Counted from the stretch's first letter, positions 1 to 64,000 are shown. The stretch: 64,000 nt of DNA from Microbacterium thalassium (GCF_014208045.1 NZ_JACHML010000001.1:1054001-1118000), one strand, 5' to 3'. The notes: generated by a model not told the origin, from the sequence alone. Made by a program: numbers and translations.

Positions 1-1
1 C

Positions 2-1423
2 ATCGACGGCGAATGGGTGCCCGGCGCGGGCGGCACGGTCGACTCCGTCGCACCCGCCACCGGCGAGACGGTCGCCACCGTCGGCCTCGCCGGGCCCGAG
101 GACGTCACGCGGGCCGCCCGCAGTGCGGCCGTGGCGCAGAAGGAATGGGCGGCGCTGCCGCACCCGGCACGTGCGGCGGTGCTGCGCAAGGCCGGGATGC
201 TGTGGGAGCAGTACGCCGACGAGATCTCGGGCTGGAACATCCGCGAGGTCGGGGCCATCCCGCCGCTGGCCGGATTCGCCCTGCACGTGACGGCGGCGGA
301 GTGCTACGAGGCCTCCGCCCTCCCCTCGGCGCCGCTGGGCTCGATGCTCTCGAGCGAAGAGCCGCGCCTGTCGCTGACGCAGCAGATCCCGGTCGGGGTC
401 GTCGGCGTCATCTCGCCGTTCAACGTCCCGCTCATCCTCGGGATCCGGGCCGTCGCTCCCGCGCTCGCGCTCGGCAACGCGGTCCTCCTCAAGCCCGACC
501 CGCGCACCATCGTGACCGGGGGTGTGGCCTTCGTCCGCATCTTCGAGGAGGCCGGCCTGCCGCCGGGGCTGCTCCAGCTCGTCCCCGGGGGCGCCGATGT
601 CGGCCAGGCGATGATCGAGGACCCGCACGTGCGCGTCATCGCCTTCACCGGCTCCACGCGCGCCGGCCGCAGCGTCGGCGAGCAGGCCGGCAAGCACCTC
701 AAGCGCGCGCACCTCGAGCTGGGCGGCAACTCCGCCTTCATCATCCGTGAGGACGCCGACGTCGACCAGGCGGTCAATCTCGCCACGTGGGGCTCGTTCC
801 TGCACCAGGGGCAGATCTGCATGACGGTCGGCCGCCACATCGTCCACGAGTCGGTGTTCGACTCCTACGTCGAGAAGCTCGCGGCGAAGGCGGACTCGAT
901 GGCGGTGGGCGATCCCGCGGCCGGCCCCGTGCACCTCGGCCCGCTCATCGACGAGGTCCAGCGCGATCGCGTCCATTCGCTCGTGATGGATGCCGTCGCC
1001 CACGGCGCCGAGCTGCGCGCCGGAGGCAGCTACGAGGACCTGTTCTACCGGCCGACGGTGCTCGCGAACATCCCCGCCGATGCTCCGGCGTACTGCGAGG
1101 AGGTCTTCGGGCCGGTCGCCTCGGTCGTGTCGTACTCGACCGACGATGAGGCGGTGGAACTGGCATCCGCCACCGACTACGGACTGTCCCTCGGGATCGT
1201 CACGAAGGACGCGCTCGCCGGATGGGAGCTCGCGCAGCGGATCCCGACGGGCATCGTCCACATCAACGACCAGACGGTCAACGACGAGGCGAACACGCCG
1301 TTCGGCGGCACCGGCTCCTCGGGCACCGGGTCGCGCCACGGGGGCGTGCAGGCCAACATCGACGCCTTCACCGAGACGCGCTGGATCACCATGCGCCGTG
1401 AGCCGGGGCAGTTCCCGCTGTAG
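2..1423 (+). CDS. Aldehyde dehydrogenase, benzaldehyde dehydrogenase-like (5' truncated by window)
   Basis: NAD(P)-dependent oxidation of an aldehyde, probably aromatic, to the acid in the cytoplasm. The frame is open from base 2 and begins inside the conserved N-terminal IDGEWVPGAGG segment, so the true start lies left of the window; the GTG at 17 is internal. Family marks are visible in order: SPFNVP, the FTGSTRAG nucleotide loop, the ELGGN general-base glutamate, the GQICMT catalytic cysteine and EEVFGP near the C-terminus. About 473 codons are visible against a usual 480-500. Overall wording resembles the benzaldehyde/vanillin dehydrogenase branch. Two SDR genes follow on the same strand after an intergenic repeat, which suits aromatic alcohol or aldehyde metabolism. 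The substrate is inferred. Confidence 0.9.
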   Translation: MDGEWVPGAGGTVDSVAPATGETVATVGLAGPEDVTRAARSAAVAQKEWAALPHPARAAVLRKAGMLWEQYADEISGWNIREVGAIPPLAGFALHVTAAECYEASALPSAPLGSMLSSEEPRLSLTQQIPVGVVGVISPFNVPLILGIRAVAPALALGNAVLLKPDPRTIVTGGVAFVRIFEEAGLPPGLLQLVPGGADVGQAMIEDPHVRVIAFTGSTRAGRSVGEQAGKHLKRAHLELGGNSAFIIREDADVDQAVNLATWGSFLHQGQICMTVGRHIVHESVFDSYVEKLAAKADSMAVGDPAAGPVHLGPLIDEVQRDRVHSLVMDAVAHGAELRAGGSYEDLFYRPTVLANIPADAPAYCEEVFGPVASVVSYSTDDEAVELASATDYGLSLGIVTKDALAGWELAQRIPTGIVHINDQTVNDEANTPFGGTGSSGTGSRHGGVQANIDAFTETRWITMRREPGQFPL

Positions 1424-1443
1424 CGGTCCGCTCTCCTTCGACG

Positions 1444-1544
1444 ACACGGGGTCTTCCGCTCGAGCCCGTGTTCCACTTCCGGTCGCCTGCCGCTGTCGCG
1501 GCCGACAGGAAGTGGGACACGACGCGCTGACGGGGACCCCGTGT
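1444..1544. repeat. Intergenic inverted repeat, copy 1 of the 55-bp 19-17-19 family, with outer arms
   Basis: The core is 1467-1521: arms 1467-1485 (CGTGTTCCACTTCCGGTCG) and 1503-1521 pair at 17 of 19 positions around a 17-nt loop. A second, outer pair of perfect 10-bp arms (ACACGGGGTC at 1444-1453, GACCCCGTGT at 1535-1544) nests it. Copies 2 and 3 of the same core are at 8039-8093 and 50821-50875. It sits after the ALDH stop and could also act as a terminator, though no T-run follows. Confidence 0.75.
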
Positions 1545-1646
1545 TCCGTGCGGCGAAAGTGGCGTTGAGCAGCGGCATCCGCCCCTCCACAGTGGAACGG
1601 ACGCGTCGTGGGCCCGCCCGACGGACGGCTTCGGAGGAGAACCAGG

Positions 1647-2501
1647 ATGCTCGATCGCCGCGTGGCGCTGATCACCGGATGCGGGAAGCCCGACGGTGCG
1701 GGGCGGGCGATCGCCGCCCGGCTCGTCGAGGACGGCTTCGCGGTGGTCGTCACCGACCGCGCCCCGCAGGGCGTGCCGAACGCCGGCGAGCAGGCGCGTG
1801 ACGGCGGGGACGGCATCGCGGACTTCGCGGCCGAGGTCGAGGCATCCGGCGGCACGGCGCTGGCGCTGACCGGCGACATCGGCGACCCCGTCGACGTCGA
1901 GCGGATGGTCGGCGACGTCCTCGCGCGCTTCGGACGCATCGACGTGCTCGTCAACAACGCCGCCGCGCCCCAGGGCCCCGACCGCGTCGACATCGCGGAC
2001 GTGCCGTTCGACGCGTGGAACGAGATCCTCCGGGTGAACCTCACGGGCGTCTTCCTCATGAGCCAGGCGGTGATCGGGCCGATGCGCGCGCAGCGCTACG
2101 GGCGCATCGTGAACATCTCGTCGATGGCGGGGATCGACGCAGCTCCGCGCTCGACGGCGTACTCGGCCTCGAAGGCGGGCGTGCTCGGCTTCACGCGGGC
2201 GCTCGCGATGGACGTCGCCCGCTGGGGGATCACCGTCAACGCGATCTGTCCCGGCCTGGTCAGCACCAGCCGGTCGATGCTCGGCCGGCGCGACGCGGAC
2301 CGCGACGAGGCGATGCGCATGATGGGCGCCCGGATCGCCGTGGGCAAGGTAGGCCGCCCGCACGACGTCGCGAACGCGGTGGCCTTCTTCGCCGACGAGC
2401 GCGCGGACCACATCACGGCGCAGGAGCTCCCGCTCGACGGCGGCGGGCTCAGCGCATTCCCGCTGGCCGGACCCGACGACGCCGCGGCGCCCGTCCGGTG
2501 A
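1647..2501 (+). CDS. SDR family NAD(P)-dependent oxidoreductase
   Basis: Short-chain dehydrogenase/reductase of 284 aa, a cytoplasmic oxidoreductase for an alcohol/ketone or dihydrodiol-type substrate. The ATG at 1647 is preferred because TCGGAGGAG lies just upstream and the Rossmann strand begins directly (RRVALITG); an in-frame upstream start at 1608 would add a non-conserved tail. Visible motifs are a TGxxxGxG-type glycine loop with a small insertion (TGCGKPDGAG), NNAA, and the catalytic Ser...Tyr-x-x-x-Lys as ISSMAG...YSASK. It is followed after 44 nt by a second SDR and probably shares its transcript. The substrate is not recognisable. Confidence 0.88.
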   Translation: MLDRRVALITGCGKPDGAGRAIAARLVEDGFAVVVTDRAPQGVPNAGEQARDGGDGIADFAAEVEASGGTALALTGDIGDPVDVERMVGDVLARFGRIDVLVNNAAAPQGPDRVDIADVPFDAWNEILRVNLTGVFLMSQAVIGPMRAQRYGRIVNISSMAGIDAAPRSTAYSASKAGVLGFTRALAMDVARWGITVNAICPGLVSTSRSMLGRRDADRDEAMRMMGARIAVGKVGRPHDVANAVAFFADERADHITAQELPLDGGGLSAFPLAGPDDAAAPVR

Positions 2502-2545
2502 CCGGCCGGCAAAGACGACGAGACGACGAGACGAAGGAGTCATCG

Positions 2546-3403
2546 ATGGACGCACAGACCGATTGGCCGATGCCGGTGGAGGACGCGCTGGCGGGATCGA
2601 CCGGGCCGTGGCTCACCGGAAAGGTGGCGGTGGTCGCCGGCGGCGGCCTGAGCGGCCCCGAGGGCGGCATCGGGTTCGCCCTCGCGTGGATGTACGCGCG
2701 AGACGGCGCGGCGGTGGCGGTCCTCGACCGCGACGCGGCTGCCGCCGAGCGCACGGTGACGGGCATCCGCGAGGCCGGCGGCACGGCCGAGGCGTACGTG
2801 GTCGACCTCACCGACGACGCCGACGTCGCCCGCACGATCGACGCGGTCATGGAGCGGTTCGGCCGCATCGACGTCGTCGCCGACTCGATCGGCGGCGGCG
2901 GCGTCGAGGGCATCTTCGACACCACCGAGGAGGCGTGGGACTTCGCCATGGACCTCAACCTGAAGTCGGCCTGGTTCCTCATGCGCCACGCGCAGAAGCA
3001 CATGACCCGGGGCGGGGCCATCGTGCTGATCTCGTCGGGCGCCGCCGAGGGCCGCGGACCCGGCCTGCCGTACAGCATCGCCAAGACGGCGCTCGAGAAG
3101 CTGACCAGCGGTGCGTCGGTGTCGCTCGCGGCGCGCGGCATCCGTGTCAACTGCGTGCGCGTCGGGATGATCTGGGGGGCGTTCGCCGCGAAGGGGATGT
3201 CGCAGGAGCAGCGCGAGTTCCGTCGCCAGAACGTGGCGATGCAGGTCGAGGGAAACAACTGGGACATCGCGTCGGCCGGCTTCTTCCTCTCGACCGATCA
3301 GGCGCGCTGGGTCAGCGGGCAGGTCATCGCCGTCGACGGCGGCGGCTTCGCGCCGCGCGATGTCGGGGCGGCCGGCTCGCCGTCGGCGAAGAAGAAGGAC
3401 TGA
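2546..3403 (+). CDS. SDR family oxidoreductase
   Basis: Second SDR of the pair, 285 aa. The ATG at 2546 follows ACGAAGGAG at a normal distance. The cofactor loop is VAGGGLSGPEGGIG, with the same insertion-bearing glycine loop as its upstream neighbour, the usual NNAG is replaced by DSIGGGG, and the catalytic pair is ISSGAA...YSIAK. The C-terminus ends in a lysine-rich tail (AKKKD). Because both SDRs share an unusual glycine loop they may be ancient duplicates acting on related substrates. It converges on a minus-strand MFS gene about 65 nt downstream. The reaction is not assignable from sequence alone. Confidence 0.87.
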   Translation: MDAQTDWPMPVEDALAGSTGPWLTGKVAVVAGGGLSGPEGGIGFALAWMYARDGAAVAVLDRDAAAAERTVTGIREAGGTAEAYVVDLTDDADVARTIDAVMERFGRIDVVADSIGGGGVEGIFDTTEEAWDFAMDLNLKSAWFLMRHAQKHMTRGGAIVLISSGAAEGRGPGLPYSIAKTALEKLTSGASVSLAARGIRVNCVRVGMIWGAFAAKGMSQEQREFRRQNVAMQVEGNNWDIASAGFFLSTDQARWVSGQVIAVDGGGFAPRDVGAAGSPSAKKKD

Positions 3404-3467
3404 CCGCCCGGAGCGCATCCGCCGGCCCGGAGCAGGCGACGAGGCGAGGCGGGTGCTCTCGTCTCGG

Positions 3468-4673
3468 TCAGCGGGGCTCGAGCACGAAACGCTCGCGCCC
3501 GGCGAAGATTCCGACGATGCCCTGCCCGATCAGCACGGCCATGAGCAGGACCAGCGGTGCCAGCCATCCGGCGGTGATCGCGTGCAACCACCCGAACACG
3601 GGCGGGCCGATGGCCGCCACGACATAGCCGACCGACTGCGACATTCCCGACAGGGCGCTCGCGCCGTCGTGGTCGCGCGCCCGCTGCGCCATGAGCGTGA
3701 GCGACATGCCGAGCGAGGCGCCCGAGCACAGGCCGGTGAGGATCACCCACCCGGTGATGCCCGATGGCGCGACGATGAGCCCCGAGAGTCCGACGATCCC
3801 GAGGATCGGCAGCAGCGCGGGGGCGAGCGCCTCGACACGGCCGCGCAGGGCGAAGGGGAGGGCCAGAGCGCCGCCGACGGCGGCGATCTGATAGATCATC
3901 ACGTCGACCCCGGCCGCGATCGACGAGCGCCCCGTCGAGGTCGAGATCGTCGCGAGCCACGTCACCTGCATGTAGAACGACGCCGACTGCAGGCCCATGT
4001 ACGCGGCGACGATCCAGGCCACCGGGTCGGACCAGATGCCGGTGCGTCCGTGGCTCCGGCTGCGCCCGGAGCCGTGCCCGCGGCCCCGCGTCGCCCATCC
4101 CCAGACGACGATCGCCGGCAGCAGCAGGACCCCGCCCGTGACCAGCAGCGAGAAGCGCCAGCCGGCCGGCTCGCCGCCGAGCGGGATCTGAGACACGGGC
4201 ACCGCGACGCCCGACGCGATCGCACCGAACCCGCCGAGGAGCCCCGTGTACAGCGCCATGACGAGGGGGACACGGCCGCCGAAGTCGCGCTTGACCACCG
4301 CGGGCATCAGGACGTTCGCAATGGCGAGCGCCACCCCGATGAGCACCGTGCCGATCCACAGGCTCGCCGTGGGGCCGGGCAGCGATCGGACCGCGGTGCC
4401 GAGTGTGAGCAGCAGCAGCGACCACAGCACCACGCGCGACATGCCGAAGCGCTGGCTGAGGTCGTGGGCGAAGGGCGAGACGATCGCCCAGGCGGCCAGG
4501 GGAACGCTCGCGAGCAGGCCGAGGGTCGCGATGGCGAGGCCCGTGTCGGTCCCGATCTCGTCGAGCAAGGGGCCGACCGCCGTGATCGTCGGCCGCATGT
4601 TCATCGCGACCAGGCACACCGCCGCGAACAGCGCGATCGTCGCACCCCGCGTGCGGGTGACACCTATGTCCAT
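3468..4673 (-). CDS. MFS transporter, CynX/NimT-like
   Basis: A 401-aa polytopic inner-membrane protein with about 12 hydrophobic segments; the N-terminal segment ALFAAVCLVAMNMRPTITAV resembles the cyanate transporter CynX/NimT branch of the major facilitator superfamily. It probably exports or imports a small organic anion. The ATG at 4671-4673 lies inside a perfect palindrome (4662-4677), and a TAGAGT -10-like box sits 9 nt further upstream on the minus strand. It is divergent from another MFS gene of the same branch only 50 nt away, so the two are probably co-regulated paralogues. The substrate is unknown. Confidence 0.87.
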   Translation of the reverse strand: MDIGVTRTRGATIALFAAVCLVAMNMRPTITAVGPLLDEIGTDTGLAIATLGLLASVPLAAWAIVSPFAHDLSQRFGMSRVVLWSLLLLTLGTAVRSLPGPTASLWIGTVLIGVALAIANVLMPAVVKRDFGGRVPLVMALYTGLLGGFGAIASGVAVPVSQIPLGGEPAGWRFSLLVTGGVLLLPAIVVWGWATRGRGHGSGRSRSHGRTGIWSDPVAWIVAAYMGLQSASFYMQVTWLATISTSTGRSSIAAGVDVMIYQIAAVGGALALPFALRGRVEALAPALLPILGIVGLSGLIVAPSGITGWVILTGLCSGASLGMSLTLMAQRARDHDGASALSGMSQSVGYVVAAIGPPVFGWLHAITAGWLAPLVLLMAVLIGQGIVGIFAGRERFVLEPR

Positions 4674-4677
4674 AGGT
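4662..4677. promoter_or_regulatory. Palindrome spanning the MFS start codon
   Basis: ACCTATG-TC-CATAGGT is a perfect 7-bp dyad with a 2-nt centre that covers the ATG of the minus-strand MFS gene. It lies between two divergent MFS genes and is a plausible repressor site or a start-codon-masking hairpin. No regulator gene is adjacent. Confidence 0.45.
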
Positions 4678-4710
4678 ATCGGACTCTACTCCGGTCGGGG
4701 GCGGCGGGAG

Positions 4711-4726
4711 TAGCGTGGGCGCGGTG
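4711..4726 (+). promoter_or_regulatory. Leaderless promoter: TAGCGT -10 box and GTG start
   Basis: TAGCGT at 4711-4716 is followed by 7 nt and GTG at 4724. This spacing puts the expected transcription start on the start codon and decides for 4724 over the in-frame GTG at 4715, which falls inside the -10 box. Confidence 0.5.
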
Positions 4727-5962
4727 ACCGACGGCAGCGCGCGGCCCGATCCGGGTCGCCCACACCCCGCGCCGCGTGCGGCCTACGCCGTCGGGCTGAC
4801 GGCGGTGATCGTCCTGGCGGCGGCGATGCTGCGTTCGCCGTTCGTCGCCGTGGCGCCGGTCGCCGGCGTGATCGGCGAGGACCTCGGCGTCACGGCGGGG
4901 GTCGTGGGCCTGCTCACGAGCATCCCCGTGCTGTGCTTCGCCGTCTTCGCGCCGCTGGCGATCGTCGTCATCCGGCGGGCGGGAGCCGATGTCGCCCTCA
5001 CGCTGAGCCTCGGCGGATCGGTCATCGGATGCGTCGTCCGCTCGCTCGGCGGGATCGAGGCGGCCATCGTCGGAACCGCGATCATGGGTGTCTTCCTCAC
5101 GATCGGCAACGTCGTCATCCCGGTGATCATCGCCCGCGACTTCCCGCCTCGGCGGGTCCACACGATGACCGGGGTCTTCACGTCCTCGCTCAACGTCGGG
5201 ACGATGATCGTCACCCTGTCCACCGCGCCGCTGGCGGAGATCGTCGGCTGGCGCGGTGCGCTGGCGGCGTGGGCCGGATTCGGCCTCGCCGCGCTGGCCG
5301 TGTGGATCCCGCTGCGCGGCCTGCGGGCCGCGTTCGTCCCGGCGCCGGGGCCGGCCACGGCTGCGCCGATCGAGCAGGCACCGGTGCTGCGGTCGCGGGC
5401 GACGTGGCTGCTGGCGGCGGCGTTCGCCGGTCAGGCCTTCGCCTTCTACGCCACGACCGCGTGGCTGCCGACGCTGCTGGCCGACCAGGGGCTGTCCGAC
5501 TCCGCCGCGGGCGCGGTGGCGGCGATCTTCCAGGTCGCGGGCATCGCCGGCAGCATGACGATCCCGCTCGTGACGATGCGCTCGTCCATGGTCGTCGGCG
5601 TCGCCGCTGTGGCGGCCGGCTGGCTCTGCATCCCCCTCGGGTTCCTGTTCGCACCCGGGCTGTGGCTGGTGTGGTGCATCGTCGGCGGTGTCGCGCAGGG
5701 CGGCGGCATCACGTCGGTGTTCATCATGATCAGCGGGTTCGGCGGCGATCAGCGCGCCACCGCCGCTCGGTCGGGCATCGTGCAGGGCGTCGGCTACGCC
5801 GTCGCCGCGGCGGGCCCGATCGCGCTCGGCGTCATGCACGAGGCGAGCGGGGCGTGGACCCTGCCGCTGCTCGTCCTGCTCGGGGCCGTGCTGGTGTTCC
5901 TCGTGTGCGGTCTGCTCGCCGCCCCGGCGATGCGCCGCCCCGCGGCGAGCGAGGCGGCGTAG
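4724..5962 (+). CDS. MFS transporter, CynX/NimT-like
   Basis: A 412-aa major facilitator with about 12 transmembrane segments, in the same branch as the divergent gene at 3468-4673. The first membrane helix carries AAMLRSPFVAVAPVAG, the equivalent of the MNMRPTITAVGP segment of its neighbour. A central cytoplasmic loop (PAPGPATAAPIEQ) splits two six-helix halves. The start at GTG 4724 rests on the leaderless arrangement TAGCGT-N7-GTG. It converges on pobA with only 7 nt between stops, so it may move an aromatic acid, but that is context only. Confidence 0.87.
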   Translation: MTDGSARPDPGRPHPAPRAAYAVGLTAVIVLAAAMLRSPFVAVAPVAGVIGEDLGVTAGVVGLLTSIPVLCFAVFAPLAIVVIRRAGADVALTLSLGGSVIGCVVRSLGGIEAAIVGTAIMGVFLTIGNVVIPVIIARDFPPRRVHTMTGVFTSSLNVGTMIVTLSTAPLAEIVGWRGALAAWAGFGLAALAVWIPLRGLRAAFVPAPGPATAAPIEQAPVLRSRATWLLAAAFAGQAFAFYATTAWLPTLLADQGLSDSAAGAVAAIFQVAGIAGSMTIPLVTMRSSMVVGVAAVAAGWLCIPLGFLFAPGLWLVWCIVGGVAQGGGITSVFIMISGFGGDQRATAARSGIVQGVGYAVAAAGPIALGVMHEASGAWTLPLLVLLGAVLVFLVCGLLAAPAMRRPAASEAA

Positions 5963-5969
5963 CAGCGGG

Positions 5970-7163
5970 TCACGCGAGGCGGTCGAGGCCCTCGAACGGC
6001 CAGCCCGTGTACGCCTCGGCGAGGTACCGACGGCCGTTCTCCGAGTCCACGACGCTGCGCAGCTCGCCGAGCTGGCGGTGGCGGTCGAAGTCGCTGGCGT
6101 CGGGCGCCACGTGGAGCATCGAGGTCATCCACCACGAGAAGTGCTGGGCCTTCCAGATGCGCGCGCTCGCGGTCTCGGCGTACTCGTCGAGCAGCCGCTC
6201 ATCGCCCTCGAGCAGCAGGGCCCGAAGCGCGCCGACGAGCACGATGACATCCGCGATGGCGAGGTTCATGCCCTTCGCGCCGGTGGGCGGCACGGTGTGC
6301 GCGGAGTCGCCGATGAGCGCGACGCGTCCCCGGCGCAGCTCCTGCGCGACGAAGCTGCGGAAGCGCAGCACGCCCCGCTGGAAGATCGGCCCCTCCGTGA
6401 GCGTCGTGCCCGGCACACGCGACTGCAGCTCCTCCCACAGCTGGGCTTCGCTGTACGAGTCGGGGTCGGTCTCGGGGTCGCACTGGAAGTACATGCGCTG
6501 GATCGTCTCGGACCGCTGGCTGATGAGCGCGAAGCCGTTGGGGGAGTTGCTGTAGATGAGCTCCTCGGCGCTCGGCGGCGCCTCGCACAGGATGCCGAAC
6601 CACGCGAACGGGTACTCGCGGAAGTAGCCGCCGTGCGACGATCCCGTCACCGTCGGGCGGACGACGCTGCGCGAGCCGTCGCCGCCGACGACGAACTCCG
6701 CCTCGATCTCGAGCGGCTGCCCCTCGGCATCCGTCGCGTACACCGTCGGCCGGTCGGTCTCGGCCCCCTCGACGCGATCGGCCGTGACGCCGAAGCGCAG
6801 ATCCTGACCGGCGGCCATCCGGGCGGCGATGAGGTCCTTCAGCGCCTCGTGCTGCGGGTAGAGCCACACCCCGCGGTCCACGAGGCCCGCGAAGTCGATG
6901 CGGTGGCCGGCGCCGTCGAAGCGCAGCTCGATGCCGTCGTGGCGCACGCCGACGGTGCGGGCGCGCGAGAACTCGCCGAGACGGTCGAGCATCTCGACGG
7001 CTCCCTGCTCGAGGATGCCGGCCTTGATCGTGCTCTCGATGTCCTCGCGGGTGCGCTGGTCGATGACGATGGACTCGATCCCGAGTTCGTCGAGCAGGTG
7101 CGAGAGCAGCAGGCCGGCGGGGCCGGCGCCGACGATGGCGACGCGGGTGCGGACGGTGGTCAT
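5970..7163 (-). CDS. pobA: 4-hydroxybenzoate 3-monooxygenase
   Basis: Flavoprotein hydroxylase converting 4-hydroxybenzoate to protocatechuate with NAD(P)H and O2. The 397-aa length is that of PobA. Three group A flavin motifs are present: GAGPAGL near residue 10, the GGDGSRS (DG) motif and GDSAHTVPPTGAKGMN (GD motif that also contacts substrate). The N-terminal GIESIVIDQR continues the FAD fold. An IclR gene lies immediately upstream on the same strand, the arrangement of a PobR regulator. A CCCATT-G-AATGGG dyad at 7236-7248 lies before the start. It could also serve the B-ring acid from kaempferol- or naringenin-type flavonoids. Confidence 0.92.
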   Translation of the reverse strand: MTTVRTRVAIVGAGPAGLLLSHLLDELGIESIVIDQRTREDIESTIKAGILEQGAVEMLDRLGEFSRARTVGVRHDGIELRFDGAGHRIDFAGLVDRGVWLYPQHEALKDLIAARMAAGQDLRFGVTADRVEGAETDRPTVYATDAEGQPLEIEAEFVVGGDGSRSVVRPTVTGSSHGGYFREYPFAWFGILCEAPPSAEELIYSNSPNGFALISQRSETIQRMYFQCDPETDPDSYSEAQLWEELQSRVPGTTLTEGPIFQRGVLRFRSFVAQELRRGRVALIGDSAHTVPPTGAKGMNLAIADVIVLVGALRALLLEGDERLLDEYAETASARIWKAQHFSWWMTSMLHVAPDASDFDRHRQLGELRSVVDSENGRRYLAEAYTGWPFEGLDRLA

Positions 7164-7235
7164 GTCGTCTCCTTCGACGAGGTGCGGATGCCGTCACCAG
7201 TGTCGACGCTGCGAGCCGCGCTCGCCGCATCCGTT

Positions 7236-7248
7236 CCCATTGAATGGG
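7236..7248. promoter_or_regulatory. Candidate operator before pobA
   Basis: CCCATT-G-AATGGG is a perfect 6-bp dyad with a single central base, 72 nt upstream of the pobA start and inside the 94-nt gap below the IclR gene. It is the obvious candidate site for a PobR-like IclR protein. Confidence 0.45.
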
Positions 7249-7257
7249 TGAGGAATC

Positions 7258-8010
7258 TCAGTCGCGGTCGGAGCGGAGGGCCTGCTCGATGCCCCGGGCC
7301 GCCGCGCGGAGAGTCACGACGACGTCGTCCGTCGACGCATCGCGCGGGAGGATCACCGACAGCGCCGCGATGACGCGGCCGCGGTCGCGCACCGGCACGG
7401 CGACGCCGGTCGAGACCGATTCCACCGACCCGGGCGAGACGACGTAGCCGTGCTCGCGGATGCCCGCGAGGATGCGCCGCAGCGCGGTCGGGTCGGTGAC
7501 CGTCTCGGGAGAGATGGCCGGCAGCGGCCCGGTCAGCACGCGGTCGAGCACGTCGTCCGGAGCGTGGGCCAGCAGCACCAGGCCCGACGACGACGCGTGC
7601 AGCGCGAGTCGGCCGGCCACGCGCGTGATGTTCGCCCCCGCCGACGGGTGGGACAGCCGCTCGAGGAACAGCGCCTCGTCCTGCTCGAGCACCGCGAGCT
7701 GGGTGTGCTCGCGGATGCGGGCCTGAACGCCCTCCATGAAGGGCAGCGCCGCCTGGCGCAGGCGCAGCGCGTCCGAGCCGCGGAGCGCGAGCTCCCACAG
7801 CCGCATGCCCAGGCGCACGCGGTGCTCGTCGTCGCGCTCGAGCAGGCCGCTGCGGACGAGGTCGTCGACGAGGCGATGCGCCGTCGAGGACGGCAGCCCC
7901 GCGCGCCTCCCGATGTCGGAGGCCGTCTGGACCGTGCGATCGGCCGTGAACGTCTCGAGCACGCGCACGAGCCGATCGATCACGGAGTCTCCGGACGGCG
8001 AGTTGGCCAC
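7258..8010 (-). CDS. IclR family transcriptional regulator, probable PobR
   Basis: A 250-aa DNA-binding regulator with an N-terminal winged helix (DRLVRVLETF, ASDIGRRAGLPSSTAHRLVDDL) and a C-terminal effector-binding domain ending in AARGIEQALR. The GTG at 8010 is chosen because CACAGT lies 6 nt upstream in the leaderless spacing and the protein then begins just before the helix-turn-helix; the frame stays open for another 75 codons but that part is unlike any IclR. It precedes pobA in the same direction and is divergent from a second IclR gene. The likely role is 4-hydroxybenzoate-responsive control of pobA, inferred from order. Confidence 0.85.
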   Translation of the reverse strand: MANSPSGDSVIDRLVRVLETFTADRTVQTASDIGRRAGLPSSTAHRLVDDLVRSGLLERDDEHRVRLGMRLWELALRGSDALRLRQAALPFMEGVQARIREHTQLAVLEQDEALFLERLSHPSAGANITRVAGRLALHASSSGLVLLAHAPDDVLDRVLTGPLPAISPETVTDPTALRRILAGIREHGYVVSPGSVESVSTGVAVPVRDRGRVIAALSVILPRDASTDDVVVTLRAAARGIEQALRSDRD

Positions 8011-8038
8011 GGGCTCACTGTGCCATGCCCGAGCGAAC

Positions 8039-8093
8039 CGTGTCCCGCTTCTCGTCGCCCACGCCGTCCGAGGCCGACGAGAAGCGGGACACG
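8039..8093. repeat. Intergenic inverted repeat, copy 2 of the 55-bp 19-17-19 family
   Basis: Arms 8039-8057 (CGTGTCCCGCTTCTCGTCG) and 8075-8093 are perfectly complementary, and one more C-G pair closes at 8038/8094. The loop is 17 nt. It fills most of the gap between two divergent IclR genes, close to both promoters, so it is not simply a terminator. Confidence 0.8.
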
Positions 8094-8128
8094 GATGCCG
8101 CAGCCGAGACGGCCCGGCGCCGCGGCGG

Positions 8129-8143
8129 TAGCGTGAAGGCGTG
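8129..8143 (+). promoter_or_regulatory. Leaderless promoter of the second IclR gene
   Basis: TAGCGT at 8129-8134, then 6 nt, then GTG at 8141. No Shine-Dalgarno sequence is present, so the transcript should start at or within a base of the GTG. Confidence 0.55.
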
Positions 8144-8917
8144 GGGAACGCGGGGAACGCACCCGGCGGCGAGGGCGTCGTCGACCGGATGCTGCGCGTG
8201 CTCGACTGCTTCACCGAGGATGAGCCCGAGCTCACGGCCGCCGAACTGGCCGAGCGTACGGGGCTCGCCTCGTCGACGCTGCACCGGCTGCTCGCTCAGC
8301 TCGTGTCGCTGCGCCTCCTCGCGCGCGCTCCCGGCCACCGCTACACGATCGGCGTGCGGCTGTGGGAGCTCGGCGAACTGTCGCCGCTGTCGCTCCAGCT
8401 GCGCGAGACGGCGCTGCCGCACATGATGCGCCTGTACGAGGCGACGGGCGAGAACGTGCACCTCGCCGTGCTCCATGGGGCGACGCCCGAGACCTCGGTC
8501 GCCCTCTTCGTCGGCAGGGTCACCGGGCGCGCGTCGATCGCGACCCTCAGCCGCATGGGCGGGCGCGGCCCGCTGCACGCGACCGGCGTCGGCAAGGCGC
8601 TGCTGTCGACGCGGGACGACGAGTGGCTCGAGGAGTACTTCCGCGCGCCGCGCGAGCGCGAGACGGTCCACACCGTGATCGCCGAGGCAGCGCTGCGCGC
8701 CGACATCGCGCAGGCGCGCTCGCGCGGGTACGCCGTCACGCGCGAGGAGATGACGCTCGGCAACATCTCGGTCGCGGCGCCGCTGGGCGCCGTCGAGGGG
8801 CTCCCGCCCATCGCGATCGGTCTCGTCGTGCACCTCGATCGCGCCGATGAGCGCCGGCTCGGTCCCCTCGTCGTGCAGGCGGCGCGCGATCTCCAGGAAG
8901 ACCTGCGGCGGCGATGA
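8141..8917 (+). CDS. IclR family transcriptional regulator
   Basis: A 258-aa regulator with N-terminal winged helix (VDRMLRVLDCF, LAERTGLASSTLHRLLAQL) and C-terminal IclR effector domain (LHATGVGKALLS, MTLGNISVAAPL). The start is set by the leaderless TAGCGT box. It is divergent from the probable PobR and is followed after 91 nt by a PcaD-like hydrolase, so a PcaR/PcaU-like role in protocatechuate-branch control is plausible. The effector is not evident from sequence. Confidence 0.88.
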   Translation: MGNAGNAPGGEGVVDRMLRVLDCFTEDEPELTAAELAERTGLASSTLHRLLAQLVSLRLLARAPGHRYTIGVRLWELGELSPLSLQLRETALPHMMRLYEATGENVHLAVLHGATPETSVALFVGRVTGRASIATLSRMGGRGPLHATGVGKALLSTRDDEWLEEYFRAPRERETVHTVIAEAALRADIAQARSRGYAVTREEMTLGNISVAAPLGAVEGLPPIAIGLVVHLDRADERRLGPLVVQAARDLQEDLRRR

Positions 8918-9008
8918 CCGACACGCCCCCACGCGATCCGGCCCCGCGCGCCGGGCTCGCCGGGCGTATCGTCGATCACAGCCTCGACATCGGAGTGGAG
9001 GGACCCTC

Positions 9009-9800
9009 ATGACCACACCGCCCATCGCCCTCGGCACCCCCGTCGGGTACGCGGATGCGCCTCTGCTGGTGCTCGGGCCGGCGCTCGGCACATCGACGAT
9101 CCTGTGGGAGACGGTGATCCCCAAGCTCGCGGAGCGCTATCGCGTCATCGCGTGGGACCTCCCCGGCCACGGTGCCGCGGAGCCCGCGACGGAGCCCTTC
9201 ACGATCGGCGACCTCGCCGACGCCGTGGCCGAGGCGCTGCGCACCCACGAGCACGAGCACTTCCGCTACGCCGGTATCTCGTTCGGCGGGGCCGTCGGGC
9301 TCGAGCTCATGCTGCGGCATCCCGGCATGGTCGACGGCGCGGCGCTGCTGTGCACGGGCGCGAAGCTCGGCGAACCCGACGGCTGGCGCGACCGCGCCGC
9401 ACTGGTGCGCGCGTCGGGCACCTCGTCGCTCGTCATCGCGTCGGCCGAGCGCTGGTTCGCGCCGGGGTCGATCGCCCGCGAGCCCGAGCTCACCGGACGC
9501 CTGCTGCAGGCGCTGCAGGATGCCGACGACGAGAGCTACGCGCTGTGCTGCGAGGCGCTCGCCGCGTACGACGTGCGCGATCGGCTGCACGAGATCGAGC
9601 CGCCCGTGCTCGCGCTGTGGGGAGAGTTCGACGCCGTGGCACCCGAGTCCGCGCTGGTCGCGATCGCCGACGGCGTGCAGGAGGGCGGCGCGGGGTGGAT
9701 AGCGGATGCCGCGCACCTGCCCCCGGTCGAGCAGCCCGCCGCGGTGGTGAAGGTGCTCGGGGAGTTCTTCGCCGGCATCGACGAGCGCGTGTCGGCCTGA
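9009..9800 (+). CDS. Alpha/beta hydrolase, 3-oxoadipate enol-lactonase-like
   Basis: A 263-aa alpha/beta hydrolase. The catalytic triad is visible as Ser91 in GISFGG, Asp208 in GEFDAVAP and His236 in DAAHLPP, with a HGAAEP-type cap entry. The ATG at 9009 follows GGAGTGGAGGGA. Layout and length match PcaD, which opens 3-oxoadipate enol-lactone in the beta-ketoadipate pathway, and this would follow protocatechuate made by PobA. However no other pca genes (pcaGHBC) are next to it, so it could be a different esterase or lactonase. Confidence 0.8.
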   Translation: MTTPPIALGTPVGYADAPLLVLGPALGTSTILWETVIPKLAERYRVIAWDLPGHGAAEPATEPFTIGDLADAVAEALRTHEHEHFRYAGISFGGAVGLELMLRHPGMVDGAALLCTGAKLGEPDGWRDRAALVRASGTSSLVIASAERWFAPGSIAREPELTGRLLQALQDADDESYALCCEALAAYDVRDRLHEIEPPVLALWGEFDAVAPESALVAIADGVQEGGAGWIADAAHLPPVEQPAAVVKVLGEFFAGIDERVSA

Positions 9801-9889
9801 CCGCGAGCGAGACGCGCGAGCCGGTGTCCGGTCGTGGGGACGGAGGAGCGGTCGGCTGAGGTGAACCGCGGGCCCTGCGGCATCCGCTC

Positions 9890-9904
9890 TAGGCTGACGC
9901 CGTG
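9890..9904 (+). promoter_or_regulatory. Leaderless promoter of the thioesterase gene
   Basis: TAGGCT at 9890-9895, 6 nt, then GTG at 9902, with no Shine-Dalgarno sequence. It marks a separate transcription unit from the hydrolase gene upstream. Confidence 0.5.
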
Positions 9905-10888
9905 AGCACCACGACTTCCGAGCCCGTCGCCGGGCACGACGACCGCGTCACGATGCGGTTCCTGAGCCTGCCGCACGATGCCGCCGCGGGCGGCGCGACC
10001 GTCGCCGCCGGCAGCGTCATGGAGTGGATCGACCAGGCCGCCTATGCGTGCGCGGTCGGCTGGAGCGGCGGCTACTGCGTCACCGCGTACGTCGGCAATG
10101 TGCGGCACGCGAGCCCCATCAAGCCCGGATCGCTCGTTGCTGTGCACGCGCGCATCGTGCACACCGGGTCCTCGAGCATGCACGTGGCCGTGACCGTCGA
10201 ATCGGCCGACATCCGCGACCGCGTCTACACCGCCAACACGACGTGCATCCTCGTGTTCGTCGCCGTCGGCGAGGACCGCAAGCCGGTGCGCATCCCCGCG
10301 TGGGCGCCCGCGTCCGAGACCGATCGCGAGCTCGCCGCCGCCGCGGTCGCGCGCATCCCCGCGCGCGACGCGATCAAGAAGGCGATGCTGACCCAGGAGT
10401 ACTCCGAGGCGACCGAGGCGCCCCGCTCCGTGCTGCGGTTCCTCGTCCCGCCGAGCTCGGTCAACTTCGGCGGCGCGGCGCACGGCGGCACCGTCATGCG
10501 CTGGATCGACGAGGCGGCGTTCGCGTGCGCGGCGAGCTGGTCGAGCGACCAGGCCGTCGCGGTGTACTCCGGCGGCATCCACTTCCTCGCGCCGGTGCGG
10601 ATCGGCCACGTGATCGAACTGGACGCCAGACTCATCTACACCGGCCCGCGAAGCATGCACATCTCGGTGCGCGTGCTCACCGCCGATCCCCGCACGCCCG
10701 ACGCGAAGGTGCTGTCGACCCAGTGCATGCTCATCTTCGTCGATCGAGGGGCGGATGCCGCCCGGCCGGTGCGGCGCTGGGAGCCGTCCCTGCCCGAGGA
10801 CGTGGCCCTGACCCAGCACGCCGTCGACCTGATCCACCGCCGCGAGGAGCTCGTGCCGATCCCCGCCGAGGTCACGCTGCGGGACTAG
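9902..10888 (+). CDS. Double-hotdog acyl-CoA thioesterase
   Basis: A 328-aa protein made of two hotdog domains of the BACH/YciA acyl-CoA hydrolase type. Each half repeats the same signature: VMEWIDQAAYACA in the first (about residue 40) and GGTVMRWIDEAAFACA in the second (about residue 198), each followed by a strand of the RHASPI / HFLAPV type. It would hydrolyse an acyl-CoA thioester to free acid and CoA in the cytoplasm. The start is supported by the leaderless box. A housekeeping role in CoA recycling is likely; a link to aromatic breakdown is only positional. Confidence 0.86.
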   Translation: MSTTTSEPVAGHDDRVTMRFLSLPHDAAAGGATVAAGSVMEWIDQAAYACAVGWSGGYCVTAYVGNVRHASPIKPGSLVAVHARIVHTGSSSMHVAVTVESADIRDRVYTANTTCILVFVAVGEDRKPVRIPAWAPASETDRELAAAAVARIPARDAIKKAMLTQEYSEATEAPRSVLRFLVPPSSVNFGGAAHGGTVMRWIDEAAFACAASWSSDQAVAVYSGGIHFLAPVRIGHVIELDARLIYTGPRSMHISVRVLTADPRTPDAKVLSTQCMLIFVDRGADAARPVRRWEPSLPEDVALTQHAVDLIHRREELVPIPAEVTLRD

Positions 10889-10903
10889 CCGACGCAGAGC
10901 TGA

Positions 10904-11446
10904 TCAGCGCATCGCGTCCGTGGGGTCCTCGAGCGCCTGCACGTGCTGCTCGTCCGCGTGCTCACCCGGTCGGTACAGGAGCATCAGGAGTCCCCACACG
11001 GTGAAGGCGAGCGACACCGACACCAGCGCGGTGTACAGCGCGACGTCGAGCGCGGGGAACGCGCCGATCAGGATCAGGGTGATCGAGGTGAGCATGAGGA
11101 CATGAAGCGGAAGTCCGACCGAGATGAAGACCCGGCTGAAGGTGCGGTGGCGCTTGCCGAAGGCAGGCTCGGGTGTGCGGTTGACGACGAAGACGAGGAC
11201 GGCGTAGAGGGGCACGGCCGTGATCGCGCACGTCAGCCACAGGACGCGGCCCGAGAGACCGAACTGGGCGAGGACGACAGGCAGAAGCGCGAGGACGATG
11301 ACGAAGGAGCCCATGGTCACGAGCGCCCTGAGCAGATAGCTCGCGAAGGCGTCTTCGGCGCCGCCGTTGCGCATCGCGATCAGGGCGCCGAAGCCGACGA
11401 AGACGCCGGCGATCTCCGCCAGGTGGAGAAACAGCTCCTCGTTCAT
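10904..11446 (-). CDS. Small integral membrane protein, second of a tandem pair
   Basis: A 180-aa protein with four to five hydrophobic helices and no recognised enzyme motif. The ATG at 11446 overlaps the TGA of the preceding gene as ATGA, implying translational coupling, and GGGGGAGG lies upstream. The first 20 residues (MNEELFLHLAEIAGVFVGFG) almost duplicate those of the gene at 11443-12117, and the NRTPE loop is also shared, so these are tandem paralogues. The C-terminus is short and acidic (EDPTDAMR). The function is unknown; a two-subunit membrane complex is possible. Confidence 0.75.
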   Translation of the reverse strand: MNEELFLHLAEIAGVFVGFGALIAMRNGGAEDAFASYLLRALVTMGSFVIVLALLPVVLAQFGLSGRVLWLTCAITAVPLYAVLVFVVNRTPEPAFGKRHRTFSRVFISVGLPLHVLMLTSITLILIGAFPALDVALYTALVSVSLAFTVWGLLMLLYRPGEHADEQHVQALEDPTDAMR

Positions 11447-12117
11447 CGCGCACCTCCCCCGGTCCGCGATCCGGTCATCGCCCGCACCCGGCGAGCCCGT
11501 GACCCGTGACGCCCGGCAGAAGGACGCGGCCGTGCCGCGTGATTCCCCATCGCCGAGGACGAGGCACCGCTCGTCGGCGCTTGCCCATGAGCCCGTACTG
11601 CCGCCGCCTTCCGCGCCCGCTTCGGCGGAAGCGGATCCCATACGAGCATGACGAGGGTCCACGTGGCGAAGGCGAGGACCGCGGTGACGGCGGTCGCGTA
11701 CAGCGTCGGTTCGATCGCGGGTGCGACTCCGAGGAGGATCACCAGCAGCGTCCCCGCGATGGCCAGATGAAGCGGAGCGCCGAGCGACATGAAGGCGAGT
11801 CCGTACGCGCGATGCCGCGACTCGTACTCACCGCTCAGTTCGGGCGTCCGGTTCAGCATCACCACGATGGCCACGTAGACCACGGCGGCGACCGCCGCGC
11901 AGACCACCCACAGCGCATGGCCGGCCAGGCCGTAGCCGACCATGAGCACCGGCAGCAGCGCGAGCAGAACCACGCCGCTCCCCATCCAGACGATCCCGCG
12001 GAGGTAACCGCGGGCGTGCGGCTCACGTGCCTCGGCGGAGCGCAGGCTGATGAGCGCGCCGAAGCCGACGTAGACGCCGCCGATCTCGGCCAGGTGGAGA
12101 AACAGCTCCTCGTTCAT
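11443..12117 (-). CDS. Small integral membrane protein, first of a tandem pair
   Basis: A 224-aa paralogue of the gene it overlaps by 4 nt. It has the same start (MNEELFLHLAEIGGVYVGFG), the same NRTPE loop and four to five membrane segments, but carries an extra basic C-terminal tail of about 50 residues (KRARKAAAVRAHGQ... onward) that is probably cytoplasmic. The bases just upstream of both genes are also alike (GGAGGTGCGCG before each ATG), so the duplication included the ribosome binding site. The family is not recognised. Confidence 0.75.
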   Translation of the reverse strand: MNEELFLHLAEIGGVYVGFGALISLRSAEAREPHARGYLRGIVWMGSGVVLLALLPVLMVGYGLAGHALWVVCAAVAAVVYVAIVVMLNRTPELSGEYESRHRAYGLAFMSLGAPLHLAIAGTLLVILLGVAPAIEPTLYATAVTAVLAFATWTLVMLVWDPLPPKRARKAAAVRAHGQAPTSGASSSAMGNHAARPRPSAGRHGSRARRVRAMTGSRTGGGAR

Positions 12118-12247
12118 CGCGCACCTCCGGCGGTTCGCGACCCGGACCGACCGGTGGCGGCCTCCGGGCCCGCTCGCGTTCACGAAACCGCGGAACAGGC
12201 GGGCGCGCCAGAGTCTTTGGGCCCGTCGTCACGAGCCCCGTGCGCTC

Positions 12248-13387
12248 TCAGTCGATGCTCTCCCCGATCGGCACGAAGTCGATGACGCCGCGGATGAGCT
12301 CGCCGGCGTGCATGTCGGCGTACGCGTCGTTGATCTGGTCGAGCGTGTAGCGCTTCGTCACGAGTTCGTCGATCTTGATGCGGCCGGCCGTGTACAGCTC
12401 GAGGATCGTCGGCATGGCGTCGCGCGGCGAGCCCATGCCGAACAGGGCCCCCTGGATGCGCTTCTGCATGAGCGCCGCATTCGAGGCGTTGAAGCCCGGG
12501 ATCGGGCCGTCGTCGTCCGCGGGGCCGAGTCCCGTCACCACGACCGTGCCGCCCTTGCGGATCGCCTCGAAGGCCTGGCCGATGTGCTCGTTGGTGACGA
12601 CCCCGGTCGTGACGATCGCCGAGTCCGCGCCCTGTCCGTTCGTGATGGATGCGGCGAACTCCTGCGCCGCGGGCATGTCGGCGAACACCTCGGTGGCGCC
12701 GAACTGCGGCGCCCATTCCAGCTTGCGCGGCGCCGGGTCGACGGCGATGACGTGGCTCGCTCCCGCCAGAGACGCGCCCTGGACGGCGTTCATGCCGATC
12801 CCCCCGACACCCATCACGATGACGACGTCGCCCGGGCGCACGTCGGCGGCGCTGGTCGCGGAGCCTACGCCCGTCTGCACGGCGCACGCGACGAGGCAGA
12901 CGCTGTGCAGCGGCAGCGACGGGTCGATCTTGATCAGCGACGTCTCGTCGAACACCTGCCACTCCGAGAAGCCGCCCAGTCCGGTCATCGTCGCGATCTC
13001 GACGCCGTCGGCGCGCATGCGATAGCCGCCCGACGGCTGCTCGCCGATCATGGCGTTCCCGCCGGCGTCGCAGAGGTTCTGCTGCCCGCGCGCGCACCAC
13101 TTGCAGCGTCCGCACGAAGGGACGAACGACGTCAGCACGTGGTCGCCGACCGCCAGATCCGTGACAGCGGAGCCGACCTGCCGCACGACGCCGGCGCCCT
13201 CATGCCCGGCGACGACGGGCGGATGCTCGAAGGGAAGGTCGCCGGTGGCGATGTGGTCGTCCGAGTGGCACATGCCCGTCGCGACCATCTGGACCAGGAC
13301 CTCGGTGGGGCCGGGGTCGTCCAAGTCCACCTCGCGGACCTCCCAGGTGCCGGGGGAGGTCCACAGGACTGCGGCACGTGTCTTCAT
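12248..13387 (-). CDS. Zn-dependent alcohol dehydrogenase, NDMA-dependent type
   Basis: A 379-aa medium-chain dehydrogenase. The catalytic zinc site is GMCHSDDH plus GHEGAG, the structural zinc lobe is CGRCKWCARGQQNLC, and the cofactor loop is GVGGIGMNAVQGA. Wording such as MNAVQGA and FNASN fits the NDMA-dependent, mycofactocin-associated group of actinobacterial alcohol dehydrogenases, in which the nicotinamide stays bound and an external carrier reoxidises it. No mycofactocin genes are in the window. It would oxidise an alcohol to an aldehyde. The start is the ATG at 13387, giving the family N-terminus MKTRAAVLW. Confidence 0.87.
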   Translation of the reverse strand: MKTRAAVLWTSPGTWEVREVDLDDPGPTEVLVQMVATGMCHSDDHIATGDLPFEHPPVVAGHEGAGVVRQVGSAVTDLAVGDHVLTSFVPSCGRCKWCARGQQNLCDAGGNAMIGEQPSGGYRMRADGVEIATMTGLGGFSEWQVFDETSLIKIDPSLPLHSVCLVACAVQTGVGSATSAADVRPGDVVIVMGVGGIGMNAVQGASLAGASHVIAVDPAPRKLEWAPQFGATEVFADMPAAQEFAASITNGQGADSAIVTTGVVTNEHIGQAFEAIRKGGTVVVTGLGPADDDGPIPGFNASNAALMQKRIQGALFGMGSPRDAMPTILELYTAGRIKIDELVTKRYTLDQINDAYADMHAGELIRGVIDFVPIGESID

Positions 13388-13574
13388 CGTCGCCTCGCAT
13401 CGGTCACGCGCCCGCGAACGTCGTTGTCGGGGCGCTGTGCCGAATCTTCCCAGGAGTGCGGGCGCGCCGCGATGGGGCTTCCGCCGGAGAGCAGAGGCGC
13501 TCCGGCGTAGAGGGCCGAGGTGGACAGACATCCGCGATCGCCGAGCGGGCACCTCTGCGGCCGGGCCGCCGACC

Positions 13575-14537
13575 CTACGGCGCGGGAGCCTCGGCGGCGC
13601 GCGCGGCGTCGGCGGTCGCCTGGACCTCGGCGGCCGCTTCGGCGAAGATGCCGCGCATCCATGCGTGCTCGGGGTCGCGTTCGTGCACCGGATGCCACCA
13701 CAGTGCGTTCGCCGTCGGCGCGGCGTCGAAGGGTGGCTCGAGAACACGCAGACCGCCGTTGCGGGCGATCATCGGCGCGATCGCCGACTGCACGATCCCC
13801 AGGCGCCGAGTGCCGGTCACGAAGTGCCCGAGTGACATGAAGCTCTCGACGACGACCTCGACGCGAGGCTCGATGCCCATCAGCTGCAGCTGCCGGCTGG
13901 CGGAGGTGAACGCCGATCGCGACCGGTAGGTGAACACCCAGGGCGACTCCGACAGCAGGTCCATCGTGAGGCCGTCGGCGACAGCGTCGTTGTCCTCGTC
14001 CGCCACGATCACCCAGCGGTCCCGCCACAGATCCTGGAACGGAAGGTCGGTGAGGTAACCGTGCGGGATCACCATGGCATCCACCGAACGCAGGCTCGTG
14101 GCGGCGTCGTCGACGATGGGGGTGGTGTGGAGCATGAAGCGGAATCGGACGTCGGGGGCGACCCGTGCGGCGATGCGGGAGACCGCGGCGCCGACCGTGG
14201 CGAATCCGTAGTCGGAGCCGTACACCGAGAACTCCCGCGTCGAGTCGGACGGCGTCCACGTGGCCTGGCTCTCGAAGACCCGCCGCGCCGCGTCGAGGGC
14301 GATCGCCGTGTGCTCGGTCAGCCGGACCGCGAGCGGAGTGAGTTCGTAGGTGTTGCCGCGGCGGGCGAGGATCGGGTCGTTGAAGTGCGTGCGAAGTCGC
14401 GCGAGCGATGCGCTGAGCGCGGGCTGGCTCAGGTGCAGTCGCTCGGCCGCGCGTGTGACGCTGCGCTCCGTCAGCAGGGCGTCGAGCGAGACGAGCAGGT
14501 TCAGGTCGAGTCGCGACAGGGGATTATTGGCGGTCAC
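13575..14537 (-). CDS. LysR family regulator, NodD/NahR type
   Basis: A 320-aa LysR regulator divergent from the seven-gene ring-cleavage operon, whose activator it probably is. The N-terminus (LDLNLLVSLDALLTERSVT, then LHLSQPALSASLARLR) reads like NodD and NahR, the branch that senses flavonoids or aromatic acids. The GTG at 14537 is used because it places LDLNLL at residue 9 as in that branch. The substrate-binding domain follows from about residue 95. An alanine-rich C-terminal tail is probably disordered. The effector is inferred to be a phenolic or flavonoid ring compound. Confidence 0.88.
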   Translation of the reverse strand: MTANNPLSRLDLNLLVSLDALLTERSVTRAAERLHLSQPALSASLARLRTHFNDPILARRGNTYELTPLAVRLTEHTAIALDAARRVFESQATWTPSDSTREFSVYGSDYGFATVGAAVSRIAARVAPDVRFRFMLHTTPIVDDAATSLRSVDAMVIPHGYLTDLPFQDLWRDRWVIVADEDNDAVADGLTMDLLSESPWVFTYRSRSAFTSASRQLQLMGIEPRVEVVVESFMSLGHFVTGTRRLGIVQSAIAPMIARNGGLRVLEPPFDAAPTANALWWHPVHERDPEHAWMRGIFAEAAAEVQATADAARAAEAPAP

Positions 14538-14740
14538 GTCGTCGTGATCCTTCCGCGGTGTTTCGTCGTCGGATGCGCTGTCCAGCCCAACTATAGATCA
14601 TGTGGATGCGCGGAATAGACGGAATCCGGTTCCCTTATGTACAGCGGCGATCGCAGGATGGTGTCACCACGAACGACAGCGTCGCGATGCCGCGGCCCTG
14701 TCGGGAGCACCACCGCCGTACGCGGCAGAAGGACACATCG

Positions 14741-15709
14741 ATGACGACGTCTCACGGACCCGCCGCCCCTTTCGCGCTCGCTCGCTACCGCGAGGGTGCC
14801 GAGGTGCGCCTCGGGCTGGTCGCCGGCGACCGCATCCGGCCTCTCGATGCCGACGCGCTCGGCGCGCCGACGCTCAACGACTTCCTCGCCGCGCCCGACT
14901 GGGATCGCCTGGCCGCGCTCGCCGCAGAAGCGGACGACTCGTGGCTCCCGCTCGCCGAGGTCGTCCTGACCGCTCCCGTCGAGCCTCGCCAGGTGCTGCA
15001 AGCCGGAGCGAACTATCGCGAGCACGTCATCGAGCTCGTCGCCGCAGGGCTGACGAACAACACCGACCGGACGCCCGAAGAGGCACGAGCATTCGCGGCG
15101 AACCTCATGGACGAGCGCAAGAAGAACGGCGAGCCGTACTTCTTCATCGGCCTGCCGGCGGCGGTCGTCGGCGACGACGTGCCGCTCGTGCTGCCCTCGT
15201 ACAGCGACGTCCACGACTGGGAGCTCGAGCTTGCGATCGTCATTGGCCGCGAGGCGTTCCGGGTCTCGCGCGAGGACGCGATGGACCACGTCGCGGGCTA
15301 CACGATCGTTAACGACATCACGACGCGCGATCTGGTCTTCCGCAAGGACATGAAGGAGATCGGCACCGACTGGTACCGCTCGAAGAACGCGCCGGGATTC
15401 CTTCCGACCGGGCCCTTCCTGGTCCCCGCTGCGCACGTCGACGGCGGCCACCTCGCCGTCGCGCTCGACCTGAACGGCGACCGCATGCAGAACGGCAACA
15501 CCGACGACCTGCTGTTCGACATCCCGGCGCTGATTTCGGCGGCGTCCCAGAACATGCCCTTGCTGCCAGGCGACCTGCTGCTGACCGGGAGCCCTCCCGG
15601 CAACGGTCAGCACTGGAAGCGATTCCTGCGCGACGGCGACGTCATGACCGGCTCGATCGAGGGACTGGGCACGCAGATCGTGCGCTGCGTCGCGGAGGAC
15701 GCCTCGTGA
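14741..15709 (+). CDS. Fumarylacetoacetate hydrolase family protein
   Basis: A 322-aa FAH-superfamily enzyme, first gene of the operon. These Mg-dependent enzymes cleave C-C bonds of acylpyruvates or hydrate/isomerise ring-cleavage products. Visible marks are GANYREHV near residue 88, WELELAIVIG with the metal-binding glutamates, YTIVNDITTRDL and LLTGSPPG. AGAAGGA precedes the ATG at 14741; in-frame upstream codons lack homology. It carries an insertion around residues 105-130 (ERKKNGEPYFFIG). Its GTGA overlap with the next gene implies coupling. The exact substrate is unknown. Confidence 0.85.
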   Translation: MTTSHGPAAPFALARYREGAEVRLGLVAGDRIRPLDADALGAPTLNDFLAAPDWDRLAALAAEADDSWLPLAEVVLTAPVEPRQVLQAGANYREHVIELVAAGLTNNTDRTPEEARAFAANLMDERKKNGEPYFFIGLPAAVVGDDVPLVLPSYSDVHDWELELAIVIGREAFRVSREDAMDHVAGYTIVNDITTRDLVFRKDMKEIGTDWYRSKNAPGFLPTGPFLVPAAHVDGGHLAVALDLNGDRMQNGNTDDLLFDIPALISAASQNMPLLPGDLLLTGSPPGNGQHWKRFLRDGDVMTGSIEGLGTQIVRCVAEDAS

Positions 15710-16698
15710 CCGCGCCCTCGGAGAACCCCGCCGACCTCGACCGGCAGAACCCCGAGGCCGAGATTGCCGCGCGCGCAGAGGCCTTCCGCAACTGGGGTCG
15801 CTGGGGCGAGGACGACGTGCTGGGCACGCTGAACTTCATCGACCCGGCCAGGCGCGTCGAGGCCGCCGGCCTCGTGCGCGCGGGCCGGGTCGTCTCGCTC
15901 GCGCAGGCGTTCGACACCGACGGTCCGCAGAAGGGCTGGCGCCGCCGCACCAACCCGGTCCACACCATGACCGACACGGGGACGGATGCCGAGCGCGGCG
16001 CCCAGGGCTTCCCCCACGGCATCGGCGGCGCGGACGACGTCATCGCGATGCCGCTTCAGTGCTCGACCCAGTGGGACGGCCTCGGCCACATCTTCGACCA
16101 CGGCATGGCGTGGAACGGCCGCCGGGCAGGAGACGTCGTCACCAGCGACGGCGACCTGGTCACCGGCATCGAGCACGCGGCATCCGTCATCGTCTCGCGG
16201 GGCGTGCTGCTCGACGTCGGGCGTCACCTGAGCCCTGCGACCGGTGAGCTCGAGGACGGGTATGCCATCACCGTCGCCGACCTCGAGGCGACCGCGTCGG
16301 CGCAGGGCGTCGAGGTCGGCCGCGGCGACATCGTGCTCGTGCGCACCGGGCAGTATGCGCGCACCCGCCGCGACGGCTGGGGCGACTACGCCGGGGGGCC
16401 CGCCCCGGGCCTGTCGCTGACGACGGCCGGGTGGCTTCATCGCACCGAGATCGCCGCGATCGCGACCGACACGTGGGGGTTCGAGGTCCGTCCGAACGAG
16501 TTCGACGCGCCCTCGTTCCAGCCGCTGCACCAGGTGGTGATCCCGAACATGGGGCTCACCATCGGCGAGATGTGGAACCTCGACGAGCTTGCCCGCGCGT
16601 GCGCCGAGTCCGGGCGGTACGCCTTCCTCCTGTCGGCCGCGCCGCTGCCGATCACCGGCGCGGTCGGCTCGCCGATCAACCCCGTCGCCATCCTCTAG
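15706..16698 (+). CDS. Cyclase family protein (PF04199, kynurenine formamidase-like fold)
   Basis: A 330-aa metal-dependent hydrolase of the cyclase/KynB family, starting with GTG in a GTGA overlap with the upstream FAH gene. The metal-binding region reads QWDGLGHIFDHG (about residue 122) instead of the HxGTHxDxPxH of true kynurenine formamidases, which is the longer QWD-type subfamily found in catabolic operons. It may hydrolyse a lactone, formyl or enol-ester intermediate after ring cleavage. LVRTGQYAR and ITGAVGSPINP are other conserved stretches. The role is inferred from context. Confidence 0.82.
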   Translation: MTAPSENPADLDRQNPEAEIAARAEAFRNWGRWGEDDVLGTLNFIDPARRVEAAGLVRAGRVVSLAQAFDTDGPQKGWRRRTNPVHTMTDTGTDAERGAQGFPHGIGGADDVIAMPLQCSTQWDGLGHIFDHGMAWNGRRAGDVVTSDGDLVTGIEHAASVIVSRGVLLDVGRHLSPATGELEDGYAITVADLEATASAQGVEVGRGDIVLVRTGQYARTRRDGWGDYAGGPAPGLSLTTAGWLHRTEIAAIATDTWGFEVRPNEFDAPSFQPLHQVVIPNMGLTIGEMWNLDELARACAESGRYAFLLSAAPLPITGAVGSPINPVAIL

Positions 16699-16737
16699 AC
16701 AACCCGAGACACCCGCAGGAACAGAGAGGTTCTTCCC

Positions 16738-17871
16738 ATGACCGCAGTGAACAAGGTCGCGATCGCCGGATCCGGCGTCGCGGGCCTCGCCGCCGGCATC
16801 CAGCTCGCCAAGGCGGGCGTCGCCGTCGATCTCTTCGAGGCGCAGCCCGAGCTCAGCGCCCTCGGCTCGGGCATCTCGCTGCAGGGCAACGCCCTGCGCG
16901 CCTTCGACACGCTCGGCGCGTGGGACGAGATCAAGGCCGCCGGGTACCCCTTCGAGGGGCTGAACCTGCGTGCGCCCGGACCGGACGCCCCGATCGTCGC
17001 CGAGCTGCCCGACGTCAAGACCGGCGGCCCCGACTACCCCGCGGCGATGGGCATGCCGCGCCCCGACCTCGCCCGCATCCTCTTCGCGCATGCGGAGAAG
17101 GCCGGCGTGAACGCCACGTTCGGCGCGAAGGTCACCGGCCTCGAGCAGAGCGGCGACGCCGTCGAGGTTTTCGTGAACGGCGCGTCCGCCGGCACCTACG
17201 ATCTGGTCATCGGCGCCGACGGCCTGAACTCGACCGTGCGCGACCTGATCGGCATCGAGACCAAGCCCGAGCCCGTGGGCATGGGCATCTGGCGCACCTT
17301 CGTGTCGCGGCCCGCCGAGGTCGTCCGCAGCGAGCTGTACTACGGCGGCCCGGTCTACATCGCCGGATACACACCGACCGGCGAGGGCTCGATGTACGCG
17401 TTCCTCGTCGAGAAGGCGCAGGACCGCGTCGGCGTCAGCGACGAGGAGGCCACGCGCATCATGCTCGAGGAGTCCCGCGCGTACCACGGCCCGTGGGACG
17501 CGATCCGCGCCGACCTCGCGGCCGGCGCGCACGCGAACTACACGTGGTTCACCAAGCACGTCGTCGCCGAGCCCTGGAACCGCGGTCGCGTCGTGATCAT
17601 CGGCGACGCGGCCCACAGCTGCCCGCCGACGATCGCGCAGGGTGCGGCCCAGGGACTCGAGGACGCGCTCGTCCTCACCGAGCTGCTCACCGGCGGCGAA
17701 CAGGTCGACCAGGGTCTGTGGGATGCCTTCCACGCCCGGCGCCTGCCGCGGGCGACCGCGGTCGTCGAGGCCTCGGTGCAGCTGGCGCAGTGGCAGATCG
17801 ACGGCGACCGGGACGCCGACGCCGGCGGCCTGATCTTCGGGATCGCGCAGAAGATGGCGCAGCCGGCATGA
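16738..17871 (+). CDS. FAD-dependent aromatic monooxygenase
   Basis: A 377-aa single-component flavin hydroxylase, group A. The FAD-binding GSGVAGLAAG is at residues 10-20, the DG motif appears as GADGLNSTVRD and the GD motif as IIGDAAHSCPPTIAQGAAQ. It resembles salicylate and 3-hydroxybenzoate 6-hydroxylases. It probably hydroxylates the ring that the downstream extradiol dioxygenase then opens, using NAD(P)H and O2. It begins 39 nt after the cyclase gene with AGAGAGG before the ATG and ends in an ATGA overlap with the amidohydrolase gene. Confidence 0.87.
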   Translation: MTAVNKVAIAGSGVAGLAAGIQLAKAGVAVDLFEAQPELSALGSGISLQGNALRAFDTLGAWDEIKAAGYPFEGLNLRAPGPDAPIVAELPDVKTGGPDYPAAMGMPRPDLARILFAHAEKAGVNATFGAKVTGLEQSGDAVEVFVNGASAGTYDLVIGADGLNSTVRDLIGIETKPEPVGMGIWRTFVSRPAEVVRSELYYGGPVYIAGYTPTGEGSMYAFLVEKAQDRVGVSDEEATRIMLEESRAYHGPWDAIRADLAAGAHANYTWFTKHVVAEPWNRGRVVIIGDAAHSCPPTIAQGAAQGLEDALVLTELLTGGEQVDQGLWDAFHARRLPRATAVVEASVQLAQWQIDGDRDADAGGLIFGIAQKMAQPA

Positions 17872-18872
17872 CCACCGACGTCCACGCGCACCTGCTGATG
17901 CCGGGACTCCACGCCGAGGTCGAGCGTCGCGCCCCGGAGCTCGTCGCCGAGGCGGCGGCGCTCGAGCTGCGACGCAACGGCGCGGCGAGCCAGGCGGTGT
18001 CGGGCCCGATGGTCGGGTCGCGCATCCCGAAGCTCACCGACGTCAGGGTGCGACTGGCCGACATGGAACGGCAGGGGGTGGACCGACAGTGGGTCTCGGC
18101 GTCGCCGAACCACTTCTACCCGTGGGCGCCCGAGGACCTCGCGGTGTGGGTCGCGGCCGAGTCCAACCGGCTGGTGGCCGCGCATGTCGCGCAGGCGCCG
18201 GGTCGGCTGGTCGGTCTCGGCGTCGTGCCGCTGCAGCATCCGCAGCGCATCGTCGAAGCCCTCGACGACGCGGTGCTCGGGCAAGGCCTCGCCGGAGTCG
18301 AGATCTCGTCGTTCGCCGGCGACGTCGAACTGTCGGACGTGCGTCTCGAGCCGTTCTGGGAGCGCGCCGAACAGCTCGGCGCCGTCATCTTCCTGCACCC
18401 GTTCGGCTGCAGCCTCGACGAGCGCCTCGATCGCTTCTACCTCGCCAACACCGTGGGGCAGCCGGTCGAGAACGCCGTCGCCCTGTCGCACCTCATCTTC
18501 TCGGGCGTCCTCGACAGGTACCCCGGGCTGAAGATCGTCGCGGCGCACGGCGGCGGATACCTGCCGACGGCGATCGGGCGATCCGACCACGCGTGGCGCG
18601 TGCGCCCGGACGCGCAGAAGTGCGCCCACGAGCCGTCGTGGTACCTCCGGAAGATCTGGTTCGACACCGTCATCCACGATCCGGCCGTGCTGCGCCACCT
18701 GCTCGCGACCGTCGGCTCGACCCAGGTCGTGCTCGGCAGCGACTACCCGTTCGACATGGGTTCGACCGACCCCGTCGCGTTCGTGAAGTCGGCGGGACTG
18801 ACCGCCGACGTCGAGCGCCGCATCCTCTCGGCCAACGCCGACGCCCTGGTGACGGTGGGAGTGCAGGCATGA
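17868..18872 (+). CDS. Amidohydrolase 2 family protein (ACMSD/resorcylate decarboxylase type)
   Basis: A 334-aa TIM-barrel metal enzyme. The metal site is DVHAHL at the N-terminus, IFLHPFG in the middle, VAAHGGGYLP and GSDYPFDMG near the C-terminus. This is the pattern of ACMSD and the gamma-resorcylate / 2,6-dihydroxybenzoate decarboxylases, which remove CO2 from ring or ring-derived acids without redox. Start and stop both lie in ATGA overlaps, so it is firmly inside the operon. It may decarboxylate a polyhydroxybenzoate (for example 2,4,6-trihydroxybenzoate) or an open-ring product; sequence alone does not decide. Confidence 0.85.
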   Translation: MTTDVHAHLLMPGLHAEVERRAPELVAEAAALELRRNGAASQAVSGPMVGSRIPKLTDVRVRLADMERQGVDRQWVSASPNHFYPWAPEDLAVWVAAESNRLVAAHVAQAPGRLVGLGVVPLQHPQRIVEALDDAVLGQGLAGVEISSFAGDVELSDVRLEPFWERAEQLGAVIFLHPFGCSLDERLDRFYLANTVGQPVENAVALSHLIFSGVLDRYPGLKIVAAHGGGYLPTAIGRSDHAWRVRPDAQKCAHEPSWYLRKIWFDTVIHDPAVLRHLLATVGSTQVVLGSDYPFDMGSTDPVAFVKSAGLTADVERRILSANADALVTVGVQA

Positions 18873-19900
18873 GGCTCGCGCGCTGGAAGCACTCCGACGG
18901 GACGATCGGCGAGGGTTTCGTCGAGGACGAGCGGGTGATCCCCTTCCCTCACGCGAAGACGGTCGCCGACGTTCTCTCGGACGGGCTCGGAGCGGCGCAG
19001 GCGCTTCATGCGGCTGCGCTCGCTGAGGCTCCGACGGGCTCGCCGCTCGCCGACGTCACCCTCCTCGCGCCGCTCGTACCCGCCTCGGTCCGCGACTTCG
19101 TCACGTTCGAAGAGCACGTCGAGGGAGTCAGCGCGGGCGTCGAGGGCAAGAGCCACGTCGCCAATGAGTGGTACGAGTACCCCACGTTCTACTTCACCAA
19201 TCCGCACACGATCCTCGGGCCCGGTGAACCGGTGTCGCCGCCGGTCACCGAGCGCCTCGACTTCGAGCTCGAACTCGCCGCTGTCGTCGGCGGCGTGTCC
19301 GGCTCCGACGGTGTGAACCTCACGCCCGAGCAGGCGGCATCCCACATCTTCGGGTACACGATCATGAACGACTGGTCGGCCCGCGACCTGCAGGGCCGCG
19401 AGATGAAGGTGCGCCTGGGCCCGGCCAAGGGCAAGGACTTCGGCACCTCGCTCGGGCCGTGGATCGTCACGGCCGACGAGCTGGAGCCCGCCATCGACGC
19501 CGACGGCTTCCTCGCCGTGCGCGGCGAGGTGCGCGTCAACGGCGAGCTCATCGGCGAGGACCTGTTCGCGAACATGGGCTGGCCGTTCCCGGTGCTGGTC
19601 GCCTACGCGTCACGCAACGCGGTCGTCAAGCCGGGCGACGTGCTCGGCTCGGGCACCATCGGCAACGGCGGCTGCCTCGGCGAGCTGTGGGGGCGCAACG
19701 GCGCTCTCACCCCGCCGCCCCTGAAGGAGGGCGACGAGGTCGCCATGACCGTCCACGGCGTCGGCGAGCTCGTCGCGCGCGTCGGCGCCTGCGTCCCCGC
19801 GCCGGATCTTCCGCCCGCGTCGCCCCGGCCGCGCCTCCGGCACACCCCGAATGAATCCGCCGCGCCCGCCGCGGCATCCGCACAGAAAGAAGGTCGATGA
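18869..19900 (+). CDS. Fumarylacetoacetate hydrolase family protein
   Basis: A 343-aa FAH-family enzyme nearer to true fumarylacetoacetases than the first gene of the operon: it has FVTFEEHVEG, EYPTFYFTNP, FELELAAVVG, YTIMNDWSARDLQ, FGTSLGPWIV and GSGTIGNGGCLGELW in the family order. The last 40 residues are a Pro/Ala-rich tail beyond the fold. It would hydrolyse a C-C bond of a diketo acid such as a ring-fission product. It overlaps both neighbours by ATGA. Confidence 0.86.
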   Translation: MRLARWKHSDGTIGEGFVEDERVIPFPHAKTVADVLSDGLGAAQALHAAALAEAPTGSPLADVTLLAPLVPASVRDFVTFEEHVEGVSAGVEGKSHVANEWYEYPTFYFTNPHTILGPGEPVSPPVTERLDFELELAAVVGGVSGSDGVNLTPEQAASHIFGYTIMNDWSARDLQGREMKVRLGPAKGKDFGTSLGPWIVTADELEPAIDADGFLAVRGEVRVNGELIGEDLFANMGWPFPVLVAYASRNAVVKPGDVLGSGTIGNGGCLGELWGRNGALTPPPLKEGDEVAMTVHGVGELVARVGACVPAPDLPPASPRPRLRHTPNESAAPAAASAQKEGR

Positions 19901-20835
19901 TGACGAAGCGACTCGTCGCTCATCTGCGCTACGCCGCTCTCGCGGTTCCCAACTTCGAGGAGGAGCGCGACTTCTTCACGAACTACTGGGGCCTCACCGA
20001 GGTCCACGCCGAAGAGGGCGTCAGCTACCTGGCCGCCGAGGGTTCCACCGAGCCGTTCATCCTGCGCCTGCGCGATGACGAGAAGCGGATCGACCTGGTC
20101 GGGTTCGCGGTCGACGGCCGCGACGACTTGCAGGCGCTCGCCGACAAGCTCCACACCGAGGGCGTGCAGTTCGTGCACGAGCCGCAGGAGCTCACCGGCT
20201 TCGGCGGGGGGTACGGCTTCCGCGTGTTCGACGGCGACGGTCGCGTGCTGGAGTTCTCGACCGGCTACCAGACCCGCACCGCGCGCAAGATCCGCGAGCG
20301 CGAGCCGATCCCCGCGAAGCTCTCGCACGTCGTGTTCAACTCGGCCAACCTCAACGACACGGCTCAGTGGTACGTCGACCACCTCGACTTCTCGATCTCG
20401 GACTCGCTCATCCGGCCCGACGGCGGCGAGATGATGCACTTCATGCGATGCAACCCGAACCACCACTCGGTAGCGGTCGCGATGGGCCCCCACCACTCGC
20501 TGCACCACCTGTCGTTCGAGATGCGCGGCATCGAGGAGTGGATGCGCGGCGCCGGCAAGATCCTGCGCTCGGGCGCCCGCATGATCTGGGGCCCCGGTCG
20601 CCACAACGCCGGTGACAACACGTTCGCGTACTTCCTCAGCCCCGCAGGGAACACGATCGAGTACACCACCGAGCTGTCGGTGCTCGACGAGGAGAACTGG
20701 GAGCCGCACCGCCTCGACATCTCGCAGCTGTCGAGCCAGGACCAGTGGGGCACCGCGCAGGCGATGAGCGAGATCATCGCGCGCGAGTCCTTCAACGACA
20801 TTGACAAGGGCCTGTTCGTCGCGCCCCCGGCGTGA
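19897..20835 (+). CDS. Type I extradiol ring-cleavage dioxygenase (VOC fold)
   Basis: A 312-aa two-domain vicinal-oxygen-chelate dioxygenase, the BphC/catechol 2,3-dioxygenase layout. The three iron ligands are visible in the C-terminal domain: His144 in KLSHVVF, His204 in LHHLSFE and Glu255 in GNTIEYTTE, at positions matching the 146/210/260 ligands of BphC. GRHNAGDNTFAYF before the glutamate fits the extradiol signature closely. It opens a catechol-type ring next to the hydroxyls with O2 and Fe(II). Start ATGATG overlaps the upstream stop. In the pathway it would act right after the FAD hydroxylase. Confidence 0.88.
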   Translation: MMTKRLVAHLRYAALAVPNFEEERDFFTNYWGLTEVHAEEGVSYLAAEGSTEPFILRLRDDEKRIDLVGFAVDGRDDLQALADKLHTEGVQFVHEPQELTGFGGGYGFRVFDGDGRVLEFSTGYQTRTARKIREREPIPAKLSHVVFNSANLNDTAQWYVDHLDFSISDSLIRPDGGEMMHFMRCNPNHHSVAVAMGPHHSLHHLSFEMRGIEEWMRGAGKILRSGARMIWGPGRHNAGDNTFAYFLSPAGNTIEYTTELSVLDEENWEPHRLDISQLSSQDQWGTAQAMSEIIARESFNDIDKGLFVAPPA

Positions 20836-20867
20836 CCGGCGTGGACGTCTCAGCGAGGAGAGAAGAC

Positions 20868-21386
20868 ATGACCAAGATCCACTTCGCCGCCGATCACGCC
20901 GGCTACGAGCTCGGCCGCGCCCTCGAGGCGCGTGCACGTGCCGCCGGCCACGAGGTCGTGTGGCACGGCGCCGAGGCGCTCGACCCGGGCGACGACTATC
21001 CGATCTTCGCGGTGACCGTCGGCACGGCCGTCGTCACCGACCAGGACGCCGGTGTCGACGCGTTCGGCGTGCTCGTCGTCGACGAGCCGGCCGCCGGCGT
21101 CGTCGCGGCCAACAAGGTCAACGGGGCGCGGGCAGTTACGGCGGCCTCGCCGCGCGCGGCGGCGACCACGCGTGCGACCGTCGACGCCAACGTGCTCGTG
21201 TTCGAGGGCATCGCCTTCGAGGAGAACGCGTGGCTCACGATCGCCGCGTTCGTCACCACGTCGCTGCCGCACAATGTCGACGCAGGGCGCCGCATCCTGC
21301 AGATCGAGGAGTACGAGAACTCCGGGACGATCGAGGGCTGGGCCGTCCAGCTCGAGCCCGAGCAGATCGCCGTCCAGCACGACTGA
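20868..21386 (+). CDS. RpiB/LacA/LacB-like protein with altered active-site loop
   Basis: A 172-aa protein with the fold marks of ribose-5-phosphate isomerase B: ADHAGYELG at the N-terminus, AANKVNGARA at about residue 80 and VDANVLVF later. The loop before ANK, which is SGNGEQ or CGTGIG in working enzymes, reads EPAAGV here (residues 73-78), so the catalytic Cys/Ser and Glu positions are lost. GAGGAGAGAAG precedes the ATG. It closes the ring-cleavage operon. A sugar-phosphate isomerase role is unlikely; an isomerase for an open-ring keto acid, or a binding role, is possible. Confidence 0.75.
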   Translation: MTKIHFAADHAGYELGRALEARARAAGHEVVWHGAEALDPGDDYPIFAVTVGTAVVTDQDAGVDAFGVLVVDEPAAGVVAANKVNGARAVTAASPRAAATTRATVDANVLVFEGIAFEENAWLTIAAFVTTSLPHNVDAGRRILQIEEYENSGTIEGWAVQLEPEQIAVQHD

Positions 21387-21403
21387 GACCGCGACCGCGA
21401 TGA

Positions 21404-21440
21404 CGAAGGCGGCGAGGGCCATCTGCCTCCGCCGCCTTCG
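21404..21440. terminator. Bidirectional hairpin between convergent genes
   Basis: CGAAGGCGGCG at 21404-21414 and CGCCGCCTTCG at 21430-21440 form a perfect 11-bp stem with a 15-nt loop, in the 71-nt gap between the ring-cleavage operon and the convergent sulfatase gene. There is no T-run, as is common in high-GC actinobacteria. Confidence 0.6.
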
Positions 21441-21457
21441 CGTCGTGCCGTCGGGCG

Positions 21458-23806
21458 TCAGTCGATGAGCCGCGCGCTGATCTCGTCGATCGCGACCACG
21501 ATCTCGTCGTTGTACGGTGCCTTCGCACCTGGGGTGTAGCGCACGTCGCGCAGACCACCGGAGTACCGGAACCACCCGCGCCGCTCGTGCAGCTCCCAAT
21601 CCACCGGGCCGCCGCCGTCGAACCCTGCGCTGATGCCGGTGAACGGGGCCATGCCGATGAGCATGGGGACGCGGTCGACGAGCACGGTGGACACGCCGTC
21701 CACCACGGCGGTGATGCGCCACGCGAAGCCGTCGAGTGCGTCGAACGCCAGCGTCACGGTCGAGGGATCCGAGGCCAGCGGGATCTCGGTGCGGTGCATG
21801 TCTCCGTACGCGTTGTACGAGAAGCGCAGTGCGCTGTCCTCGGCGAACAGGATGTAGCCGCCGCCCTGGTCGCCGTGCGAGACGATGACGCCCTCGCCGA
21901 GGGCTCCCCCGAACCGCGCCTCGACCGCGAACGACCGCAGCGCGATCAGCTTGTACGACCGCACGCGCTCGAGGGTAGGCGCGCCCGGGCGCAGGCGCAC
22001 GGGCTGCTCGAGTTCGAGGTCGGTCGAGGGGATCTTCACCAGCATCGTCGGCTCGTCCGGCAGGGGGAAGACGGTGTTGTGCCACGCCGCCAGGCGCCAC
22101 TTCTCGGCGAGGTCTGCGACGACGTCCGGGTGATCGGCGGCGAGGTCGTGCACCTCGGCGGGGTCGGCGACGACGTCGTACAGCCGCCAGAACGCCGGGC
22201 CGTCGCCCCCGCCGCGCTCCCAGCCCATGCCGACGAGCTTGAAGCGGCCTTCGAAGTACGACCGCTGGCCGAGGAACGACACATGCTGACCGGTCGGGCG
22301 AGAGGGCTGCTCCGTGGGTCGCAGGGCCGCGGCGAAGCTCGACCCGTCGGGGTCGGCCGCCGGGGCTCCGCGCAGCGTCGTCGGCCGCGTCACGCCGCAC
22401 AGCTCCTCGAGGGTGGGGGCGAGGTCGGCGACGAAGGCGAAGTCGCCGCGGACGCCGCGGTCGCCGTCGCCGCGGGGCAGCCCCGCGGGCCAGCTGACGA
22501 TGAGGGGGCTGCGGATGCCGCCCTCGTGCACCGTGCCCTTGTACAGCCGGAACGGGGTGTTCGACACGTGCGCCCAGCCGGCGGGGTAGTGGCCGAACAC
22601 GCGGGGGCCGCCGAGCTCGTCCAGCGGCCGCTCGACGTCGGCCACCCAGTCGTCGGGCAGACCCGACGAGAACGTGAACTGGCTGAAATAGCTGCGCGTG
22701 CCGTTCACGCCGCCCTCGCTCGTGCCGCCGTTGTCGCTGGCGAACACGATGATCGTGTTCTCGTACTCGCCGATGTCCTTCAGGTGGGCCACGAGCCGGG
22801 CGACGCTGTCGTCGATCCCCGTCACCGCGCCCGCGTAGACCTCCATGTGGCGGGCGTACAGCTCGCGCGTGCTCTCATCGAGCGAGTCCCACGGCGGCAC
22901 GCCCTGCGTGTTCTGCGGGCCCGAGGGTGAGATCTCGGCATCCGCATCGAACAGGCCCAGCTCCTTCTGCCGCTCGAACCGTGCGGCGCGCACGGCATCC
23001 CAGCCGGCGTCGTAGGCACCGCGGTGCGCCGCCATGTCGGCGGGCTTGGCCTGCACGGGGCCGTGGACGGCGTTGTGCGCGAAGTAGAGGAAGAACGGCC
23101 GGTCGACACCGCTCGAGCGGACCCCGTCGATCATGTCGATGGCCTCGGACGTGAGCCTGTCGGTGAGGTAGTCGTCGTCGGCGAACTCCTCGGTGACGGG
23201 GGAGTTGTCGCGCAGGATCCGATGCGGGTGGTACATCGTCGTGAAGCCCTCGAGCGACCCGAAGTAGCGGTCGAAGCCGCGCTGGATCGGCCACGTGGAC
23301 GTGGAGGCGCCGTCGTGCATCTCGGTCTCGGGCGTGAGGTGCCACTTGCCGACCATGAGCGTCGCGTAGCCGTTGCCGCGGAACGTCTCGGCCAGGGTGG
23401 GCATGTCGGTCGGGAGCCCGCCGCGGATGCCGGGGTATCCCGGGTTCATGTTGGCGACGGAGCCCACGCCCGCGCGGTGCGGGTTGCAGCCGGTCATCAG
23501 GGCGGCGCGCGTCGGCGAGCACACGGGAGCCACATGGAAGTTCGTCAGGCGGTAGCCGTCGTCGGCGAGCGCCTGGATCGCGGGGGTGTCGATCTCGCTT
23601 CCGAACGGCGACACATCGCTGAAGCCCATGTCGTCGATCAGGATGACGATGACGTTGGGCGCCTTCTCGGGCGCCCGCTTCGGAGCCGGCCACCAGGGCG
23701 TCGACTGAGACGACCTCGGCGCGACGACACCTCCGAACCCGTCGTAGCCGCGCGGGCTCGCGCCGTCGGTGTGTCGGAGGTCGGGCGTGCTGTCGTCGTC
23801 GATCAT
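21458..23806 (-). CDS. Arylsulfatase (formylglycine-dependent)
   Basis: A 782-aa type I sulfatase, about the size of mycobacterial AtsA. The N-terminal metal site is VILIDDMGFSD, and the formylglycine signature is CSPTRAALMTG with Cys96 the residue to be oxidised. GKWHLTP and FASDNGG supply further metal and sulfate ligands. The C-terminal third is a beta-rich domain. There is no signal peptide, so it is cytoplasmic. It cleaves an organic sulfate ester; sulfated phenols or flavonoids are plausible given the neighbours. The FGE that would activate it is at 48418-49410. Confidence 0.9.
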   Translation of the reverse strand: MIDDDSTPDLRHTDGASPRGYDGFGGVVAPRSSQSTPWWPAPKRAPEKAPNVIVILIDDMGFSDVSPFGSEIDTPAIQALADDGYRLTNFHVAPVCSPTRAALMTGCNPHRAGVGSVANMNPGYPGIRGGLPTDMPTLAETFRGNGYATLMVGKWHLTPETEMHDGASTSTWPIQRGFDRYFGSLEGFTTMYHPHRILRDNSPVTEEFADDDYLTDRLTSEAIDMIDGVRSSGVDRPFFLYFAHNAVHGPVQAKPADMAAHRGAYDAGWDAVRAARFERQKELGLFDADAEISPSGPQNTQGVPPWDSLDESTRELYARHMEVYAGAVTGIDDSVARLVAHLKDIGEYENTIIVFASDNGGTSEGGVNGTRSYFSQFTFSSGLPDDWVADVERPLDELGGPRVFGHYPAGWAHVSNTPFRLYKGTVHEGGIRSPLIVSWPAGLPRGDGDRGVRGDFAFVADLAPTLEELCGVTRPTTLRGAPAADPDGSSFAAALRPTEQPSRPTGQHVSFLGQRSYFEGRFKLVGMGWERGGGDGPAFWRLYDVVADPAEVHDLAADHPDVVADLAEKWRLAAWHNTVFPLPDEPTMLVKIPSTDLELEQPVRLRPGAPTLERVRSYKLIALRSFAVEARFGGALGEGVIVSHGDQGGGYILFAEDSALRFSYNAYGDMHRTEIPLASDPSTVTLAFDALDGFAWRITAVVDGVSTVLVDRVPMLIGMAPFTGISAGFDGGGPVDWELHERRGWFRYSGGLRDVRYTPGAKAPYNDEIVVAIDEISARLID

Positions 23807-23901
23807 GGCTCTCCTTCGTGCCGTGGTTCACCCTAGGTCGATCGATGCGCCGTGATGACCCGCATCGAGAATCGTGATGGCGGCGCTCACCCGCCGTGCG
23901 G

Positions 23902-24690
23902 TCACGCCGCGCGCAGGCGCAGCGAGATCTCGTCAGCCGTCGCGCTGAGCTGTTCGCGCAGTGGCCCGCGCAGATCGTCGACGCTGTGGCGGCTGGTCGC
24001 GACGGCGATGTTGATCGCGGCCGCCGGCTGCGGATCGCGTCCGAAGACGGGCACGGCGATCGAGCGCAGTCCCACCGCGACCTCCTCGTCCTGCACCGCA
24101 AAGCCCTGGGCGCGCGTCTCGGCCAGGCGCGGCAGCAGTTCGTCGACGGAGCGGGCCGCATGGGGGCCGGCGGCGCGGCCGAAGTCGAAGCCCGCCAGCG
24201 ACGCCCGCGCTTCATCCTCGGGGAGATAGGCCAGCAGGAGCTTCCCCATCGACGTCAGCGGAGCCGGAAGCGTTGAACCCACCTGGATGTTGGCGGTCAC
24301 GAGGTCGGCGTTGCGGATGCGGGCGAGGTAGAGCACATCCGACCCGCGCAGCACACCCAGGTTCACCGTCTCGCCGGTCGCCTCGGCGAGCTGCCGCAGC
24401 GGGCGCTCGCTGATCTGGACGATGCTCGCCCCGCGCAGCGCGGCGGAGCCCAGCGTGAGCACGGCCAGACCGGGCCGAACCGCCCCGTCGGGGAGGCGCT
24501 CGACGAATCCCTCCTCCTCGAGCGTCGCGACGACGCGGAACGCGGTCGGCATCGGGATCCCGGTCCGGTCGCAGATCTCCCGCAGCTTCAATGTCGTCGT
24601 CGACTCATCGAAGAGTCGCAACACGTCGAGTCCCTTCGCGAGCGCTTCGATCCGGTAGCGATTGGGCTTGCCCGTCTCATTAGTTTTCAT
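23902..24690 (-). CDS. IclR family transcriptional regulator
   Basis: A 262-aa regulator with winged helix (KGLDVLRLFDE, REICDRTGIPMPTAFRVVATL) and effector domain (LTSMGKLLLAYLP, EEVAVGLRSIAVP). It lies between the CMD gene and the sulfatase gene in the same direction and probably shares a transcript with them. It likely controls the divergent SDR-SDR-FAH-FAH operon at 25404-28716 through dyads in the 25330-25403 gap. The effector is unknown. Confidence 0.87.
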   Translation of the reverse strand: MKTNETGKPNRYRIEALAKGLDVLRLFDESTTTLKLREICDRTGIPMPTAFRVVATLEEEGFVERLPDGAVRPGLAVLTLGSAALRGASIVQISERPLRQLAEATGETVNLGVLRGSDVLYLARIRNADLVTANIQVGSTLPAPLTSMGKLLLAYLPEDEARASLAGFDFGRAAGPHAARSVDELLPRLAETRAQGFAVQDEEVAVGLRSIAVPVFGRDPQPAAAINIAVATSRHSVDDLRGPLREQLSATADEISLRLRAA

Positions 24691-24744
24691 CAGTCGAAAC
24701 CGTATTCCTGCATGTGGGGGCGGGCAAGGGACGTTCGGCCCGGT

Positions 24745-25329
24745 TCATGCGCCCACCCGGAAGATCCGGAGCTGCAGCGCAAGCGTGCTGTAGTAGCCGA
24801 CGAGGGTGGAGAGTTCGAACAACCTCTCCTCGCCCAGCGAGGCGTGGGCGGCGCTCCAGGTGTCGTCGTCGAGGTCTCCCGCCAGAAGGCCCACAACGGC
24901 GCGGCCGATCGCCGCCTCGGTGCCGTCGAACGCGGTGATGTCCGATCGGCGCAGCGCCTCCAACTCCTCATCGGTGAAACCGAGGGCGCGGGCGATCGCC
25001 TCGTGGGACTCGCGCTCGAACTCGCTCGACCAATGCGCGGCGACGAGCAGGATCGCCAGCTCCCGCTCCCGGTCGCCGAAGCCCGTCCGGTAGCGGATCG
25101 CGGCGCCGAGGCCCTGCAGTGCGGCGCCGACCGCGGGTGAGCGCAGCATCGCGTCGAACGGCCCGCGCAGCGACCCGTCGGGCGCGGTGAGCGCGAAGTG
25201 CTGGGGCCTCTGGGCGCGCGGTCCACCCGTGATCGCGTCGTACAGCCCGCGCTGCTGCTCGGACATCTCGCCGGGGGCGAGAGGGCGGATGCGTGACGCC
25301 ACTGCTCCTCCTCGAGTCGTGTTTGACAC
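24745..25329 (-). CDS. Carboxymuconolactone decarboxylase (CMD) family protein
   Basis: A 194-aa all-helical CMD-domain protein. The core is GFGDRERELAILLVAAHW followed by EFERESHEAIARALG at residues 85-120. It lacks the CxxC of AhpD-type peroxidase partners, so it belongs to the decarboxylase or uncharacterised side of the family. It is divergent from the SDR gene at 25404, and its start lies within the 17-nt spacer edge of that operon's promoter. It may act on a muconolactone-like or open-ring acid; the function is not fixed by sequence. Confidence 0.8.
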   Translation of the reverse strand: MSNTTRGGAVASRIRPLAPGEMSEQQRGLYDAITGGPRAQRPQHFALTAPDGSLRGPFDAMLRSPAVGAALQGLGAAIRYRTGFGDRERELAILLVAAHWSSEFERESHEAIARALGFTDEELEALRRSDITAFDGTEAAIGRAVVGLLAGDLDDDTWSAAHASLGEERLFELSTLVGYYSTLALQLRIFRVGA

Positions 25330-25351
25330 CTGCTGGGCTCCACGTTACATT
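25323..25351 (+). promoter_or_regulatory. Sigma-70-type promoter of the SDR-SDR-FAH-FAH operon
   Basis: TTGACA at 25323-25328, a 17-nt spacer and TACATT at 25346-25351 make an almost consensus housekeeping promoter, about 53 nt before the ATG at 25404. The -35 box overlaps the first codons of the divergent CMD gene. Confidence 0.65.
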
Positions 25352-25369
25352 CATTCCGCGAAACTTGCT

Positions 25370-25382
25370 TTCATATAATGAA
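25370..25382. promoter_or_regulatory. Candidate operator downstream of the 25323 promoter
   Basis: TTCAT-ATA-ATGAA is a perfect dyad between the -10 box and the SDR start, where a bound repressor would block elongation. A shorter TTCCGCGAA dyad lies just upstream. The IclR protein at 23902-24690 is the likeliest binder. Confidence 0.45.
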
Positions 25383-25403
25383 GATCCCGCCGAAGGAGAC
25401 GCG

Positions 25404-26162
25404 ATGACCGAACACGACGACTGGCTGGGGCTCCGCGGAGCGCGCGTGCTCGTCGCCGGAGCCGGCGGCATCGGCGGGTCCTGCGCCCGCGCCTATGCCC
25501 GAGCCGGTGCCACGGTCGCCGTGGTCGACCGCGATGAGGCCGCGCTCGCCGCGCTCGCCGTCGACGGCGATGAGACCTTCGAGCTCGTGACGGCGGATCT
25601 CACCGAGCACGGCGCCGGCGAGCGGGTCGTCGCCGAGGCGATCGCGCGCCTCGGAGGACTGGACGTGCTGCTCCACGCGGTCGGGATCAACGACCGCCGG
25701 CCCATTCTCGACTTCACCGAGGACGAGTGGGACCACATCGTCCACGTGAACCTGTCGACGGTGTTCTCGCTGGCTCAGGCGGCGGGTCGCCATATGGTCG
25801 CCCAGGGCCACGGCCGTGTGCTGGCATTGTCGAGTGTCTCAGGCCTGCTCGCCCACCACTCGCACGGTCCGTACGCGGCGACCAAGGGTGGCATCAACCA
25901 GCTGCTGCGCGTCATGGCGCACGAGTGGGCGCCGTCGGGTGTCACGGTGAACGCGCTCGCCCCCGGCTACATCGAAACGCCGCTCACCGCGGTGCACCTC
26001 GCCAAGCCCGGCAAGCGCGAAGCGCTCGAGAGCCAGGTCCCGGCGGGCCGCCTCGGCACGACCGACGAGCTGACCGGGCCCGCACTGTTCCTCTCGTCCA
26101 AGCACGCCGGCTTCGTCACCGGCCACGTCATGTACATCGACGGCGGGCGCACGCTCGTCTGA
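25404..26162 (+). CDS. SDR family oxidoreductase
   Basis: A 252-aa classical SDR, first gene of the four-gene operon. GAGGIGGSCARAYA is the cofactor loop, HAVGIN replaces NNAG, and the catalytic pair is LSSVSGL...YAATKGG; PGYIETPL and YIDGGRTLV follow. GAAGGAG precedes the ATG at 25404. It would reduce or oxidise a hydroxy/keto group of a catabolic intermediate. The next SDR starts 28 nt later. Confidence 0.87.
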   Translation: MTEHDDWLGLRGARVLVAGAGGIGGSCARAYARAGATVAVVDRDEAALAALAVDGDETFELVTADLTEHGAGERVVAEAIARLGGLDVLLHAVGINDRRPILDFTEDEWDHIVHVNLSTVFSLAQAAGRHMVAQGHGRVLALSSVSGLLAHHSHGPYAATKGGINQLLRVMAHEWAPSGVTVNALAPGYIETPLTAVHLAKPGKREALESQVPAGRLGTTDELTGPALFLSSKHAGFVTGHVMYIDGGRTLV

Positions 26163-26190
26163 TCCCAGACCACTCTCCAAGGAGGCAGAA

Positions 26191-26976
26191 ATGGCTGAAG
26201 CTCAGATCTTCCCGCGCTTCGCGGGCAAGACGGTGCTCGTCACCGGCGCCGGCACCGGGTTCGGCGCCGAGATCGCGGTGCGCGCAGCGCAGGAGGGCGC
26301 GAAGGTCGCCATCCACTACCGCAGCTCGCGCGCGGGCGCCGAGAAGACGCTCGAGCGCGTCCGCGAAGCGGGCAGCGACGGCATCCTGGTCCAGGCCGAC
26401 ATCGCCAGCTGGGACCAGATCAAGGCGATGGCGGATGCCGTGTGGGAGGCCTTCGGCACCCTCGACGTCCTCGTCAACAACGTCGGCGACGTCTCGAGCG
26501 AGCAGATGTCGTGGAAGGAGCTCACGCAGGAGGCCCTCGACGCCGTCATCGACGTCGACGTCAAGGGGACGCTGCTGATGACCCACGAGTTCGGCGAGCG
26601 GATGCTGGAGCAGGGCCACGGCAACATCGTCAACGTCGGTTCCACCGTAATCGTGCGCGGGTCGCCCCGCGCCCCGCAGTACGCCGCGGCGAAGTACGGC
26701 ATTCTCGGCATCACGAAGTCGTACGCCAAGGCGTTCGCCCCGGCCGTCCGCGTCAACACGTTCGCCCCCGGCTTCATGGAGACCGAGCGGCTGCTCGAGC
26801 GCGAGGACTGGAAGAGCGGCCGCCGCGAAGTGCTCATCTCGCAGACGCCGATGGGCCACATCCCGCCGCCCGAGTTCGTCGCCGGCACGTGCCTGTGGCT
26901 GGCCACCGACGAGGCGGCCCACCTCACCGGCGGCTACATGCTCGCCGACGGCGGCTTCAACATGGTCGGCGCCTGA
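26191..26976 (+). CDS. SDR family oxidoreductase
   Basis: A 261-aa classical SDR. TGAGTGFGAEIA is the cofactor loop, NNVGD the NNAG equivalent, and NVGSTVIVRG...YAAAKYG the catalytic Ser/Tyr/Lys set; MLADGGFNMVGA is the typical end. AAGGAGG precedes the ATG. The Arg/Ser residues after the second strand (HYRSSRAG) favour NADPH. It belongs to the 25404-28716 operon, with a FAH gene next. The substrate is not recognisable. Confidence 0.87.
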   Translation: MAEAQIFPRFAGKTVLVTGAGTGFGAEIAVRAAQEGAKVAIHYRSSRAGAEKTLERVREAGSDGILVQADIASWDQIKAMADAVWEAFGTLDVLVNNVGDVSSEQMSWKELTQEALDAVIDVDVKGTLLMTHEFGERMLEQGHGNIVNVGSTVIVRGSPRAPQYAAAKYGILGITKSYAKAFAPAVRVNTFAPGFMETERLLEREDWKSGRREVLISQTPMGHIPPPEFVAGTCLWLATDEAAHLTGGYMLADGGFNMVGA

Positions 26977-27010
26977 CCGGCATCCGAGAAACGACACAGG
27001 AGAGACAGAA

Positions 27011-27886
27011 ATGAAGCTGATCACCTTCGACGGCGGCCGCGTCGGCCGCCTGGAGCTCGAAGAAGGGCTCGTCATCGAGCTCGATGTCCCCTCGACCCGC
27101 GAGTACTTCGAGCGCGACGGCAAGGTCGCCGAGACCGGCGAGCGGCTGAACTACGCCGATGTGAAGCTCGAGGCCCCCATCCGCCCGAAGAAGTTCTTCC
27201 ACACCGCCGGGAATTTCATCGACCACCACAACGAGCTGACCGCCGTCGACTGGTCGCACCCGGTGCACAAGGGCATCGTGTTCTTCCAGAACCTCGACGC
27301 GATCATCGGTCCCGAGGACGACATCGTCTACCCCGAGGGGCTGACGAAGGAGCTCGACTACGAGCTCGAGATGGCGATCGTGATCGGCAAGTCCGGCAAG
27401 TTCTTCTCGCCCGAGGAGGCCGAGGACTACATCGCCGGCTTCACGATCTTCAACGACATCACCGCGCGCGACATCCAGCGCAAGGAGATGGAGTCCGGCG
27501 TCTTCTCGTTCTCGAAGGGCATCGACACCTTCTGCCCGATCGGCCCGTGGATCGTCACCAAGGACGAGATCCCCGACATGCACAACATGGCGATGCAGCT
27601 GCGGGTCAACGGCGAGGTGCGCCAGCAGGGCAACACCAACCAGACCCGCATCCAGTGGCCGCACCTGGTCGCGTATCACTCGCCGCAGATCTTCTCGGCG
27701 GGCGACCTCCTCACCACCGGCACCATCTCGGGCGTTGCGGCGGTGCAGAAGAACCCCTTCGACTTCTACCTCCAGCCGGGCGACGTCGTCGAGGCCGAGA
27801 TCGAGGGTCTGGGCGTCCTCCGCAACAAGGTCATCTCGTGGGAAGAGCGGTACGGCGAGCCGGCGCCGCAGCGGGTGGACTGGTGA
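27011..27886 (+). CDS. Fumarylacetoacetate hydrolase family protein
   Basis: A 291-aa FAH enzyme. Family marks in order: FHTAGNFIDHHNEL, KELDYELEMAIVIG with the metal glutamates, FTIFNDITARDIQ, GPWIVTKDEI and LLTTGTISGVA. ACAGGAGAGA precedes the ATG. It shares a GTGA overlap with the next gene, another FAH member, so the two may form a hydratase/hydrolase pair acting in sequence or as a hetero-oligomer. It is probably active on a 2-oxo or acylpyruvate compound from ring opening. Confidence 0.86.
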   Translation: MKLITFDGGRVGRLELEEGLVIELDVPSTREYFERDGKVAETGERLNYADVKLEAPIRPKKFFHTAGNFIDHHNELTAVDWSHPVHKGIVFFQNLDAIIGPEDDIVYPEGLTKELDYELEMAIVIGKSGKFFSPEEAEDYIAGFTIFNDITARDIQRKEMESGVFSFSKGIDTFCPIGPWIVTKDEIPDMHNMAMQLRVNGEVRQQGNTNQTRIQWPHLVAYHSPQIFSAGDLLTTGTISGVAAVQKNPFDFYLQPGDVVEAEIEGLGVLRNKVISWEERYGEPAPQRVDW

Positions 27887-28716
27887 GGATCGCGAACCTG
27901 GCCGGCCGTCTCGCCCTGGTCACCCGGGGTGGGACGGCGGTCGACGTGGCGACCGCGTCGGAGGGCCGCTTCGGCCCCGACCCGATGTCGGCCTACGCCG
28001 ACTGGGACGCGTTCGCCGCGTGGGCGGCGGGGGCGGATGCCGCGGGCGAAGCGTTCGACCGCGCCGACCTCGGGCCGCCGGTGCCGCGCCCGCCGCAGAT
28101 CTTCGCGATCGGCGTGAACTATCGTGAGCACGCCGACGAGGCCGGGTACCCGCCCGACAGTCTGCCGGTGACGTTCACGAAGTTCCCGTCGAGCCTGACC
28201 GGGCCCGAGGCGACCGTCGTCCTCCCTGACGGCAACGTCGACTGGGAGGTCGAACTCGTCGTGGTCATCGGCCGCGGCGGTCACGGCATCCGTCGCGAGG
28301 ATGCGTGGAAGCACGTAGCGGGATTCACCGTCGGGCAGGATCTCTCCGAGCGCGTCGCGCAGCTCGCCGGCACGATGCCGCAGTTCAGCCTCGCGAAGTC
28401 GCATCCCGGCTTCTCGCCCACCGGGCCGTGGATCGTCACGCCCGACGAGCTCGACGATCCCGCGGATCTCGCGATCTCGTGCGCCATCGACGACGAGGTC
28501 ATGCAGGACTCGCGCACGTCCCGCATGATCTACGACATCCCCGAGCTGATCGTCCGCCTGTCGGCCGTCGCGACGCTGCTGCCCGGAGACATCATCTTCA
28601 GCGGCACGCCCTCGGGGATCGGCAACCGTCGCGCGCCGCAGCGGTTCCTTCGAGCGGGAGAGACCCTCACGTCCGTCATCGAGGGTGTCGGGGAGCTGAC
28701 GACGCGGTTCCGCTAG
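27883..28716 (+). CDS. Fumarylacetoacetate hydrolase family protein
   Basis: A 277-aa FAH enzyme starting with GTG inside a GTGA overlap. GVNYREHADEAG, VDWEVELVVVIGR, AGFTVGQDLSERV, GPWIVTPDEL and SGTPSGIGNRR mark the 2-keto-4-pentenoate hydratase / 2-hydroxyhepta-2,4-diene-1,7-dioate isomerase side of the superfamily. It is the last gene of the operon; the 274-nt region after it is rich in dyads that belong to the ABC transporter promoter. Exact reaction unknown. Confidence 0.86.
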   Translation: MRIANLAGRLALVTRGGTAVDVATASEGRFGPDPMSAYADWDAFAAWAAGADAAGEAFDRADLGPPVPRPPQIFAIGVNYREHADEAGYPPDSLPVTFTKFPSSLTGPEATVVLPDGNVDWEVELVVVIGRGGHGIRREDAWKHVAGFTVGQDLSERVAQLAGTMPQFSLAKSHPGFSPTGPWIVTPDELDDPADLAISCAIDDEVMQDSRTSRMIYDIPELIVRLSAVATLLPGDIIFSGTPSGIGNRRAPQRFLRAGETLTSVIEGVGELTTRFR

Positions 28717-28720
28717 CCGC

Positions 28721-28753
28721 GCTGATATCAGCCGGAGTATCAGTCGCGCTGAT
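28721..28753. promoter_or_regulatory. Paired CTGAT/ATCAG dyads
   Basis: GCTGATATCAGC at 28721-28732 is a perfect 12-bp palindrome, and ATCAG-N5-CTGAT at 28739-28753 repeats the same half-sites in inverted order. They begin 5 nt after the FAH stop, with no T-run, so two binding sites for one regulator are more likely than a terminator. Confidence 0.45.
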
Positions 28754-28811
28754 GCAGGCCATAGCGGACTCACTCTTCCCTGATGACGCGAGGTCTGAGC
28801 AAGATGACTGC

Positions 28812-28828
28812 ACCCGATCGGATCGGGT
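28812..28828. promoter_or_regulatory. Dyad ACCCGATC-G-GATCGGGT
   Basis: A perfect 8-bp dyad with one central base in the gap before the ABC importer. It could be an operator or a transcript-end hairpin; the 1-nt centre makes a stable RNA hairpin of full length unlikely. Confidence 0.45.
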
Positions 28829-28850
28829 ACGCGGGTCAAGCCACACTCAC

Positions 28851-28867
28851 GTTAGGCGCAGACTAAC
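28851..28867. promoter_or_regulatory. LysR-type box upstream of the ABC importer
   Basis: GTTAG-N7-CTAAC, a perfect dyad that contains the LysR T-N11-A motif. The same TTAG-N7-CTAA pattern, with a shared AGACTAA right side, occurs at 35372-35388 over the promoter of the LysR gene that ends this transporter region. This points to control of the importer by that LysR protein. Confidence 0.6.
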
Positions 28868-28894
28868 CCTCCGTGCCTACTTCCGAATAGCAAA

Positions 28895-28913
28895 AGTGAC
28901 TTTCACTAGTCAC
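28895..28913. promoter_or_regulatory. Overlapping AGTGA/TCACT and GTGAC/GTCAC dyads
   Basis: AGTGA-CTT-TCACT (28895-28907) and GTGAC-N8-GTCAC (28896-28913) overlap about 80 nt before the substrate-binding protein start, in a locally AT-rich stretch that is the likely core promoter. Confidence 0.4.
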
Positions 28914-28990
28914 GATAGAAGCACCCGCGGCCCCGACCGCCGGGCAGACACCGAAGTCCACCCACAGCACATCGATCATTGGAGATCAGG

Positions 28991-30556
28991 ATGGTTCGTC
29001 ATACAGCACGCACGCGCGGCGTGATCGCTGTCGCCGCATTCGCGGCAACCGCACTCACCCTCACCGCCTGCAGCGGCGGCGGCGGAGACGCCGACGGCGG
29101 CGGAGACGTCGACACCGCGAGCCTGGTGATCGGCCTCGACGCCGATCAGGCCCCCCAGGGGTACGACCCGCTGCTCTACAGCAACGGTCAGCGGTTCTTC
29201 TTCGAGGGCATTTACGACTCCCTGTTCGAGATCGGCGAGGACGGATCGGTGGTCCCGAGTGCCGCGACGGACTTCTCGTTCAACGAGGACTTCACCCAGA
29301 TGACCCTCGATGTCGACACGACGCTCACCTTCGACGACGGCACCGCGCTGAGCGCGGACCTGGTCAAGCAGAACCTCGACCAGCGCGACAACGTCGACCT
29401 GAACGCCTACCGCGAGCTCGCCGCTGGCGGCGAGACCGAGATCACGGATGTCGAGGTCGTCGATGAGGACACGCTGACCCTCACCTTCGCCGTGCCGCAG
29501 CCCGGCTTCCAGGGCAACCTCGCCTTCCCGGGCGGCGCCATCGTCGGCCCCACCGGACTCGCCGACCGTGCGAGCCTTGACACCACGCCCGACGGCTCGG
29601 GTCCGCTGACGGTCGACACCGACGCGACCATCAAGGGCAACTCGTACGTCCTGGTCAAGAAGGACGGCGCCGAGCGCGCCGCCGACTACCCCTTCGACTC
29701 CTACGAGTTCAAGCCGATCCTCGACCCGCAGGCGCGCACGAACGCGCTCATCTCGGGTGAGGTCGAGATCACGCTGCTCGCTGCCGACACCACCGACCAG
29801 GTCGAGTCGTCGGGCAAGGCCGTGGCGCTCAACGGCGGCACGATCTGGAACCTCTTCGCGATGGACAAGGCCGGCGCGCTGAACCCCGCATTCGGGGACC
29901 CGCTCGTGGCCAAGGCGCTGTCGATCGCCATCAACCGCCCCGAGTACGTCGCCGCGGTCCACCCCGGCCAGGAGCCGACGTGGAACGTGCTGCCCGCCGA
30001 CAGCCCGGGCTTCATCCCCGAGCTCGAGGACGAGTACGCCTATGACCCCGAGGCCGCCATGGACCTGCTCGCCGAGGCGGGCTACGCCGACGGGCTCGAG
30101 TTCGAGTGGACGATCCAGGCTCGCACGCAGCGCGACCTCGAGGCGCTCCAGACGTACTGGGCCGCGATCGGCGTCGACGTGACGCTCAACATGGCAGCCT
30201 CCACGGAAGAGCTCTTCGCCGCTGTGCGGACGAACTACATGGGCGGTCCGCTCAACCTCACGTGGAGCAACCCGCTCGGCAACGTCAACGGTGTCCTGTT
30301 CGGGTTCGCGAACTTCCACGGCGCCGAGGGCCCCGAGATCCAGGCGGCGGCGCAGGCATACGGTGCCGCTCAGGGCGAAGCCGCCCAGGCCGAGGCGCTG
30401 ACCGACCTGAACCGCGTGCTCGTCGAGTCGGGATGGCTCATCCCGCTCTATGAGGAGTTCGCGGCGTGGGGCTACGAGCAGGGCAAGGTCGCCGAGCCGA
30501 CCTTCGCCGGTGCCGAGGCCTACCCGATCCTCGCCACCATCCAGCCCGCATCCTGA
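28991..30556 (+). CDS. ABC transporter substrate-binding lipoprotein (family 5)
   Basis: A 521-aa extracytoplasmic binding protein of the peptide/nickel/oligosaccharide type. An Arg-rich N-terminus, a hydrophobic helix and the lipobox LTAC put the lipidated cysteine at residue 27; a Gly/Asp linker follows. The body has the SBP_bac_5 pattern (YSNGQRFFFEGIYDSLFE, INRPEYVAAVHPG, ILPLYEEF-like WLIPLYEEF). GGAGATCAGG precedes the ATG at 28991. Ligand specificity cannot be read; in this setting a flavonoid glycoside, phenolic acid or disaccharide is possible. A strong hairpin separates it from the permease gene. Confidence 0.9.
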   Translation: MVRHTARTRGVIAVAAFAATALTLTACSGGGGDADGGGDVDTASLVIGLDADQAPQGYDPLLYSNGQRFFFEGIYDSLFEIGEDGSVVPSAATDFSFNEDFTQMTLDVDTTLTFDDGTALSADLVKQNLDQRDNVDLNAYRELAAGGETEITDVEVVDEDTLTLTFAVPQPGFQGNLAFPGGAIVGPTGLADRASLDTTPDGSGPLTVDTDATIKGNSYVLVKKDGAERAADYPFDSYEFKPILDPQARTNALISGEVEITLLAADTTDQVESSGKAVALNGGTIWNLFAMDKAGALNPAFGDPLVAKALSIAINRPEYVAAVHPGQEPTWNVLPADSPGFIPELEDEYAYDPEAAMDLLAEAGYADGLEFEWTIQARTQRDLEALQTYWAAIGVDVTLNMAASTEELFAAVRTNYMGGPLNLTWSNPLGNVNGVLFGFANFHGAEGPEIQAAAQAYGAAQGEAAQAEALTDLNRVLVESGWLIPLYEEFAAWGYEQGKVAEPTFAGAEAYPILATIQPAS

Positions 30557-30562
30557 TCCGAG

Positions 30563-30594
30563 CCCGGGGCGCCGGCCACCGCCGGCGCCCCGGG
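30563..30594 (+). terminator. Strong hairpin between binding-protein and permease genes
   Basis: CCCGGGGCGCCGGC and GCCGGCGCCCCGGG form a perfect 14-bp all-GC stem with a CACC loop, 6 nt after the binding-protein stop and 16 nt before the permease start. Without a T-run it more likely protects the upstream mRNA and attenuates downstream expression than ends all transcription. Confidence 0.65.
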
Positions 30595-30610
30595 TGAAGG
30601 GGCACTTCCC

Positions 30611-31552
30611 ATGCTTGTCTTCATCCTCAAGCGCGTGCTGTTCGCCGTCATCACGTTGCTCGTCGCGTCGTTCGCGGCCTTCGCCCTCATGCATCTGTCG
30701 GGATCGACGCCCGGAGCCGTCGTCCTCGGCATGGGCGCGACTCCCGACGACATCGTCGCCTACAACGCGTCCATCGGGTGGTACGACCCGTGGCTCGTGC
30801 AGTTCTCGAACTGGGTCGGCGGCGTCGTCACCGGCGACCTCGGCATCTCACTCATCGACGGGCGCGACATCGGCGCCGACATCGCCAAGCGCCTGCCAGT
30901 CACCGCAGCCCTCGCGATCGGCGGAACGCTGGTCAGCTCGCTGCTCGGCATCACCTTCGGCGTGATCGCGGCCGTGCGCGGCGGCGTCGTCGACCGCATC
31001 ATCACCGCCTTCTCGGGCGTCTTCCTCTCGCTGCCGCAGTTCTGGCTCGGCATCATCCTCGTCTTCGTCTTCGCCGTGCAGCTGCGGCTCCTCCCGGCCA
31101 CCGGCTACGTTCCGCTCGAGGTCGATCCCGCCCGCTGGTTCGCGTCGCTCATCCTTCCCGTGATCACGATCGCGATCACCTCAGCCGGCTTCATCGCGAG
31201 ACAAACGCGCGCCTCGATGGCCGAGGCGCTCGCGCAGGAGCACATCCGCACCCTCCGCGCCCTCGGCACGCACCGCCTCCGCATCGTCTACGTCCACGCC
31301 CTGCGCGGGGCGAGCCTGCCGATCCTCGCCAGCGTCGCCATCCAGTTCATCGTCCTCTTCGGCGGCTCGGTCATCATCGAGACCCTGTTCGCGCTGCCGG
31401 GGATCGGGCAGGCCATGCAGGCCGCGGTCGGCGCCTCCGACCTGCCGATGGTGCAGGCCCTCGTGCTCGTGGCGACCCTGGTGGTCGTCGCCGTGAACGT
31501 GGCGATCGAACTGCTCAACCGCTTCCTCGACCCGAAGCTGAGGACCTCATGA
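30611..31552 (+). CDS. ABC transporter permease (DppB type)
   Basis: A 313-aa inner-membrane permease with the DppB/OppB layout: an N-terminal helix (LFAVITLLVASFAAFALMHL), a periplasmic stretch, then five helices. The EAA loop that docks the ATPase is visible as AEALAQEHIRTLRALGTHRLR. LLPATGYVP is the typical DppB segment between helices. It overlaps the next gene by ATGA. Its partner permease is the N-terminal half of the fusion protein that follows. Confidence 0.9.
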   Translation: MLVFILKRVLFAVITLLVASFAAFALMHLSGSTPGAVVLGMGATPDDIVAYNASIGWYDPWLVQFSNWVGGVVTGDLGISLIDGRDIGADIAKRLPVTAALAIGGTLVSSLLGITFGVIAAVRGGVVDRIITAFSGVFLSLPQFWLGIILVFVFAVQLRLLPATGYVPLEVDPARWFASLILPVITIAITSAGFIARQTRASMAEALAQEHIRTLRALGTHRLRIVYVHALRGASLPILASVAIQFIVLFGGSVIIETLFALPGIGQAMQAAVGASDLPMVQALVLVATLVVVAVNVAIELLNRFLDPKLRTS

Positions 31553-33573
31553 CCGACTCCACCACGACGATCGCCCTCCGGGCCCGCAAGAAGAAGAAGC
31601 CGCGAGGGCTGACGGGCAGCATCCTGCGCTCCCCGTCCGCGCTCATCGCCGCGATCTGGCTCGTCGGGCTTGTGCTTGCCTCGCTGACCGCGCCGCTGTG
31701 GCTGCGCTACGGACCCCTCGAGCAGGACCTCTCGGCCGTGCTGCAGGGTCCCTCGGCGGCCCACCTGCTCGGTACCGACGAGCTCGGGCGCGACCTGCTG
31801 TCGCGCATCGTGACAGCCGCCGCCCCCACCATGTTCCTCGCGATGATCCCGCCGCTCGTGGCGATGGCGATCACCATCCCCGTCGTGCTGGCGGCCGGCC
31901 GCTACGCGAAGGTCGAGTCGGTGGCCGGGCGCGTCAGCGAGGTCTTCCTCTCGATCCCGACGATGGTGATCATCCTGGCGTTCATCGCCGCGGTCGGCAC
32001 GAACATGCCCCTCGTGATGATCGTCCTCGGCGTGCTGATGTTCGGCGGGCAGTACCGCATCCAGGTCGGGCAGGCCTCGTCGCTGCATCGCCAGCTCTTC
32101 GTCGAGGCCGCCGCCGTCGACGGCATGCGCCCCTTCGCCGCCAGCTGGCGGCACGTGCTGCCGAACATGATCACCACCGTCGCGGTGCAGTTCGTGCTGC
32201 TGTTCGGGGTGGGCATCCTGATCCAGACCGGCCTGGCCTTCATCGGCTTCGGCCCGCCGCCGCCCGAGCCGACGTGGGGTGGCATGATCCAGGCGGCCTC
32301 GAAGTTCATCTTCCAGCAGCCGTGGATGATGGTGCCCACCGGTGTCGTCCTGGCGCTGACGATCATCGCCGCCAACGGCATGGCCGATGTCCTCTCCGGC
32401 GGCAACGCGACGCCGCCGCCGCTGGTCGCGCTGCGCCGCACGCGGTCGCGCCGGCCCACGGCGTCCGCGGCCGCGGCGTCGACCGCCCCGGCCACGACCG
32501 CCGCGGAGGCCCCGGGCACGAGCGCAGGCGACGACAGCGTCGCCGAGGGCGAACTGCGCGTCGAGGACCTCGTGCTCGGGGTCGACGACGGCCCGGCCCT
32601 CGTCACCGGCGTCAGCCTGCGCGTTCGCCCGGGAACGGTCCTGGGACTCGTCGGCGAGTCCGGCTGCGGCAAGAGCGTCACCTCGCACGCCCTGCTCGGC
32701 CTTCTCACGCCCGGATTGTCGGTGCGCTCCGGTCACATCCGCTGGGGTGACGTCGATCTCGCGGGCGCGGATGACGCGGTGATGGCGAAGGTGCGCGGAC
32801 ACGACATCGCCTACATCTCGCAGGAGCCGACGCGGGCCCTCGACCCGATGTTCACGGTGGGCAACCAGCTCACCACCACGATCCGGCGCCTGCGCCGCGT
32901 CGGCGGCGGCGGCGAGGCGAAGAAGATCGCCGAGCAGCTGCTCGTGGACGTCGGCATCGTCGATCCGCCCCGCGTGCTGCGCAGCTACCCGCACCAGATC
33001 TCGGGCGGCATGGCCCAGCGCGTCGCGATCGCACTCGCGCTCGCGGGCACGCCCCGTCTGCTGATCGCCGACGAGCCGACCACCGCACTCGACGTCACGG
33101 TGCAGGCCGAGATCCTGGGACTTCTGCGGAGGCTCGTCGCCGATCGCGGCATGTCGGTCGTGCTCGTCACGCACGACCTGGGTGTGGTCGCCGACATCTG
33201 CGACGAAGTGGCCGTCATGTACGCCGGCGAACTCGTCGAGACCGGGTCGGTGCGCGATGTGCTGTTGAGCTCGGAGCATCCGTACACGATGGCGCTGCTG
33301 GCCTCCGACCCGCATGCGGCGGTCGAGCTCGCCCATTCCGATCGACTCGCCTCGATCCCGGGCCAGGTCCCGACGCCGGGATCGTGGCCGGCCGGATGCC
33401 GCTTCGCGCAGCGCTGCCGCTTTGCGACGGATGCCTGCCGCGCCGCGGTGCCGCTCGAGTCGCGCGCCGACGGCGAGGGCGTCGTCCGCTGCGTACGCCG
33501 CGACGAGCTGCTCGGCCGCCAAGATGAGTGGTTCGCGCCCGAGCCCGCCGAGACCGTGGGAGGAAGCCGATGA
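31549..33573 (+). CDS. ABC transporter permease-ATPase fusion (DppC-DppD type)
   Basis: A 674-aa fusion of two usually separate subunits. Residues 1-285 are a DppC-type permease ([17 protein letters not shown] loop as [17 protein letters not shown]). Residues 290-335 are an Ala/Thr/Pro-rich linker. From about 340 comes the ATPase: GESGCGKS Walker A, ISGGM signature, [12 protein letters not shown]alker B, and the oligopeptide-type cysteine tail [15 protein letters not shown]. The reading frame is continuous with no sign of a frameshift. Such fusions occur in actinobacterial importers. It starts and ends in ATGA overlaps. Confidence 0.92.
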
Positions 33574-34415
33574 CCACGCCGATCCAGCACGATCCGACCC
33601 AGCCGCTGCTCGAGGTGAAGGATCTCGTCATCCAGTACAGCCGCAAGGTGGAGCCCGCGGTGAAGGGGGTGTCGTTCTCGATCGCCCGCGGCGAGACACT
33701 CGGACTCGTGGGCGAGTCGGGGTCGGGCAAGACCACGATCGGCAAGGCGATCCTCGGGCTCCAGCCCGTCACCAGCGGCCAGATCATCTTCGAGGGCCGC
33801 GACATCACCCGCGCGACGCCGGCCGAGCGCCGAGCGCTGCACGGCGATCTGCGCGCGGTCTTCCAGGATCCGTTCTCATCGCTGAATCCGCGCCGCCCGA
33901 TCGGCGACGCCGTCTCGGAGCCGTTGCGCGTCGCCGGGGTCGGCCGCGCCGAGAGGGCCCGCCGCGTTGCCGACGCGCTCGAGTCGGTGGGACTGCCCCG
34001 GGACGCGGGTGAGCGTCTGCCGCGCCAGTTCTCGGGTGGGCAGCGTCAGCGCATCGCGATCGCGCGCGCCCTCGCTACCGACCCGCGGCTGGTCGTGTGC
34101 GACGAGGCGGTGAGCGCCCTGGACCTCTCGACGCAGGCGCAGGTGCTCAACCTGCTCGCCGAGCTGCGCCGCGGCGCGGACCTCGGCTACCTGTTCATCG
34201 CGCACGACATCGCGGTGGTCGAGTTCCTGGCCCAGCGCGTGATCGTGCTCAACCGTGGCCGCATCGTCGAAGAGGGCATCACCGCCGACGTCGTGCGCGA
34301 CCCGAAGGAGCACTACACGCGCGTGCTCATGGCGGCATCCCCCGTCCCCGATCCCGACGAGCAGGCGCGCCGGCGGGAGGCGTGGCGTGCGTTGAAGGAG
34401 TCGGCCGCGGCGTGA
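33570..34415 (+). CDS. ABC transporter ATP-binding protein (DppF type)
   Basis: A 281-aa ATPase that completes the importer. Walker A is GESGSGKTT, the signature FSGGQRQR, Walker [13 protein letters not shown], with the H-loop in [22 protein letters not shown] is the usual Q-loop of the DppF group. Length is a little short because the C-terminal cysteine extension of DppD/OppF proteins is absent. It overlaps the fusion gene by ATGA and converges on the LysR gene 20 nt later. Confidence 0.92.
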
Positions 34416-34435
34416 GCTCCGAGAGCGTCCGCGGG

Positions 34436-35362
34436 TCAGCGGGACAGCAGCTCGGGCGGCGCGGCCGTGTCGAGCGGCGACAGCCGCCGTGCGGTGCGGC
34501 GGAAAGCCGCGACCATCGGGTTGGTGTCGTCGGCGCGGCTGCACAGCACGACCGTCGCCGGGGCGATGTCGTCGATGTGCGCGTGGGTGATCCCCTCGCG
34601 CCGGTAGTTGGCCACAGCGCCCTCGCCGCCGATGTTCACGCCGGCACCGGCGGCGACCAGATCCAGCAGGCCCTCCACGCTGTCGGCCGTGGGGCCGCGG
34701 CGCGGCCGCGAGCCGTCCGGGCGCGGATCGACGATCCACCAGTCGACGATCTCGGGGTCACCGCCCCCCGCGGAGACGAACACCTCGTCCGACGCCTCGA
34801 CGATCGAGATCGAGTCTCGCCCTGCCAGCGGGTGACCGACGGGGACGATGAGGACGCGCGGCTCCTCCCACAGCGCCTCGACGCGAATCCGACTGGGCAG
34901 TTTCATGGGCCACGGCGAGAAGACCACGTCGACATCACCGCTGGTCAGGGCAGGCTCGACGTCGAAGAACCCGAGACGTCTCATCTCGACGCGCACGTCG
35001 GGCGCGGACTGCAGCATCGCCGAGATGATGTTCGTGGTCGGGACGGCCGAGCCGGAGGCGACCATTCCCAGCCGAAGCGTGGGGGCATCGGATCGGGTGT
35101 GCAGCGCGCGCGCCCACGCCAGCAGCTCATCGTGGTCGGACTGCACCCGGCGGGCGAGCGGCAGCAGCTCGCGGCCGTGCTCGGTCAGCTCGACGTGGCG
35201 AGGGCTGCGATCGAACAGCCGCGTGCCGATCTGGTCCTCGAGCCGGCTGATCTGCTGGCTGAGCGACGGCGGCGTGATACGCAGGCGTGCGGCCGCGCGC
35301 CCGAAGTGCAGCTCGTCGGCGAGCACGCAGAACGACCGGACGGCGTGAATGGGGACATCCAT
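34436..35362 (-). CDS. LysR family transcriptional regulator
   Basis: A 308-aa LysR protein with N-terminal winged helix (FCVLADELHFGRAAARL, SLSQQISRLEDQIGTRLFDR) and a two-lobe effector domain. It is divergent from the quercetinase-like gene and follows the ABC operon tail to tail. Its own start lies 7 nt below a TAATAT -10 box (leaderless), and a TTAG-N7-CTAA box covers that -10, as expected for autorepression. The matching box before the ABC importer (28851-28867) suggests it controls importer and cupin operons together. The inducer is inferred to be a flavonoid or product. Confidence 0.88.
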   Translation of the reverse strand: MDVPIHAVRSFCVLADELHFGRAAARLRITPPSLSQQISRLEDQIGTRLFDRSPRHVELTEHGRELLPLARRVQSDHDELLAWARALHTRSDAPTLRLGMVASGSAVPTTNIISAMLQSAPDVRVEMRRLGFFDVEPALTSGDVDVVFSPWPMKLPSRIRVEALWEEPRVLIVPVGHPLAGRDSISIVEASDEVFVSAGGGDPEIVDWWIVDPRPDGSRPRRGPTADSVEGLLDLVAAGAGVNIGGEGAVANYRREGITHAHIDDIAPATVVLCSRADDTNPMVAAFRRTARRLSPLDTAAPPELLSR

Positions 35363-35371
35363 GCGCGCAAT

Positions 35372-35388
35372 ATTAGCCTGAGACTAAT
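35372..35388. promoter_or_regulatory. LysR-type box over the LysR promoter
   Basis: ATTAG-N7-CTAAT, a perfect 5-bp dyad with T-N11-A geometry, 10 nt upstream of the LysR start and overlapping its -10 (TAATAT on the minus strand, 35370-35375). It is nearly the same as the box at 28851-28867. Confidence 0.65.
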
Positions 35389-35465
35389 GACGAGTAGGGA
35401 GGTCGAACTTCCTCTTCACCCGTTCAGGTTTGAAAATCGAACAACGGCGACGAGCCGAGCACGTT

Positions 35466-35484
35466 GTCAGGCAGTAGACCTGAC
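35466..35484. promoter_or_regulatory. Dyad upstream of the quercetinase-like gene
   Basis: GTCAGG-N7-CCTGAC is a perfect 6-bp dyad ending 35 nt before the cupin ATG, in the expected core promoter or just downstream of it. It differs from the LysR box, so a second regulator may act here. Confidence 0.5.
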
Positions 35485-35508
35485 CTAACGGCGACCATGC
35501 TTCACAAG

Positions 35509-35522
35509 GAGGTAAGCACATG
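35509..35522 (+). promoter_or_regulatory. Near-perfect Shine-Dalgarno of the cupin gene
   Basis: CAAGGAGGT, fully complementary to the 16S rRNA 3' end, precedes the ATG at 35520 at optimal distance. It is the strongest ribosome binding site in the window and points to high expression of the cupin enzyme. Confidence 0.65.
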
Positions 35523-36086
35523 TCAACCATCACGTCCCGACCCATGACCTTCCCGACCGACGACCCGCAGAAGGTGCCGTTCGCGGGGCTCCTGCCCGCC
35601 GCGCCCAAGCCGTTCGTGCTGGGGGAGGGCCAGGGCGAGAAGTCGCTCGTCTTCGATCAGCTGTTCGAGATCCTTCTCTCGGGCGACGAGACCGAGGACC
35701 AGTACGGTGCGTGGACGATGAAGGCCCGGCAGGGAGACCGGATCCCGGCGCACATCCACCTCAAGACCCACGAGTTCTTCTACGTCGTCGACGGCGAGAT
35801 CTCGGTGTGGATGGACGACCAGGCCGACTATCACACGAAGACCACGCTCACGACGGGTGACTTCGCGTACGTGCCGGCCGGCATCGTCCACGCCTTCAAG
35901 ATCGAGAACACCACCACGGTCTTCGGCGCGGGCACGGCCGGCTTCGAACGGTTCTTCCACGCCATCGGCCAGAAGACCGACCTGAACGAGCCGCAGGGCG
36001 TCTATGTCCCCTCGCCCGACATCATGCGCGCGGCGGGTGAGAAGTACGCCACCGTCTTCATGCCCGAGTTCCAGTTCCGCGACTGA
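35520..36086 (+). CDS. Monocupin dioxygenase, quercetin 2,3-dioxygenase-like
   Basis: A 188-aa single-domain cupin. The metal ligands of quercetinases are all present at family spacing: His78 and His80 (PAHIHLK), Glu85 (THEFF) and His124 (PAGIVHAFKIEN). Length fits the bacterial monocupin quercetinases such as Streptomyces QueD (about 186 aa). Quercetinase opens the flavonol C-ring with O2, releasing CO and a phenolic ester (depside). The context supports this: an esterase-like gene follows after 2 nt, then an alpha-L-rhamnosidase. Other monocupin activities cannot be excluded by sequence alone. Confidence 0.78.
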   Translation: MSTITSRPMTFPTDDPQKVPFAGLLPAAPKPFVLGEGQGEKSLVFDQLFEILLSGDETEDQYGAWTMKARQGDRIPAHIHLKTHEFFYVVDGEISVWMDDQADYHTKTTLTTGDFAYVPAGIVHAFKIENTTTVFGAGTAGFERFFHAIGQKTDLNEPQGVYVPSPDIMRAAGEKYATVFMPEFQFRD

Positions 36087-36088
36087 AC

Positions 36089-36862
36089 ATGCCAGCTTCG
36101 GTCCTCGAGATCGACTACGCCCAGCCCGAGGGCTTCCGTCCGCTGTCGCTCGATCTGCGGATGCCGACTGCCGCGGAGGCGCCCCTCGTCGTGTTCTTCC
36201 ACGGCGGGGGGTTCCTCCGCGGCAGCCGCAGGGTGTTCACGCCGGGAATCGCGGCGGAAACATCGTTCGACCGCATCGTCGCGGCCGGCTTCGCGGTCGC
36301 GTCGTGCGAGTACCGGCTGAGCGGCGAGGCGGGCTTCCCCGCACAGCTCGACGACGCGGATGCCGCGATCGGATGGCTCGGCGAGCATGCCGCCGAGTAC
36401 GGCTACGACGCATCGCGGATCGTGCTGTGGGGTGTCTCCGCGGGCGCGACGATCGCGGCGTTGACGGGGCTCCGCCGCGACGACGTGCGAGGCGTCGTCG
36501 ACTGGTTCGGCCCGACGGAGCTCTTCGAGATGGCGAAGCATCCGACCGGCGAGCCTGCGGACGCGACGAGAGAGGCGCGCTGGCTCGGCGCCCCGGCGGC
36601 ATCCGTCCCCGATCTTGCGCGGCTCGCATCCCCGGCGCTCCAGGTCCGCCCGGACGCGCCGCCCTTCCACATCGCTCACGGCACCGACGACGTCCACGTC
36701 CCGATCTCGCAGAGCGAGTTGCTCGCGGGTGCGCTCGAGCGTGCGGGCGCACCGGTGGAGTTGCGCCGCGTGCCCGGCGGCCGCCACTTCTGGCAGGGCG
36801 TGGCCGACACAGCACCCCTGTTCGCCGACGCACTGGCCTTCGTCCGCCGCGTCACCGCGTGA
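36089..36862 (+). CDS. Alpha/beta hydrolase (HSL/esterase type), possible depside hydrolase
   Basis: A 257-aa hydrolase of the hormone-sensitive-lipase branch: oxyanion motif FHGGGFLRG, nucleophile Ser117 in GVSAGA, Asp200 in GTDDVHVP and His233 in GGRHFW form a full triad. The start is 2 nt after the cupin stop and has no good Shine-Dalgarno sequence of its own, so translation is coupled to the cupin. The natural guess is hydrolysis of the ester made by quercetinase into protocatechuate and 2,4,6-trihydroxybenzoate; this is inferred from pairing, not proven by sequence. Confidence 0.82.
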   Translation: MPASVLEIDYAQPEGFRPLSLDLRMPTAAEAPLVVFFHGGGFLRGSRRVFTPGIAAETSFDRIVAAGFAVASCEYRLSGEAGFPAQLDDADAAIGWLGEHAAEYGYDASRIVLWGVSAGATIAALTGLRRDDVRGVVDWFGPTELFEMAKHPTGEPADATREARWLGAPAASVPDLARLASPALQVRPDAPPFHIAHGTDDVHVPISQSELLAGALERAGAPVELRRVPGGRHFWQGVADTAPLFADALAFVRRVTA

Positions 36863-36897
36863 GCCACCTGCCCGCCGGCAGCTGCGAAGGAGACCCG

Positions 36898-39618
36898 ATG
36901 ACCACGCCCCGGTGTGCCGACCTGCGTGTCGAGTACCTGACCGAGCCCATCGGCATCGGTGCCGCCCACCCGCGTTTCTCGTGGACCGTCGACCATGCCT
37001 CGGCGGGTCGCGAACTCGAGGTCGCCGATGCATCCGGGCGCCTGTGGCATCACGTGGTCTCGACCGGCGCATCCGCCGCGCCGGTCGAGTACGCCGGTCC
37101 GCCGCTGCGATCGAACGCCGCGTATCGCTGGCGCGTGCGCAGCCTCACGGCCGACGGACCTACACCGTGGGCGGAGGCGACGTTCACGACCGCGCTTCTG
37201 CACGAGTCCGACTGGTCGGCATCGTGGGTTCGGCCCGTGCAGCAGCCGGCTCTCGTCGAGCGGTGGAGCATCGTGGACTGGATCCGCGGTGCCGGCCCGG
37301 AGGCCTCGCTCGAGGATCGTCTTCGCCCGGTGCAGCTGCTGCGCCAGTCGTTCCGGGTGTCTCCCGGTCTCGTGCGCGCTCGCCTCCACGCCACGGCCCA
37401 CGGCTCGTATTCGGCGTGGGCGAACGGCGAACGCGTCGGCGACGAGGTGCTCGCCCCCGGCTTCGACAGCTACGAGCATCGGGTGAGCGTGCAGGTCTAC
37501 GACGTCACCGCGCAGCTGCGCGCGGGCGAGAACGTCCTCGGCGTCGCTCTCGCCGACGGCTGGTGGGCCGGGCGGATCGGGCTCACCGGCTCGAGCGCTC
37601 AGTTCGGCGACACGACCGAGGCCATCTGGCAGCTTCACCTGGACTACGCCAACGGGCGAAGCGAGATCGTGGTCTCGGGCGCGGATGTCCGCAGTGCGAT
37701 CGGATCGTGGGTCTACGCCGAGCTGTTCATCGGCGAAAAGGTCGACCGCCGCTGCGAGCCCCCGGGGTGGCGCGTCGCGGGGTTCGACGACTCCGCCTGG
37801 ACGCCCGTCGAGATCGCAGGAGCGGATGCGGGCACGCTCGTGCCCTTCTCCGGCGAGCCGATCCGGCGCGTCGGCGAGCTGCCGGCGATCTCGGTACGCG
37901 AGACGGCCGACGGCGCGATCGTGGACTTCGGGCAGGTGATCGCCGGGCGCGTGCGGTTGCGCGTGCGCGACACCGTGCCGGGGCAGGAGATCACGATCGA
38001 GCACACCGAGACGCTCGACGCGGCGGGGGACTGGTTCGACAACATCGCCGGCATCAACAAGGAGCAGACCGATGTCCTCGTCGCCGCCGGGGGCGACGAG
38101 GAGTGGGAGCCGGAATTCACCTTCCATGGATTCCGCTACGCACGCGTCCGCGGGCTCATCGATGTGCTCGTTCCCGCCGACATCGCGGCCGTCGTCATCT
38201 CGAGCGACCTCGATCAGACCGGTGGATTCACCTGCTCGGACGCGCGGCTGACGCGCCTGCACGACAACGTCGTGTGGAGCCAGCGCGCCAACTTCCTGTC
38301 GATCCCGACCGACTGCCCGCAGCGGGAGCGCGCGGGCTGGACCGGCGACGCGCAGGTCTTCGCCGCTGCCGCATCGAACAACGCCCGGGTGTTGCCCTTC
38401 CTCGGCCGATGGCTCGACAACGTCCGCGCCGACCAGCGGGACGACGGACGCGTCACCATCACCTCGCCGTACTCCCCGTTCGACGCCGAGGCCGCCGCCG
38501 CTGCCGAGGGCATCGGGTCCATCGTCGCGGCAGCGGGATGGAGCGACGCGATCGCGTTCGTGCCCTGGACTCTGTACGAGCGGTACGGCGACACCCGGGT
38601 GCTGCGCGACAACTACGACGCCGTCCTGCGGTGGATCGACTACCAGCGTTTGCAGGCGCGAGCGGAGCTTCCCAACGGTCTCGTCGCCGAGGAGCTCTCG
38701 CCCGAGCGTCTCGCCGCCCAGCGGCTCCTGTTCAACACCGGCACGCACTTCGGCGACTGGCTCACGCCCTCGACGATGGAAGGCCGCCCGCTCCACGAGG
38801 CGATCGGGATCGCGCCTTCGCTCACCGGAGAACTGGTGGCTCCGATGTTCCAGGCGCAGACGCTCACCCTCGCGGCGCGCATGGCCGAGGTCCTCGGCCG
38901 GGGCGAGGAGTCCGGCGCGCTCGCGGTCGAGGCGGCGCAGGTGCGCGGTGCATTCGCGGCGGAGTACGTCGACGAGTCCGGGCGACTTTCCGTGGAGCTC
39001 CAAGGGCCGTACGTGATCGCCCTCGCGTTCGGCATGATCCCGGGAGACCGCGTCGACGCGGCCGTCGCGGAACTCGTTCGCCTCATCCACGAGCGCGGCG
39101 ACCGCCTCGACACCGGCTTCCTCTCCGTCCCCTACCTGCTGGACGTGCTGTGGGACGCCGGCCACCGCGACCTCGCGCGCACCCTGCTGTGGCAGGACGC
39201 CGCCCCCTCGTGGCTGTACGAGGTCGATCGCGGGGCGACGACGATCTGGGAGTCATGGGACGCCATCGGGCCCGATGGCGGCGTTCGCGCGGTCTCGCTC
39301 AACCACTACGCATTCGGCTGCGTCGACGACTGGCTGTATCGCCGCGTCGCCGGCATCCAGCCCGCGGCGCCTGGCTTCCGCTCCGTGGCCATCGCACCCG
39401 ACCTCGCGTCGGGTCTCGCGCACGCGAGAGCGCACGTGGGCACGCCGGCCGGGCGGCTCGCGGTCGAGTGGTGGCTGGACGCCGATGGCGCGACCGTCAC
39501 CGTCACCGTGCCGTACGGCGTCGACGCGGTGCTGGAGGTCGACGGCGGCACGATCCCGCTCCCTGCGGAGACCTCCACGCACATCCTTCAGCTCGACCGG
39601 GCGGTGGTCCGCGCCTGA
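36898..39618 (+). CDS. GH78 alpha-L-rhamnosidase
   Basis: A 906-aa glycoside hydrolase family 78 enzyme. It has N-terminal beta domains (SWTVDHASAGRE, FRVSPGLVRARLHATAHG), then the (alpha/alpha)6 barrel. The acid motif is DCPQRERAGWTGD with Asp472 and Glu477, and the base is Glu785 in TTIWESWDAIGPD; these align with the catalytic set of GH78 enzymes. There is no signal peptide, so it acts inside the cell on imported glycosides. GAAGGAGA precedes the ATG. It is third gene of the cupin operon, supporting removal of rhamnose from a flavonoid glycoside. Confidence 0.92.
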   Translation: MTTPRCADLRVEYLTEPIGIGAAHPRFSWTVDHASAGRELEVADASGRLWHHVVSTGASAAPVEYAGPPLRSNAAYRWRVRSLTADGPTPWAEATFTTALLHESDWSASWVRPVQQPALVERWSIVDWIRGAGPEASLEDRLRPVQLLRQSFRVSPGLVRARLHATAHGSYSAWANGERVGDEVLAPGFDSYEHRVSVQVYDVTAQLRAGENVLGVALADGWWAGRIGLTGSSAQFGDTTEAIWQLHLDYANGRSEIVVSGADVRSAIGSWVYAELFIGEKVDRRCEPPGWRVAGFDDSAWTPVEIAGADAGTLVPFSGEPIRRVGELPAISVRETADGAIVDFGQVIAGRVRLRVRDTVPGQEITIEHTETLDAAGDWFDNIAGINKEQTDVLVAAGGDEEWEPEFTFHGFRYARVRGLIDVLVPADIAAVVISSDLDQTGGFTCSDARLTRLHDNVVWSQRANFLSIPTDCPQRERAGWTGDAQVFAAAASNNARVLPFLGRWLDNVRADQRDDGRVTITSPYSPFDAEAAAAAEGIGSIVAAAGWSDAIAFVPWTLYERYGDTRVLRDNYDAVLRWIDYQRLQARAELPNGLVAEELSPERLAAQRLLFNTGTHFGDWLTPSTMEGRPLHEAIGIAPSLTGELVAPMFQAQTLTLAARMAEVLGRGEESGALAVEAAQVRGAFAAEYVDESGRLSVELQGPYVIALAFGMIPGDRVDAAVAELVRLIHERGDRLDTGFLSVPYLLDVLWDAGHRDLARTLLWQDAAPSWLYEVDRGATTIWESWDAIGPDGGVRAVSLNHYAFGCVDDWLYRRVAGIQPAAPGFRSVAIAPDLASGLAHARAHVGTPAGRLAVEWWLDADGATVTVTVPYGVDAVLEVDGGTIPLPAETSTHILQLDRAVVRA

Positions 39619-39634
39619 GAACGCGGGCGGTGCA

Positions 39635-40072
39635 TCAGCCCGGCCGACGTCGCTCCGCGAGCTGGCGCTCGATGCGCTCGAGTGTTGCGATGAGCGTGTC
39701 CCGCGTCCCGTCGTCGAGGATCCCGTCGAGCATCGCGCTCCACGTCGCATCGAGGCGATCGAGGTTCGCCGCGGCGCGCTCGGTGGGGTGGAGCCTGATC
39801 GAACGGGCATCGTGCTCGTCGTGCTCGCGACGGATGAACCCCTTGGCCTCGAGGCTGCGCAGGGCACGACTGAAGTTGCTGGGCTGCAGCAGCGTCGCCG
39901 CCGCGGCCGCGCCCGCGGTCGTGCCGGGATTGCGGTCGACGTAGCGCAGCACCGTGGTCTCGAGAGGCGTCGGCCCCGCTGCGGCCCCATCGTCGTACAG
40001 GCTCAGCTGGCGCGACACCGCCAGGATCAGGTCGGCCAGGGAGAAGAGCGGCGACATCCTTGTGTGCTCCAT
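39635..40072 (-). CDS. MarR family transcriptional regulator
   Basis: A 145-aa winged-helix regulator: AAAAATLLQPSNFSRALRSLEAKGFIRREHDEHDARSI is, in pieces, the recognition helix followed by the wing with its conserved D-x-R. The ATG at 40072 is preferred; the frame stays open upstream into the AT-rich gap but without conservation. It is divergent from a Bcr/CflA-type exporter and probably represses it through the TCGTT-N8-AACGA dyad between them. Phenolic compounds are common MarR effectors, which would suit the setting. Confidence 0.85.
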   Translation of the reverse strand: MEHTRMSPLFSLADLILAVSRQLSLYDDGAAAGPTPLETTVLRYVDRNPGTTAGAAAAATLLQPSNFSRALRSLEAKGFIRREHDEHDARSIRLHPTERAAANLDRLDATWSAMLDGILDDGTRDTLIATLERIERQLAERRRPG

Positions 40073-40092
40073 GGAACGATCGTATATCCTTG

Positions 40093-40110
40093 TCGTTCGA
40101 TAGTTAACGA
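40093..40110. promoter_or_regulatory. MarR-type operator between regulator and exporter
   Basis: TCGTT-N8-AACGA lies in the most AT-rich stretch of the window (40080-40130), between the divergent MarR and MFS genes and over their likely promoters. Confidence 0.5.
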
Positions 40111-40125
40111 ATGATAAAAATATAT

Positions 40126-41418
40126 ATGACCGACGTGACGCCACGATCCGGAATCCCACCCCTGCTGCTCGTGGTGCTGGCTCTGCTGGCGAGCGTTGCG
40201 CCGTTCTCCACCGACCTGTATCTGCCGGCGTTCCCCCTGATGGCCGCAGACCTCGACACGTCGGCGACCGCCATCCAGCTCACCCTCACGAGCTTCCTGG
40301 TGGGCCTCGCCATCGGACAGCTCGTCTTCGGTCCGCTGTCGGACCGCCTCGGGCGTCGCGGTCCGCTTCTGGTGGGAGCGGTCCTCTTCGCCGCCGCGAG
40401 CGTCGCCGCCGTGTTCGCGCCCTCGATCGAGTTCCTGATCGCGGCGCGGTTCCTGCAGGGGCTGAGCGGTGCGGCCGGGATGGTGCTGGGTCGTGCGGTG
40501 ATCGCAGACCGCGAGCGCGGGGATGCCGCCGCCCGTGCGTTCAGCCTCATGATGATTGTGGGCGGGATCGCGCCGATCATCGCCCCGCTGGCGGGAAGCC
40601 TCGTCGTCGACGTCCTCGGCTGGCGCGGGATCCTGGCCGTCCTCGCCGCACTCGCCGTCGCGATGCTGCTCGCATCCTGGTTCGTCGTCGAGGAGTCCCT
40701 TCCCCGCGAGCGCCGCGGCCGGGGAGCCGCCGGCGGGTTCCGCGCCCTCGGATCGCTTGGCTACGCGGGTCCGGCTGCGACCTTCGTTCTCGGTTTCGCG
40801 GCGATGATGGCTTACATCTCGGCGTCGCCGTTCCTGTACCAGGAGGTCATGGGACTGGACGCGGTCGTCTACGGCGTCCTGTTCGGCGTCAACGCGCTCG
40901 GTCTCGCCGCGGCCAGCGCCCTGGCGACCCGGCTGCTGCGCACGATCCCGGCGCGCGGCGTCCTCGGGATGGGCGTTGCGGGCCTCATCGGCGCGACCGG
41001 CGTGCTGTTCGTCCTGTCCGTGTCCGGCGCGCCCGCCGGCTGGATGGCCGTCCCGATCTTCGTCGCGGTCTCTTCGCTCGGCTTCGTGATGGGCCCGGCA
41101 ACCGCTCTCGCGCTGGCGGCTGTCCCGACCGCGGTCGGAACGGGCTCGGCCGTGCTCGGCGCGGGTCAGTTCGGGCTCGGGGCGCTCGTGTCGCCCCTCG
41201 TGAGCCTCGAGGTTGGGAACGCGACGCTGCCGCTCGCGATCGTGATGCTCGTTCTCGCGCTGCTCGCGGGGGCCGCGCACCTGGCCGGACGAGCTGCCTC
41301 GCCTCAGGCGGCGGAGAAGGCGGCAGGTGCGGATGCGGCGGACTCGGGGGCGAACCGGCACGTGAAAGTGTGCGTGCCGGATGCCACCTCGATGGGAGCC
41401 GAGCCGTCGGGCAGCTGA
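40126..41418 (+). CDS. MFS exporter, Bcr/CflA family
   Basis: A 430-aa drug/metabolite exporter with 12 membrane segments. The first helix ends in APFSTDLYLPAFP, diagnostic for Bcr/CflA, and loop 2-3 has GPLSDRLGRRGP (motif A). The ATG at 40126 is chosen over 40111 because it gives the normal short N-terminus. The last 38 residues are hydrophilic, unlike the family, and are encoded by DNA that is also the 3' end of the convergent rhamnosidase gene, giving a 115-bp tail-to-tail overlap. It probably exports toxic phenolics under MarR control. Confidence 0.87.
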   Translation: MTDVTPRSGIPPLLLVVLALLASVAPFSTDLYLPAFPLMAADLDTSATAIQLTLTSFLVGLAIGQLVFGPLSDRLGRRGPLLVGAVLFAAASVAAVFAPSIEFLIAARFLQGLSGAAGMVLGRAVIADRERGDAAARAFSLMMIVGGIAPIIAPLAGSLVVDVLGWRGILAVLAALAVAMLLASWFVVEESLPRERRGRGAAGGFRALGSLGYAGPAATFVLGFAAMMAYISASPFLYQEVMGLDAVVYGVLFGVNALGLAAASALATRLLRTIPARGVLGMGVAGLIGATGVLFVLSVSGAPAGWMAVPIFVAVSSLGFVMGPATALALAAVPTAVGTGSAVLGAGQFGLGALVSPLVSLEVGNATLPLAIVMLVLALLAGAAHLAGRAASPQAAEKAAGADAADSGANRHVKVCVPDATSMGAEPSGS

Positions 41419-43934
41419 ACGGTCGCCTCGGTCGACGGCGGCACGACGACCTCGAGCGCGAAGTCCTCGCCGTCGAGCGTCCACGACACGGCGGCGCGGC
41501 CGTACGGCGTCTCGTGCGAGGCGCGCGCCCACGTCAGCTCGGGCGTCGGCACCGGCGCGATGCGCAGGCGACGGTACCCGGGGGCATCCGGGGCGAGGCC
41601 TGCGACCCGGCGGTGCAGGAAGTCCGCGATCGCGCCGAAAGCGTAGTGGTTGAACGAGGTCATCTCGCCCGGGTTGATCGAGCCGTCGGGGAGCATGGAG
41701 TTCCAGCGCTCCCAGATCGTCGTCGCTCCCATCGTCACGGCGTACAGCCAGGAGGGGCACTCCTGCTGCAGCAGCAGGCGCCACGCGGTCGCGGCATGGC
41801 CGGTGTCGGCCAGCGCGTCGCACACGACGGGGGTGCCGAGGAAGCCCGAGCCGACGTGGAAGCCGTCGGCAGCCACCTGGTCGGCCAGCAGGGAGCCTGC
41901 GTGCTGGCGCTGGTCGGGCAGCAGGAGGTCGAACGCAATGCCGAGTGCATACGCGGTCTGTGACGGGAACGCCGCGCGGCCGGACGGTGTGACGTACTCG
42001 GTGCGGAAGCGCGTCGCGGCTCGGTCGAACAGGCCGTCGTACCTCGCTGCGGCGGACTCGTCGCCCAGCAGCAGGGCGGTGTCGCGCACGATGCGCGCCG
42101 AGCGTGCGAGGTACGCCGTCGCCACCGCCTGCCACGGCAGTCGCGCCGCCCACGGCTGGTCGTCGGGTGCGGCCGAGTCGAGCCAGTCGCCGAACGAGAA
42201 GCCGCCGCCCGGGAAGTCGATCTCGTCGCCGGCGCGCGCAGCGAAGAAGTCGGTCCACGAAGTCATCGACGCCCACTGGCGGCGGAGGATGCCGACATCG
42301 CCGTACCGCTCGTACAGCGTCCAGGGCACGACGGTGGCGGCGTCGCCCCAGCCCGCCTCGGCGCCGAGCGGCGGCAGGTGCGGGTCGACCTCGGCCCACG
42401 GGACGTACACCGGCACATTGCCCTCGGCGGTCTGGTCGGCGGCGAGGTCGGCGAGCCAGCCGGTGAGCATCCCCGACGTGTCGTAGAGGAACGAGGCGGT
42501 CGGCGCGAAGACCTGCAGGTCGCCGGTCCAGCCGAGTCGTTCGTCTCGCTGCGGGCAGTCGGTCGGGACGTCGAGGAAGTTGCCCCGCATCCCCCACACG
42601 ACGTTCTCGTGCAGGCGCGTGAGCAGGGGATCGGATGCCTCGAACGCGCCGAGCCGGCGCATGTCGGTGTGGACGACGACGGCTTCGAGGTCGTCGAGCG
42701 TGAGCTCTCCGGGCCACCCCTCGACCTCGGCGTAGCGGAAGCCGTGGAAGGTGAACGCCGGCTCCCACGTGAAGGCCCCGCCCGCGATGACCACCTCGTC
42801 GGTCGCCTTCGCGCGGCGCAGCGGGCGGGTCCCGAGTTCGCCGTCCTCGAGGACCTCGGCGTGGCGCAGCGTGATCGTCGTCCCCGGTTCGCCCGCGGGG
42901 ACCCGCACGCGCAGGCGTCCCACGAGGTTCTGACCGAAGTCGACGAGCGTGCGCCCCGCCGGCGACGTCGTGATCGCGACAGGGCGCACCGACGCGGTTC
43001 GCCGCACGGCGGGACCATCGGGTGCGACGACCGTGGCGGGGTCGAGGTCGACGACCGACACGGGTCGCCATGCCGAGTCGTCGAAGCCGGGCTCGCTCCA
43101 GCCTGCGACGGCGCGGCGGGCGTCGAACGTCTCGCCCATGTACAGGTCCGCGCGGGTCACCGGGCCGGGCGCCCAGCGCCACGTGCCGTCGGTGCCGAAC
43201 ACGGCGAGCGAGCCGTCCTCATGCTCGACCTCGAGCTGCACGAGCGCGGCGGTGCGGTCGCCGTATGTGTCGCGCAGCCCGCCGAAGCCGAGGAAACCGC
43301 GATACCAGCCGTCGGCCAGGTGGACGCCGAGGGCGTTGACGCCCTCGCGCACCTGATCCGTGACGTCCCACGTGCGGTAGCGCAGGCGGTTCACGTAGCT
43401 CGTCCAGCCCGGGTGCAGCACGTCTTCGCCGACGGTCTCCCCGTTGAGGTGCAAGGTCATGACGCCGTGGGCGGTGGCCCGGATGCGGGCGCGACGGATG
43501 CCGCTGCCCAGCGTCGCCTCGCCGCGCAACAGCATCGCCGGCTCGCCGTCGTCGCCGGGGGCGGGCAGTCCGGGTGCGACCAGCGATGCGGTCCAGAGCG
43601 CGGGATCGGTCAGCCCCGTCTCGAGGGCGGTCGGGTCACTCCACGCGCTCGCGGCATCGTCCGGGCCCCACACACGTACTCGCACCGATCGCCGCGCGCG
43701 GCTGGGCAGGGCTTCGACCGGCCAGTCGACGAGGACCTGCGCGTCCGAGTCGACTCGCCCGCTGGTGAACGTCTCGGTGCCGGCCTCCGGGACCGAGACC
43801 TCGATCTCATAGGCGCGTTGACGCCACCCGGCTTCGTCGGTGTCCACGACCCAGGACAGGCGGGGGTGGCTCTCGCCGATGCCGAGGGGCTCGCGATGGT
43901 GCTCGATCGTGACAGGGCGGACGGCTGCGGTCAT
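41304..43934 (-). CDS. GH78 alpha-L-rhamnosidase (second copy)
   Basis: An 876-aa GH78 enzyme, only distantly similar to the one at 36898. Domains follow the same order. The acid motif is DCPQRDERLGWTGD (Asp459 to Glu465), one residue longer than in the other copy, and the base is Glu742 in TTIWERWNS. It is cytoplasmic, with no signal peptide. It lies 27 nt after the TetR gene on the same strand, so both are one transcript divergent from the GH1 gene. The two rhamnosidases may prefer different linkages (for example alpha-1,6 versus alpha-1,2). Confidence 0.92.
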   Translation of the reverse strand: MTAAVRPVTIEHHREPLGIGESHPRLSWVVDTDEAGWRQRAYEIEVSVPEAGTETFTSGRVDSDAQVLVDWPVEALPSRARRSVRVRVWGPDDAASAWSDPTALETGLTDPALWTASLVAPGLPAPGDDGEPAMLLRGEATLGSGIRRARIRATAHGVMTLHLNGETVGEDVLHPGWTSYVNRLRYRTWDVTDQVREGVNALGVHLADGWYRGFLGFGGLRDTYGDRTAALVQLEVEHEDGSLAVFGTDGTWRWAPGPVTRADLYMGETFDARRAVAGWSEPGFDDSAWRPVSVVDLDPATVVAPDGPAVRRTASVRPVAITTSPAGRTLVDFGQNLVGRLRVRVPAGEPGTTITLRHAEVLEDGELGTRPLRRAKATDEVVIAGGAFTWEPAFTFHGFRYAEVEGWPGELTLDDLEAVVVHTDMRRLGAFEASDPLLTRLHENVVWGMRGNFLDVPTDCPQRDERLGWTGDLQVFAPTASFLYDTSGMLTGWLADLAADQTAEGNVPVYVPWAEVDPHLPPLGAEAGWGDAATVVPWTLYERYGDVGILRRQWASMTSWTDFFAARAGDEIDFPGGGFSFGDWLDSAAPDDQPWAARLPWQAVATAYLARSARIVRDTALLLGDESAAARYDGLFDRAATRFRTEYVTPSGRAAFPSQTAYALGIAFDLLLPDQRQHAGSLLADQVAADGFHVGSGFLGTPVVCDALADTGHAATAWRLLLQQECPSWLYAVTMGATTIWERWNSMLPDGSINPGEMTSFNHYAFGAIADFLHRRVAGLAPDAPGYRRLRIAPVPTPELTWARASHETPYGRAAVSWTLDGEDFALEVVVPPSTEATVQLPDGSAPIEVASGTHTFTCRFAPESAASAPAAFSAA

Positions 43935-43961
43935 GGTGTCCTCAGGGAGGGTGCGGGTGGA

Positions 43962-44552
43962 TCAGATGGGGTCGACGAGGAAGCCGTTGATGTGGCGGCG
44001 GCTGTCTTCGGCCATGTCGACGTCGAGGTCGTCGAGCCAGAGGAGCCCCAGCCCCTCGATGATGGCGAGGGTGCTCAGCGCGGCCGCGCGCGGAGAGACC
44101 CCTTCGAGCAGTCCGCCGTCGGCGCCGACTTCTTGGAAGGCGGCCGTGACGGCATCGGCGATGCGGTGGAAGCGCTCGGCGAAGTACGGGCGCGCGGGGT
44201 GTTCGGGGTCCGTCGCCTCGGCGGCCAGGATCGAGTACAGCTGAACGACACCGCGCTGGTCAGCCTGCGTGCGCGAGATCTCGACGAGGCCGGCGAGGAA
44301 GTCGCGGCCGTGGAGGTCTTCGAGGCTGTGCTCGGCGCGCGCGTCGCGGCGCTCGAGGACCGCGCGCAGCAGCGCCATCTTTCCGCCCGAGAAGTGGTGG
44401 AGCACACCGGTCTGCGTCATGCCGACGGCCTTGGCGATCTCGTTGACGGAGCTCGCGGAATAGCCGCTCTTCGCGAACACCGCGAAGGCTGCGTCGAGGA
44501 TCTGCTCGCGCCGCTCTGCGCTCTTGCGGTACTCGCCTCTGGGTCCGGCCAT
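43962..44552 (-). CDS. TetR family transcriptional regulator
   Basis: A 196-aa TetR repressor: N-terminal helix-turn-helix (REQILDAAFAVFAKSG, SSVNEIAKAVGMTQTGVLHHF) and a helical ligand domain. The ATG at 44552 fits a leaderless start, with TACGCT 6 nt upstream; a possible start 12 codons further up falls into the operator. It is divergent from a GH1 beta-glucosidase and co-directional with a GH78 rhamnosidase, and very likely represses both through the perfect dyad at 44577-44602. The ligand may be an aglycone or glycoside. Confidence 0.87.
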   Translation of the reverse strand: MAGPRGEYRKSAERREQILDAAFAVFAKSGYSASSVNEIAKAVGMTQTGVLHHFSGGKMALLRAVLERRDARAEHSLEDLHGRDFLAGLVEISRTQADQRGVVQLYSILAAEATDPEHPARPYFAERFHRIADAVTAAFQEVGADGGLLEGVSPRAAALSTLAIIEGLGLLWLDDLDVDMAEDSRRHINGFLVDPI

Positions 44553-44558
44553 CGCCTC

Positions 44559-44612
44559 AGCGTATGTCGCCCAGATGAAAATATGCAAGCCTCAATATTT
44601 TCGTGCTAGCGT
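44559..44612. promoter_or_regulatory. Divergent TetR/GH1 promoter with perfect operator
   Basis: GAAAATAT-N10-ATATTTTC at 44577-44602 is a perfect 8-bp dyad. It lies between a minus-strand -10 (TACGCT, 44559-44564) for TetR and a plus-strand -10 (TAGCGT, 44607-44612) for the GH1 gene, covering both -35 regions. The GH1 transcript then has a leader of roughly 45 nt. Confidence 0.7.
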
Positions 44613-44664
44613 GTCCCCCGTCCTCAGGAGGGGGCACGTTCGAAGACGATCGAGGACGGATGCC

Positions 44665-45900
44665 ATGACCAACACATTCCCCGACGACTTCCTCTGGGGA
44701 GTCGCCGTCGCCGGGCACCAGAACGAGGGCGGCAACGCCGACAGCGACATCTGGTTCCTCGAGAACGTCGAGCCGAGCCTGTTCATGGAGCGGTCCGGCG
44801 ACGCATGCCGCGCCTACGACCTGTGGCCGGATGACCTCGACCGCGTCGCGGGCCTCGGGCTGAATGCCTTCCGCTTCTCCGTCGAGTGGGCCCGCATCGA
44901 GCCCGCTCGGGGTGAGGTCTCTCAGGAGGCGCTCGACCACTATGAGCAGGTCGTGGACGGATGCCTCGAACGCGGTCTCGCCCCGATCGTGACGTTCAGC
45001 CACTTCGCGGCTCCGCACTGGTTCGCCGCATCCGCCTCGTGGCTGGCCGCAGACGCCCCGCAGCTGTTCGCCGACCAGTGCGATCGGGTGATGGCGCGTA
45101 TCGGCGATCGGATCGCCGCCGGGGTCACGCTCAACGAGCCGAACCTCGAGCAGCTGCTGCAGGACAAGCTCCCGCCGCACGTCGAGCAGATCAAGCTCGA
45201 CATGCTGGCGGCCGCCGCACGGGCGGCCGGCAGCGAGAGCTACTACGCCGCGAACGTCATCCCCGCGAGCGCGCAGGTGGAGTTCCGGGATGCGTTCACG
45301 GTGGTGCACCGCACCGCGAAGGCCGCCATCAAGGCGCGGCGCGCCGACCTGTCGGTCGGCGTCTCGATCGCCATCAGCGACGAGGTCGCCCTCCCCGGCG
45401 GCGAGGATCGCCGCGATGAGCGACGCGCGCGCGTCTACGACCACTGGCTCGAGGTCGCGCGCGACGATGACTTCATCGGCGTGCAGAACTACGAGCGCAC
45501 CTACCACGGCCCCGACGGCGAGGTCATCCCCGAAGGGGAGCGCAACGGCATGGGCACGGTCATCGAGCCCGGCTCGCTCGCCGGCGCTGTCCACTACGCG
45601 CACGAGAAGTCCGGGGTGCCGGTCTTCGTCACCGAGCACGGCCTGCAGAGCCCCGACGACGCCCAGCGGGCCGCGTTCATCCCGGCTGCCCTCGACCTGC
45701 TCGCCGACGAGATCGCGTCGGGCACGCCGGTGCTGGGGTACTGCCACTGGACGCTCATGGACAACTTCGAGTGGATCTTCGGGTACGGCCCCAAGCTTGG
45801 ATTGTTCGAGGTCGACCGCGAGGCGATGGTGCGAACCGCCAAGCCGAGTGCGGGGGCGTACGCGGAGTATGTCCGAGCGCAGGCCAGCGTGCGGAGCTGA
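44665..45900 (+). CDS. GH1 beta-glucosidase
   Basis: A 411-aa glycoside hydrolase family 1 enzyme. FLWGVAVAGHQNEG at the N-terminus is the family opening, the acid/base is Glu158 in TLNEPN and the nucleophile Glu324 in VTEHGLQ, where His replaces the usual Asn after the glutamate. YCHWTLMDNFEW is the sugar-binding loop. It is cytoplasmic. GAGGACGG precedes the ATG. With the rhamnosidases it would remove the glucose left on a flavonoid after de-rhamnosylation. Length is slightly short of the 440-480 usual for the family. Confidence 0.9.
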   Translation: MTNTFPDDFLWGVAVAGHQNEGGNADSDIWFLENVEPSLFMERSGDACRAYDLWPDDLDRVAGLGLNAFRFSVEWARIEPARGEVSQEALDHYEQVVDGCLERGLAPIVTFSHFAAPHWFAASASWLAADAPQLFADQCDRVMARIGDRIAAGVTLNEPNLEQLLQDKLPPHVEQIKLDMLAAAARAAGSESYYAANVIPASAQVEFRDAFTVVHRTAKAAIKARRADLSVGVSIAISDEVALPGGEDRRDERRARVYDHWLEVARDDDFIGVQNYERTYHGPDGEVIPEGERNGMGTVIEPGSLAGAVHYAHEKSGVPVFVTEHGLQSPDDAQRAAFIPAALDLLADEIASGTPVLGYCHWTLMDNFEWIFGYGPKLGLFEVDREAMVRTAKPSAGAYAEYVRAQASVRS

Positions 45901-45932
45901 CCCGGATCGTCGCCCTGCGGCGGCCGCGGTGC

Positions 45933-46343
45933 TTACGCGCCGCGGTCGCCGCGCCACAGGCGATCGGTGATCGCCTGGACGTCGCGGTCGAGGTGGTCCA
46001 TGCGCTTCTCGAGCCCGTCGAAGCGGGCGTGCAGCCCGGCGACTTCGCCCCGCAGGCCGCCGATCTCGCCGCGCAGGCCGCCGATCTCGCCGAGCATCTC
46101 GGCCCGCAGGCCGCCGATCTGGGCGCCGACCTCGCTGCGCAGGCCGCCGATCTCGCTGCCGACCTCGCCGCGCAGGCCGCCGATCTCGCTGCCGACTTCG
46201 CCGCGCAGGCCGCCGATCTCGGCACGCAATCCGCCCACCTCGGCGCGGATGACCCGGCTCAGGCTCGTGATGACCACCGTGAACCCGCCGAGGATCGCCG
46301 CGGCGAACACGCCGATGAGCGTCCAGATCTGCGGGTCGTTCAT
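45933..46343 (-). CDS. Membrane-anchored coiled-coil protein with GGLRxE repeats
   Basis: A 136-aa protein: one N-terminal membrane helix (IWTLIGVFAAAILGGFTVVIT), then a long heptad-like region built of repeats of GGLRGEVGSEI and GGLRAEIGGLRGE type from about residue 36 to 100, ending in a second coiled-coil stretch (FDGLEKRMDHLDRDVQAI). The DNA is correspondingly repetitive (roughly 21-33-nt units), which may make copy number variable between strains. The ATG at 46343 follows a GAGTG. Function unknown; a scaffold or tether role is possible. Confidence 0.75.
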   Translation of the reverse strand: MNDPQIWTLIGVFAAAILGGFTVVITSLSRVIRAEVGGLRAEIGGLRGEVGSEIGGLRGEVGSEIGGLRSEVGAQIGGLRAEMLGEIGGLRGEIGGLRGEVAGLHARFDGLEKRMDHLDRDVQAITDRLWRGDRGA

Positions 46344-46467
46344 GTCCACTCCCTCATTGTCGCCCTCGGGGTCGAGGTTGTCACGGGCTGCCAAGGTCGG
46401 GTCTTCCGGATGGGCGTCTGTGGAGCACGCGCGGTCCGCTCCGGCTGGGGAGGAGGCGAGCGATCCC

Positions 46468-46499
46468 TTGACCATTCCTTTAAGCGGAATGTATATTCC
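46468..46499 (+). promoter_or_regulatory. Promoter with alternating ATTCC/GGAAT half-sites before the MNT gene
   Basis: TTGACC (46468-46473), an 18-nt spacer and TATATT (46492-46497) precede the GTG at 46506 by 8 nt, so the transcript is nearly leaderless. Between and over these boxes lie ATTCC-N7-GGAAT (46474-46490) and GGAAT-GTAT-ATTCC (46486-46499), sharing the middle half-site: a likely autoregulatory operator. Confidence 0.6.
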
Positions 46500-46505
46500 T
46501 GTTCT

Positions 46506-47102
46506 GTGAAGACTCTGCCATCGCAGCTGACGCCCTTCGTGCGTTCCGATGCGGTCGGGGCCCTGCTCGCCGAGACGCTCGGCCACCCCGACGCGGAGTT
46601 CACGCTGTCCGCACTCGGCCGGCTGACCGGGGTGAGCGGGCCGGTGGTCCATCGCGAGGTCACGCGCCTCGTCGACGCGGCCGTGCTGCAGGACCGGATG
46701 GAGGGGCGCAATCGCCTCGTGCGCGCGAACCCCGAGCATCCGCTCTACGCACCGATGCGCGAGATCATCGCGGCGACGTACGGGCCGGTTCCAGTCCTGC
46801 GCGCCGCGTTCGACGGCGTCGACGGCGCCGAGCATGTGTACATCTACGGGTCGTGGGCGGCCCGCCGCGGCGGCGAAGCCGGGCCGTTCCCCAACGACGT
46901 CGATGTGCTGGTCGTCGGAGACGTCCCCCGCCGGACGCTCAGCGCCATCGCGGGGGAGGCGAGCGATCAGCTCGCGGTCCCGGTGAACATCACGCGCGCC
47001 TCGCGGGAGGACTGGGATGCCGCCGAGCCGCCGCCGTTCCTGCGGACGGTGCGCTCCCGCCCGTTCGTCGACGTGATGACGGGTGCCGTCCATGGCGGAT
47101 GA
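46506..47102 (+). CDS. HTH-fused minimal nucleotidyltransferase (MntA-like antitoxin)
   Basis: A 198-aa protein with a winged helix in the first 75 residues (TLSALGRLTGVSGPVVHREVTRLVDA) and a minimal nucleotidyltransferase domain behind it: IYGSWAARRGG and NDVDVLVVGD give the GS...DxD catalytic pattern. The next gene encodes a HEPN-type protein and overlaps it by 11 nt. In MNT/HEPN toxin-antitoxin pairs the MNT protein neutralises the HEPN RNase, often by adding nucleotides to it. The fused DNA-binding domain would allow autorepression at the ATTCC/GGAAT sites. Confidence 0.8.
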   Translation: MKTLPSQLTPFVRSDAVGALLAETLGHPDAEFTLSALGRLTGVSGPVVHREVTRLVDAAVLQDRMEGRNRLVRANPEHPLYAPMREIIAATYGPVPVLRAAFDGVDGAEHVYIYGSWAARRGGEAGPFPNDVDVLVVGDVPRRTLSAIAGEASDQLAVPVNITRASREDWDAAEPPPFLRTVRSRPFVDVMTGAVHGG

Positions 47103-47535
47103 ACCCGACGTCATCGGCGAGATGCTGCAGCGGCGACGACTCGAGCGCGTCGCTGTGAATCCCGAGCACGCACGGCGGGTCCTGCGGGCAGCCGAGCAGC
47201 ACGTCGGCACCGCCCGGGTGATCGCCGCCACCGACGACCACGCCATGGCGTTCACCGCGGCGTACGACGGTGCGCGCAAGGCGCTCGCCGCGGTCCTGGC
47301 CTCTCATGGACTGCGCGTGCGGGCGATCGGCGGCGCGCACCGGAACACCGCCGTCGCGGCATCCGCCTTCGTGGCGGATGAGGCGCTCGGCGAGTTCGAC
47401 TGGATGCGCCAGGTGCGCAACAGCACCGAGTACCCCGACGACGAGCGGCCGACCGCGACGCCGCAGGACGTCGTCGAGGCGATCGATGCGGCCGACGCGA
47501 TCGTCGCGGCCTGCGCGCGGTACGTGGGCTCCTGA
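47092..47535 (+). CDS. HEPN-domain protein (HepT-like toxin candidate)
   Basis: A 147-aa all-helical protein. The HEPN signature is weak but present: RNSTEYPD near residue 108, where classical toxins have Rx4-6H; here Tyr stands in for His. AYDGARKALAAVLASHGLRVR is the helix found in the HEPN family. The ATG at 47092 overlaps the end of the MNT gene; an in-frame GTG at 47083 is possible. With the upstream nucleotidyltransferase it forms a likely MNT/HEPN pair. The missing His leaves it open whether it is an active RNase. Confidence 0.75.
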   Translation: MADEPDVIGEMLQRRRLERVAVNPEHARRVLRAAEQHVGTARVIAATDDHAMAFTAAYDGARKALAAVLASHGLRVRAIGGAHRNTAVAASAFVADEALGEFDWMRQVRNSTEYPDDERPTATPQDVVEAIDAADAIVAACARYVGS

Positions 47536-47554
47536 CCCCGCGGCCCGGGGCGGC

Positions 47555-48385
47555 TCAGCCCGGCTTGACCGCCTGCAGGGTGTAGCTGAGCGGCATGACG
47601 CCCGCCAGGCGGTCGAGGGCCCATTCGCCGCCGGGACGCTCGATCATCTGGCCGGGGTAGGCCTGCCACGGCAGGCTGTCGTGCTCCGTCAGCCCCGTGA
47701 GGGTGAGGCCGGCATCCATCACGGCGGTCACGATCTCGCCGAGGCCGTGATTCCACGAGTACGTCCGGGTCGCGGTCAGCGGCCGATCGACCTCGACGTA
47801 CGATTCCTCCTCGTCCCACGGCAGCGGCTCCGCCGTCTCGAAGTACGGGAAGCGCAGATGGATGTCGCCCTCGATGCGCTCGTCGACGGCCCACACGATC
47901 GGGTGGCTCTCGCGGATGAACAGCCGCCCGCCCGGAGCCAGCAGCTCGGCCACGACGCGCGCCCAGCGCGACACGCTCGGCAGCCAGCACAGCGCGCCGA
48001 CGCCGGTGTAGACGAGGTCGAATGTGCCGCGCTCGAGCACATCGGCGGCCGCGTAGACGTCGGACTCGACGAAGTCCACGTCGTCGCCGGCATCCGCGGC
48101 CAGCGCGCGGGCTTCGGCGACGGCGACCGATGAGAAGTCGAGACCCGTGACGCGCGCGCCCAGGCGTGCGAGCGAGATGGTGTCGGTGCCGATGTGGCAC
48201 TGCAGATGCACCGCGCGCGTGCCCTCGATGTCGCCCAGGCGCGGAACGTCGAACCGCACGACCTCCGAGAGGAGCGCGGGATCCTGGATGTAGCGACCCA
48301 CGTCGTAGCCCGAGCCGTTGCGCGCGGCGTGGAGTCCCGCGCGCTCGTCCCAGTTCGCACGGTTGGCGTCGGTGAACTCCTGCAC
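47555..48385 (-). CDS. SAM-dependent methyltransferase (class I)
   Basis: A 276-aa methyltransferase. The SAM-binding loop reads HLQCHIGTDTISLARLG (glycine-rich motif I variant), followed by VTGLDFS and VESDVYAA. FDLVYTGVGALCWLPS is motif IV. The start is GTG at 48385 with TAGGGT 6 nt upstream, a leaderless arrangement. The substrate is unknown. It sits back to back with the HEPN gene and downstream of the FGE gene on the same strand. Confidence 0.85.
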   Translation of the reverse strand: MQEFTDANRANWDERAGLHAARNGSGYDVGRYIQDPALLSEVVRFDVPRLGDIEGTRAVHLQCHIGTDTISLARLGARVTGLDFSSVAVAEARALAADAGDDVDFVESDVYAAADVLERGTFDLVYTGVGALCWLPSVSRWARVVAELLAPGGRLFIRESHPIVWAVDERIEGDIHLRFPYFETAEPLPWDEEESYVEVDRPLTATRTYSWNHGLGEIVTAVMDAGLTLTGLTEHDSLPWQAYPGQMIERPGGEWALDRLAGVMPLSYTLQAVKPG

Positions 48386-48397
48386 CCCGCCACCCTA
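48383..48397 (-). promoter_or_regulatory. Leaderless promoter of the methyltransferase gene
   Basis: On the minus strand TAGGGT (48397-48392), 6 nt, then GTG (48385-48383). This gives the methyltransferase its own promoter in the short gap after the FGE gene. Confidence 0.5.
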
Positions 48398-48417
48398 TCC
48401 GCGAGGGATCCGCCCGG

Positions 48418-49410
48418 TCAGCGCGAGACGGTGCGGAAGCCGGCGTTGCCCATCGAGGAATCGGGGGTGTTCTGCGACCGGGCGGAGTTGCGGTAGCGGT
48501 TGCAGTACGAGATGTGGCACAGGTAGCTGCCGCCGCGCAGGATGCGCGACCCGCCCCGGATCGGGCCCGTGGGGTTTGCTGCGGGCGAGGCGCGGTAGTA
48601 GTTCGGATCGAACCAGTCCGCGCACCACTCCCACACGTTGCCGATCGGCTGCCACAGTCCGTAGCCGTTGGGCTCGAAGGTGCGCACTGGGGCGGTCGTG
48701 AGGTAGCCGTCCTCGAGCGTGTTCGTGCCGGGGAAGCCCCCTTGCCAGATGTTGGCGCGCCACGTGCCGCCGGCATCCGGCTCTTCGTCGCCCCACGGGT
48801 ACTTCTTCTGATCGAGGCCGCCACGCGCGGCGTACTCCCACTCGGCCTCGGTGGGCAGGCGCCGGCCGGCCCAGTCGCAGTAGGCCTGGACGTCGTTCCA
48901 CGAGACATGGACGACGGGATGGTCGCCGAGGCCGGCGAGCGACGAGTTGCGCCCGCCCGGATGCCGCCAGTCGGCGCCCTTGACGCCGAACCACCAGGGC
49001 GTGCCGGGCGGCTGGCCCAGGATGTCCTCCTCCGGCGCGGCGAGCGCCAGATGGAAGACGGCCGAGAATCCGAAGGTCTCGGCCTCGGTGGCGTAGCCGG
49101 TCGCGTCGACGAAGCGCGCGAAGTCGTCGTTCGTGACGCTCGTGGCATCGATCGAGAAGGAGCCGAGCGTCACCTCGTGCAGCGGGACCTCGCCGTCACC
49201 GGCGTTGCGGTCGCCCGAGGAGTCGCCCATGACGAACGTGCCGGCCGGGATGACCGCCTGCTCGATGGTGTGGCGATCCGTCGCGCCCGCGCCCGCCGTG
49301 CTGGGGGCGTCCGACGGACGCGAGATCGAGACGAACTGCTCACGTCCGGGCGTGCCGCAGCCGCATCCCGCTCCGCAGCCACCGTCTCGATCGTCGTCCT
49401 GCTCGTTCAC
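48418..49410 (-). CDS. Formylglycine-generating enzyme (sulfatase-modifying factor)
   Basis: A 330-aa FGE. It oxidises the cysteine of a CxPxR motif in sulfatases to formylglycine using O2 and copper. PAGTFVMGDSSGDRNAGDGE opens the domain, RLPTEAEWEYAARGG and NVWEWCADWF are family blocks, and both active-site cysteines are present as Cys298 and Cys303 in SYLCHISYCNRYR, with the 5-residue spacing of characterised enzymes. A cysteine-rich N-terminal stretch (GCGAGCGCG) precedes the domain. The arylsulfatase at 21458-23806 in this window is the obvious client. Confidence 0.92.
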   Translation of the reverse strand: MNEQDDDRDGGCGAGCGCGTPGREQFVSISRPSDAPSTAGAGATDRHTIEQAVIPAGTFVMGDSSGDRNAGDGEVPLHEVTLGSFSIDATSVTNDDFARFVDATGYATEAETFGFSAVFHLALAAPEEDILGQPPGTPWWFGVKGADWRHPGGRNSSLAGLGDHPVVHVSWNDVQAYCDWAGRRLPTEAEWEYAARGGLDQKKYPWGDEEPDAGGTWRANIWQGGFPGTNTLEDGYLTTAPVRTFEPNGYGLWQPIGNVWEWCADWFDPNYYRASPAANPTGPIRGGSRILRGGSYLCHISYCNRYRNSARSQNTPDSSMGNAGFRTVSR

Positions 49411-49452
49411 CCTGCCATTCTCTCCGCATCCGCAGCATCGAGCACGTGGTGA

Positions 49453-50760
49453 TCAGGAGCCGGCGGCGATGCGGGCGGCCTGGCGGGCGGCGCCCAGCGC
49501 GACGTACTCGGCGGGGGCCGGTACGTCGACGGGGATCCCAAGCACCTGCGGCGCGATCCGTCGCACCGCTTCGGACTGCGCGCCGCCGCCGATCAGCAGT
49601 GCGCGGGTCAGCGGCACGCCGAGCCCGCGCAGGGCGTCGAGCCCGGCGCCGAGGGCCGACAGCATCCCCTCGACGGCGGCGCGGGCGAGGTTCTCCCGTG
49701 TCGTCGAGGCGAGCGTCATGCCCGTGAGGGACGCCGTCGCGTCGGGAAGATTCGGCGTGCGCTCGCCTTCGAAATAGGGGACGAGCGTCAGCCCTCCAGC
49801 GCCGAGCTCCCCGTCGAGCGCGAGCCTGCTGAGCTCGTCGTGGTCGACGTCGAGAAGCCGGGCGATGGCGTCCAGGACGCGCGCGGCGTTCAGGGTGGCG
49901 ACCAGGGGCAGGAAGCGGCCGTCGGCGTCCGCGAAGCCGGCGACCGTGCCGGTCGGATCGATCGTGCGCTGCTCGCTGACGGCGAAGACCGTGCCGCTTG
50001 TGCCGATCGAGACGACGACATCGCCGGGGCCCGCACCGAGGCCCAGGGCGGCGCCGGCGTTGTCGCCCGCGCCCGCGCCCACGCGGCGCCCCTCGGCATC
50101 GGCGACCCATTCGGTCGGGCCGAGCACGCGCGGCAGGATCGCGTCTTGGCCGAGCGCGGCGATGAGCAGTTCGCGGTCGTAGCCGCCGGATGCGGGGTCC
50201 CAGTAGCCGGTGCCCGAGGCATCCGAGCGGTCCGTCACGAGTTCCTCGAGCACCGGGCCGCGCGGCGACTCGCCGGCGGGGCCGAAGCCGCGCAGGCGCC
50301 ACGTCAACCAGTCGTGGGGGAGGGCGACGGCGGCCACGCGCGCCGCGTTCTCGGGCTCGTGGTCGCGCAGCCAGCGCAGCTTGGTGATGGTGAACGACGC
50401 CACGGGCACGAGGCCGGTGCGGCGGGCGAGCTCCTCGGCCCCGAACTCGGCGATGAGGTCTGCCGCCGCGTCCGCCGAGCGGGTGTCGTTCCACAGCAGG
50501 GCATCGCGGATCACGCGGCCGTCGGCATCCAGCGCGACCATGCCGTGCTGCTGGCCGCCGATCGCCCACGCGGCGACGTCGTCAAGCCCGCCGGCTTCGG
50601 CGACGGCCGTTCGCAGCGCGGTCCACCACGCCGCGGGATCGACGGCGGTGCCGTCCGGGTGCGCCGCGCGCCCCTGCCGCACGATCGCGCCCGTGTCGGC
50701 ATCCGTCACCACGACCTTGCACGATTGCGTCGACGAGTCGACCCCCATCACGAGTGCCAT
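49453..50760 (-). CDS. xylB: Xylulokinase
   Basis: A 435-aa FGGY-family kinase phosphorylating D-xylulose to xylulose 5-phosphate with [15 protein letters not shown] is the N-terminal phosphate loop, GGQQHGMV and WNDTRS the substrate loop, and [12 protein letters not shown] and [15 protein letters not shown] the adenosine-binding motifs. It lies 162 nt downstream of xylA on the same strand, with the third copy of the 55-bp repeat between them. A ROK repressor is divergent from xylA. Length is slightly shorter than E. coli XylB (484). Confidence 0.92.
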
Positions 50761-50820
50761 GTCGCTCCTTCATCGGTTCGATGGCTTCTTCTCCGGCCGA
50801 AGCCGCGAGTGCTGGGTGAT

Positions 50821-50875
50821 CGTGTCCCACTTCTGGTCGCCCGGCGAAGCCGCAGGCGACCAGAAGTGGTACACG
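50821..50875. repeat. Intergenic inverted repeat, copy 3 of the 55-bp 19-17-19 family
   Basis: Arms 50821-50839 (CGTGTCCCACTTCTGGTCG) and 50857-50875 pair at 18 of 19 positions around a 17-nt loop, whose ends add two more pairs. It lies between xylA and xylB in their direction of transcription, so its hairpin would be in the mRNA and could lower xylB expression or mark a processing site. Confidence 0.8.
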
Positions 50876-50880
50876 GATGC

Positions 50881-50937
50881 TGTGTCAGCGGCGCGCGCCT
50901 GGACCGGCCGCGCGCGCCTGTGTCAGCCGCGCGCGCC
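50881..50937. repeat. Short direct repeat at the xylA 3' end
   Basis: TGTGTCAGCGGCGCGCGCC at 50881-50899 recurs with one change at 50919-50937, 38 nt apart. The second copy contains the xylA stop codon, so the 3' end of xylA seems to have been locally duplicated. Confidence 0.55.
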
Positions 50938-52113
50938 CATCAGGTGCTCGGTGGCCAGCTGCTGCAGGCGCACGAAGCCGAAGCCCTTGCCGCCGAGGTA
51001 CACCGAGGGGTCGAAGTCCTCGTACGCGGATGCGTCGGCGAGCAGGTCGTCGTACGACTCGCCGTCGCCGAGGGTCGGCTGCGACAGCTCGAACACCTTC
51101 GCGTCCTCGAGCGCCTGCTGCACCTCGGGGTCGGCGCGGAAGGCCGCGGCGCGCTCCTTGAGCAGCAGGTAGGTGCGCATGTTCGCGGCAGCGGAGTCCC
51201 ACACGCCCGTCTCGTCCTCGGTACGGCTGGGCTTGTAGTCGAAGTGGCGCGGGCCGGTGTAGGCCGGTCCGCCGTTCGGGCCGCCGTTCTCGAGCAGGTC
51301 GACGAGCGCGAAGGCATTGTGCAGGTCGCCGTGGCCGAAGACCAGGTCCTGGTCGTACTTGATGCCGCGCTGGCCGTTGAGGTCGATGTGGAAGAGCTTG
51401 CCGTGGTACAGCGCCTGGGCGATGCCGGCGGCGAAGTTCAGACCCGCCATCTGCTCGTGCCCGACCTCGGGGTTCAGGCCCACGAGCTCGGGGCGCTCGA
51501 GCGAGTCGATGAACGCGAGCGCGTGCCCGACGGTGGGGAGCAGGATGTCGCCGCGCGGCTCGTTCGGCTTCGGCTCGATCGCGAAGCGGATGCCGTAGCC
51601 CTTGTCGGTGACATAGTCGCCGAGCAGGTTCACCGCCTCGCGGTAGCGCTCGAGGGCCGCGCGGACGTCCTTCGCGCTGTCGTACTCGGCGCCCTCGCGG
51701 CCGCCCCACATGACGAACGTCTCGGCGCCGAGCTCGGCGGCGAGGTCCAGGTTGCGCAGCACCTTGCGCAGGGCGAACCGGCGCACCTGACGGTCGTTCG
51801 AGGTGAAGCCGCCGTCCTTGAAGACGGGGGCCGAGAAGAGGTTGGTGGTGACCATGGGGGCTTTCAGCCCGGTGGCGGCGAGGGCGCCCTTCAGACGGTC
51901 GATCTGCGTCTGACGCTCGGCGTCGGTCGAGCCGAAGGCGAAGAGGTCGTCGTCGTGGAAGGTCAGGCCGTAGGCGCCGAGCTCGGCGAGCTTCTCCACG
52001 GCGTGGACGACGTCGAGGGACTTCCGGGTGGGCCCACCGAACGGGTCGGTGCCGTTGTAGCCGATGGTCCAGAGGCCGAATGTGAACTTGTCGGCGGGGG
52101 TGGGGGTGGGCAT
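50923..52113 (-). CDS. xylA: Xylose isomerase
   Basis: A 396-aa class I xylose isomerase, the length typical of actinobacteria. It converts D-xylose to D-xylulose. TFHDDDLF carries the catalytic His, [13 protein letters not shown] and [14 protein letters not shown] carry the metal-binding glutamates, and [16 protein letters not shown] the remaining metal ligands. GAAGGAG precedes the ATG at 52113. A TTGTT-GCG-AACAA dyad lies 20 nt upstream, shared with the divergent ROK gene. Confidence 0.95.
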
Positions 52114-52132
52114 TTCGCGCTCCTTCGCGGTT

Positions 52133-52145
52133 TTGTTGCGAACAA
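52133..52145. promoter_or_regulatory. Candidate XylR (ROK) operator
   Basis: TTGTT-GCG-AACAA, a perfect 5-bp dyad in the 52-nt gap between divergent xylA and the ROK gene. Its position would cover the xylA leader and the upstream edge of the ROK promoter, fitting xylose-relieved repression. Confidence 0.6.
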
Positions 52146-52153
52146 CAACATAC

Positions 52154-52168
52154 TATGCTGAGGGCGTG
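52154..52168 (+). promoter_or_regulatory. Leaderless promoter of the ROK gene
   Basis: TATGCT at 52154-52159, 6 nt, then GTG at 52166. This sets the start of the regulator at 52166 rather than at upstream in-frame codons that would run into the xylA promoter. Confidence 0.55.
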
Positions 52169-53284
52169 GATGGAAGTGTCAGACAGCGCAACCTCGCCCG
52201 CGTCCTGCGCCTCGTCCACGTCGACGGTCCGCAGTCCCGCGCCGCGCTCACCGCTGCGACGGGCCTGAACCGCTCGACGATCGGCGATCTCGTCGCCGAG
52301 CTCCAGCAATCCGGACTCGTTCAGGAGCGCGCCCCCGAGGCGGGGCGCGTCGGACGGCCCTCGCCCGTGGTCGCCGCATCCGCCGATGTCGTCGCCATCG
52401 CCGTCAACCCCGAAGTGGACGCCGTGGAGATCGCGGCGATCGGGCTCGATCGCTCCGTGCGTGCGCGTGCGCGCATCGAGCAGGAGGCCGCGCCGTCGCC
52501 GGGGGCCGTCGTCGACCTCGTCGCGCGGTGGATCGCCGGGTCGGACGCCCTGCGGGATTCGACCATCGTCGGCGTGGGGATCGCCGTTCCGGGACTCGTA
52601 CGCGCGAGCGACGGACTCGTGCGGGACGCTCCGCACCTCGGCTGGCGGGACGTCCCGCTGCGCGACCTCGTCGAGGCTGCCACCGGTCTGCCGGCAGACC
52701 TCGACAACGACGCGACGCTCGGTGCGCGTGCCGAGCACCTCTTCGGAGCGGCGCGCGGCGTCGAAGACGCCGTCTATCTCAACGGTGGCGCCAGCGGCAT
52801 CGGCGGCGGACTGATCATCGGCGGTCAGCTGGTGCGCGGTCGCAGCGGTTATGCGGGGGAGTTCGGGCAGAACAGGCCCGGCATCGTCGACGCCGCCGAC
52901 CGCCGCACGCCCGACGGCGTGCTCGAAGACGAGGTCACGCGTGCCCGGCTGCTCGCGCTCGTCGACCTGGCGCACGCCGACGACGCCGACCTCGCGGATG
53001 CCCTCACCGGCATCGAGGACGGCGAGCTCGACCGGCAGCTCCGGATCCTCGCCACCGCGCTCGCCAACGCGGTGAATGTGCTCAATCCCTCGGTTGTCGT
53101 CGTGGGGGGATTCCTCGCGATCCTCGCGGCGCGCGACCTGCCGTCGTTCACCGGTGAGGTGCGGTCGCAGGCCATGTCGGCGAACGCCGAGGACGTGGAG
53201 GTCCGGGTGGCGGCGCTCGGTGAAGACCGGCTGCTCGTCGGGGCGGCGGAGCGCGTCTTCGAGAAGCGTCTGCTGAGTGCATGA
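52166..53284 (+). CDS. ROK family transcriptional repressor, XylR-like
   Basis: A 372-aa ROK regulator: N-terminal winged helix (RVLRLVHVDGPQSRAALTAATGLNRSTIGDLV in pieces) and a sugar-kinase-like C-terminal domain (VGIAVPGLV, DLDNDATLGA, YLNGGASGIGGGLIIGG). The zinc-binding CxCG motif of active ROK sugar kinases is missing, as is usual for XylR-type repressors. It is divergent from xylAB and followed after 53 nt by a GH3 glycosidase gene, so it probably controls xylose and xylo-oligosaccharide use. Confidence 0.88.
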   Translation: MDGSVRQRNLARVLRLVHVDGPQSRAALTAATGLNRSTIGDLVAELQQSGLVQERAPEAGRVGRPSPVVAASADVVAIAVNPEVDAVEIAAIGLDRSVRARARIEQEAAPSPGAVVDLVARWIAGSDALRDSTIVGVGIAVPGLVRASDGLVRDAPHLGWRDVPLRDLVEAATGLPADLDNDATLGARAEHLFGAARGVEDAVYLNGGASGIGGGLIIGGQLVRGRSGYAGEFGQNRPGIVDAADRRTPDGVLEDEVTRARLLALVDLAHADDADLADALTGIEDGELDRQLRILATALANAVNVLNPSVVVVGGFLAILAARDLPSFTGEVRSQAMSANAEDVEVRVAALGEDRLLVGAAERVFEKRLLSA

Positions 53285-53337
53285 CAGCGCGTGCAGAGCG
53301 GCCGCAGCCGGACTCGACCTGAATGACGAGGAGCGGG

Positions 53338-55683
53338 ATGAAGCCCACCACGAAGCCGTGGCATGACACGATCGCGGCGCCCGAGACGCGGGCCGCGGCG
53401 CTGCTGTCGGAGATGACGCTCTCGGAGAAGCTCGCGCAGCTGGGCAGCTACTGGCCGCGCCCCGAGGAGCCCGAGGCCGCGGGAGACGTCGCGCCGATGG
53501 AGTCCGCGTTCGACTTCGCACGCCGGCCCTTCGCCGACGCCGTCACCGAGGGCCTCGGTCAGCTGACGCGCGTCTTCGGAACCGTGCCCCTCGAACCGGC
53601 CGAGGGCATGGCCGTGCTCCGGAGGATGCAGTCCGAGATCGTCGCCGCGTCGCGCTTCGGCATCCCCGCCATCGCCCATGAGGAGTGCCTCACCGGGTTC
53701 ACGGCGTACCGGGCGAGCGTGTTCCCCGCGGCGATCGCTTGGGGCGCGACGTTCGACCCGGATGCGATCGGGCGGATGGCGGCGGCCATCGGGCGCGACA
53801 TGCGCGTCGTCGGCGTCCACCAGGGTCTGTCGCCGCTGATGGACGTGGTGCGCGACTACCGCTGGGGTCGCGTGGAGGAGACGATCGGCGAGGATCCGTA
53901 CCTCGTCGGCACCCTCGGCGCGGCGTACGTGAGGGGCCTGCAGTCCAGCGGGATCATTGCGACGCTCAAGCACTTCGCGGGCTATCCCGCGTCGAAGGCG
54001 GGGCGCAACCACGCTCCGGTCGGCATCGGGCCCCGCGAGTTCGCGGACGTCATCCTCACGCCGTTCGAGATCGCGGTGCGCGAGGGCGGCGCGGGCTCGG
54101 TCATGAACTCCTACTCCGACATCGATGGACTGCCCGCGGCCGCCTCGCCGCAGCTGCTCACCAGGGTGCTGCGGGACACCTGGGGCTTCGCGGGAACCGT
54201 CGTCTCGGACTACGGCGCAGTGGCGTTCCTCGACATGATGCACCGCGTGACTGCTGACCGGGCGGCCTCCGGTGCGGTCGCGCTGACGGCGGGCATCGAC
54301 GTCGAGCTGCCCGAGACCGACGCCTACGGCAGGCTCGTCCCGATGGTCGAGTCGGGCGCACTCGACGAGGCGTACGTCGATCGTGCCGCGCTGCGCGTGC
54401 TCACCCAGAAGGCGGCGCTGGGGCTTCTCGACCCCGGGTGGTCGCCGGTCCCGGCCGAGACCGGCGATGGGATGGGAATCGACCTCGACCGCCCGGAGAA
54501 CCGTGAGATCGCGCGCGAGATCGCCGAGAAGTCCATCACCGTGCTCTCCAACGGCGGCATCCTGCCGCTCGGGCGCGAACCGCGCAGGATCGCCGTCGTG
54601 GGGCCGTCCGCCGGCGAGCCGCGGACGTTCCTCGGCTGCTATTCGTTCCCGATCCACGTGCTGGCTCGCTACACGGCCGACGGCACGGGCGTGCCCGTCC
54701 GCTCCCTCGCGGCCGCGCTTCAGGAGACGTTCGACACGTCGACGATCATCCACCGTCCCGGTGTGCCGATTCTGGAGTCGGACCGCTCCGGAATCGGGGC
54801 CGCGGTCGCCGCCGCCACAGAGGCGGATGTCGCCATCGTGACTGTCGGCGACCTCGCGAGTCTGTTCGGCCGCGGCACCTCCGGCGAAGGCTGCGACGCA
54901 GAGGATCTGACGCTGCCCGGCGTCCAGGGCGAGCTCGTCGAGGCGATCCTCGCCACCGACACGCCGGTGGTGCTCGTCGTCGTCTCGGGGCGCCCCTACG
55001 CGCTCGGCGCGTACGTCGACCGCTGCGCGGCGATCGTCCAGGCCTTCATGCCCGGCGAGGAGGGCGGCGGTGCGATCGCACGCGTGCTGGCCGGCGACGT
55101 CAACCCGTCCGGCCGGCTGCCCGTCGGCATCCCGCGCACGCCCGGCGGGCAGCCGGGGACCTATCTCACCCCGCCCCTGGGACGATTCAGCGACGGCATC
55201 TCGAACCTCGACCCGAGTCCGCTGTTCCCGTTCGGCCACGGGCTGTCGTACTCGTCGTTCCGGTACGCCGAGCCGCGCGCATCCGCGACTCGGGTTCCGA
55301 CAGACGGTGCGTTCGAGGTCGGTGTCACGGTCACCAACATCGGGGACCGCCCCGGTGATGAGGTCGTCCAGCTGTACCTCACCGACGAGGTCGCGCAGGT
55401 CACGCGACCGGTGCGAGCCCTCATCGGGTACCGGCGCGTATCCCTCGAACCCGGTGAGAGCGCGCGGGTGACGTTCCTCGTCGACGCCGAACGGACCGTG
55501 TTCACCGGTGTCGACCTCCAGCGCATCGTCGAACCCGGCTGGATCGTGCTGACGCTCGGACGCTCCAGCGAGGACACCGCCCACCAGGTCCGGATCGAGC
55601 TCACCGGCGCGGTGCGCGCGGTCCCCGCACCCGTCCTCGTCACCCCGGCGCGTGTCGAGTACGCTTCGTCGCCCGACCGATGA
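53338..55683 (+). CDS. GH3 beta-glucosidase / beta-xylosidase
   Basis: A 781-aa family 3 glycosidase with all three domains: the TIM barrel (GIPAIAHEECLTGF, IATLKHFAGYPASKAGRN), the nucleophile Asp291 in VVSDYGAVAF, the second alpha/beta domain (VLSNGGILPL, FMPGEEGGGAIA) and a C-terminal fibronectin-like domain (VTNIGDRPGDEVVQLYL). There is no signal peptide. ATG 53338 is preferred since GAGGAG lies 4 nt upstream; an in-frame ATG exists at 53323. The xylA/xylB/ROK context favours a beta-xylosidase, but glucosidase is possible. Confidence 0.9.
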   Translation: MKPTTKPWHDTIAAPETRAAALLSEMTLSEKLAQLGSYWPRPEEPEAAGDVAPMESAFDFARRPFADAVTEGLGQLTRVFGTVPLEPAEGMAVLRRMQSEIVAASRFGIPAIAHEECLTGFTAYRASVFPAAIAWGATFDPDAIGRMAAAIGRDMRVVGVHQGLSPLMDVVRDYRWGRVEETIGEDPYLVGTLGAAYVRGLQSSGIIATLKHFAGYPASKAGRNHAPVGIGPREFADVILTPFEIAVREGGAGSVMNSYSDIDGLPAAASPQLLTRVLRDTWGFAGTVVSDYGAVAFLDMMHRVTADRAASGAVALTAGIDVELPETDAYGRLVPMVESGALDEAYVDRAALRVLTQKAALGLLDPGWSPVPAETGDGMGIDLDRPENREIAREIAEKSITVLSNGGILPLGREPRRIAVVGPSAGEPRTFLGCYSFPIHVLARYTADGTGVPVRSLAAALQETFDTSTIIHRPGVPILESDRSGIGAAVAAATEADVAIVTVGDLASLFGRGTSGEGCDAEDLTLPGVQGELVEAILATDTPVVLVVVSGRPYALGAYVDRCAAIVQAFMPGEEGGGAIARVLAGDVNPSGRLPVGIPRTPGGQPGTYLTPPLGRFSDGISNLDPSPLFPFGHGLSYSSFRYAEPRASATRVPTDGAFEVGVTVTNIGDRPGDEVVQLYLTDEVAQVTRPVRALIGYRRVSLEPGESARVTFLVDAERTVFTGVDLQRIVEPGWIVLTLGRSSEDTAHQVRIELTGAVRAVPAPVLVTPARVEYASSPDR

Positions 55684-55743
55684 GGCCCTGCGCCCCGCCA
55701 CGCAGAACCTCCAGGGTGAGGGCATGGACGCCGACGGAGCACA

Positions 55744-55765
55744 GGTGACGGAATCTTCGGTCACC
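55744..55765. promoter_or_regulatory. Dyad upstream of the CocE gene
   Basis: GGTGAC-N10-GTCACC, perfect 6-bp arms, in the 215-nt gap after the GH3 gene. A TAGGCT -10-like box follows at 55869-55874, some 25 nt before the CocE start. Nothing else is visible in the gap. Confidence 0.4.
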
Positions 55766-55898
55766 ACGTTGCTGGTGCCCCACGCGTGCGCCGCGTCGAG
55801 GCGCTGTCCGAGATCACGTCGGTCCCCGTAGCCCAACGGGTCGACCGGTGCCACCATGGCAGGGTCCGTAGGCTCGAGGCGGACCGCGAGGAGGCGGC

Positions 55899-57575
55899 AT
55901 GCCCACACTGCGTCAGCGGATCACGCGCGCGATGGATCGACGCGCCCACGGCGGAGCGCGGCTCGGCCCGTATGAGGTGCAGGTCACGAAGGATCTCCGC
56001 GTTCCGATGGATGACGGGGTCGAGCTGCTCGCCGACCTGTATCAGCCGGTCGGTGCGGACGGGTCGCTCCCCACGATCGTGATCCGCAGCCCCTACGGCC
56101 GGCGCGGGCCGATCGGCAGCATGGCGCGCGTCCTGGTCTACGAGGGCTTCACGGTCCTCTTCCAGACGTGCCGCGGCACACACGGCTCCGGCGGGGTCTT
56201 CCATCCGCAGGTCGATGAGCAGCGCGACGGCATCGCCACCTATCGCTGGGTGCGCCGGCAGCCGTGGTTCACCGGGCGCCTGGCCACCTCGGGCGTGAGC
56301 TACATGGGCTACGCGGAATGGGCCGCGGCGGGACGGATGCTTCGCGAGGATCCCGAAGACGCGCCCGAGGCGCTCGTCTTCCAGGTGACGATGCCCGACT
56401 TCGGGGCCGTCACGTGGGACCACGGCGCCTTGGCGCTGCGCAATGCGCTCGGGTGGAGTCGCGGGATCGACGGCATGGAGCGCGGCGGGCTCGCGATGCT
56501 GTCGTTCGTGCTGCCGGACCGTCGGCTCGAGAAGGCGTTCGACGTGCTGCCGCTCAGTCTGGGCGACACCGCTGCCACGGGTCACCCCATCCGCTGGTAC
56601 CAAGAGTGGATCCGCCACGAGAGCCTCGCCGACGAGTACTGGACGCAGCAGTCGCACACCGCTTCCGTGCCGGAGGTCGCCTCGCCGGTGTTCATGATCG
56701 CCGGCTGGCACGACATCTTCACGCCTTGGCAGCTGCGCAGCTACCGGCAGCTCGTCGACGCGGGGAACCCGCCGCGTCTGACGATCGGGCCATGGGGTCA
56801 CCGGTCACCGGACATGTCGGCGGTGGCTCTGCGCGAAGGGGTGGCCTTCCTGCGCGAGACGTTCCTGGGCGACGAGTGGGATCGCACGGCCCCGGTCCGC
56901 GCCTACGAGACGGGCGCGGGGCGGTGGTTCGACCTCGCCGAGTGGCCGCCTCCGGGATCGGCGCCGCAGGACTGGTTCCTCGTCGCCGGCGGAGGAATGG
57001 CCACGGATGTCGCACCCACCGGGCTCACGTCGTACACGTACGACCCCGACGACCCGACGCCCGCCCTGGGCGGTCCGAGTCTGCTGCCCGACACCGAGCC
57101 CGTCGACAACGCCGATCACGAGAAGCGCACCGACGTGGTCGCCTTCCGCACCGACCCGCTCGCCGAGCCGCTGGACGTCGCGGGAGAACCGGTCGCGACG
57201 GTGCGGATCCGCTCGAGCGCCCAGAGCTTCGACGTGTTCGTGCGCATCACCGACGTGCACCCCGACGGCCGGTCGATGACGGTGTGCGACGGCATCCGCC
57301 GCATCGGCTCGGTCGGCACCGCCGAGACCGACCCCGTGCCCGATGCCGACGGCTTCCGCGAGGTGGCGGTGTCGCTGTGGCCGACGTTCCACCGGTTCGC
57401 CGCCGGGCACCGGGTGGGCGTCCAGATCAGCTCGGGCGCGCACCCGCGCTACGCACGGAACCCCGGCACCGGCGAGCCCGCGTTCGACGCCGTCCGCACC
57501 GTCGTCGCGCACCAGGAGCTCGCCCACGGCGGTGCCGCGGGCACGCGCATCTCCCTGCCGGTGTGGTCACGATGA
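55899..57575 (+). CDS. CocE/NonD family hydrolase (peptidase S15-like)
   Basis: A 558-aa serine hydrolase of the CocE/X-Pro dipeptidyl-peptidase group. VPMDDGVELLADLY opens the alpha/beta domain, the nucleophile sits in SGVSYMGYAEW, and GWHDIFTPWQ has the acid; GPWGH carries the histidine. The C-terminal jelly-roll domain is visible from about residue 360 (DVAGEPVATVRIRSSAQ). There is no export signal. CGAGGAGG precedes the ATG at 55899. It hydrolyses an ester or acyl-peptide bond of unknown substrate. It overlaps the DUF3237 gene by ATGA. Confidence 0.88.
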   Translation: MPTLRQRITRAMDRRAHGGARLGPYEVQVTKDLRVPMDDGVELLADLYQPVGADGSLPTIVIRSPYGRRGPIGSMARVLVYEGFTVLFQTCRGTHGSGGVFHPQVDEQRDGIATYRWVRRQPWFTGRLATSGVSYMGYAEWAAAGRMLREDPEDAPEALVFQVTMPDFGAVTWDHGALALRNALGWSRGIDGMERGGLAMLSFVLPDRRLEKAFDVLPLSLGDTAATGHPIRWYQEWIRHESLADEYWTQQSHTASVPEVASPVFMIAGWHDIFTPWQLRSYRQLVDAGNPPRLTIGPWGHRSPDMSAVALREGVAFLRETFLGDEWDRTAPVRAYETGAGRWFDLAEWPPPGSAPQDWFLVAGGGMATDVAPTGLTSYTYDPDDPTPALGGPSLLPDTEPVDNADHEKRTDVVAFRTDPLAEPLDVAGEPVATVRIRSSAQSFDVFVRITDVHPDGRSMTVCDGIRRIGSVGTAETDPVPDADGFREVAVSLWPTFHRFAAGHRVGVQISSGAHPRYARNPGTGEPAFDAVRTVVAHQELAHGGAAGTRISLPVWSR

Positions 57576-58030
57576 CGTCGCCTCCGGTCCCCGCGCTCGA
57601 GCCGGCGTTCGAGGTGATCGCCGACCTCGGCGCTCTCGAGGACCACGGGATGACCCGCGCCGGGCATCGGCGCATCATCCCGGTCGTCGGCGGGTCGATC
57701 AGCGGCGCGTTCGAGGGCGAGATCCTCGCGGGCGGCGCGGACTGGCAGACCGTGCGCGCGGACGGGAGCATCGAGATCGACGGGCGCTACAGCGCCCGTG
57801 CGACCGACGGGACGCTGCTCTACATCCGAGCCGCGGGTGTGCGCAGCGGCGACCCGGCGGTGCTGGAGTCCCTGCTCCGCGGCGAGGACGTCGATCCCGC
57901 GGCGTACTACTTCCGTGCCGCCCTCACCCTCGAGTGCGCGTCGCGGCCCGAGCTCGAGCGCTCGGTGTACATCGCCTCATACATCCGCGAGGCGAACCGC
58001 GTGCGCTACGTCGCGTACCGGGTGACGTGA
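57572..58030 (+). CDS. DUF3237 family protein
   Basis: A 152-aa beta-rich protein with the DUF3237 pattern: GGSISGAFEGEILAGGADWQ at residues 31-50, DGRYSARATDGTLLYIRAAGV and a C-terminal RYVAYRV. The family has no settled function but often sits beside hydrolases or oxidoreductases of secondary or xenobiotic compounds. It is translationally coupled to the CocE gene through an ATGA overlap, which suggests a shared substrate. Confidence 0.82.
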   Translation: MTSPPVPALEPAFEVIADLGALEDHGMTRAGHRRIIPVVGGSISGAFEGEILAGGADWQTVRADGSIEIDGRYSARATDGTLLYIRAAGVRSGDPAVLESLLRGEDVDPAAYYFRAALTLECASRPELERSVYIASYIREANRVRYVAYRVT

Positions 58031-58088
58031 CGGACGATGCCCGCGCTCGGTGCCGTGGACCGCGCGCGGCTCACGCGACGCATGGCCG

Positions 58089-59678
58089 CTATCGCACCCC
58101 CTTCATGAGGGCCAGCACCGGCTTGACGGCCAGGAGCAGCGCGATGCCGATGCCGATCGCGATGAATCCCAGCACCGTGAAGTAGGGCACCTCGTCGTCG
58201 GGGTCGTAGAACTGCGCGAGCCAGCCGGCGATCGCCGTGCCGAGCGCGACCGACAGGAAGTACAGCGACACCATCTGGGTGTGGAAGCGCTCGGGGGCGA
58301 GCTTCGTGGTCACCGAGAGCCCGGGCGGCGAGATGAACAGCTCGGCGACCGTGAATACCAGCAGGATGCCGACGAGCGCGATCAGCGGCGTCGAGTTCGC
58401 CCCGCCGCCCGCGAACGGCAGGAAGAGCAGGAACGCGCCGCCCATGACGACGGTTCCGATCCCGAACTTCGTAGGCGCCGACGGCGCGCGATTCCCCAGT
58501 CGCGTCCACACCGCCGCGAAGACGCCCGACAGGACGATCACGAACACCGGATTGATCGAGTTGATCCACGACACCGGCATGGTCCAGCCGAAGATGTCGC
58601 GGTCCAGGCGCTGGTCGGAGTAGACCGTGAGCACCGTGAACTGCTGCTGGTACAGCGACCAGAAGCCGACGTTGACGACGAAGAGCGGCAGGAAGCCCCA
58701 CATCCGCGAGCGGTCGACCGGCGTGATGAAGCGCGACGAGATGATGACGAAGAAGTACGCGACCGCGGCGACGAGGGTCACGACGATCACGACGCCGGCG
58801 AGGTTGTCGGCGCGGACCACCCCGAGCATCACCGCGAGCACGACGAGGACGAGACCCGCCGCGCCGATCCCCGCGACGACGCCGTATCGCTTGCGCGGCA
58901 GGGGGTTCGCGACCTCGCGGGACTGCGGGGGCAGCTCTCGGCGGCCGAATGAGTACTGCACGAGTCCCGCCGCCATCCCGACCGCGGCGGCGCCGAAGCC
59001 CCAGTGGAAGCCGATGGACGACTGCAGCAGGCCGGTGATGAGCGGCCCGAGCAGCGCGCCGAGGTTGATGCCCAGGTAGAACAGCGAGAAGCCGGCATCG
59101 CGCCGGGGGTCCTTGGCCGTATAGAGCGTGCCGACGACGGCCGTCGCGTTCGCCTTGAGCCCGCCGGAGCCGAGCGCGATGAGGACGAGGCCGATGCCGA
59201 GGCCCAGCACGTTCGGCAGCACCGCGAGCGCGATGTGCCCCGCCATGATGACGATCGCGCTGTAGAACAGCACGCGCTCCGAGCCGAACAGCCGGTCGGC
59301 GAGCCACGCGCCGAGGATCGTGGCGAGATACACGCTGCCGCCGTACGCCCCGACGATGCCGGTCGCGATGCCCTGGTCGATCCCCAGGCCGCCCTCCGCG
59401 GCCGAGTAGTACATGTAGATGAGCAGGATGCCCTGCATGCCGTAGAAGCTGAACCGCTCCCACATCTCCACGCCGAAGATGTGCGCGAGCGCGCGCGGCT
59501 GGCCGAAGAAGCCGCGATCGTGCCGCGCGTCGAGGTGCTCGGGCGCCGAGATGTGGACCGCGTCCGTGCCGCTCGCATCCGCCGCGTCATCGCCTCCGGT
59601 GCGTCCCGCCGCGGTCGCTCCGTCGGGCGGCCCGACCGGCACCTCGTACGGCTCTTCCCGGTCTTCGCGCCTGCTCAT
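58089..59678 (-). CDS. POT/PTR family peptide transporter
   Basis: A 529-aa proton-dependent oligopeptide transporter with about 14 membrane segments. The diagnostic ExxER motif is visible in EMWERFSFYGMQGILL at residues 51-66, and FSLFYLGINLGALLGPL is the PTR2 signature. An acidic, disordered N-terminus of 45 residues precedes the first helix. It imports di- or tripeptides. It stands alone between convergent DUF3237 and an upstream MFS gene 73 nt away on the same strand. Confidence 0.9.
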   Translation of the reverse strand: MSRREDREEPYEVPVGPPDGATAAGRTGGDDAADASGTDAVHISAPEHLDARHDRGFFGQPRALAHIFGVEMWERFSFYGMQGILLIYMYYSAAEGGLGIDQGIATGIVGAYGGSVYLATILGAWLADRLFGSERVLFYSAIVIMAGHIALAVLPNVLGLGIGLVLIALGSGGLKANATAVVGTLYTAKDPRRDAGFSLFYLGINLGALLGPLITGLLQSSIGFHWGFGAAAVGMAAGLVQYSFGRRELPPQSREVANPLPRKRYGVVAGIGAAGLVLVVLAVMLGVVRADNLAGVVIVVTLVAAVAYFFVIISSRFITPVDRSRMWGFLPLFVVNVGFWSLYQQQFTVLTVYSDQRLDRDIFGWTMPVSWINSINPVFVIVLSGVFAAVWTRLGNRAPSAPTKFGIGTVVMGGAFLLFLPFAGGGANSTPLIALVGILLVFTVAELFISPPGLSVTTKLAPERFHTQMVSLYFLSVALGTAIAGWLAQFYDPDDEVPYFTVLGFIAIGIGIALLLAVKPVLALMKGVR

Positions 59679-59751
59679 GGCGTCAGGGTAGACCCGCCTT
59701 CACGGGTGCGACAGCCCCAGCGGCGTCACCCCGGCAGGGACGGATGCCGCA

Positions 59752-61191
59752 TCACTCCGGCAGCGACGGATGCCGCTCCTGCGGGTCCCGGTGGCGGGGG
59801 ATGAGCAGCGCGATGACGAGGGCGACGACCGCGACGACGCCGCCGATCACGAACGAGATCTGGAAGCCCTGCGGGGTCGGCACCGGGACGCCCTCGTACT
59901 CGACCGCGTAGGTCGCGAGCACGGCTCCGATGACGGCGGCCGCGCTGCTGGTTCCGAGCGAGCGGAACAGGGCGTTGAGCCCGTTCGACGCGCCGGTCTC
60001 GGACTGGGGGACCGACCGCATGATGAGCATGGGCATCGCCGCGTAGCCGAAGCCGATGCCCATGCCGACGAGGATGTTGGCGACGAGCAGCTGCCACACC
60101 TCGCTCGAGAACAGCAGCGTGAACCCGTACGCGACGATGAGCGAGATCGCGCCGAGCACCAGCAGCAGCTTCGGGCCGACCGTGCGCGCGATCCGGCCCG
60201 AGAACGGCGAGAGCACCATCATCACCACGCCCGAGGGCATGACGACCAGGCTCGCGGCCAGCAGCGACAGGCCGAACCCGCCCGCCTCGACGGGCAACTC
60301 GAGGATCTGGGGATAGGCGACGTTCGACGCGAACAGGGCGAAGCCCATCGCCACCGAGGCGATGTTGGTCAGCAGCACCGGGCGCCGGGCGGCGACCCGC
60401 AGATCCAGGAGCGGCTCGGGGATGCGCAGCTCGTACCAGCCCCACAGGAGCAGCACGAGTGCTCCGCCCAGGCCCGTCGCGAGGGTGGCGGGCGCCGTCC
60501 AGCCCCACTCGTTGCCGCGCGAGATCGCCAGGAGGATGCCGACCAGACCGATCGCGAGGCCCGCGGTGCCGACGTAGTCGAAGCGCCCGGCCGTGCGCAG
60601 CACGCTCACCGGCACGATCCACAGCACCAGGATGAAGACGACCGCGCCGATCGCGCCGGCCACCCAGAACACCGCGTGCCAGTCGGCGCGCTCGGTGATG
60701 AAGGCGCTGACGGGAAGACCCAGCGCGCCGCCGACGCCGAGTGTCGCGCTGATCAGGGCGATGGCGGAGTCGACGCGGTCTTCGTGGAGCACATCCCGCA
60801 GGATCGAGATCCCCAGCGGCACCGCTCCGACGAACGCGCCCTGCAGCGCGCGTCCCACGATCACCCCCGCGATGCCCGGCGACAGCGCCGCGATGACCGA
60901 CCCCGCCACGAGGGACGCGGCGAGCACCAGCAGGATCCGGCGCTTGCCGTACATGTCGCCGAGCCGCCCCGAGATCGGCGTGATCACGGCGCCGGCGACG
61001 AGTGTCGAGGTGACCACCCAGGCGGTGTCCTCGCGACTCGCGTCCAGCAGCTCGGGCAGCTTCGACTGGATCGGCACGACCAGCGTGAACATGAACGAGG
61101 ACGCCAGGCCGGCCAGCGCCAGCACGGCCACGATCAGGCCCTGGGGTGGGATCCGGGTGAGTCTCCTGCGCTGATGCTCTTCCCGGTTCAC
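59752..61191 (-). CDS. MFS multidrug exporter, 14-helix type
   Basis: A 479-aa drug:H+ antiporter-2 family protein with 14 membrane segments. VVTSTLVAGAVITPISGRLGDMYGKRR contains, in pieces, the motif A loop (GRLGDMYGKRR), and the antiporter motif C region follows in helix 5. QSETGASNGLNALFRSLGTSSAAAVIG is typical for the group. It lies 49 nt downstream of a condensation/PapA-like acyltransferase gene on the same strand, so it may export that enzyme's product, but this is inferred from order only. Confidence 0.88.
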   Translation of the reverse strand: MNREEHQRRRLTRIPPQGLIVAVLALAGLASSFMFTLVVPIQSKLPELLDASREDTAWVVTSTLVAGAVITPISGRLGDMYGKRRILLVLAASLVAGSVIAALSPGIAGVIVGRALQGAFVGAVPLGISILRDVLHEDRVDSAIALISATLGVGGALGLPVSAFITERADWHAVFWVAGAIGAVVFILVLWIVPVSVLRTAGRFDYVGTAGLAIGLVGILLAISRGNEWGWTAPATLATGLGGALVLLLWGWYELRIPEPLLDLRVAARRPVLLTNIASVAMGFALFASNVAYPQILELPVEAGGFGLSLLAASLVVMPSGVVMMVLSPFSGRIARTVGPKLLLVLGAISLIVAYGFTLLFSSEVWQLLVANILVGMGIGFGYAAMPMLIMRSVPQSETGASNGLNALFRSLGTSSAAAVIGAVLATYAVEYEGVPVPTPQGFQISFVIGGVVAVVALVIALLIPRHRDPQERHPSLPE

Positions 61192-61240
61192 CGAGTCAGG
61201 CTATCGGCGCGCGGTGTGCTCGCGGGTCGGATGACGCAGA

Positions 61241-62575
61241 TCAGTGCGACGCCGCGGGCACGGGAGCGTCGAGCGGGGTGCGCAGCGCGGCGCACACGGC
61301 ATCCATCCACTGCCCGACGCTCGCGTGGGCCTCGGGGGTGTCGGGGCACCGGTAGCGCAGGTGCAGCCCCGCGTCGTTGACGATGAACCACACCATGACG
61401 TCGTCGGACTCGATGACGCTCGAGACGTACTGGATCTGCAGGTCGTCCGAGAGGGCGACCGGCAGGCGCCGGGTGTCGAGCCACGACAGCGCGAACATGC
61501 CCGGCGCGACCGGCATCCCGCCGTAGGGGGCGAGGATCGGGCCCAGGGGATGCGAGCCGAGCGCCATCGACTGACGCAGTGCCGACGCGCACGCGGACGG
61601 GTCGGCATCCGTGCATTCGATGACCGAGTTCGTGATGAACCAGCCGACCGAGTCGTGCCAGCGGCGCTCGAACCGGCTGTGCACCGGGAAGACCGCCCGC
61701 AGCGGTGCGCCCGAGAGTTCGCGCGTCACCCGCGTGAGGTGCGACATCGCCAGAGCCGCGGCTCCGACGCCGGCATCGTGCGCGCGGGCGGTGAAGAGAT
61801 CCATCTCCTCGCCCGACAGCACGTCGCGCACCTCGACGATCGCCGGCCGCAGGTGCGACAGGTCGCCCAGAGGCAGCGGGAACAGCGGCATCGTGCCGCC
61901 CTCGGCGTCGAGGATCTCGGCCCACCGGCGGGTGATCTCCTCGGGCGCCGGGTCGCGGGAATCCAGCAGCGCCGTGTGCAGCGCGAACGGCTCGGCGGGC
62001 TCCATCGTGGCTCCGGGCTCGCGTCCGGCACGGATGTCGTCGAGGCACTGCACGAGGTCGTGGACGATCACGAGCAGCGACCACATGTCGACATGAGCGT
62101 GGTCGGAGCCGATGACGATCGCGGGACGGCGGTCCTCGGCATCCGCGGGCGGCTCGACGAGCAGCAGGCGGTGGGACGGATGCGAGAACGGGCGGCACTC
62201 CGCGTCGAACACGTCGCGCACGACGTCGCGCGTGAGGCGGTCGGCGGGGGCGTCGTGCTCGACCCATTCGCCCTCGGCCATCACGGCGCCGTGCAGGGCG
62301 ACGTGCCCGTCCTCCTCCAGCGAGAACACGGTGCGCAGCGTCCCATGGCGCTCGACGACCGCGCGCCAGGCAGCCGCGAGGGCTGCGGGATCGGTGCCCT
62401 CGGGCAGCCGGAAGGCGATCGCCATCCACGATCCCGCGCGGTCCCCGCCGCCCACATGGCGGCCCTGATCGAACGACACCGGCAGTCGCGACCCGTCGCG
62501 ATCGGCCACGCGCAGGGCATAGCTGCGCACGCGCCCGGGCGGGAGCGTCATGTGGCGGACATTCGTCAATCGCAT
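61241..62575 (-). CDS. Stand-alone condensation/PapA-like acyltransferase
   Basis: A 444-aa CoA-dependent acyltransferase-superfamily protein. LPEGTDPAALAAAWRAVVERHGTLRT, read in pieces, is the start of an NRPS condensation or PapA-type domain, and the active-site HHxxxDG appears as DHAHVDM (about residue 152), keeping the second His and the Asp. No carrier or adenylation domain is fused or nearby. It probably esterifies or amidates a small acceptor. The ATG at 62575 has TACACT 7 nt upstream (leaderless). Confidence 0.8.
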   Translation of the reverse strand: MRLTNVRHMTLPPGRVRSYALRVADRDGSRLPVSFDQGRHVGGGDRAGSWMAIAFRLPEGTDPAALAAAWRAVVERHGTLRTVFSLEEDGHVALHGAVMAEGEWVEHDAPADRLTRDVVRDVFDAECRPFSHPSHRLLLVEPPADAEDRRPAIVIGSDHAHVDMWSLLVIVHDLVQCLDDIRAGREPGATMEPAEPFALHTALLDSRDPAPEEITRRWAEILDAEGGTMPLFPLPLGDLSHLRPAIVEVRDVLSGEEMDLFTARAHDAGVGAAALAMSHLTRVTRELSGAPLRAVFPVHSRFERRWHDSVGWFITNSVIECTDADPSACASALRQSMALGSHPLGPILAPYGGMPVAPGMFALSWLDTRRLPVALSDDLQIQYVSSVIESDDVMVWFIVNDAGLHLRYRCPDTPEAHASVGQWMDAVCAALRTPLDAPVPAASH

Positions 62576-62588
62576 TCGCCGTAGTGTA
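62573..62588 (-). promoter_or_regulatory. Leaderless promoter of the acyltransferase gene
   Basis: On the minus strand TACACT (62588-62583), 7 nt, then ATG (62575-62573). The divergent hydrolase gene at 62639, by contrast, has a clear GGAGGT ribosome binding site. Confidence 0.5.
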
Positions 62589-62638
62589 GGGGGTCTAGGT
62601 TTCGCGTTTCGACGTTTTTCCCCAACACCGGAGGTGCC

Positions 62639-63481
62639 GTGCCCGCAGTCCTGGTCAACGGAGCGGTTCTCGACTTCGAGATCTCGGGGGAGGTCGGTCC
62701 TCTCGTCGTACAGCTGCACGGCCTCATGTCGAGTCGTCACCGCGACGCGCACCTGGGTCTGGACCTCGGTCGGGCGCTCAACGGGCACCGCGTGCTGCGC
62801 GTCGATGCTCGCGGCCACGGCGGCTCCACGGGAACCGACGACCCCGCACACTACGCGTGGGAGAGGCTCGCCGACGATCTGCTGGCCGTCCTCGACCACG
62901 TGGCTCCGGGTGAGACCGTCCACGGCCTCGGGCCCTCGATGGGCACCGGGACGCTGCTGCACGCGGTGCTGCGCGACATCGAGCGGTTCGACAGCCTCAC
63001 GCTCATGCTGCCGCCGACCGCGTGGGGCACCCGGCGTGCGCAGGCGGAGACCTATCTGTCGAACGCCGACCTGATCGAGGCCTCGGGCGTCGCCGCGTTC
63101 GTCGAGCTCGGCAGCACGACGCCGGTGCCGCCGGCTCTCGCCGAGGCGCCGCTGACGGGCCCCGCCGTGCCCGAGGTGCTGCTTCCGACGGTGCTGCGCG
63201 GAGCCGCCACGACCGACCTCCCGCCCCGGGAGCACATCGCGAACATCACGGTGCCGACGCTGATCCTGGCGTGGACGGGAGACCACACGCATCCGCTGCG
63301 CACCGCCACGAAGCTCAACGAGACGCTGCCGCACAGCCGCCTCGTGGTCGCCCGCACCCCCTACGGCGTCATGGCATGGCCGGGGCTGTTCGCCGAGCAC
63401 GTCATCACGGCGGGCGTCGAGAATCCGACGACCGGCGTCATCGAGATTCCGGGAGGACGCCCCGCGACGCGTTCGGCGTAG
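62639..63481 (+). CDS. Alpha/beta hydrolase with doubtful catalytic histidine
   Basis: A 280-aa alpha/beta hydrolase-fold protein: LHGLMSSRHRD (oxyanion HG), VDARGHGGSTG, nucleophile in GLGPSMGTG, and acid in AWTGDHTHPL. Where the catalytic His is expected, about 25 residues later, the sequence reads RTPYGVMAWPGL with no His; the nearest is in FAEHV. It starts with GTG at 62639, 4 nt after GGAGGT. It is divergent from the acyltransferase gene. It may be an esterase with a shifted His, or a non-catalytic relative. Confidence 0.82.
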   Translation: MPAVLVNGAVLDFEISGEVGPLVVQLHGLMSSRHRDAHLGLDLGRALNGHRVLRVDARGHGGSTGTDDPAHYAWERLADDLLAVLDHVAPGETVHGLGPSMGTGTLLHAVLRDIERFDSLTLMLPPTAWGTRRAQAETYLSNADLIEASGVAAFVELGSTTPVPPALAEAPLTGPAVPEVLLPTVLRGAATTDLPPREHIANITVPTLILAWTGDHTHPLRTATKLNETLPHSRLVVARTPYGVMAWPGLFAEHVITAGVENPTTGVIEIPGGRPATRSA

Positions 63482-63494
63482 TCTGGGCGCCATG
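63479..63494 (+). promoter_or_regulatory. Leaderless promoter of the GNAT gene, overlapping the upstream stop
   Basis: TAGTCT at 63479-63484, 7 nt, then ATG at 63492. The TAG of the -10 box is also the stop codon of the preceding hydrolase gene. Confidence 0.5.
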
Positions 63495-64000
63495 GCCGAG
63501 CTGACCTCCGAGACGCCGCCGGGCATCAGCATCCGCCCTCTCGAGACCGTCGAGCAGGTCTTCGACGCCTCGGCAGTGCTGGCCGAGGTGTGGGGCGGCG
63601 ATCGGTCGGGCATGCCGCCCAACCTGCTGCGCGCCCTCGCCCACGCCGGCAACTACGCGATGGGCCTCTACACCGACGGCCGCATGATCGGGGCTTCCGT
63701 CGCGTTCTTCGCGGAGCCGTCGGCGCGCTCGATGCACAGCCACATCACCGGGGTTCTGCCGCCGTACCGCAGCAAGGGCCTGGGCCGCGTGCTCAAGCAG
63801 CACCAGCGCGAGTGGGCGCTCGCCCGGCAGGTCGGCCACATCACGTGGACGTTCGACCCCCTCGTCGCCCGCAACGCCCACTTCAACCTGCGGATCCTCG
63901 GGACGCGCGTGACGGAGTACCTCGTCAACCACTACGGCCCGATGGACGACGGCGTGAACCGCGGCGACGAATCCGACCGCATCATGGTCTCGTGGGCGGT
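63492..64000 (+). CDS. GNAT-superfamily acetyltransferase-like protein (3' cut by window)
   Basis: The frame opens at ATG 63492 (MAELTSETPPG) and is still open at base 64000, with 169 codons visible. SHITGVLPPYRSKGLG, about residue 86, is the acetyl-CoA loop (Q/RxxGxG/A), and the order VFDASAVLAEVWGGD...WTFDPLVARNAHFN resembles the uncharacterised GNAT group COG3375, often encoded beside o-succinylbenzoate synthase. Next codons lie beyond the window, so the neighbour cannot be checked. The start is supported by a leaderless -10 box. Confidence 0.82.
   Translation, partial: MAELTSETPPGISIRPLETVEQVFDASAVLAEVWGGDRSGMPPNLLRALAHAGNYAMGLYTDGRMIGASVAFFAEPSARSMHSHITGVLPPYRSKGLGRVLKQHQREWALARQVGHITWTFDPLVARNAHFNLRILGTRVTEYLVNHYGPMDDGVNRGDESDRIMVSWA

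Follow-up and report, generated by a model that had tools for sequence, protein, structure and literature searches.

The 32 kb from position 13575 to 45900 of the window, a 64,000-nucleotide stretch of Microbacterium thalassium DNA, comprise two units, Unit I (23.9-45.9 kb) and Unit II (14.8-21.4 kb), and very probably serve to import and dismantle sugar-bearing plant flavonols such as rutin. In the explanation we favor, at a probability of about 0.68, Unit I would be devoted to flavonol-glycoside catabolism, a CMD-SDR-SDR-FAH-FAH block within it would take the A-ring acid, and Unit II would be a separate module. What the sequence data show are the protein families with their key residues, the co-inheritance and synteny of the genes, a palindrome that recurs, and the presence of RhaI and LigAB; all substrates and the order of reactions are inferred.

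More specifically, the ABC system would import rhamnosyl-glucosyl flavonols intact, cytoplasmic GH78 and GH1 enzymes would take off rhamnose and glucose, and the monocupin would open the flavonol C-ring (quercetin or kaempferol) to give CO and a depside, which the esterase would cut to 2,4,6-trihydroxybenzoate and either protocatechuate or 4-hydroxybenzoate. The divergent LysR would govern the cupin-esterase pair, and perhaps the importer, via TTAGCC-N3-GGCTAA. Rhamnose would pass to RhaI; the B-ring acid would be processed by PobA and a LigAB cluster at another site of the genome, and the A-ring acid most likely by the co-inherited block. Unit II, inherited on its own, would open rings by a further set of reactions: hydroxylation, extradiol cleavage and hydrolysis of the acylpyruvate to pyruvate by FAH enzymes. 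It would act on flavonoids that a quercetinase cannot open, or serve as another, oxidative way to attack the same A-ring.

Organization of the locus

Gene limits were taken from a codon-usage gene caller, and start positions are therefore approximate. All enzyme families named in an earlier sequence-only reading are present (Pfam search; the exporter also scores over the TIGR00710 cut-off), together with parts beyond its list: an IclR, a CMD-family protein, two SDRs, a PF04199 cyclase, an RpiB-like protein, a sulfatase and a second LysR. The features, with family assignments from Pfam unless another source is given, are:

5970-7163 (-), predicted 4-hydroxybenzoate 3-monooxygenase (PobA); PRK08243 480.1 bits, cut-off 351
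13575-14537 (-), LysR transcribed divergently to Unit II; BsrA and LeuO are the top NCBIfam models, none reaching its cut-off
14804-15709 (+), Unit II FAH-family hydrolase 1; PF01557, E 8.5e-58
15706-16698 (+), Unit II PF04199 cyclase-family hydrolase
16738-17871 (+), Unit II FAD monooxygenase (FAD_binding_3, PF01494), candidate A-ring hydroxylase
17868-18872 (+), Unit II Amidohydro_2 protein, ACMSD-like, candidate decarboxylase
18869-19900 (+), Unit II FAH-family hydrolase 2; PF01557, E 1.2e-46
19900-20835 (+), Unit II type I (glyoxalase-type) extradiol dioxygenase; PF00903; PDB 3b59, E 1.6e-59
20868-21386 (+), Unit II RpiB/LacAB-like isomerase; PF02502
21458-23806 (-), accessory sulfatase, CSPTR motif; homolog beside the cluster in one of eight other cupin genomes (G091, 65%)
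23902-24690 (-), Unit I block, IclR regulator
24745-25302 (-), Unit I block, CMD-family protein, candidate decarboxylase; PF02627 29.6 bits, cut-off 23
25404-26162 (+), Unit I block, SDR 1
26191-26976 (+), Unit I block, SDR 2
27011-27886 (+), Unit I block, FAH 1; FAA_hydrolase (PF01557)
27883-28716 (+), Unit I block, FAH 2; FAA_hydrolase (PF01557)
28852-28866 (+), further, less exact occurrence of the LysR palindrome, TTAGGCGCAGACTAA, 2 mismatches, immediately before the importer operon
29021-34415 (+), Unit I Opp/Dpp-type ABC importer: binding protein, permease, permease-ATPase fusion, ATPase
34436-35362 (-), Unit I LysR divergent from the cupin
35373-35387 (+), palindrome TTAGCC-N3-GGCTAA, 1 mismatch here; recognized by recurrence in relatives
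35544-36086 (+), Unit I monocupin (Cupin_2), predicted QueD/YxaG-type quercetinase; Pfam and PDB matches
36089-36862 (+), Unit I alpha/beta-hydrolase, BD-FAE-type (E 1.8e-48), candidate depside esterase
36898-39618 (+), Unit I GH78 alpha-L-rhamnosidase
39635-40057 (-), MarR regulator
40171-41418 (+), Bcr/CflA-type MFS exporter
41304-43934 (-), Unit I second GH78 alpha-L-rhamnosidase
43962-44552 (-), TetR regulator
44665-45900 (+), Unit I GH1 beta-glucosidase; NEP 157, TEHG 323

Co-occurrence of the cupin, the block and Unit II

The family sample consisted of 299 genomes of the same family, 298 of them other than the genome under study. The cupin is found in nine of the 299 and FAH 1 of the block likewise in nine, with eight genomes in common; without the own genome, the cupin and FAH 1 each occur in eight of 298 and both in seven (P = 1.7e-12). 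Thus the block is present in seven of the eight other cupin genomes, and one genome (G073) has cupin, esterase and LysR without it. At the 80 named loci where FAH 1 was found, the cupin lies within 10 kb in 25, of which 19 have GH78 too. The Unit II dioxygenase, in contrast, occurs in 14 of the 299 genomes and coincides with the cupin in the own genome alone.

The sequence-only reading had taken the operon at 14741-21386 as the A-ring route, expected it to be inherited with the cupin and GH78, and treated the four FAH enzymes as one set. In the family sample the cupin, the block and GH78 are clearly co-inherited and that operon is not: its dioxygenase is in none of the eight other cupin genomes, seven of which carry the SDR/FAH block, so the assignment is not supported as written. 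Two of the four FAH enzymes sit in the fde-like operon and two in the co-inherited block. What held of the proposed flavonol unit is the quercetinase-like cupin with its esterase, GH78, GH1 and importer, which are conserved and co-inherited.

Taken alone, absence of the dioxygenase from eight cupin genomes is weak evidence because only 0.35 shared genomes are expected by chance. Furthermore, the dioxygenase is carried by two of the 12 cupin-bearing genomes reached through the named loci (G300 and G339), and the Unit II operon and the block share a contig in S. scabiei, S. cellulosae, S. cylindrosporus, S. sp. NBC_00568 and Microbacterium sp. Marseille-Q6648 (G300), with roughly 10 to 47 kb between FAH 1 and the dioxygenase; G300 carries the cupin as well. 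At four loci from Acidimicrobiia MAGs, homologs of the monooxygenase and dioxygenase run into the block. Because the two units lie near each other in other taxa, a functional link between them remains likely.

What Unit II acts on can be read in two ways. In the first, which has close to an even chance and is compatible with the favored explanation, Unit II would be an actinobacterial operon of the fde/ifc type, acting on the A-ring of intact flavonoids without a 3-hydroxyl group (flavones, flavanones, isoflavones) by 8-hydroxylation, extradiol cleavage, hydrolysis of the acylpyruvate arm and decarboxylation. The two acylpyruvase-type FAH enzymes would suit the product of this chemistry. The key enzyme kinds and the divergent LysR also match published descriptions of fde and ifc (PMC11069340, PMC11303751, PMC10799723). 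Homologs of this LysR stand divergent from Unit II-type operons in S. scabiei, S. cylindrosporus, S. sp. NBC_00568, Actinomadura and Microtetraspora, and about 16 kb from one in G300; RpiB-like homologs (68-81%) accompany the dioxygenase in G036, G041 and G300. Against this reading, ifc employs cupins (IfcD), and a Pfam search of the Unit II genes found neither an ifcD-type cupin nor a Rieske FdeD-like partner.

In the second, which was the original proposal and which we consider rather unlikely, Unit II would itself be the A-ring route and the SDR/FAH block would do something else. The amidohydrolase would convert 2,4,6-trihydroxybenzoate to phloroglucinol and the monooxygenase would yield 1,2,3,5-tetrahydroxybenzene, followed by extradiol opening and FAH reactions leading to pyruvate. 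The enzyme logic fits, as does the contig sharing with the block described above. Nevertheless, besides the dioxygenase's absence from the other family cupin genomes, not significant alone, the amidohydrolase is much nearer ACMSD (PDB 4ign, E 2.7e-49) than the best gamma-resorcylate decarboxylase (E 9.4e-18). The monooxygenase scores 389.8 bits to NF005313 (cut-off 372), a family without assigned function, and the only PDB match of the cyclase at E 0.01 is the uncharacterized 5ibz (E 9.9e-59).

The cupin-esterase pair

All six distinct PDB sequences matched by the monocupin at E 0.001 are quercetin 2,3-dioxygenases, either QueD (5fli, E 3.6e-28) or YxaG (E 1.8e-33). The metal ligands of quercetinases are three histidines and one glutamate; H70, H72, E77 and H116 of the monocupin align with QueD, each kept in at least 97% of 26 sequences, and the C-terminal region aligns with QueD as well. 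The esterase gene starts 2 nt past the cupin stop and lies directly 3' of the cupin in all eight other cupin genomes of the family sample. Its putative triad S117/D201/H233, our own assignment, is kept at each position in at least 97% of 43 sequences.

It is improbable that the monocupin is another small cupin, such as an isomerase or a dioxygenase of a different substrate like the ifc pyranone cupins. The QueD match is only moderate and the protein's two NCBIfam matches include no quercetinase model, but the uniform PDB matches, the aligned ligands and C-terminal region, the constant esterase partner and the frequent GH78 and protocatechuate partners all argue for a quercetinase.

Importer, glycosidases and a likely operator

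The ABC importer is present in six of the eight other cupin genomes; it was not found in the 40 kb read around the cupin in G178 and G073, and Demequina loci give matches of only 29-37%. GH78 likewise occurs in six of the eight. Both GH78 proteins have the six-hairpin catalytic domain plus N-terminal, C-terminal and Ig domains (five Pfam models over cut-off), and inspection by eye found no signal peptide on the one at 36898-39618. The GH1 protein falls below every NCBIfam cut-off among the models it matched, TIGR03356 included.

A homolog of the LysR at 34436-35362 lies within 40 kb of the cupin in all eight other cupin genomes, adjoining it in most and about 4 kb off in G178. The palindrome TTAGCC-N3-GGCTAA is likely its operator: a search of 1.9 Mb from relatives allowing one mismatch gave 15 sites, each of them preceding a gene for a homolog of this LysR, although only 14 of 33 cupin loci have such a site. 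With at most two mismatches, it precedes the importer in only two of nine relatives (G199 and G042).

Rhamnose and the B-ring

Complete conversion from uptake to central metabolism within a single locus, as first proposed, does not hold: the genome's RhaI sits outside the window, and its protocatechuate 4,5-cleavage cluster is about 0.33 Mb from the locus. RhaI scores over cut-off in the own genome and in eight other genomes with block and cupin. LRA1, LRA5 and LRA6 belong to the SDR and FAH families. It is nevertheless very improbable that the SDR-SDR-FAH-FAH genes form the non-phosphorylating L-rhamnose (LRA) route for GH78-released sugar, a reading largely refuted in that the LRA6 and LRA1 models do match but far below cut-off (162.6 and 185.6 bits against 500; 156.9 and 144.5 against 400), Pfam finds no lactonase or dehydratase in the block, RhaI is present instead, G066 has the block with neither cupin nor RhaI over cut-off, and 50 of 55 cupin-less block loci have no GH78 within 10 kb.

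PobA, which scores 371 to TIGR02360, under the cut-off of 538.7, would convert the B-ring acid of kaempferol to protocatechuate. For the latter, the most likely route is the distant LigAB cluster, where a LigAB fusion (PRK13372, 872.4 against 837) and LigK exceed their NCBIfam cut-offs. A clear PcaGH was not found in the own genome, where one partial PF00775 match (positions 3-97) reaches 33.6 bits, above the Pfam cut-off of 27.3 and far under the 186-201 bits of PcaH-type proteins. Of the 18 distinct other cupin genomes searched for PF00775, 16 have a strong match; the exceptions are two Demequina genomes, which, like the own genome, carry a LigB match of close to 300 bits. The pcaG and pcaH of G199 are over their NCBIfam cut-offs. 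In all seven other family genomes with cupin and block, the PF00775 matches are confined to an adjacent PcaH/PcaG pair, and therefore these seven have no hydroxyquinol dioxygenase competing for the A-ring.

The block as a candidate A-ring pathway

To our knowledge, how aerobic bacteria remove the phloroglucinol-type A-ring of a flavonol after C-ring cleavage is poorly described; the known A-ring routes are fde/ifc, in which the A-ring is opened first, and an anaerobic reductive path. In our best reading, the inherited route for the A-ring is the block rather than Unit II, and it may be a reductive phloroglucinol route in which SDRs and FAH hydrolases do the work. Its five enzymes may thus break down the most resistant ring of the flavonol by a mechanism so far undescribed.

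The block is well conserved. SDR 2 is among the most conserved proteins (72-92% in seven family genomes), H72, E75, E118, E120, D149 and K169 of FAH 1 are each found in at least 97% of 81 sequences, and IclR homologs of roughly 49-84% stand beside the block in relatives. The CMD-family protein is cysteine-free, and CxxC is absent from all 67 aligned sequences. Phloroglucinol reductase is not among the best 60 PDB matches of either SDR (out of 636 and 656 matches), and all four FAH proteins of the locus are below every NCBIfam cut-off among the models they match. CoA-transferases lie near the block at only 10 of 81 loci and are mostly pca-type. Since no cupin was detected at E 1e-15 in 33 of the 45 genomes with the block that were searched, the block's substrate is not only flavonol-derived.

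A bolder and rather doubtful proposal is that the block is an unrecognized, widespread actinobacterial phloroglucinol-ring pathway without a ring-cleaving oxygenase, a convergent copy in an aerobe of the clostridial PGR-DPGC-TfD-TAL route. A cofactor-free CMD-type decarboxylase would convert 2,4,6-trihydroxybenzoate to phloroglucinol, one SDR would reduce this to dihydrophloroglucinol, and this cyclic 1,3-diketone would be opened by one FAH in a hydrolytic retro-Claisen reaction; reoxidation of 3-hydroxy-5-oxohexanoate to triacetate would fall to the other SDR, and the second FAH would cleave the triacetate to acetoacetate and acetate. Front ends would be quercetinase in Microbacteriaceae and Demequina, a lignostilbene-dioxygenase-like enzyme in Streptomyces, and an fde-like hydroxylase/dioxygenase pair in Acidimicrobiia and this window.

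The five enzymes of the block make a small, testable set that is strongly co-inherited with a quercetinase and that dozens of actinobacterial genomes encode. The locus suggests how two ways into the flavonoid skeleton can combine at one site, and bears on the use and detoxification of plant exudates by soil and plant-associated actinobacteria.

Comparison with known systems

The monocupin resembles QueD of Streptomyces sp. FLA and YxaG of Bacillus subtilis in its cupin domain, its set of three histidines and one glutamate and, at 180 aa against 186 residues for the QueD chain, in length. Here, by contrast, an esterase gene stands immediately 3' of the cupin gene, which is also linked to GH78, GH1, an importer and the SDR/FAH block. 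The block and the LRA pathway have SDR and FAH families in common, and differ in the missed LRA cut-offs and the RhaI found instead. As to pca and lig pathways, pca genes lie inside the cupin's 40 kb in four of the eight other cupin genomes, whereas the own genome has LigAB and LigK instead.

Compared by family and layout, Unit II shares an FAD monooxygenase, a glyoxalase-type dioxygenase and a divergent LysR with fde of Herbaspirillum seropedicae and ifc of Variovorax; for fdeR-fdeA, a divergent LysR is likewise reported beside the first gene (PMC10799723). Unit II differs in its two FAH proteins, PF04199 cyclase, ACMSD-like amidohydrolase and actinobacterial host.

The reductive phloroglucinol pathway of Clostridium scatologenes is reported to consist of PGR, DPGC, TfD and TAL (PMC10470551). 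The block would match it in number and kind of steps, with NAD(P)-dependent redox enzymes at two of them and enzymes that cleave C-C bonds at the other two. However, Pfam finds no cyclase-family DPGC or BKACE-type TAL among the block genes, the PF04199 protein being only in Unit II; the block has FAH proteins in their place, an extra CMD-family protein and aerobic hosts.

Gene content of the window

The Microbacterium thalassium genome is a single 3.70 Mb contig, of which the window is C1:1054001-1118000; gene limits in the window were set with a codon-usage script. Pfam searches confirmed every enzyme family named in the sequence-only reading and added an IclR regulator, a CMD protein, two SDRs, a PF04199 cyclase, an RpiB-like protein, a sulfatase and a second LysR. 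Scans of the window for tRNA genes and Rfam families returned none, and a Ring_hydroxyl_A search of the whole genome gave two matches, both distant from the window. The features referred to here are as follows.

5970-7163, PobA
14.8-21.4 kb, Unit II: FAH, PF04199 cyclase, FAD monooxygenase, ACMSD-like amidohydrolase, second FAH, extradiol dioxygenase and RpiB-like protein, with a divergent LysR at 13575-14537
21458-23806 (-), sulfatase with a CSPTR formylglycine motif
23902-28716, the block: IclR, CMD, SDR 1, SDR 2, FAH 1 (27011-27886) and FAH 2 (27883-28716)
29021-34415, Opp/Dpp-type ABC importer
34436-35362, LysR
35544-36086, QueD/YxaG-type monocupin (the cupin)
36089-36862, esterase
48418-49410 (-), FGE-type sulfatase-activating enzyme (PF03781), 25 kb on from the sulfatase
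49453-52113 (-) and 52166-53284 (+), FGGY kinase, xylose-isomerase-like TIM barrel and ROK regulator, resembling a xylose operon
53338-55683, GH3, adjoining the xylose-like operon
58089-61131 (-), two MFS/POT transporters
61241-62551 (-), weak NRPS condensation-domain match (PF00668, 33.7 bits)

The stretch from the block through the GH78 and GH1 glycosidases (23.9-45.9 kb) is referred to as Unit I. Four Microbacterium block loci (L079, L083, L084 and L086) have homologs of the MFS/POT transporters (71-81%) downstream of GH78, and the transporters are perhaps part of one extended locus with the block and GH78. A sulfatase homolog (65%) is found within the corresponding cluster of one relative (G091) and a distant one (25-27%) in Acidimicrobiia block loci; flavonoid sulfates are possible extra substrates of the cluster.

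The cupin is co-inherited with the block

A family sample of 299 genomes, drawn evenly and including M. thalassium, was queried with the extradiol dioxygenase, the cupin and FAH 1. Judged by its members, the sampled family is Microbacteriaceae, to which the genera Salinibacterium and Amnibacterium belong. The dioxygenase was found in 14 genomes (E 1e-40), the cupin in nine (E 1e-20) and FAH 1 in nine (E 1e-70). Cupin and FAH 1 have eight of their nine genomes in common; with M. thalassium excluded, seven are common, of eight and eight (P = 1.7e-12). For cupin and dioxygenase, M. thalassium is the sole overlap in the 299, and the zero overlap in the other 298, against 0.35 expected, is not significant by itself. 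The single flavonoid-glycoside locus proposed from sequence alone splits into two units, the cupin being co-inherited in the family sample with FAH 1 and not with the Unit II dioxygenase.

The surroundings of the cupin, to a maximum of 40 kb, were read in the eight other family genomes that carry it. In all eight the esterase follows the cupin and a LysR like 34436-35362 is near. The run IclR, CMD, SDR, SDR, FAH, FAH is present in seven (G073 lacks it), the importer in six (not G178 or G073), GH78 in six (not G042 or G073, and only 38-39% identical in G016 and G292), and a GH1 of the window's kind in five, with weaker ones in two more. Four have a pca operon near the cupin, and none of the eight stretches contains the Unit II dioxygenase.

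Nine of the 13 other dioxygenase-bearing family genomes (L006-L009 and L011-L015; 64-67% identity) are only 1.3-2.0 Mb in size, five of them incomplete (77-88%); retention of an fde-like cluster in genomes this small is odd.

The block across actinobacteria

An alignment scan of genomes with FAH 1 gave 197 relatives, of which 80 were retained, with loci leaning to close relatives. By record title all 80 are actinobacteria except one Stenotrophomonas and one Acidobacteria, the latter being G066 of the sampled family. The former (L085, titled Stenotrophomonas maltophilia P13) carries a Microbacterium-type block (FAH 1 87%) with PobA and IclR homologs and probably represents contamination of the assembly. 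Neighbours were counted in 81 loci, the 80 retained plus L068; L068 shares a contig with L090 (G066), so 80 are distinct. Other overlaps between sets are G313 with G016 and L106, L094 with G143, and L109 with G292.

Counted over a 10 kb flank, in which more distant genes and those lost to contig breaks are missed, the neighbours of FAH 1 are FAH 2 (78 loci), SDR 2 (75), CMD (69), SDR 1 (65), IclR (60), an esterase like 36089-36862 (44), the cupin (25), an Amidohydro_1 family protein (22), CoA-transferase subunits (10) and a carotenoid-oxygenase family protein (7). GH78 lies within 10 kb at 24 of 80 FAH 1 loci, that is, at 19 of 25 with the cupin and 5 of 55 without. Six of the ten CoA-transferase loci (L071, L073, L074, L080, L106 and L109) have the cupin and pca-type genes, two are one contig, and the CoA-transferases of L134 are on the Unit II side; for these reasons they argue less for a reductive reading of the block.

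FAH 1 and FAH 2 keep a His-x-x-Glu pair and a Glu/Glu/Asp set, as would fit hydrolases of C-C bonds. In contrast to AhpD-type peroxidases, none of 67 aligned sequences of the CMD protein contains CxxC. A plasmid search with FAH 1 gave no match at E 1e-50.

Beside the block of Streptomyces scabiei 87.22 (L146) lie a lignostilbene-dioxygenase-like protein (6372-7907), a P450 and aldehyde dehydrogenases, an arrangement that suggests a stilbene front end in this organism; the first of the three, a carotenoid-oxygenase family protein, scores 509.9 bits against the lignostilbene-dioxygenase model, under the cut-off of 800. In eight loci (L095-L099, L101, L105 and L116) SDR 2 and FAH 1 are separated by an NMT1-type ABC importer, which in L068/L090 comes after SDR 2; this second type of transporter seems to serve the block.

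Unit II as a neighbour of the block

Forty-five block genomes were picked from the 80 FAH 1 loci to spread genera. Twelve have the cupin and 28 have the Unit II dioxygenase, the latter a number to be read with the size of many of these genomes (8-12 Mb), which makes chance presence likelier; only G300 (Microbacterium sp. Marseille-Q6648) and G339 have both. Unit II, whole or partial, is near the block in nine of the 45. The two are separately inherited in the family sample, yet neighbours in these nine genomes, and Unit II as an unrelated neighbour is rejected, since it lies near the block in other taxa.

The LysR, both FAHs, the cyclase, the monooxygenase, the amidohydrolase and the dioxygenase are clustered in S. 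scabiei, S. cellulosae (with the LysR observed in L148), S. cylindrosporus, S. sp. NBC_00568, Actinomadura montaniterrae and Microtetraspora glauca, and there the dioxygenase precedes the second FAH. In G300 the seven operon genes keep the order of the window at 73-86% identity, and the LysR homolog is about 16 kb away; regions in G336 and G339 have a partial set or a different order. The distance from dioxygenase to FAH 1 on one contig is about 10 to 47 kb in G300 and the four Streptomyces, and 6 kb in the window. At four Acidimicrobiia MAG loci, homologs of the LysR (43-44%), monooxygenase (51%) and dioxygenase (53-54%) run with SDR 2, FAH, CMD and FAH 1, and none of the remaining Unit II genes was detected there. 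One of these runs merging Unit II oxygenases with the block (L136) includes a Rieske/VanA_C protein (1362-2411). A plasmid search with the dioxygenase returned 70 records, with a best identity of 56%.

Front end, B-ring and rhamnose

At E 0.001 or better, the only PDB matches of the cupin are quercetin 2,3-dioxygenases, QueD and YxaG (six distinct sequences). Three His and one Glu align with those of QueD/YxaG, and at least 97% of 26 sequences, M. thalassium included, keep them; the S117/D201/H233 set of the esterase is conserved across 43. The binding protein of the importer has a lipobox-like sequence at its start, and no signal peptide was seen by eye in GH78, GH1 or the esterase, which suggests that glycosides are taken up intact.

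Of 18 LysR-cupin intergenic regions (M. thalassium and 17 others), most contain a palindrome near TTAGCC-N3-GGCTAA. A search of 1.9 Mb from relatives at up to one mismatch gave 15 sites. All of them precede a gene homologous to the LysR 34436-35362, and none precedes any of the 1003 genes that lack a window match at 40% identity. Fourteen of 33 cupin loci (30 distinct, given duplicates) have such a site and 19 lack one; the fifteenth site is in L070, whose fetched stretch stops short of the cupin. Within two mismatches the palindrome also stands upstream of the importer in M. thalassium, G199 and G042 (two of nine relatives with the importer). The window holds three matches at this level against 0.26 expected, the third, at 8003, being probably chance.

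All eight other family cupin genomes match PF00775 strongly, at 188.9 bits or more. M. thalassium has a single partial match of 33.6 bits, over the Pfam cut-off and in extent not PcaH-like. A wider PF00775 test took in 24 genomes; nine of 11 cupin genomes from named loci (of 12, G339 left out and G016 again included) have a strong match, which is absent from two Demequina genomes (G299 and G301). Among six genomes searched for LigB, matches near 300 bits were found in M. thalassium, which has a second of 149 bits, and in G299 and G301; that of G199 is weaker (97 bits), and G300 and G066 gave none. The M. thalassium LigB belongs to a cluster at C1:724-729 kb in which a LigAB fusion (872.4 against a cut-off of 837) and LigK (409.4 against 304.5) both score over cut-off. 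Hits of the LigI-like and LigC-like neighbours are all to models of other names and stay below cut-off; the first amidohydrolase has no match at E 1e-15. LigJ, LigI and LigC are putative identities read from gene order and sequence. In the pca operon of G199, pcaG and pcaH are over cut-off, and pcaB, pcaF and pcaC fall below it, in part only narrowly. PobA (480.1 against 351 for PRK08243, and under the TIGR02360 cut-off) would feed in 4-hydroxybenzoate from kaempferol.

RhaI is over cut-off in M. thalassium and eight of nine others, the exception (G066) having the block and no cupin; the block is therefore dispensable for rhamnose. Its reading as a rhamnose pathway was rejected: LRA cut-offs are missed, RhaI is present and GH78 is scarce near cupin-less block loci. 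Unit II as a substitute for the missing PcaGH was also rejected, as G300 has both and M. thalassium has LigAB.

Proposed A-ring chemistry and comparison with known systems

The seven other family genomes with cupin and block have PF00775 matches only for a PcaH/PcaG pair and therefore no hydroxyquinol dioxygenase, an elimination that is partial in covering the PF00775 family only. Together with co-inheritance and step counting, it points to candidate activities for the block in an aerobic, FAH-based reductive route for a phloroglucinol-type ring, a reading we consider less likely than not (probability roughly 0.28). A search of titles and abstract openings in the open-access literature found no quercetinase-GH78-SDR/FAH locus and no aerobic FAH-based phloroglucinol route.

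For Unit II, the proposed order draws on the chemistry of extradiol cleavage and of FAH acylpyruvases. The dioxygenase would open an 8-hydroxylated A-ring between C8 and C8a to leave an acylpyruvate arm, which the FAH acylpyruvases would cut to pyruvate and an acid. The amidohydrolase, closest to ACMSD, could decarboxylate the acid left after pyruvate release.

As described in the portions consulted of four reports (PMC11069340, PMC11303751, PMC10799723, PMC8552027), the flavonoid A-ring cleavage operons fde and ifc use an FAD monooxygenase for 8-hydroxylation, with the Rieske partner FdeD in fde, and a glyoxalase-type enzyme for ring opening, and a LysR is divergent from fdeA. The Rieske protein in the Acidimicrobiia run is a likeness to fde. 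The anaerobic phloroglucinol sequence, in the part of its report consulted, consists of PGR (an SDR), DPGC (cyclase family), TfD and TAL (PMC10470551). PGR is absent from the best 60 PDB matches of either SDR of the block. The block would offer kinds of steps equal to those of PGR-DPGC-TfD-TAL, drawn from other protein families.
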